A stretch of DNA of 22,457 nucleotides, taken from positions 1 to 22,457 of IMG/VR virus record IMGVR_UViG_3300033148_001059; one strand, 5' to 3'. Origin of the DNA: a virus. Position numbers and translations under genes: made by a program. Of the stretch, positions 1 to 22,457 are shown piece after piece. How positions within the stretch are numbered: position 1 is the first letter of the stretch; every line of letters starts with the position of its first letter. The notes beneath the pieces are model-generated. The model made no database searches and was not told the origin of the DNA. It was given only the letters and a program-made list of their open reading frames with translations.

Positions 1-2
1 TA

Positions 3-152
3 GATAGAGATACAGATGAGTTTGATAGGATTGCCGAATTTCTGAATTGTGATTCAGCATGCTTAATAAACTGTGTTGATAGAGAAAGAGTAAGGTTCCC
101 TCATGCCACTTCCAGGCCCAAAGGGCAAAGAGAAGCGCAAGGATTTTGTTAG
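3..152 (+). CDS. Possible 3' end of an upstream gene (partial)
   Basis: The frame starting at base 3 is open from the window edge to a TAG at 150-152; the other two forward frames are closed by several stops within the first 45 bases. The 49 codons give an acidic start (DRDTDEFDRIAEFLNCD) that looks protein-like, then become less convincing where they run about 50 bases into the next gene. It could be the tail of a gene that begins outside the window, or chance. No function can be given. Confidence 0.3.
   Translation, partial: DRDTDEFDRIAEFLNCDSACLINCVDRERVRFPHATSRPKGQREAQGFC
42..57 (+). repeat. Small perfect inverted repeat (6 bp stem, 4 nt loop)
   Basis: CTGAAT, TGTG, ATTCAG forms a perfect hairpin upstream of the first full gene. 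No T-run follows, so it is not a standard terminator. It may be a weak transcript structure or chance. Confidence 0.3.
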
Positions 153-312
153 TCGCTGCGTGTCGTTTATGACCAAGGAGGGAGAAGGCAAGGACGCCAA
201 GCAGCGCGTTGCCATATGCAATAGTCAATGGAAGAAGGCTAAGGCACGAGAACTAACAGATGAGGAAATTGAGGCTATAGCCAGAGTTCTGCGTGACTTA
301 AAATGTAGATAA
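103..312 (+). CDS. Small phage protein with K-D-F-V-S-R-C / K-Q-R-V-A-I-C motif
   Basis: A 69-residue basic protein with TAAGG at 91-95, 7 nt before the ATG. It contains the pattern KDFVSRC...KDAKQRVAICNSQWKK (about residues 13-46). I recall similar segments as short stand-alone proteins or as parts of head proteins in many tailed phages; the function is not known to me. Residues 51-66 form an acidic predicted helix (ELTDEEIEAIARVLRDL). Two cysteines, one in each half of the motif, could pair or bind metal. The gene is followed within 25 nt by a strong terminator, so it ends a transcription unit that begins upstream. Gene reality is fairly secure; the role is unknown. Confidence 0.75.
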   Translation: MPLPGPKGKEKRKDFVSRCVSFMTKEGEGKDAKQRVAICNSQWKKAKARELTDEEIEAIARVLRDLKCR

Positions 313-334
313 CCAAACAATCTTGTAGAATATG

Positions 335-370
335 AAGACGCGTGTCATTTTTGGCCCGCGTCTTTTTTTT
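335..370 (+). terminator. Rho-independent terminator
   Basis: AAGACGCG at 335-342 pairs perfectly with CGCGTCTT at 357-364 (8 bp), with a 14 nt loop, followed by a T-run to 370. It closes the unit ending with the 69-residue gene and insulates the packaging genes from upstream transcription. Confidence 0.9.
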
Positions 371-405
371 GTGGTGTAGTAGCAGGTAGAAACGTCTGAT
401 ACTTC

Positions 406-414
406 TGCTAGAAT
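406..414 (+). promoter_or_regulatory. Candidate extended -10 promoter before the terminase-small-like gene
   Basis: TGCTAGAAT fits an extended -10 element (TG-n-TATAAT with one mismatch) between the terminator and the next gene. No clear -35 box lies 16-18 nt upstream. A promoter is needed here because of the strong terminator just before. Confidence 0.45.
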
Positions 415-431
415 GAGTAGGTAAGGGGTAG

Positions 432-1142
432 GTTGAAGGAGATGACTGGCAGACTACCACTGATGAGCAAATTGCTAAAGAGGTTGGTAGAACGACTGAG
501 GCTGTTGCTCGTAGGCGCAAAGCCCTGGGTCTTTCGAAAAAAGCTGGTAGACCAGCAAAGAAAACACAGAAGGAGGCAGTAATTGCCAATCCTACTGAGT
601 ATTCGCTTGCTACGTTATCCAAGGATGATAGAATTGCGTTCTACAAGAGTCAATTCGATAAAAACCATAGATATCCATTTTTGGTTAAGATTCTAATTGG
701 TGACGAACTGCCATACTATCAGCACAAATACATTGAGTTCTTGGACAATGTCGATAGCATCACATTGCAGGAAGAAGAAATCCTGCACAATATGCTTATG
801 ACTGAAATTCAAATCTTGCGTATTCAAGAGCAAATAGCCGAAGCAGTTGTGGCTTATAGGGATAGTGATGATGAAGACAAGCGTCCACCGCCACAATATC
901 TATACAAGGACCTAAATGATGCCGAGAGTCGCTATGCCAGGTATCACAAGGACATGAACCTTACTAGAGAACAAAGACTCAAGACCAACAGAGAAGAACG
1001 AATAACAATCACTAGTATGGTGTCATCATTGCTGGAGGCAAGAAATAGGGCGAAGGCTGGTAACACAGCAGGCATGATGAGTTACTTTACTGACAAATGT
1101 CGAGATGATATGAACAAGATGGATTTTCTAATAGGGGGCTGA
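432..1142 (+). CDS. Putative terminase small subunit with N-terminal HTH; start disrupted
   Basis: The frame open from 432 encodes an HTH-like segment (TDEQIAKEVGRTTEAVARR) followed by a basic GRPAKK linker, then a helical, charged domain (from about 600) ending LIGG at 1142. The position two genes before the large terminase and the DNA-binding N-terminus fit a small terminase that recognises packaging DNA; this is inference. The only ordinary in-frame start is TTG 681, which would discard the HTH region. An ATG at 442 (or TTG 433 behind AGGGG 424-428) lies in the +1 frame and meets a stop about 47 codons on. One extra base near 447 would join that start to the HTH frame and give a product starting MTWQTTTDEQ. 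So this is either a sequencing or assembly deletion, a real mutation, or an unusual -1 shift. The 432 coordinate marks the open frame, not a start codon. Confidence 0.7.
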   Translation, partial: VEGDDWQTTTDEQIAKEVGRTTEAVARRRKALGLSKKAGRPAKKTQKEAVIANPTEYSLATLSKDDRIAFYKSQFDKNHRYPFLVKILIGDELPYYQHKYIEFLDNVDSITLQEEEILHNMLMTEIQILRIQEQIAEAVVAYRDSDDEDKRPPPQYLYKDLNDAESRYARYHKDMNLTREQRLKTNREERITITSMVSSLLEARNRAKAGNTAGMMSYFTDKCRDDMNKMDFLIGG

Positions 1143-1143
1143 T

Positions 1144-1323
1144 ATGTCGCGTATTAACGTTGGCAACAAGATGAACTCATACCTAAATGGTGAATGGGCG
1201 GGTCATGTCAGGAAGCGCCATGGAACTAAACGACTTACATCTAAGCGCCGCAGAGCGCAGGGGAAGCGTGAGATATGCCTCATTTTAGAAGGAAAAAGTC
1301 CAGACGGAAGGCGACGATTTTAG
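1144..1323 (+). CDS. Tiny basic protein, 59 residues
   Basis: ATG 1144 follows the previous stop by one base, with AGGGGG at 1133-1138 as ribosome binding site. The product (MSRINVGNKM... to ...SPDGRRRF) is very rich in Arg and Lys in its middle (residues 23-42), as expected for a nucleic-acid-binding peptide. Spacing and ribosome site support a real gene; no family is recognised. A second basic frame (1275-1460) overlaps its end and is treated as a shadow. Confidence 0.55.
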   Translation: MSRINVGNKMNSYLNGEWAGHVRKRHGTKRLTSKRRRAQGKREICLILEGKSPDGRRRF

Positions 1324-1368
1324 AATGCCAAGCAAGATGGCTTGGAAATCACAAGGAGAGGTTCAGCT

Positions 1369-1860
1369 ATGGCGACCGTAAAAAAAGGCTTCGTGCCGCC
1401 GAAGAAATTCAGGATTATCAGAGATACGAGGGAACAAAAGGGGAAGGGCTGGAACTTTAGGGCCTCAGCGAATTGCTATGGTCAGAAGGTTCAAAAGCTT
1501 GATGTTGGAGACTATACCGTAGAAGGTATGGAAGATATCCTGATGATTGAGCGCAAGACGCTAGGTGACCTGTGGGGCACACTTGGTCCACAGAAAAACT
1601 ATCAGCGATTTCTACGCGAGATGGATAGAGCCAAGGACCACAGGATTAAGTTCCTGATAGTTGAGGCGACTCTCGCAGATGTCGATAGGGGATATAGCTA
1701 TTCACAGGTCCCAGTAAACAACATTCATGCAAAGCTGATTTCGCTACAGGCAAAGCACAACCTACATGTGATTTTTGCCGGTAGACAAGACAGGGCTAGG
1801 GCCTATGTCCGAAGGCTTATGTCAAAAATGTTTAAGTATCATACAGACAAGTTACTATGA
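1369..1860 (+). CDS. ERCC4/XPF-type structure-specific nuclease
   Basis: The 163-residue product carries the ERCC4 nuclease signature: R-D-T-R-E-Q at 18-23, G-D-Y at 47-49, and E-R-K-T-L-G-D-L at 61-68, matching GDx(n)ERKxxxD, whose acidic residues and lysine bind metal and cleave DNA near branch points. There is no helicase region or helix-hairpin-helix tail, so it is the nuclease core alone. ATG 1369 is preferred over TTG 1342 because AAGGAG at 1353-1358 lies 10 nt ahead. The gene ends in an ATGA overlap with the large terminase, so the two are probably translated together. A plausible job is cutting branches or flaps in replicated DNA before or during packaging, as other phages do with endonuclease VII or RusA; that role is inferred. 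Confidence 0.85.
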   Translation: MATVKKGFVPPKKFRIIRDTREQKGKGWNFRASANCYGQKVQKLDVGDYTVEGMEDILMIERKTLGDLWGTLGPQKNYQRFLREMDRAKDHRIKFLIVEATLADVDRGYSYSQVPVNNIHAKLISLQAKHNLHVIFAGRQDRARAYVRRLMSKMFKYHTDKLL

Positions 1861-3644
1861 GCAGACACAGACTACCAATCACATATGAGATAGAAAAGGG
1901 CATCAAACTATCCAATCCGTTCTATGAGAATCTTGGAAAGTTTTCTGACCCATATGATGAGTTTGCATCAATTTGTCTCGACAACTTAACATGGGCAGCC
2001 TACCATCTACTGATGTGGCGTGGCCAGCCGCTACAGCTTGCACCATTCCAGAGCGTAATTTTAGAAACCCTGTGGAACAAGACCTTTCCCATCCTACTGA
2101 TGACCCGTGGTGGAGGCAAGACGTTTATGCTAGCAGTTTACGCGGTTTTACGGGCCATGCTCACGCCTGGGTCGAAGATTGTGATTGTAGCCGCTTCGTT
2201 CAGGCAGTCCAAGTTGGTATTTGAATACATTGAGCAGCTTTACAATTACTCTCCAATCTTTAGGGCGGCCTGTGCGAAGGGTCCAGAGAAGCCAAGTGAC
2301 TCTCGCAAGTTGACTGTTGGTTATTCAACAATTCAAGCACTGCCGCTGGGCAATGGTGAGAAAATTCGTGGTATTCGTGCAACGCACATTCTAACTGATG
2401 AGTTTGCGTCAATCCCATCAGAAATCTTCCAGGTGGTCGTTAGAGGTTTCGCCGCTGTTGCCGCAGACCCGATTGAAGCGGCAAAACAAACTCACGAAGA
2501 AGAGAAAGCAATTCGTGAGGGGAGAATGAAGCCTGCGGATAGAACCCAAACACAAGGTAACCAAATTGTCTATAGTGGCACCGCCAACTTTCAGTTCAAT
2601 CACTTCTATAAGGTCTACTTGGCTCATAAGTATCTGATAGATAACAAGATAGTCGGTGATGCAAAGGATATTGAAGATAGGCTTGAGATTGAGGAGGACG
2701 ATTCGTTTTTTGATGGCATGCTAGATTACAAAGACTATGCCATAGTCCAAATTCCGTATCAGGCATTACCTCGTTCATTCATGGATGAGAAGCAAATTGC
2801 GCAAGCCAGATTAACAATGCCAAAGGCGTTGTTTCAGATGGAATACGAATGTGTCTTCCCGACAGATTCAGATGGCTTTATCAGACGAAGTGCGATTAAC
2901 GACTCTACGCCAAAGCCTGGGTTCTGTATTGAAACAAAAGGGACGCCTGGATTTAACTACGTAATGGGAATTGACCCTGCCCGCAAGACAGACAACTTCG
3001 CAATTAGTGTCGTCAAGATGATGAAAGATGGCACCTACAGAAATGTATATTGTGAATCCATGAACGGCAAGAGGTGGCCAGAGGCTACTCGTAGAGTAAG
3101 GAAGGTTCTAAGTAGATTCAATATCGTTCACATTGCTATGGATGCCGGTGGTGGAGGAACGACAATTGAAGACCTTCTGTGCGACCCGAATATGCTACAA
3201 CCAGGAGAGGCCCCGATTTGGCGCTTCGATGATGACGAGGCTGTGAGATATGAAGGGCGCCATATCCTTGAAATGGTCAACTTTACGCCATCGTGGATTG
3301 GCGAGGCCAACTACGGACTCCTAGCAGATATTGAGCACCACAGGCTTGTATTCCCGAATCGTTCCAGAGATGGGTTGACTGAAGCCGAACATGAAGATGT
3401 CTGGAATGAGATTGATGAGCAAATCAATGAGATGTGCATGATTGTTGTTACGGCAACAAAGACCGGAGTTCAGCACTTCGATACTCCTGACCTTCCGGCA
3501 TCACAGCAAGGGACACTTAAAACACACCAAAGGAAGGACAGATATTCAGCTATGCTATTGTCTTCATATGGCGCTAGGTCTTTTACCGCAATGGGAGCTA
3601 GACAAATAGTTCCGAATATTGGAGGTTGGGCTTCTAGACTCTAG
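1857..3644 (+). CDS. terL: Terminase large subunit (ATPase-nuclease packaging motor)
   Basis: The 595-residue protein has the two-domain layout of phage large terminases. ATPase half: Walker A R-G-G-G-K-T at 84-89, Walker B H-I-L-T-D-E with D181 and catalytic E182, and coupling motif S-G-T-A at 240-243. Nuclease half (RNase H-like): D373 in G-I-D-P-A, D429 in A-M-D-A-G-G, and D561 in K-D-R-Y-S-A-M, the three expected metal-binding acids. It drives DNA into the prohead through the portal and cuts the concatemer. Length is typical. Translation is coupled to the nuclease gene upstream (ATGA). All key residues seem intact. Confidence 0.97.
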   Translation: MSRHRLPITYEIEKGIKLSNPFYENLGKFSDPYDEFASICLDNLTWAAYHLLMWRGQPLQLAPFQSVILETLWNKTFPILLMTRGGGKTFMLAVYAVLRAMLTPGSKIVIVAASFRQSKLVFEYIEQLYNYSPIFRAACAKGPEKPSDSRKLTVGYSTIQALPLGNGEKIRGIRATHILTDEFASIPSEIFQVVVRGFAAVAADPIEAAKQTHEEEKAIREGRMKPADRTQTQGNQIVYSGTANFQFNHFYKVYLAHKYLIDNKIVGDAKDIEDRLEIEEDDSFFDGMLDYKDYAIVQIPYQALPRSFMDEKQIAQARLTMPKALFQMEYECVFPTDSDGFIRRSAINDSTPKPGFCIETKGTPGFNYVMGIDPARKTDNFAISVVKMMKDGTYRNVYCESMNGKRWPEATRRVRKVLSRFNIVHIAMDAGGGGTTIEDLLCDPNMLQPGEAPIWRFDDDEAVRYEGRHILEMVNFTPSWIGEANYGLLADIEHHRLVFPNRSRDGLTEAEHEDVWNEIDEQINEMCMIVVTATKTGVQHFDTPDLPASQQGTLKTHQRKDRYSAMLLSSYGARSFTAMGARQIVPNIGGWASRL

Positions 3645-3654
3645 GGTGTATGAT
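3643..3654 (+). promoter_or_regulatory. GGTG-TATAAT-type element before the portal gene
   Basis: GGTG (3645-3648) followed by TATGAT (3649-3654) in the 49 nt gap after terL. It matches the element found ahead of four other structural units. No -35 box is obvious. The ribosome binding site GAGGTGA (3684-3690) follows. Confidence 0.45.
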
Positions 3655-3693
3655 AGGATTGGTAACATAGTTGCAATCTAGTTGAGGTGAGAC

Positions 3694-5967
3694 ATGTCAG
3701 AGAATAAAGTCGAACTTGGTATCAATACTATTGGTCTAAGCCCATCTATCCTGAAACAATTGGAGAGTTCCGTAGCTGGAGCAATTCAGGCGAATAGGGA
3801 TACTGTGGATACATTCAGAGCGCAGGCTGCTGATATCCAAAGGCGTGGTGTTAACCTTGGTGGTGATACTGGTCAGAACTTTGGAATGAATGCTGGGAAT
3901 ATTCATGGATGGCCATATTCGTGGCTAATGCCTCGTGACTTTAGTGGCATGTTTGGTGGCGCAAGCGAATTTGGCCAATTCGGCGGATTCATGGGCGGCA
4001 TGGTCGGCTTTGGTGGTTCTTCTAGAATCCACGGAAGTATGAGTGCGTTTAGTGGACGTGCAAGAATGGCTCACTACAAGATGGGCCTATGCGTTGAGGC
4101 ATATAAGGGATTTGGTGTTGCCAAGAACGTAATTGACTTGATGGCCAACTTTGCATCAGAAGGTCTTACGATTAAGCACAAGAGCAAGGCTGTAGAGAAA
4201 TTCTACAAGAGATGGGCTGAACACGTTGACCTACAGGGCAGGGTAAAGGACATTTTGAGATACTACTACAAGTATGCAAATGTATTTATCTATACAACAT
4301 ATGGCAAAATTGATACCGCCACATATAACAAGATGAGAAGGGCGAAGGGAACTAGGAGTCTTAAGGGCTTTGTTGAGATTCGTGGTGATGTTAATGACCC
4401 TGCGGCAGATGATAAGAAGAAAAAGATAGATGAGGAAAAGGGAAAGAATGCTGCTGATAAGGAAATTCCATGGCGCTACACAATGCTCAACCCGTTCCAG
4501 ATGGACCTTCGTGGTTCTAAATACTTTGGACAATCAAAGTGGGTATTCATCCTAGACCCACTGACAGCAAATGATATTGATTCTGGAGAATACAGTTCAA
4601 ATACTGAAATAGATTTCTTGGACAGAACCGAAATCAACTTGCCACCCGAATTCAAGAATCTATCACAGCAGGGAGAAAATCCGCTAATTGTGGATGTTGA
4701 CCCAGCGAAGCTGTGGACCCTTCACTATATGAAGGATGACCACGAGGACTGGGCTGACCCATTGTTGTGGCCAGTAATGTCTGACATCTCATACAAGAAC
4801 AAGCTACGCCAAATGGATATTAGTGTAGCGGATAGCGTCATCAATGCAGTAACCATCTTCAAGATTGGTGACTTCAAGAATGGCTTTATTCCACCAGAAG
4901 AGCACTTTAGGGCTTTTGCTGAGTTCTTGAGAACACCTACAGCCGCAATGAACATGGTATGGAATGATGCCATTAGTATTGAGAGCAACTATCCTCCAGT
5001 GGATAGGATTCTTAATGTCGCCAAGTATGAGGCAGTTGATAGAGATATTCTTCGTGGCTTGGGCGTCCCAGACAGTCTCCTAGGAGGAACTACTGGTTCT
5101 AGCTTTAGCACAGGATTCCTTGGCGTAAGAACTCTTCTTGAGCGCCTAGAGGAAGGCCGCCAGACGGTAACTCGCTGGATTAACAGCCAATTGAAGACGA
5201 TTGCCGATATTATGGGCCACAGAGACATTCCGAAGATTAAGTTCGGTAGGATGTCACTTCGTGATGAGAAGGCCGAGAAGCAACTCATTATGGGATTGTT
5301 GGATAGAAACATCATCTCGATTGAGGCAGTCCTTGAGGCATTTGGCGAGGACTTTGAGATTGAACTTGAGCGTATGCGCGACGAGAAGAAGATTAGAGAG
5401 AGAGATGAATTGCTAATTAAGCATGGACCATTTACCGAGCCTCTATCCGAGCAATACGAAGAAGAGCAAGAAGGAATGCCTACGCTAAACAAGCCATCGC
5501 CAAGAGGCAAGCCAGAAAACAAGAATAGGCCACCACGAGGTAGGCCAGGCGGAACGACCGACATCAAGCAAAAGCCGCGAGAAACAAAGCCGAAGGGCAT
5601 GGCGTGGCTAATGGATTGGGAAGTAACTAGGGCTAACGAACTAGATAGACTAGAGAAGGTTTATGATATCGTCACTAAGATAGTATTGAAAACAAAGGGC
5701 AAGAAGTATAAGAAGTCCCTCACAAAGAAGGACAGGACTGGTATTGAGAACATTTCGTTTGGAGCAGCATCATATCTCCTAGAAGAGGTTACTCCTGCGT
5801 CTGTTATCAATACATTAAGGGATGGCGACACTTGTGGATATCATCCAGATATCCTTGAGCGTTTCGAACAAATCATTCCAGGTGGCACAATGAATAAGAC
5901 TGCTACTCTGGTTGAAAGAAAACATGCTATGGCGACGGCAATTGCGAGTTATAGGATGGGTGTATAA
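3694..5967 (+). CDS. Portal protein
   Basis: A 757-residue protein directly after terL, where the portal is expected. It would form the dodecameric ring at one capsid vertex through which DNA passes. Residues 55-120 are rich in Gly, Phe and Met. The region near 450-480 (GLGVPDSLLGG, then SSFSTGFLG and a charged helix) resembles the portal crown/stem segment of large portals. A Lys-rich insert lies around 230-255. After about 590 comes a Pro/Arg/Lys-rich linker (with RPPRGRPGG), then an extra domain of about 120 residues that I do not recognise. It is longer than usual (typically 450-600), mainly because of the two ends. GAGGTGA precedes ATG 3694. Portal identity is firm from context and moderately firm from sequence. 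Confidence 0.88.
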   Translation: MSENKVELGINTIGLSPSILKQLESSVAGAIQANRDTVDTFRAQAADIQRRGVNLGGDTGQNFGMNAGNIHGWPYSWLMPRDFSGMFGGASEFGQFGGFMGGMVGFGGSSRIHGSMSAFSGRARMAHYKMGLCVEAYKGFGVAKNVIDLMANFASEGLTIKHKSKAVEKFYKRWAEHVDLQGRVKDILRYYYKYANVFIYTTYGKIDTATYNKMRRAKGTRSLKGFVEIRGDVNDPAADDKKKKIDEEKGKNAADKEIPWRYTMLNPFQMDLRGSKYFGQSKWVFILDPLTANDIDSGEYSSNTEIDFLDRTEINLPPEFKNLSQQGENPLIVDVDPAKLWTLHYMKDDHEDWADPLLWPVMSDISYKNKLRQMDISVADSVINAVTIFKIGDFKNGFIPPEEHFRAFAEFLRTPTAAMNMVWNDAISIESNYPPVDRILNVAKYEAVDRDILRGLGVPDSLLGGTTGSSFSTGFLGVRTLLERLEEGRQTVTRWINSQLKTIADIMGHRDIPKIKFGRMSLRDEKAEKQLIMGLLDRNIISIEAVLEAFGEDFEIELERMRDEKKIRERDELLIKHGPFTEPLSEQYEEEQEGMPTLNKPSPRGKPENKNRPPRGRPGGTTDIKQKPRETKPKGMAWLMDWEVTRANELDRLEKVYDIVTKIVLKTKGKKYKKSLTKKDRTGIENISFGAASYLLEEVTPASVINTLRDGDTCGYHPDILERFEQIIPGGTMNKTATLVERKHAMATAIASYRMGV

Positions 5968-5978
5968 AGGAGAGGATT

Positions 5979-6425
5979 ATGCCTAAAGGCAAAGATATCT
6001 ATGAGGACCTGAGTAAGAAGTATTTCGAGAGACGTAGGGCTCGTGAGGCACTATCAAAGGCTGCTGATGTCGATGAGGACGGAAAGCCTATTCCTCCTGC
6101 AAAGATTGACAACTTTAGGGTGAATAAGCCAAAGATGGCAAGAAGCCTTAACTTTCAGCCAGGTGAGCCCAAAAGACGAAAGATTAGTCCAACAGAGGGC
6201 AAACCTGTAGTCAATGCATCTACCGATATAAAGAAGCTTATTCATAAGCCAAAGGCCGTAGCGAAAACTCCACTTGAAAATCCTACTGCTGGTGTAATAA
6301 AAGACACAGAAGGAGCCCCAAAGAAGAGGGGTAGGCCAAAGGGTAGTAAGAACAAGACAACCAAGAAGGCGACCAGGAGGAAGAACGATGGGACTAAGCA
6401 AGCAAGAAAAAGAACTTCTAAGTAA
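5979..6425 (+). CDS. Lysine-rich AT-hook protein
   Basis: A 148-residue, strongly basic, low-complexity protein, probably disordered. Near residues 114-125 it has K-K-R-G-R-P-K-G-S-K-N-K, a good AT-hook core (R-G-R-P) known to bind the minor groove of AT-rich DNA, followed by a Lys/Arg tail. AAGGAGAGG precedes the ATG by a few bases. It lies between portal and protease and its 3' end overlaps the next gene by 38 nt. It may be an internal head or DNA-binding protein, or a regulator; nothing in the sequence decides between these. No enzyme motif is seen. Confidence 0.75.
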   Translation: MPKGKDIYEDLSKKYFERRRAREALSKAADVDEDGKPIPPAKIDNFRVNKPKMARSLNFQPGEPKRRKISPTEGKPVVNASTDIKKLIHKPKAVAKTPLENPTAGVIKDTEGAPKKRGRPKGSKNKTTKKATRRKNDGTKQARKRTSK

Positions 6426-6783
6426 GGCATATACTGAGATTAGGAGAAAGTATACTAGAGCCCTACTTCCAGAAGAAGAGGCCCTTCTAGAGAAGCAGTG
6501 GAATGCTGAAGAGGATTTTTCCAGTCCTGGCTATCATATCCATGATGAAACAAATCCTACTGGTAAGCATAGACATCACATCGAGGACACCATTGATGGA
6601 GAACATAGACACACGTTTATAAATCCAGAAGGTGAACACGTCCATGGGAATGTTGAAGGAATGGCGTTGGCTGATGGTGGCCATTACCACGACTGGAATG
6701 GTCTAGGCTGGCATCATCACGATGAGTGTGACGATAATTCCGGAACCGACCTAATTCCAGAAAAGCCGGACAGTGTCCTATAG
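6388..6783 (+). CDS. Histidine-repeat protein with six G-x-H-x-H motifs
   Basis: The 131-residue product starts with a charged helical part (1-44), then carries six G-x-H-x-H units beginning at residues 48, 59, 71, 82, 97 and 107 (GYHIH, GKHRH, GEHRH, GEHVH, GGHYH, GWHHH), spaced 10-15 residues apart. H-x-H repeats of this type bind metal in phage fibre tips: T4 gp37 threads iron through H-x-H pairs in a trimeric needle. A similar metal-bound trimeric stalk is the best guess; a free metal-binding protein is the alternative. AGGAGG at 6375-6380, 7 nt before ATG 6388, is strong. The gene overlaps its upstream neighbour by 38 nt and the next gene by 11 nt. Confidence 0.8.
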   Translation: MGLSKQEKELLSKAYTEIRRKYTRALLPEEEALLEKQWNAEEDFSSPGYHIHDETNPTGKHRHHIEDTIDGEHRHTFINPEGEHVHGNVEGMALADGGHYHDWNGLGWHHHDECDDNSGTDLIPEKPDSVL

Positions 6784-7510
6784 TTACACAATTCTATATA
6801 CAATGGGCAAGGTGGGTTCGAGCACGCTCGTCTCATCTATTCAACCACACTTTGGCGGAACACCACGCACAGAAGAGCAAATGCGTGATGCGAAATTCTA
6901 CAATGCACACACATCTACTCTTGGGATGATAGATGGCCTCACTAGACCGAAGTCATTAAATAGTATACCTAGAGCTAAGGTCGAAAGACTAAAGTGGATA
7001 ATTGAGAATAAGCCACGCATTAAACTAATTACGGTAGTTCGCAATCCTATCGAACGTATTATCTCTGGTGTATTTCATCACTGGAAGATATATCAGAAGA
7101 TGTTTGTAGGACATTCGCCAACAGAGGTAATGGAAGAGTATCACAATTCTGATTGGGCGCTAAACTGGTTCGATACGCACCTCTTGAAAGACTTTGGCGT
7201 AGATGTATATGGAGTTCCGTTTGACTTTGTCAACAGAAGTAGTATCATAAGCTCAGGAAATGTCGAAGCAATGGTTCTTCGTCTAGAAGATTCGGAGCAT
7301 TGGCAAAGTATGCTAAATGATTTCCTTGGAATGGAATCTATTGGCAATATAAATAGAGAAAATCGTGGTTCTGCGGCATCATATAAATACAGAGAAACAT
7401 TAACACTGTCAGATGCATTTTTGGACAGAATGCTTAATAGTAGACTGGCCAAGCACTTCTATACAAAAGATGAGCGTGAGGAGTTTAGAAGTCATTATCG
7501 AAAGTCATAA
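6773..7510 (+). CDS. Sulfotransferase-like protein (capsular polysaccharide synthesis type)
   Basis: The 245-residue protein has both PAPS-binding elements of sulfotransferases: a P-loop-like 5' motif T-M-G-K-V-G-S-S-T (10-18) and a 3'-phosphate motif V-V-R-N-P-I-E-R-I-I-S (88-98). Further features (WFDTHLLKDFGVDVYGVPFD at 132-151; LNSRLAKHFYTKDE near 221-234) fit the bacterial 'putative capsular polysaccharide synthesis' family as I recall it. The expected reaction is transfer of sulfate from PAPS to a sugar hydroxyl, in the cytoplasm. Start GTG 6773 overlaps the preceding gene by 11 nt and has no good ribosome site, suggesting coupling; a later ATG would cut into the PAPS loop. The gene looks intact. 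It sits inside the head operon, which is unusual. The substrate is unknown. Confidence 0.82.
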   Translation: MSYSYTILYTMGKVGSSTLVSSIQPHFGGTPRTEEQMRDAKFYNAHTSTLGMIDGLTRPKSLNSIPRAKVERLKWIIENKPRIKLITVVRNPIERIISGVFHHWKIYQKMFVGHSPTEVMEEYHNSDWALNWFDTHLLKDFGVDVYGVPFDFVNRSSIISSGNVEAMVLRLEDSEHWQSMLNDFLGMESIGNINRENRGSAASYKYRETLTLSDAFLDRMLNSRLAKHFYTKDEREEFRSHYRKS

Positions 7511-7513
7511 GAC

Positions 7514-7526
7514 TTGGTGTATAAAT
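7514..7526 (+). promoter_or_regulatory. GGTG-TATAAT-type element before the protease-scaffold gene
   Basis: TTGGTG followed by TATAAA (7520-7525) in the 37 nt gap between the sulfotransferase and protease genes. It is one of five closely similar intergenic elements. It would give a very short leader, since the ribosome site GGAG lies at about 7538-7541. Confidence 0.5.
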
Positions 7527-7547
7527 CAGTAAGGTCCGGAGAATACA

Positions 7548-9146
7548 ATGGAACAGTTCAAAACCAGATTGCTAGTGCCATGTAAAGTAATCGCATCCCC
7601 ACAGGTCCCATATAAGGCTGTGGCTGGGATGGCGGTAGTTGCACAGCCAGACCTTCTGTATATGAAGTCTGTTTTGGTTAGCACTGGTTCGAATTTGAAC
7701 GATGATGTATTCTTGCCCGAAGAAACATGGAAAGCTCGCGCAACACCAGCACTGAAGCCAGTCGATTGGGAGCATAATACGGGTAGAGAACTAACAGAGG
7801 ATGAACAAAAAGAAAATCCAGGAAAAGTTGTCGTCGATAACCAGACAATTGGTGTAATGTATAATGCATACGTTACCGATAACGACGGCGTTGTGATTTC
7901 TGAAGATAAGGCGTCTGCGGCAGACTTTGAGGTTCCAGTTCAGTTTCATATTGTGGATGAATCCGTAATTTGGAAGGCTCTGTTTCCTACTGTTGCTGCT
8001 AGAATAGAGAAGGGTGCCGACGAAGGCAGGCTTTTTGTTTCAATGGAAGCATGGTTTAGCGACTACGATTATCTCGTTGGTAGCAAGGTCATTGCGAGAA
8101 ATGAAGAAACAGCCTTTTTGGACGACAGCCTAAAAGCTAACGGAGGAAACGGTTCATTTGGAAGTTCTACCGTAAAGAGAGTGTTGAGAAACATTGTTTT
8201 TGGTGGAAAAGGTATAGTAGAGAGACCAGCAAACGAACCATCTGTTATTCAATCAGTGACTCACACGCCCATAGAAGCCAGCGAGGCGACAGTAAAAGCT
8301 ATCGCCCAAAACGTTATTGGTGACTTGGGGAGTAAAAGTCAGGCCATTAACGAGTCTAGGAAGGATTCAAATATGAGTGATACTAAGAATGTAGAGACCG
8401 GCGCTGGAGTCCCTCTCGACAAGTATACTGCTGCTACAGAAGAAGCTGTTACTCTCCGCGCAGAAGTTAAGTCTACTGCTAGTGAGAAAGATGCTGCCCT
8501 TGCTGAAAAGGTAGAGCTTCAGGCACAGGTCGAGAATATTACCAGTGCATTTGTCAAGGGCGCAGCCGCGCTCGACGAAGTTCTCCCAGGAGTAGGCGAG
8601 AAGTTGGCAAGTGCAAAGGCAGAAGAGTTTTTCGGTGTCCTAGTTGAAGCAATTACTGCTAGCAATACTGAGACCGATGAGCTTAAGAAGCAGCTAGTTG
8701 AAGCTAACGAAAAGCTAGCCGCACAAGCCGCAGAGGCGAAGAGCAGAGATAGACTGTCTGAGATTGACAAGGTTCTATCCGCACTACGCACTGACGAGAA
8801 TTCAGACATGATTGATGCGAAGGCTCAGAAGATTCTTTCTGCTGCCGAGCATATGGATGATGAGGCTTTTGCAGCATACCTTGAAGATTACAAGGAGACG
8901 GTTGCACTTGCAGCAGTTCCAGCAAAGCCGGAAGTCGTAGCAGAGGCAAGTGCCACTGATGACGAGAGTGATGAGGATGACGGAGAAGGTGAAACTGATG
9001 CGTCTATTCTTGAAGGTGTAGTTGCTTCTGAGGAAGCTCCATCCGCTGGAGAAACTCCGGAGCCTATTGACTTTGAAAACGCTTATGCTGGCCTAGTAAA
9101 GACAATGCTGATGACTAATAAGCCAGTCAGCAGTGAAGACAACTAA
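7548..9146 (+). CDS. Prohead protease fused to scaffold protein
   Basis: A 532-residue protein in two parts. Residues 1-235 look like a capsid maturation protease: a strand-rich start (YMKSVLVSTG, 38-47), D-W-E-H-N with H76, and R-L-F-V-S-M-E-A-W-F with S165; H76 and S165 are my candidate catalytic residues. After a linker, residues 276-532 resemble a scaffold: long Ala/Glu/Lys coiled-coil helices (about 290-335 and 370-460), a very acidic stretch (DDESDEDDGEGETD, about 470-490) and a C-terminal helix that may contact the capsid protein. Gene order (portal, protease/scaffold, decoration, capsid) supports the call. Known systems process the scaffold with the protease and then remove it from the head. 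An internal start at 8373 probably yields scaffold alone. Confidence 0.85.
   Translation: MEQFKTRLLVPCKVIASPQVPYKAVAGMAVVAQPDLLYMKSVLVSTGSNLNDDVFLPEETWKARATPALKPVDWEHNTGRELTEDEQKENPGKVVVDNQTIGVMYNAYVTDNDGVVISEDKASAADFEVPVQFHIVDESVIWKALFPTVAARIEKGADEGRLFVSMEAWFSDYDYLVGSKVIARNEETAFLDDSLKANGGNGSFGSSTVKRVLRNIVFGGKGIVERPANEPSVIQSVTHTPIEASEATVKAIAQNVIGDLGSKSQAINESRKDSNMSDTKNVETGAGVPLDKYTAATEEAVTLRAEVKSTASEKDAALAEKVELQAQVENITSAFVKGAAALDEVLPGVGEKLASAKAEEFFGVLVEAITASNTETDELKKQLVEANEKLAAQAAEAKSRDRLSEIDKVLSALRTDENSDMIDAKAQKILSAAEHMDDEAFAAYLEDYKETVALAAVPAKPEVVAEASATDDESDEDDGEGETDASILEGVVASEEAPSAGETPEPIDFENAYAGLVKTMLMTNKPVSSEDN
8373..9146 (+). CDS. Nested scaffold protein from internal start
   Basis: In the same frame as the protease fusion, ATG 8373 (residue 276, MSDTKNVETG) is preceded by AGGAAGGA at 8358-8365 with a 7 nt gap, as good a ribosome site as many true starts here. 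It falls exactly between the protease-like and coiled-coil halves, so the product would be a free 257-residue scaffold. This repeats the lambda C/Nu3 plan, in which the scaffold is made in excess from inside the protease gene. Seen: site and domain boundary. Inferred: actual use. Confidence 0.65.
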   Translation: MSDTKNVETGAGVPLDKYTAATEEAVTLRAEVKSTASEKDAALAEKVELQAQVENITSAFVKGAAALDEVLPGVGEKLASAKAEEFFGVLVEAITASNTETDELKKQLVEANEKLAAQAAEAKSRDRLSEIDKVLSALRTDENSDMIDAKAQKILSAAEHMDDEAFAAYLEDYKETVALAAVPAKPEVVAEASATDDESDEDDGEGETDASILEGVVASEEAPSAGETPEPIDFENAYAGLVKTMLMTNKPVSSEDN

Positions 9147-9157
9147 GGAGGATTAAC

Positions 9158-9613
9158 ATGGCTCTAGCACCAAGAAGACAGCAAATCTGGACAGAAGTCC
9201 ACTTTGCATTGAACGAGGTTGCAGAAAGAGGCAAGATTGTTTGCATCAACGCAGGCACTACGGCTGCTGGTGAAGTAACTGGCCTTGCAACTGCAACAGG
9301 TTTGAACATCCATCCAGTTGGTGTTCTTCTCGACGACGTGGAGAACATGAACTATGACCGTCACGGTGAATTTTTGAACCGTAACGTGTCTGATGTCGGC
9401 AGCGTAGTTGGCATTGGAGTGAAGGGCGATTATGAGACGAATCTTCTAGTCGGAACACCTGTAGCTGGTAAGCCAGCTTATCTAGGTGCAAGTGGATACA
9501 TTTCCGCAAACTTGCTTCTAGACGGTGCCAGCGGCAAGAACTCTCCTCAAGTTGGTTACTTTAGGACAGTTGCAAATGCCAATGGCTACGCACTAGTCCA
9601 CATCGACCTATAA
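9158..9613 (+). CDS. Capsid decoration (head stabilisation) protein
   Basis: A 151-residue, Gly/Ala/Val-rich, probably all-beta protein between scaffold and major capsid genes, the usual place for lambda gpD-like decoration proteins. Such proteins bind the outside of the expanded capsid and stabilise it. Features include an ordered segment AGEVTGLATATGLNIHPVG (about 33-51) and a C-terminal strand YALVHIDL. AAGGAGG lies just ahead of the ATG. The length is at the upper end for this group. Identification rests on position and composition more than on a signature motif. Confidence 0.7.
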   Translation: MALAPRRQQIWTEVHFALNEVAERGKIVCINAGTTAAGEVTGLATATGLNIHPVGVLLDDVENMNYDRHGEFLNRNVSDVGSVVGIGVKGDYETNLLVGTPVAGKPAYLGASGYISANLLLDGASGKNSPQVGYFRTVANANGYALVHIDL

Positions 9614-9635
9614 GAAGGGTAAGGAGGAGAAGACT

Positions 9636-10637
9636 ATGAGTGCATTGATTAAGCTAACTCCAGAACAGATTGCCCTACTTAGAGCTACTGCTTCTGATAA
9701 TGTCCAAGTGGCTATGGCCGCGCAAAAGGCACTTGCCGCAGCGCTAAGTGAGCCACTCCGTCAGGGTATTTTTGATGAGGACAACCTAGGTGGAATCTTC
9801 CGTCGTGAAGTTCTAGCACCAGGTGCTCAGGCAAACTATCCACTTGACTTTGTTCGTCCAGGCACGGAAGACCTTGACTTCACCGCTATTACTTTGCCTA
9901 AGCAGGGCAAGGTTCCAGAGCGTCACGTCGAAGGCGACGAGCTATGGGTTCCAACTTTCCAGATTGCTAACGCAATTGACTGGAGCCTACGCTACGCCCG
10001 CGATGCACGCTTTGACGTGGTTGGTCGCGCAATCCGTGTTTACCAGATGGGATTCGTCCGCAAGATTAACGAGGATGGTTGGCACACGCTCCTAGCAGCA
10101 GCCGACGCTCGCGGTCTTGTTGTCGCTGATACTGGTGCCGCTGCTGGTCAGTTTACTAAGGAGCTTGTCTCCCGTATGCAAACTGCCATGACGCGTAACG
10201 CTGGTGGAAACGGCCAGGCTGGTATGCTTACTGACCTCTATATGTCAATGGAGGCCATGGAAGACCTAAGAGCATGGGACATTTCCGAGATTGACGAAGT
10301 AACTCGTCGTGAGATTCTAACTAGTGCTGGTAGAAACTTGGCAAACCTATATGGAACCACGCTTCACTTCATGACCGAGTATGGTGTCGGTCAGGAGTAT
10401 CAGACCTATCTAGATACCACACTTGGACGTTCCGTGACGGCAGTTAGTGCTGACCAGGAGTTCGTTGTAGGTCTTGACCTAAGCACCAACGACAGCTTCG
10501 TCCAGCCAATTCGCCAGGAGCTACAGACCTTTGAGGATGACAGTCTACATCGTCAGCAAAGGGCTGGAATTTACGGATGGATGGAGCACGGTTTCGCCGT
10601 TCTCGACAACCGTAGAGTAATCCTAGGCACCTTCTAA
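9636..10637 (+). CDS. Major capsid protein (HK97-fold)
   Basis: The 333-residue product follows the decoration gene and is preceded by a strong AAGGAGGAG site. A helical N-terminal arm (1-50) is followed by an E-loop-like region (LAPGAQANYPLDFVRPGTED), a long spine helix (around 115-160, with VGRAIRVYQMGFVRKINEDG) and a C-terminal part containing QRAGIYGWMEHGFAVLDNR, a phrase typical of capsid A-domains. It would assemble into the icosahedral shell with portal and scaffold. Arg codons are mostly CGT/CGC here while most neighbours use AGA/AGG, a sign of high expression. A strong terminator follows. Confidence 0.9.
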   Translation: MSALIKLTPEQIALLRATASDNVQVAMAAQKALAAALSEPLRQGIFDEDNLGGIFRREVLAPGAQANYPLDFVRPGTEDLDFTAITLPKQGKVPERHVEGDELWVPTFQIANAIDWSLRYARDARFDVVGRAIRVYQMGFVRKINEDGWHTLLAAADARGLVVADTGAAAGQFTKELVSRMQTAMTRNAGGNGQAGMLTDLYMSMEAMEDLRAWDISEIDEVTRREILTSAGRNLANLYGTTLHFMTEYGVGQEYQTYLDTTLGRSVTAVSADQEFVVGLDLSTNDSFVQPIRQELQTFEDDSLHRQQRAGIYGWMEHGFAVLDNRRVILGTF

Positions 10638-10664
10638 GCTGAAGGACGACCAAAACATGAGAGG

Positions 10665-10697
10665 GCAGATGCAGATTGGGTTCTGTATCTGCTTTTT
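10665..10697 (+). terminator. Strong rho-independent terminator after the capsid gene
   Basis: GCAGATGCAGA (10665-10675) pairs with TCTGTATCTGC (10682-10692), 11 bp with one G-U, loop of 6 nt, followed by TTTTT (10693-10697). It sits 28 nt after the capsid stop and 15 nt before the next ATG, so it probably lowers but does not wholly block expression of the following gene. Confidence 0.9.
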
Positions 10698-10711
10698 CTA
10701 TTAGGACTAAG

Positions 10712-11068
10712 ATGCTGGTTTACCTAAATGAGCCTATGGGGTATTCAACTATAGACGGTCACAGAGTCTATGGCAAATGCTTCAGTTATGGCAGGTTCGG
10801 CCCAACAGACATTCCATTTGCGCTGTATAAGAAAAACAAGGCAAGATTGGAGGATGCTGTATATACTCCGTCTATCATAAAAGAAATGTTCGGCATTAGC
10901 ATCCCAGATGTATCATTTAGGATATCCAAGATACACTTGGTTGATTTTGAAGTTCTTGTTGCAATTGCACGAGCATTTGGTATAGACTACAGGGTTGGGA
11001 GAAGCAAACCTACATTTTCAGAAAGGCTAGGGCTACGTAAGGCCGTAATAGCAAAAATCACTAGCTAG
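10712..11068 (+). CDS. Hypothetical protein, 118 residues
   Basis: ATG 10712 is chosen because TTAGGA (10701-10706) lies 5 nt ahead; the longer frame from TTG 10676 would begin in the loop of the terminator. The product begins MLVYLNEPMGYSTIDGHRVY, has a basic middle and a helical end containing FEVLVAIARAFGIDYRVG. No family is recognised. Its place between capsid and fibre genes suggests a minor head protein. Expression probably depends on readthrough of the terminator just upstream, since no promoter fits in the 15 nt between them. Confidence 0.7.
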   Translation: MLVYLNEPMGYSTIDGHRVYGKCFSYGRFGPTDIPFALYKKNKARLEDAVYTPSIIKEMFGISIPDVSFRISKIHLVDFEVLVAIARAFGIDYRVGRSKPTFSERLGLRKAVIAKITS

Positions 11069-11083
11069 GAGTAGCTACCGAAC

Positions 11084-11093
11084 GGTGTATATT
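11084..11093 (+). promoter_or_regulatory. GGTG-TATAAT-type element before the fibre cassette
   Basis: GGTG (11084-11087) followed by TATATT (11088-11093) in the 45 nt gap ahead of the first fibre gene. It would restart transcription after the capsid terminator. Confidence 0.45.
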
Positions 11094-11113
11094 CAGATGT
11101 AGAGGCGGGATGT

Positions 11114-11698
11114 ATGAGCCTAGTAGGTGATATAAGAGCAAACATTGCCGACGACACCTCTACTCCATCAGGACTAACAGGGAGCCCGCCGAGTATGAGT
11201 CTACTAGCCGACTTTAGAGTTGACATCGGTGATGATAGTGCCGTAACTGCTTCCGGAACGCAGGTTGCTGGACCTATTGTGTCTACCGATAATGCAGTCG
11301 CTAGGTGGAATGGCTCGACAGGTGAGGCGATACAAAACAGTCTGGCTACGCTTGATGACAATGGTAACATCGTAACGCCAGGTGGAATTGAACTTGGTGG
11401 ATATTTCAAGCGAAATGTCAGAATTGTAACTGGTGCTGGAAGCATTGCTGGAATTTCTAGCGATGACATAATAATGGTAAAGAAGAATATAGGGGCCGCA
11501 ACGAGTGTAACGTTGCCATCGTCACCTGATACTGGTAGAATGATAGTTGTGAAGGATGCTAAAGGTGATGCATTTACTAACAACATCAGTATCCAGGCAT
11601 CTGCCGGGACGATTGATGGCCTAAGCTCTTTTGTGATAACACAGAATTACCAAGCATTCACGTTTATCTACAATGGAACAGAATGGAACGTGATATAA
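11114..11698 (+). CDS. Fibre protein A, with duplicated N-terminal motif
   Basis: The 194-residue protein begins with two copies of a 16-residue motif, MSL-x-x-D-x-R-x-x-I-x-DD, at residues 1-16 and 28-43. A phage fibre phrase follows (STDNAVARWNGSTGEAIQNS, 57-76), then a C-terminal domain of about 90 residues (SVTLPSSPDTGRMIVVKDAKGD, GTIDG, FIYNGTEWNVI) shared with the next two genes. That domain, as I know it from tail and head fibres, is a beta module at fibre tips. The N-terminal copies could be particle-attachment peptides. The second copy starts with ATG 11195, behind GGGAG (11180-11184), so a shorter form is possible. GAGGCGGG precedes ATG 11114. Confidence 0.8.
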   Translation: MSLVGDIRANIADDTSTPSGLTGSPPSMSLLADFRVDIGDDSAVTASGTQVAGPIVSTDNAVARWNGSTGEAIQNSLATLDDNGNIVTPGGIELGGYFKRNVRIVTGAGSIAGISSDDIIMVKKNIGAATSVTLPSSPDTGRMIVVKDAKGDAFTNNISIQASAGTIDGLSSFVITQNYQAFTFIYNGTEWNVI

Positions 11699-11712
11699 CC
11701 TAGGGGGCATTT

Positions 11713-12564
11713 ATGACTTGGATTGGCGTAGCTAGTAGTGGTGAAATCCTTCATGCAATGGGGGATGAGAACCTAGTATTTTATAGTGAGCTAATTGGTG
11801 ACGTAACAGGAACCGTTGGGGACACCAGTGTTTCTGGCCTCCAGGGTTATCCAATTAGTCCAACACCACCACAAACATCTGAGCTTCTAGTATTCCTTGG
11901 CGGCCAATGGACGCCGGTTACTGATTCAGGTGGAAGCGGTGGCACTCACGACCTATTGAGCGCAACTCACCCTGATACTGTTGCTTCTGCTGTATCGCAG
12001 GGCAGTCTTATCAGAGGAAACTCCACTCCTAAGTGGGAAGAGTATGACAAGGGAACTGAAGGCTATGTTCTCTATGCTGCCGCTTCTGATGTTGAGTGGA
12101 CTCAGCTAGGCGCAGTAACACCGTTTGCTCTAGGCACAGCAGCCGCTCCATCAATGACCTTCGTTGGTGATGTGGACACTGGTTGGTCTGCCGAGACAGC
12201 TAACACAATGATTGGAACCGCTGGCGGCAACGACATGTTGACTCTAGATGGTGCTAATGATAAGCTAGTTCTGAACGGTGGACAGGTCATTAGAGACACA
12301 GACACGGTTGGTGCATATACCGTTCTAGTTTCTGACTATATTGTTTCGGTGAAGAACACCGACCCAATTACCATTACGATGCCTGCTGCTCCAACAAGTG
12401 GAGAAATGCACGTAGTCAAGGATGCAAATGGTAATGCAAAGACGAACTACATCACTGTTGATGGAAATGGAAACAACATTGATGGAAACGGCACCGTTGT
12501 AATCAGAAACAACTTCGCAGCCCTGTCCCTAATGTATAACGGAACCCAGTGGAGTATTATCTAA
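11713..12564 (+). CDS. Fibre protein B
   Basis: The 283-residue protein strings together modules common in phage fibres: MTW-I-G-V-A-S-S-G start (1-10), G-D-V-T-G-T-V-G-D-T (29-38), a W-x-P-V phrase near 66, H-D-L-L-S-A-T-H-P-D-T (79-89), G-T-A-A-A-P-S-M-T-F (141-150), and the C-terminal beta domain (EMHVVKDANGNAKTNYI, NNIDG, LMYNGTQWSII, about 195-283) shared with proteins A and C. It probably forms a trimeric fibre or part of one. AGGGGG at 11702-11707 lies 5 nt before the ATG. Whether it is on head or tail is not shown by its sequence. Confidence 0.82.
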   Translation: MTWIGVASSGEILHAMGDENLVFYSELIGDVTGTVGDTSVSGLQGYPISPTPPQTSELLVFLGGQWTPVTDSGGSGGTHDLLSATHPDTVASAVSQGSLIRGNSTPKWEEYDKGTEGYVLYAAASDVEWTQLGAVTPFALGTAAAPSMTFVGDVDTGWSAETANTMIGTAGGNDMLTLDGANDKLVLNGGQVIRDTDTVGAYTVLVSDYIVSVKNTDPITITMPAAPTSGEMHVVKDANGNAKTNYITVDGNGNNIDGNGTVVIRNNFAALSLMYNGTQWSII

Positions 12565-12588
12565 TCTGCTGATAATCTATCTGTTTTT
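12556..12588 (+). terminator. Weak hairpin with T-run between fibre genes B and C
   Basis: ATTATC (12556-12561) pairs with GATAAT (12571-12576); a TTTTT run lies 7 nt after the stem. The AT-only stem makes it weak. It spans the stop codon of fibre gene B. Confidence 0.3.
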
Positions 12589-12623
12589 CGTTTGGTAATT
12601 GCAATGGCTTTTATTGCGGAATG

Positions 12624-12633
12624 GGCATATGCC
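12624..12633 (+). repeat. Perfect 10 bp palindrome before fibre gene C
   Basis: GGCATATGCC lies 15 nt before the ATG of fibre gene C and just ahead of its ribosome site AGGGCGGG. It might be an operator or a short hairpin; no binding protein can be named. A short inverted repeat GCAAT/ATTGC (12601-12617) lies just upstream. Confidence 0.3.
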
Positions 12634-12648
12634 TAGATAGGGCGGGTT

Positions 12649-13350
12649 ATGACATGGTATGGCACAGCGCCTAGCGGCCGCATTTTAACGCTAAACGTTA
12701 ATGGTAGTGTCGCTAAGATTGGGTGGGAAGAGGCTCGCGGAGATGTATCTGGAGTTCTTGATAATCTAATCGTAATTGCGCTTCAACAAAATCCGGTATC
12801 ATCCGAAGTCCCAAGTAGTGGATTCGTCCTTGCTTGGGATGGGTCTAGTTGGTCTCCAGCTTCACCTAGTGTGTTGGGCAGTGGCTCTACGCACGAACTT
12901 TTGAGTGCAACCCACCCTGATACCATTGCAGTAACACCACCTACTAGGGGCGACCTAGTTCGAGCATCTGCGGCCCAAAAGTGGACCCGCTTCCCAATGG
13001 GCGCTTCTGGACAAATCGTAAGTAATGATGGAGATGACGTTGAGTGGATAGAGCATGGTATATTCACCCCGCAAATTGTTACTGCGGGCGCATCGGTAAG
13101 TCTTTCTCCTAGTAGTAGGAAGGTCATTATCAATAAGGCAGTTGCAGGAATCATTACGGTAAGTCTCCCAGCATCACCAAAGGTCGGTCAAGAGATTCTA
13201 GTCAAAGATGGAAAGGGAGATGCGAAATCAAACAACATCACCATTCTTGCGCCAGGAAAGACTATAGATGGCAATAGTAGTATTGTGATGATAAACAATT
13301 ATCAAGCATACTCGTTGCTTTTTAATGGGACGGAGTGGAATATCGTATGA
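12649..13350 (+). CDS. Fibre protein C
   Basis: The 233-residue protein parallels fibre protein B: MTW-Y-G-T-A-P-S-G start, GDVSG (31-35), a W-D-G-S-S-W-S-P phrase (63-70), T-H-E-L-L-S-A-T-H-P-D-T (81-92), R-G-D-L-V-R (100-105), and the shared C-terminal beta domain (about 145-233: VSLPASPKVGQEILVKDG, KTIDG, LLFNGTEWNIV). It lacks the GTAAAPS segment of protein B. AGGGCGGG precedes the ATG. It overlaps the next gene by ATGA. A paralogue or shuffled version of its neighbour is the simplest reading. Confidence 0.82.
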   Translation: MTWYGTAPSGRILTLNVNGSVAKIGWEEARGDVSGVLDNLIVIALQQNPVSSEVPSSGFVLAWDGSSWSPASPSVLGSGSTHELLSATHPDTIAVTPPTRGDLVRASAAQKWTRFPMGASGQIVSNDGDDVEWIEHGIFTPQIVTAGASVSLSPSSRKVIINKAVAGIITVSLPASPKVGQEILVKDGKGDAKSNNITILAPGKTIDGNSSIVMINNYQAYSLLFNGTEWNIV

Positions 13351-13979
13351 CTCATAGTGGAGAAGCTGCCGCAGGAACTAGCGGAGTTTTGTATTACTAC
13401 AATGATGAAGGTATGGCCCAGAGTGTTCCGCCAGGAAGCGAAGGTCAGATTCTATCATTCAATGTAGACCTGATTCCGAAATGGAAGAACGAGGCGGTTG
13501 CGTCTTCGACTGGAAACGTTGGTAACGAGGAGCTATCGTCGCTAGATAACGCAATTCCTAGATACCATACTACATCTGGCAGAAATATCCAGGGAAGCAA
13601 TGTTCTGTTGGATGATGATGATAAGATGAGTGGGCTGAAAACTGCTAGCTTTAGTGCGGAATATGACCACGGATTGGCCCACGCAACGTGTGCTATTGAT
13701 TGGAATGAGGGGCAAAAACAAAAGGTTCTGTTGGACCAAAATTGCCTATTCGCATTTACTGCACCTCCTGGTCCATGCAATCTACTACTTAAGGTTGCTC
13801 AGATGGGAACGTTTACGGCTCCAACGTGGGATACCGCATCTCCAGCCGAAGTGCTTTTCCCTGGCGGAACTGCTCCAACGATTACTACAGGAAGTGGCGC
13901 AATTGATATATTGTCATTCTACTATGACGGAACGGACTACTACGGAGTCGCAAGTTTGGACTTCCAGAATACTGCTTAA
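13347..13979 (+). CDS. Fibre protein D
   Basis: ATG 13347, in an ATGA overlap with the preceding gene, is preferred over GTG 13335 because its product then begins MTHSGEAAAG, matching the MTW-x-G starts of proteins B and C. The 210-residue protein has the fibre phrase L-D-N-A-I-P-R-Y-H (near 68-76) and a different C-terminal module: CAIDWNEGQKQKVLLD, FTAPPGPCNLLLKVAQ, FPGGTAPTITTGSG, ILSFYYDGTDYYGVAS. I know this as a recurring tip domain of phage fibres. It is thus a fibre with the same base but an exchanged head. Confidence 0.8.
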   Translation: MTHSGEAAAGTSGVLYYYNDEGMAQSVPPGSEGQILSFNVDLIPKWKNEAVASSTGNVGNEELSSLDNAIPRYHTTSGRNIQGSNVLLDDDDKMSGLKTASFSAEYDHGLAHATCAIDWNEGQKQKVLLDQNCLFAFTAPPGPCNLLLKVAQMGTFTAPTWDTASPAEVLFPGGTAPTITTGSGAIDILSFYYDGTDYYGVASLDFQNTA

Positions 13980-13992
13980 GGCAGGGGGCTAG

Positions 13993-15750
13993 ATGAAGAC
14001 TTTGGTGCAATGGACGAGAGCTATTCCGTCCGGATGGGAAACGCTGGATAGTGCAGATTGGGCTGATGTCCCAGAGAAACCAGACGTATCCCCATCTCTA
14101 GAAGAAGTTACAACTGACGATGCCGGTTGGGTTAATAGAATCAACGTTCAGGGTGTTATTTTCACTGGTGACCACTATGCTGTCGAAGATTTACCAGTAG
14201 AAGGCGGATGTAAAGTAACTACGTGGTGGGATGACCCACGGACGAATCCGCCAGGAAGTAAAACGGCTACCGAAATTACACTGCTGCCTCTTGCTCCAGA
14301 CCCCAATCTTGGTGGAGCAATAAACACAAAACAGTTCAGGGTTGTATATGCCGAGAAAAAGGCTATGCAAAAACTCCTTATAAACGGTATCCCGCAAAAT
14401 ACTGTGTTCAAGGACTGGGCAGATTTTGTCATTCCAGACATTAAGCTTATTCGTCATGGCAAAAACATGGACCTGGAACTCCTTAGTAAACACAATGAGC
14501 TTCAAGAATCCACAGGATGGAGGATGTGGACCGAACATCTTGATATAACAGAAGTCAATCCAAATGGAGCCTTGCCATCACAAAGGTCGAAGGGCAGATA
14601 TTCTATTCCTAGTGGAACAATGACAATGTATAGTAGGATGGGATATTTTGCTGCTGGAGAAACTCCACATACCGGAGTATATACTGGAATTATAACTTTG
14701 CATGCAGACTCTATTACAGAAAGAGACATGGGCGCAGAAATGCCACTTAGCACGGGTGGTGTTATACTTTGTAGCACTTCTATGTCAGGTCTCCCTGGTG
14801 TTGAATGGCCAGTAGGAAACTACCGTCATCAAATAGATGTTACAGTGGCGGGTGGTGATGTTACATATGGCCTATTGAATATATTGGATGATTCCAATGT
14901 GTTTTATGCAGGACATTTTGGTCGTCAAAATGAAGCAAATGATAATGCAGATGCACACCCAGCACATCAGCAAACAGAAAGTGCATTTACTGGAACTGGC
15001 TTGAAACTTGCAACAACTGGTGCAAGCACCACATGGGGTGTTCTTGTAGATGATGAAACCGACCGCCTTGAAATTGTAATAACAGGCAACAATGCAGCTT
15101 TGCACAAGGCTGAAGACCTTACGCTACAAGTCAATACGACCGACGACTATATTGATGGTCCATGGGTAGAAGTCCTTGACCATCGTGCAGTAATTACTGG
15201 AGTTCACACAACAAGTTGTGACAGCACTACCAGATGGGATGCTGATGATACCGAGTATATTGGTAGAGATTCTGGTGGCACACTTTATCGTGCTGCATGT
15301 ATTTTTGATATTAGAGCAATACATTCTGATGCAGTTATTGATAAAATTCTATTCGAGCCATACTGTGTTAGTGTTTGGAGTGGCCGCTGGTGGAACAGAA
15401 TTGGTGGATGCTGGTCTGAACCCTCTGGAGACCCGGTTGCTAGAGTATTCCCAGATTTGGCTACTGGTCGTGAATATAAAAGATATTCTTCTCAGCAAAT
15501 GATACTAAACGTCTCTCCAGAATATCTAAATGCCAATGCAATAGACGACCTACACAATCACATAGCCAGCGGTCTTACATATTGGAGTGTAGCACTTACG
15601 GCAGAAGATGAAGCTACGACTGATAGAGCATTCCAAATCAATGCAACGGCAGCAGCCAATCCATCAAGAGACCCAAGGTTGTTCATTTACTATGCTCGTG
15701 GTGCAGAGGCAGCGGCAGAAAATGCTCCTCACTTTGGAATGAATTTTTAG
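13993..15750 (+). CDS. Large virion protein at end of fibre cassette, possible receptor binding
   Basis: The 585-residue protein follows fibre gene D by 13 nt, with AGGGGG as ribosome site. The N-terminal 110 residues (MKTLVQWTRAIPSGWETLDS, then VQGVIFTGDHYAVEDLP) look like a base domain; the middle (about 200-400) is Gly/Thr/Asp-rich and beta-prone; the end (about 405-575) carries YIGRDSGGTLYRAACIFDIR, a Trp-rich stretch (VWSGRWWNRIGGCW) and DPRLFIYYARG, loosely resembling the jelly-roll binding modules of surface proteins. No catalytic motif is seen. Best reading: a structural or receptor-binding component used with the fibres. Family not recognised with certainty. Confidence 0.65.
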   Translation: MKTLVQWTRAIPSGWETLDSADWADVPEKPDVSPSLEEVTTDDAGWVNRINVQGVIFTGDHYAVEDLPVEGGCKVTTWWDDPRTNPPGSKTATEITLLPLAPDPNLGGAINTKQFRVVYAEKKAMQKLLINGIPQNTVFKDWADFVIPDIKLIRHGKNMDLELLSKHNELQESTGWRMWTEHLDITEVNPNGALPSQRSKGRYSIPSGTMTMYSRMGYFAAGETPHTGVYTGIITLHADSITERDMGAEMPLSTGGVILCSTSMSGLPGVEWPVGNYRHQIDVTVAGGDVTYGLLNILDDSNVFYAGHFGRQNEANDNADAHPAHQQTESAFTGTGLKLATTGASTTWGVLVDDETDRLEIVITGNNAALHKAEDLTLQVNTTDDYIDGPWVEVLDHRAVITGVHTTSCDSTTRWDADDTEYIGRDSGGTLYRAACIFDIRAIHSDAVIDKILFEPYCVSVWSGRWWNRIGGCWSEPSGDPVARVFPDLATGREYKRYSSQQMILNVSPEYLNANAIDDLHNHIASGLTYWSVALTAEDEATTDRAFQINATAAANPSRDPRLFIYYARGAEAAAENAPHFGMNF

Positions 15751-15770
15751 TATCAGGCGTGTTGCCTATT

Positions 15771-15801
15771 TTGACCACTGCCCCGTTGGTGAGTGTATAA
15801 T
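15771..15801 (+). promoter_or_regulatory. Promoter before the neck genes, with -35 and -10
   Basis: TTGACC (15771-15776) and TATAAT (15796-15801) are 19 nt apart, slightly long for a housekeeping promoter. The -10 is preceded by GAGTG, close to the GGTG of the other elements. It is the only member with a recognisable -35. A small AGGC/GCCT hairpin followed by ATTTT (15755-15772) just upstream may end the fibre transcript weakly. Confidence 0.6.
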
Positions 15802-15829
15802 TTCATAGAACTTACACTTAGGAGGAATC

Positions 15830-16213
15830 ATGGCAGCGCGCTTCACAGATGCCACACTAATTTCCATACTACAAAAAGCAGGGAGACGAATTAACCGTCG
15901 TCTCCATTTGACTGGAACGAGCGACCAGCTTTCAGTCAGCGCAAGCGGCGTAGTAACCCCTGACAATGACGACCTTGAGGACATGGTGCTCCTTCAGGCC
16001 GAGTGCATGATAGCCTCTAGAGAATTCCAGCAGGAATTAACAGACGGCACTGCTGGGCTCCTTGCGGTCGATGGAGAACAGAAGCTCGACACTCGCGGCC
16101 AGACAATTGGCCGTGGCACATTCTTTGATAGCACATACAGTCCATGTGCCGAACTGACTGAGGCAGTGAAACTTTATTGTATGGCGAATACCTCTGGAAG
16201 ACTTATCTACTAG
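15830..16213 (+). CDS. Head-tail connector (adaptor)-like protein
   Basis: A 127-residue, mostly helical protein, first of a four-gene neck block, preceded by TAGGAGG. The pattern of an N-terminal helix (ATLISILQKAGRRINRRL), a helix LEDMVLLQAECMIASREFQ, and a C-terminal TEAVKLYCMAN resembles gp6/gp15-type adaptors that bind below the portal. Such adaptors are encoded right after the capsid genes; here the fibre cassette has come between. Identification is by shape and place. Confidence 0.55.
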   Translation: MAARFTDATLISILQKAGRRINRRLHLTGTSDQLSVSASGVVTPDNDDLEDMVLLQAECMIASREFQQELTDGTAGLLAVDGEQKLDTRGQTIGRGTFFDSTYSPCAELTEAVKLYCMANTSGRLIY

Positions 16214-16221
16214 GAGTTGTC

Positions 16222-16740
16222 ATGGGTGAAGTAGCAAATAGCGAATATTTCCATCCGGACTCAAGCAGCACGCTAATTCCAAGCCTGATTGCTAAGTTCA
16301 AAATTTCAATGGACACAATGTTGCAGGGAGGCCGCGATGTGATTATACATCTTCCTCCAGAAAAGTCGCAATGTCCTGGTTCGTGCAGATTCAACTCTGC
16401 CTATAAGAAATTCATAAGTGCCACTGGTGGCATTTGTAGCACATGTAAGGGCGAAGGATACCTACTCGAACATCGCTACACTACATATAAGGCAAACATC
16501 AGACATATAGATATGCCACTTGAGAGTGCCGATAGTGGTGGACAAGATACTCCAGCAGGAAGAATATCACAAAGAGTAGTTAGAACAAAGATGGCTCTTA
16601 TCGCATACACTCATCTACAAAAGTGCCTTGGGGCCACGATAGATGGAGAGGAATACAAACTACATGGGGACCTAGAAAAGACAGGATTTGCCGGAACAGT
16701 TCTATACGTGGTTGCCACATGGAAGAAAATGGATAAGTAA
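16222..16740 (+). CDS. Neck/head-completion protein with a four-cysteine zinc site
   Basis: ATG 16222 follows TAGGAG (16211-16216) by 5 nt; the frame extends upstream to 16177 but that part overlaps the preceding gene. The 172-residue protein holds C-P-G-S-C (about 51-55) and C-S-T-C-K-G-E-G-Y (about 72-80), a CxxxC plus CxxC pattern likely to bind one zinc. The rest is mixed. Stop TAA and the next ATG share a base (TAATG), so the two are coupled. Its location suggests head completion or a stopper; the zinc site is seen, the role inferred. Confidence 0.65.
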   Translation: MGEVANSEYFHPDSSSTLIPSLIAKFKISMDTMLQGGRDVIIHLPPEKSQCPGSCRFNSAYKKFISATGGICSTCKGEGYLLEHRYTTYKANIRHIDMPLESADSGGQDTPAGRISQRVVRTKMALIAYTHLQKCLGATIDGEEYKLHGDLEKTGFAGTVLYVVATWKKMDK

Positions 16741-17384
16741 TGGCCAAAGAACTAATTGAATTCAAAATCGTGAGAGGTAGCTTAGAGAAGGCCAAGAACC
16801 TTTTCGGCCAGTTCATACGTAGAGAGTTCAAGGACAACTTTGCAAACCTAAAGCCACTAGTCGAGGATGCTGTTGAGCGGACCATTACTGAAAACAAGGA
16901 GAGATTCATTCCTTCTGACGATGAGGCTGCTCAACTGGGTATTGGAACTGGAGGGGCGCTTAGGACAGACAAAACTCAGGGTGCATGGAAGTTGTTGTCT
17001 CCAAAACATCCTTCTAAGGTTATGACGGTGAAGGTTATCGGTGGCATAGGAGGAAATGGAACTGTTGAAATAAATCTAAATACAGATATATGGTTTGATG
17101 CACCCGAATGCAATGTTGAAGTTTCAGATACGGCTTTTCCTAACATTCCATGGATGGAGTGGTTTATCGACGGTAAAACCATTGTTGGTGCTAGGTTTAG
17201 TAGGCATCTACCTATTCCGAAAACATCGAGAACTGGTAGAGGCATAATGATTTCTGGCGGTCTATGGATGTTTCTACCGAGGCTGTTTATACTGCTAGAT
17301 ACGATGGATGATGTCAGAGTTGATGCTGCCAGAGCAATTAAGTCTCGTGGTGCTAAAATTCTAACACCTAGGAGAAGAATGTAA
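16740..17384 (+). CDS. Putative neck or tail-completion protein
   Basis: A 214-residue protein between two TAATG overlaps. An N-terminal helical part (SLEKAKNLFGQFIRREFKDN, then VEDAVERTITENKERF) is followed by a beta-rich middle (VMTVKVIGG, GTVEINLNTDIWFD) and a basic C-terminus ending PRRRM. The long N-terminal helix with a beta core is reminiscent of HK97 gp10-like tail-completion proteins, but the sequence match is not strong. Position between zinc-site neck protein and tube supports a neck or tail-terminator job. Confidence 0.5.
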   Translation: MAKELIEFKIVRGSLEKAKNLFGQFIRREFKDNFANLKPLVEDAVERTITENKERFIPSDDEAAQLGIGTGGALRTDKTQGAWKLLSPKHPSKVMTVKVIGGIGGNGTVEINLNTDIWFDAPECNVEVSDTAFPNIPWMEWFIDGKTIVGARFSRHLPIPKTSRTGRGIMISGGLWMFLPRLFILLDTMDDVRVDAARAIKSRGAKILTPRRRM

Positions 17385-18304
17385 TGGCTACAATGGGAAA
17401 GAAAGCACTATTGAAGTCAAACCTAGAATTGTGGCTTAACGACCTATTTCTCAGGCATGGGCTATTTACCACGATTGCGTCCGGTGCGACCGATGTGTAT
17501 GGTAATGATATAAGTCGCCTGCGACCATCAAATGACCCAACGTTTCCAGTAGATGGAACTGTGTTCCAGAGCCCATACAAGAATTGGGTCTATGAGAGCG
17601 GAATTATTCCGATTGAAGTTGGGGTAATTTCTGCCCCAATTGTAGTATCTGGTGTTATAGTAGATGGGACCTTTCATCAGACAACAGAAACCACCGGAAC
17701 ATATGCACACATAATTGATTATCCAAATGGAAGGGTAATTTTCGACAGTCCACTCGCTGGAAGCCCGGTAATTCAAGCAGACTATTCATTCAAGGAAGTT
17801 ACAGTTGATTTTGCAAATGTGTTCAATAACGAAAATATGCCTTTGCAAATTGAAACATCCATGAAAGATAATCCAGCACAAACGGGAGTAGAGAGTTATC
17901 CAACATCTGATTCTAGAACACTTCCCGCTGTATTCATTGATATTCTGTCTAGACAGTCAAGTGGATACGAACTTGGCTGGAGGTCTCTCGTGGCTGATTA
18001 TTTCGGTGTATTCCATGTATGGGCACGCGATGATTTCCAAAGGGATATGATTGAAGACATTCTTGCGGATGAACAAAGACAAGTGCTTCTTGGAATCAAT
18101 TTCAATACGGCTCAATATCCGCTCTTAAGTAGAGGGGAGCGCAACCCGAGCTTTACAAGCTATTCAACCTTGGCTGATGTCAATGGTCCATATTTTTGGA
18201 GGCGTATTTATCTAGACCAGACTGGACCAACGAAAGATGTGCCACTGTTCGAAGTGGAACGTAGCAGAATCAACTTTAACGCTAGAGTATACCCGAACTT
18301 TTAG
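17384..18304 (+). CDS. Structural protein of the neck/tail-terminator region
   Basis: A 306-residue protein with a start shared with the previous stop (TAATG). An N-terminal helix (KALLKSNLELWLNDLFLR) precedes a beta-rich section with repeated VVSGVIVDGTF-like strands and a G-x-x-x-Y-P-N-G-R-V-I-F-D phrase, then a mixed C-terminal half ending in NFNARVYPNF. I do not recognise the family. Gene order (just before the tail tube) points to a tail terminator or neck component. The gene closes its unit; a promoter-like element follows 10 nt on. Confidence 0.55.
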   Translation: MATMGKKALLKSNLELWLNDLFLRHGLFTTIASGATDVYGNDISRLRPSNDPTFPVDGTVFQSPYKNWVYESGIIPIEVGVISAPIVVSGVIVDGTFHQTTETTGTYAHIIDYPNGRVIFDSPLAGSPVIQADYSFKEVTVDFANVFNNENMPLQIETSMKDNPAQTGVESYPTSDSRTLPAVFIDILSRQSSGYELGWRSLVADYFGVFHVWARDDFQRDMIEDILADEQRQVLLGINFNTAQYPLLSRGERNPSFTSYSTLADVNGPYFWRRIYLDQTGPTKDVPLFEVERSRINFNARVYPNF

Positions 18305-18308
18305 GTGT

Positions 18309-18320
18309 TTGGTGTATAAT
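18309..18320 (+). promoter_or_regulatory. GGTG-TATAAT-type promoter before the tail tube gene
   Basis: TTGGTG followed by a perfect TATAAT (18315-18320), the best -10 of the set, in the 69 nt gap ahead of the tube gene. No -35 box is seen at the usual distance. A leader of about 45 nt leads to GGAGGGAG and ATG 18374. Confidence 0.6.
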
Positions 18321-18373
18321 CAAGTAGCCAGTGGTTTTAGACATCAGCAGTCCTAATTCGGAGGGAGTAGAAA

Positions 18374-19531
18374 ATGCCTAACAACAGAGTATTCTATGCT
18401 ATTCACAGCGTAGCAATTAAAGAGAATGGGACTACACCTACTAATGAAGTAGTTCCAATTATCGCAGGAGTTGACGTTGCTCCTTCCGGTCGCTGGGATA
18501 TCCCACGCGGTGTTCAGTCAGTCGGAATGACAACAACATTCAACTTCGAGCAAGTTTTCCAGCTTGGTCAAATCCAGCTATATGAGTATGTAGAGCTTGA
18601 GCCAGAGATTGAGTTTACCATTGAGAAGGTTCTTGATGGAACCAAGCCTCTCTGGTTTATGACTACTGGCCCTCGCGGAACACAAACACTTATCGGAAGA
18701 ACTGCCAGCTATAGAGCAGATATTGCCGTTCCTATCTATGCAGACACTCAGACGAATGCTGTAGGAACTCCACTATCCATGGCATACGGTTCCGGTATGT
18801 ATCTAAGTTCCATCAACTACTCTTTCCCAGTAGATGGAAACTTTACCGAGTCTGCGACCCTAGTAGGTAACGACAAGATTTGGTCCAACTTCGAGGGTGG
18901 AGACCCACTACCAATTTCGCTTGCTCGTGGAAGCGGACTTGATGACCAAGGAAGCACCCAGACGCAGCTAGGTTACCCAAGTGGCGTTTATGCTCCTTTC
19001 CCTGGTGGAATTATTCCATTCACGACTACTGGTGGCGAGAGCGCTACAGTTGTCGGTTCTGGTGTTGAGAGGCGCGAAGGTTTCGACCTTATCCAGTCTC
19101 GTCTGCCAACCGAAATTCCTGGTGTTAGTTCTTCAGGAACACTAGCGAACATTACTGAGCATCTCCAGGGCATCACGATTTCCTGTGACCTTGGACGTGA
19201 GGACATCTTCGAGCTTGGCTCCAAGCGTCCGTTCTTCAAGTATGTTTCCTATCCAGTAGAGGTTACTTGTTCCATCGAAGCAATTACTTCTCAGGGTGAT
19301 TTGGTCGATGCCATCTCCTACGAAGCAGAGAACTGCGTTGTAGCCGAGAACACCAGCGACCAGGAAATTATCATCAAGCTATGTGAAGGCTTGAGGATTA
19401 ACCTTGGAACGAAGAGTCGCTTGCAGTCTATCGACCTAACTGGTGGAGAAGCCGGTGGCGATAACATGAGTGCGACTTACAACTACAGCACCTTCAACGA
19501 TTTGACAATCACGCACGAGGTGTTCCAGTAA
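18374..19531 (+). CDS. Major tail tube protein with two tandem tube domains
   Basis: A 385-residue protein, long for a tube protein (often 150-250). It looks internally duplicated: residues 54-88 (VFQLGQIQLYEYVELEPEIE within) resemble 268-306 (IFELGSKRPFFKYVSYPVEV within), and LSSINYSFPVDGNFTESATL (144-163) resembles LQSIDLTGGEAGGDNMSATY (350-369). In both, the order is entry strand, F-x-L-G, Tyr/Glu strand, then an S-I-x-Y-type strand near the end. This fits a trimeric tube with pseudo-sixfold rings, as in T5 pb6. CGT/CGC Arg codons are frequent, as in the capsid gene. A strong GGAGGGAG site precedes the start; a hairpin follows the stop. Confidence 0.82.
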   Translation: MPNNRVFYAIHSVAIKENGTTPTNEVVPIIAGVDVAPSGRWDIPRGVQSVGMTTTFNFEQVFQLGQIQLYEYVELEPEIEFTIEKVLDGTKPLWFMTTGPRGTQTLIGRTASYRADIAVPIYADTQTNAVGTPLSMAYGSGMYLSSINYSFPVDGNFTESATLVGNDKIWSNFEGGDPLPISLARGSGLDDQGSTQTQLGYPSGVYAPFPGGIIPFTTTGGESATVVGSGVERREGFDLIQSRLPTEIPGVSSSGTLANITEHLQGITISCDLGREDIFELGSKRPFFKYVSYPVEVTCSIEAITSQGDLVDAISYEAENCVVAENTSDQEIIIKLCEGLRINLGTKSRLQSIDLTGGEAGGDNMSATYNYSTFNDLTITHEVFQ

Positions 19532-19552
19532 GATTTGGCTAAGGAAAGGTCC

Positions 19553-19573
19553 GGGGTGAGCTTTGCTCGCCCC
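19553..19573 (+). terminator. GC-rich hairpin after the tube gene
   Basis: GGGGTGAGC (19553-19561) and GCTCGCCCC (19565-19573) pair over 9 bp (one G-U) with a TTT loop. Only TT follows, so full termination is unlikely; it may act as an attenuator or protect the tube message from 3' decay. Confidence 0.6.
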
Positions 19574-19575
19574 TT

Positions 19576-19591
19576 AACCCTATAGGGGGTT
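19576..19591 (+). promoter_or_regulatory. Inverted repeat covering the ribosome site of the next gene
   Basis: AACCC (19576-19580) can pair with GGGTT (19587-19591); the core CCCTATAGGG is also a perfect palindrome. The G-run (19585-19589) is the ribosome binding site for GTG 19595, so folding would hide it and lower translation of the chaperone-like gene. Confidence 0.45.
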
Positions 19592-19594
19592 GGT

Positions 19595-20788
19595 GTGTCT
19601 CCAGAGGAGATTGAGGATAGGATTGCTAAAATCACATGGGGAGCAAGGTATCATTACGTTCAAAATGGACGTGGCAAGGAACAGATTGTCATACTCAAAT
19701 CCCTTAATAGCAGACAAAAAGGCTTCGTGTCCTTCATTTATGATAGGGCATACAAGGAAGCTGTATCTACTGGTATTTTAACTCGCTTCGAGCTTAAGCG
19801 CATTTTGAATGAGCGCATTCTTTGGGGTCCACATGAGGACGATGCTATCAAGCGAGCCAAAGAACGAATTAAAGAGTTAAAGAAAGAAATACACGACGTA
19901 AAGAAAAACTCCAGGATATTCAAACGAACAGTCAAGGTTATAGAGGCTCAAAACAGAGCATTACAACAACTAGAGCAAAAGAAGCGGTCTATGTTTGCCG
20001 TTTCAGCAGAAGTATATGCAGAAGAAGCTAGAAGTCTTGCACTGGCCTACTGCTTATCGTATGATGAGAACGATAAGAGGTTATGGAAAACCTGGGATGA
20101 CTTCTTGGATGAAACAGATGTAACTTTCATTGGTGAACTAATTGTCGCACTAGCAAAAGACGACGTTGTATCTTTGGGTGAAACGAGAGAAGTTGCTAGA
20201 AGTTCTTCTTGGCGATTTAGATGGAATGGTGCGAAAAGTAACGTGGATAATTTATTTGGAAAACCAATAATTGAATTTGACAATAACCAGCAAAATCTAC
20301 TATACTGGAGTCAGGTATATGATTCAGTATATGAAGCGCCAGAGCCTCCTCCAGATGAAGTTATTGAAAACGATGCTAAACTAGACGCCTGGTTTGAGGC
20401 ACAAGACAAGCAACGTAAGAAGAATGTATTCAAGTCTTCTGACACTAAAGAAGACGTTGGTCGTGGCATTAAGGTGTCACATGACGTTGGAAGACATGGC
20501 GAAGTTTTTATTGTTACCAATCCAGACATTAACCCGAACGCACCCGACGCAGCCGATGTTGATGAGCTAAACTCATCTCTTTCTCGTAAGTTCAAATCTA
20601 AAGAACTTGATAGAATCCAGAATAACAAGGTATTGAACGAAAAGGATTTGCGCAATCGTCAAAATAGAAATGCGCGAAGAATAATCGGTTCTACCGACGC
20701 AGTGCTGGATAAGAAGAGCCGTAGTGGACGAGGTGGGCGACAGGGTGGACGGAGCGCATTCAAGCAGTTCCCAGGAGGGACAATCTGA
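19595..20788 (+). CDS. Tail assembly chaperone-like protein 1
   Basis: Start GTG 19595 with AGGGGG at 19584-19589. The 397-residue product lies between tube and tape-measure genes, where tail assembly chaperones are found. Residues 50-78 (AYKEAVSTGILTRFELKRIL within) match residues 34-65 of the later 248-residue protein (G-I-L-T-x-x-E/L-x-x-x-I-L-x-E-R-x-x-W), and the following coiled coil (83-130) also corresponds. The C-terminal third is charged and low-complexity, ending in a Gly/Arg-rich tail (SGRGGRQGGR). Chaperones of this kind coat the tape-measure protein during tail assembly. No frameshift site of the usual kind is seen; the stop overlaps the next start (TGATG). Confidence 0.6.
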   Translation: MSPEEIEDRIAKITWGARYHYVQNGRGKEQIVILKSLNSRQKGFVSFIYDRAYKEAVSTGILTRFELKRILNERILWGPHEDDAIKRAKERIKELKKEIHDVKKNSRIFKRTVKVIEAQNRALQQLEQKKRSMFAVSAEVYAEEARSLALAYCLSYDENDKRLWKTWDDFLDETDVTFIGELIVALAKDDVVSLGETREVARSSSWRFRWNGAKSNVDNLFGKPIIEFDNNQQNLLYWSQVYDSVYEAPEPPPDEVIENDAKLDAWFEAQDKQRKKNVFKSSDTKEDVGRGIKVSHDVGRHGEVFIVTNPDINPNAPDAADVDELNSSLSRKFKSKELDRIQNNKVLNEKDLRNRQNRNARRIIGSTDAVLDKKSRSGRGGRQGGRSAFKQFPGGTI

Positions 20789-21087
20789 TGAGGCTTGGCA
20801 AACACGTTGACAAAAAAACAGACAATTGGTCTGATAAGTCAAAAAAGAAGTTGAAGGCTAGCGTCCGTCACAAGATGAAGCGCATTTATGTGGGGATTCT
20901 TGACGCCCTTGATAAAGAGAGGGCTGACGGTCTACTTGAAGATGAGACCTTTAAGAAGCTAAGGTCTAAAATATTGAATATTGGCAATGACCAAATTCGG
21001 AACATGGAATCTGAGTTGGATAATCAGTATAACATTGAGTTCTTGAACTATCACATTGATTTCAAGATTATCCCACCACCAGAATAA
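20788..21087 (+). CDS. Small helical protein in the chaperone block
   Basis: A 99-residue, basic and helical protein whose ATG overlaps the previous stop (TGATG), with AGGAGGGA upstream, so it is translated by coupling. Features: a Lys-rich start (KKTDNWSDKSKKKLK), a helix MKRIYVGILDALDKERADGLL and an end KIIPPPE. It lies in the -1 frame relative to the preceding gene, as a frameshift extension would, but no slippery heptamer is present in the short shared open stretch (20725-20788). Probably a partner in tape-measure chaperoning; function not proven. Confidence 0.6.
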   Translation: MRLGKHVDKKTDNWSDKSKKKLKASVRHKMKRIYVGILDALDKERADGLLEDETFKKLRSKILNIGNDQIRNMESELDNQYNIEFLNYHIDFKIIPPPE

Positions 21088-21098
21088 CGGAGGATAGG

Positions 21099-21845
21099 AT
21101 GAGGATTAGGGTTTTCACGACAAAAGGCGAGGACGGAAATGACATGGTTTTGGAGTTTCGTCCACCAAGTCAAGGCGCACTTAACAAGGCAGAGTTGGTT
21201 TTCAAAAAGACATTCTCGAAATGCTTTAGGGACGGTATCCTTACTACCTCAGAAGTAGAGAAGATTCTACGTGAGCGTGGCATTTGGGATGACGATAAGG
21301 AACGCGAAGCCGCAATGTTCCAGCTTCAGATTGCTAAACTAGAAGCGAAGCTCAAGGATGGTGAACTTGAGGATGAGGAAGCCAAGGCTTTGTGTGAAGA
21401 GCTTGTAGTGCTTAGAACAGAACTCATGAATCACAATGAACCAGTGGTTTCGATTGCCGAAAACACATGTGAGTCTATTAGTGGTGAGGAGCGCAATCAG
21501 TTCCTAGTTACTCAATGTATCTACCATAAGGCTGCCGGTTCTCGTGTATATAAGAGTGTAGAGGAATTCAAAAGTCGAGGCGAAGAACAGGCCGCTAGGG
21601 ACTCCTACATGGAGACGGTAATTGCATCCCTAGAGGTTACTATGGGTGAGGAGCTTCCAAGCGACCTTAGCCAAATCTACTCTGAAAACAGGTGGTTGAC
21701 AGACTATTCAGAGAGAATGGCCAAAGAAGAGCAAGAGAAACTAGAAGCGGAAGAAGCAAAAGAAACCAAGGCTGACGAACAAGAACAAGAAGTAAAGCCA
21801 AAAAAGGCTAAGAAAAAGAAAAAGAAGGCTGCACCCAAAGACTAA
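21099..21845 (+). CDS. Tail assembly chaperone-like protein 2
   Basis: A 248-residue paralogue of the 397-residue protein two genes upstream: residues 34-65 (VFKKTFSKCFRDGILTTSEV within) align with its residues 50-78, each followed by a charged coiled coil and then a helical domain (here about 125-180). It begins with a strand-like MRIRVFTTKG and ends in a Glu/Lys tail with KKAKKKKKKAAPKD. GGAGG precedes ATG 21099. Near its end C-CAA-AAA-AGG contains A-AAA-AAG in the phase needed for -1 slippage, but the shifted frame stops after one codon, so it would only trim the tail. Confidence 0.6.
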   Translation: MRIRVFTTKGEDGNDMVLEFRPPSQGALNKAELVFKKTFSKCFRDGILTTSEVEKILRERGIWDDDKEREAAMFQLQIAKLEAKLKDGELEDEEAKALCEELVVLRTELMNHNEPVVSIAENTCESISGEERNQFLVTQCIYHKAAGSRVYKSVEEFKSRGEEQAARDSYMETVIASLEVTMGEELPSDLSQIYSENRWLTDYSERMAKEEQEKLEAEEAKETKADEQEQEVKPKKAKKKKKKAAPKD

Positions 21846-21867
21846 ATCCTCTCAAACGGACTAAACT

Positions 21868-21910
21868 AAAGGCCATGTTGCTCAGATAATTAACTGCGCA
21901 CATGGTCTTT
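21868..21910 (+). terminator. Hairpin between chaperone block and tape-measure gene
   Basis: AAAGGCCATGT (21868-21878) pairs with ACATGGTCTTT (21900-21910), 11 bp with one G-U, 21 nt loop. The 3' arm ends in TTT then CTTC, so it could be a weak terminator or an mRNA stabiliser. It lies about 20 nt before the tape-measure start, leaving its ribosome site free. Confidence 0.55.
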
Positions 21911-21930
21911 CTTCGTAGGAGAATTAACAA

Positions 21931-22457
21931 ATGGCTAAGATACTATTTGATGTTGGTATCTCCCCCGCATCGGTCAAAAGAGCCCAAATGGATATCAACA
22001 GGATATTCATGGGGCAAAGCTCTAGGCTGATTGATAGGGTAACCAAAAATCAAGTCAATTTGAACAAGGCTATCAAGCAAGGAACCTCCAATGCGTTCCA
22101 GTTTGGTAGACAGGTTCAATTTGCTGCCAAGAGACTAATGGCATGGACTGCTCCAGCAGCCGCTATTTTCGCTACTATCGGTGCGCTAAAATCTGCCGTT
22201 CAGCAAATCGTCAAACTAGACACCCAAGCTCGTAGGCTTTCATTCTTTGCCAGTGGCGGTCGTATTTTCGTAGACACAAGTAACGCAACCAAGGGTCTTA
22301 CGCGTGACATTTCAGGTCTTTCAAAGGCAATGTCGGAACTGGGAACCACAGCAAAAGCCTTCCAAAAGCTTGGGTCTGAGGCCAGGAGAACTTCGGCAGG
22401 CATTAACCTAATTGTCAATACTGCTAGGAAACTTGGTCTTTCGCTAGAAGATGTTAC
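21931..22457 (+). CDS. Tape-measure protein, 5' part (runs off the window)
   Basis: ATG 21931 follows TAGGAG by 9 nt and the frame stays open to the window end (175 full codons, no stop). The product starts MAKILFDVGISPASVKRAQM, is helical and Ala/Lys/Gln-rich, and holds a hydrophobic stretch WTAPAAAIFATIGAL (72-86) typical of tape-measure N-termini, with heptad-like repeats around it. It would set tail length as a scaffold inside the tube and later help DNA pass into the cell. Position after tube and chaperone genes supports the call; the true length lies outside the window. Confidence 0.85.
   Translation, partial: MAKILFDVGISPASVKRAQMDINRIFMGQSSRLIDRVTKNQVNLNKAIKQGTSNAFQFGRQVQFAAKRLMAWTAPAAAIFATIGALKSAVQQIVKLDTQARRLSFFASGGRIFVDTSNATKGLTRDISGLSKAMSELGTTAKAFQKLGSEARRTSAGINLIVNTARKLGLSLEDV

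Follow-up and report, generated by a model that had tools for sequence, protein, structure and literature searches.

Complete Absence of GATC from Tailed Phages Is Linked to a Small Phage-Encoded Nuclease Gene

Introduction

The tetranucleotide GATC is missing from a clade of tailed phages, and from most unrelated phages found to carry a homolog of one small nuclease-like gene of that clade. A phage-encoded, methylase-free GATC endonuclease probably explains this loss, and does so better than restriction by the hosts. Missing palindromes in phages are commonly taken as traces left by host restriction, from which the host may be deduced; should the loss be caused by a phage gene, such inference fails for many phages. 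Our starting point, hereafter the window, is an entire virus record of 22,457 bases (IMGVR_UViG_3300033148_001059), a structural-module fragment of a tailed phage.

Results and Discussion

Word Counts in the Window

Exact counting over positions 1–22457 found no GATC and no GTAC on either strand, where a maximal-order Markov model predicts 76 and 59, respectively, and base composition 84 of each. The complete absence of both words claimed by a sequence-only reading is thus confirmed, as is its remark that CTAG is frequent (111 observed, 108 expected). When all 256 tetranucleotides were counted, these two were the only ones at zero (CGGG, the next lowest, had an observed/expected ratio of 0.43). 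We then shuffled synonymous codons in the coding part of the window 300 times, preserving proteins and codon usage. The shuffled sequences had 69 GATC and 65 GTAC, with minima of 53 and 47 over the 300 shuffles; because they never came near zero, the loss was selected on the DNA and not on the protein, which rules out protein-level constraint as its cause. The same absence was found in G001 (35 kb, 99.9% identical to the window; GATC 0/103 and GTAC 0/86, observed/expected here and below) and in G002 (177 kb, DNA 79% identical; 0/605 and 0/452).

The window encodes, all on the plus strand, an ERCC4-type nuclease (1369–1860; PHROG 3490, E-value 4e-18, with a Pfam ERCC4 match on the G002 homolog) beside the terminase large subunit (1857–3644; PHROG 2, 5e-30), followed by the portal protein (3694–5967; PHROG 2739, 2e-10) and the major capsid protein (9636–10637; PHROG 2522, 8e-9). 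At positions 440–447 it has about 55 bases fewer than the near-identical G001 (L015), the two sides of the join overlapping by 7 bases, and the start codon of a small-terminase-like gene (L015:2105–2857) sits in the missing piece. The phage collection held no close isolated relative, and a host search with the capsid profile gave no match across genome contigs; one lead, a methanogen host with MjaIII/MjaV-like enzymes, was dropped for want of support.

Clade-Constant and Lineage-Variable Losses

Relatives were collected by terminase and capsid searches, and the 26 found with the major capsid protein fall into two groups, one lacking GATC (the window, G001–G004, G006, G007, and G023), the other, comprising the remainder, lacking GCGC. 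In the first clade, GATC counts were 0/605, 0/442, 0/299, 0/167, 0/101, and 0/89, with normal GCGC; in the sister clade, GCGC was at 0 (up to 0/493) and GATC at normal frequency. All records with enough sequence have one clade-constant tetranucleotide, GATC or GCGC, at or near zero, and a loss so absolute and so constant within a clade suggests a phage-encoded cause. Two further features of these relatives were recorded. The terminase of G004 (L019:9748–12687) is 979 residues long and contains an insert that, on our own reading, looks like an intein. A single block of G002 (L006–L007) holds over 40 tRNA genes together with a tmRNA-like gene; elsewhere in its genome are genes for a PARP with a WGR domain, IMPDH, PhoH, and a class II ribonucleotide reductase.

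The loss of GTAC has another distribution. Only the subclade to which the window belongs lacks the word entirely, and counts among relatives were 0/452, 7/117, 30/76, 92/239, and 276/453, the last in G007. In G002, 20 palindromic hexamers (each 10–42 expected) and six gapped palindromes (35–51 expected) are also at zero, and SAGCTS is at 4/154; the window is too short to reveal most losses of this type by itself. The hexamer sets missing from other relatives overlap but differ, with GAGCTC, CTCGAG, GACGTC, AGGCCT, CTGCAG, and CAGCTG recurring. For instance, AACGTT occurs 8 times in the window and not at all in aligned G002, where all eight sites are changed, and TCGCGA is at 0 in G001 and 20 in G002. 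Such gradation, with differences between closely related phages, is the pattern expected when phages avoid the enzymes of their hosts; the losses of GTAC and the hexamers are therefore probably separate from that of GATC and due to Type II restriction by the hosts; the unusually purged genome of G002 would then imply hosts with many Type II systems. An HNH endonuclease gene present in G002 and absent from G007 (L007:10064–10609) is a possible candidate for the GTAC loss. The earlier proposal of restriction-type selection therefore holds insofar as selection acted on the DNA and is restriction-like, and host restriction is the best guess for GTAC and the hexamers but not for GATC.

A Nuclease-Like Gene of the GATC-Lacking Clade

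Comparison of gene families between the two clades to find clade-specific genes singled out one nuclease-like gene in the GATC-lacking clade, encoding a protein of 155–165 residues with a PD-(D/E)XK-like signature, GDI...EVK(F/Y)D..M..KTGNLCFE. It was present in every record of this clade longer than 95 kb (G002, at L009:11085–11564, G006, and G007) as well as in contig G027 (16263–16736), and no homolog was found in any of the 39 GCGC-clade and control records searched. The window is not long enough to contain the gene, which was placed through the overlapping G027 (IMGVR_UViG_3300033148_002054), about 28 kb past the window's right edge. The last 114 bases of the window (22344–22457, plus strand) are identical to the end of G027, which aligns to G001 over 905 columns with 4 mismatches and 30 gap columns and has the word profile of the window (AACGTT present, TCGCGA absent, GATC and GTAC at zero). 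Two other nucleases were rejected as the GATC enzyme: the ERCC4-type protein, because its gene occurs in both clades alike (15 of 18 records), and a Vsr/DUF559-like nuclease (L007:17985), which is patchy and also found in both.

The AlphaFold model of the protein (pLDDT 90.5) has a PD-(D/E)XK fold, and its best structural neighbors in the PDB are I-Ssp6803I (Z 10.4), NhoI (10.0), Eco15I (9.9), Hjc (9.4), and HinP1I (8.7). The catalytic-type residues E60 and K62 are invariant in 18 sequences; together with the core alpha-beta fold of the model, this catalytic D/E...ExK motif predicts that the protein belongs to the PD-(D/E)XK superfamily, whose nucleases cleave DNA metal-dependently. In sequence searches, a Pfam scan of three members at E-values up to 1 gave no match, including to phage_endo_I and the GATC restriction endonuclease families (a sequence-level result, compatible with kinship to the latter at the level of the fold), the PDB yielded no significant relative, and PHROG gave one weak match to a family of unknown function. 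Since the fold neighbors include Holliday resolvases, the fold is no proof of site-specificity, and specificity for GATC is deduced from the total absence of the site in carriers. A cognate methyltransferase, as a Type II restriction–modification system would have, was not found in the families searched: adenine methylases of PF01555 and PF02086, a search that could miss other types, were absent from the records searched, and no DNA methyltransferase family was among the matches listed for 87 G002 proteins. A phage methylase of these families was accordingly discarded as the cause of word loss.

In the sister clade, an unrelated protein of 161–174 residues whose signature, ADF.V.G.G.VEVKF.KP, is similar was present in 17/17 records longer than 95 kb and in 0/6 GATC-clade records. 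Its model (pLDDT 85.3) shows the same broad fold at Z 7–8, near background. This protein is a candidate GCGC nuclease on the evidence of one clade, and it stays a candidate because no homologs were found outside that clade.

GATC Absence Follows the Gene across Unrelated Phages

Homologs of the GATC-clade nuclease were sought irrespective of base composition. In a first set, 27 of 30 carrier loci had no GATC, as against 1 of 74 controls (Fisher p 1.7e-20); the controls were loci selected through the unrelated gene Thy1, together with three noncarrier pelagiphages. A control locus, L298, had GATC at 0/43, with no homolog detected in the 103-kb record searched. Of 22 viral contigs with a homolog, 19 had no GATC and one had 1/39, while the word occurred in two divergent contigs. 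A second scan gave 80 further carriers, not independent because many are interrelated; 78 of the 79 loci counted were at zero, with 2 GATC observed against 2,706 expected over these 79, both within about 510 bases of one contig's end. At least 568 relatives of the nuclease were found in one marine-heavy scan.

Carriers range over GC contents of 0.29–0.65 and at least four host groups. They include the Xanthomonas jumbo phage XacN1, whose homolog is about 30% identical (GATC 0/149 in 40 kb), and the isolated marine phages HTVC019P, HTVC011P, HTVC103P, HTVC201P, Gjalp, HMO-2011, and CRP-143, all with zero GATC. In Himinglaeva, the absence of GATC (0/59) was known first, and the homolog was then found at the predicted place, in the replication region. 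The sole GATC of another carrier locus, at L171:9926, lies 81 bases upstream of the nuclease gene. Two carriers of a divergent subfamily, which like the control L298 do not fit the association, contain GATC (L175, 16/51; L178, 75/85) and have GGCC at 0/24 and 0/30, respectively; in both homologs a conserved Gly is replaced by Ala (PSG to PSA). These homologs may have switched specificity or become inactive, or the phages may simply avoid GGCC in the ordinary way.

A general Holliday-junction or host-degrading nuclease, the absence of GATC being an accident of shared lineage or the effect of something else, for instance mismatch repair, appears highly improbable. Hjc and RecU are indeed among the fold neighbors, and phiX174 lacks GATC according to a study tied to mismatch repair (PMC5014478). 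However, when the first-set carriers were sorted into 10 groups with fewer than three other proteins in common, so that they share almost nothing but the nuclease gene, GATC absence recurred in 8 of them. Moreover, several carriers already possess a separately annotated endonuclease I gene, and a bias of the MutH/Dam type should also affect noncarriers infecting the same hosts, one of which, HTVC010P, has 131 of 139 expected GATC.

Phages That Share a Host

Pelagiphages allow carriers and noncarriers to be compared on the same host. On Pelagibacter HTCC1062, the carriers HTVC019P, HTVC011P, and Gjalp have GATC at 0/45, 0/35, and 0/20, whereas HTVC010P, whose whole genome was searched and has no homolog, is the GATC-rich noncarrier just mentioned; on HTCC7211, HTVC103P is at 0/46 versus 73/105 in HTVC106P. 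HTVC008M fits less well, with low GATC (17/90; 35 of its 147 kb were read). Among the arguments against host restriction as the cause of GATC loss, this split between same-host phages weighs most.

Classical avoidance, in which GATC- and GTAC-specific Type II systems of the hosts drove the loss of both sites, has precedent, as GATC is underrepresented in all 46 surveyed phages whose hosts encode GATC restriction endonucleases (PMC6286503), and the graded GTAC loss and the hexamer sets differing between 79%-identical phages fit a host-driven process. For GATC, however, the loss would have to follow the restriction repertoire of the host, and same-host phages instead divide by gene carriage, over a wide range of base compositions and host groups. 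In addition, GANTC is the sole methylation motif of a Pelagibacter metagenome-assembled genome, and a Pelagibacter isolate has an orphan GATC methylase with no cognate restriction endonuclease (PMC12570018). We therefore consider classical avoidance an unlikely cause of the absence of both words. The suggestion that missing GATC may help identify the host fails on the same grounds: the loss is invariant in the clade, accompanies a phage gene wherever it was followed among unrelated phages with few exceptions, and separates phages of one host, so that it is more informative on the nuclease of the phage itself than on the host.

Proposed Mechanism and Implications

In the phage-encoded endonuclease model, a small PD-(D/E)XK enzyme of about 155–165 residues would cut GATC wherever it is unmethylated in the DNA of the host or of rivals. 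It would have no partner methylase, and the phage would owe its immunity to selection by the enzyme it encodes, which has purged every GATC. Any newly arisen GATC would be lethal to the phage and continually removed, which would make the loss absolute rather than partial. We infer from the gene neighborhood and by analogy that host DNA may be the main target: the enzyme would probably fragment it during infection, with exonucleases completing nucleotide recycling. Indeed, the pelagiphage gene sits between the genes for DNA polymerase and exonuclease, in a replication/nucleotide-recycling block that also has ribonucleotide reductase. Competing phages may be cut too. That the enzyme is instead a weapon against co-infecting phages and plasmids and not a degrader of host DNA, a variant compatible with the main explanation, seems rather doubtful to us. 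The GATC richness of same-host noncarriers (131 sites in HTVC010P) and the observation that host DNA is not degraded during infection by Marseillevirus, which has a GATC restriction–modification system (PMC7253447), speak for it, but the gene neighborhood in pelagiphages speaks against it; both roles can coexist.

More broadly, we lean slightly toward a widespread family of methylase-free phage restriction endonucleases that would tell self from nonself by word absence and switch specificity between lineages (GATC in the window's clade, GCGC by way of the unrelated small nuclease of the sister clade, and perhaps GGCC in the divergent subfamily). Other tetranucleotides at zero include AATT in L297 (0/39), CTAG in L291 (0/29) and L340 (0/22), and the pairs CCGG (0/23) and CGCG (0/19) in L331 and CTAG and GCGC (0/20 each) in L033; these loci and L298 are candidates for further enzymes of the same kind. 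On this broader reading, a missing tetranucleotide in a phage would often be the fingerprint of its own weapon and not of host defense. If a phage gene does cause the loss, the specificity of uncharacterized phage nucleases could be read from missing words, the product now labeled "hypothetical protein" in pelagiphages, HMO-2011, and XacN1 could be annotated, and having neither sites nor methylase would be a new principle of self-protection. It may also bear on the loss of AGCT in pandoraviruses, noted as unexplained (PMC7253447).

Comparison with Known Systems

HinP1I, EcoRV, PvuII, and NhoI likewise have the PD-(D/E)XK fold, and a short palindromic target is what we propose for the present protein. 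It differs from orthodox Type II enzymes in being encoded by phages, in that no cognate methyltransferase was found, and in matching no Pfam restriction endonuclease family. T4 endonucleases II and IV and T7 endonuclease I are phage enzymes too, and they break host DNA so that its nucleotides can be reused; T4 spares its own DNA by base modification, and T7 endonuclease I is not a cutter of 4-bp palindromes. The likeness to these enzymes lies in the host-DNA-breaking role proposed here, and endonuclease I is a distinct gene that coexists with the GATC-linked nuclease in several phages.

Among viral restriction enzymes, R.CviAI of chlorovirus PBCV-1 targets GATC and R.CviAII targets CATG (PMC7248222). 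R.CviAI resembles the present case as a virus-encoded restriction endonuclease with a 4-bp GATC target, as presumed here. To similar ends, chloroviruses combine their GATC endonuclease and a methylase (PMC7253447), and they protect themselves by M.CviAI/M.CviAII methylation, whereas the window's clade has no sites and no methylase of the families searched. Open-access full texts, to which our search was confined, described no phage-encoded, methylase-free restriction endonuclease with site absence. Finally, restriction-site avoidance (Rusinov et al. 2018, PMC6286503), in which palindromes are lost through selection by endonucleases, agrees with what is seen for GTAC and the hexamers, but the loss of GATC differs from it in being complete and in tracking a phage gene rather than the host.
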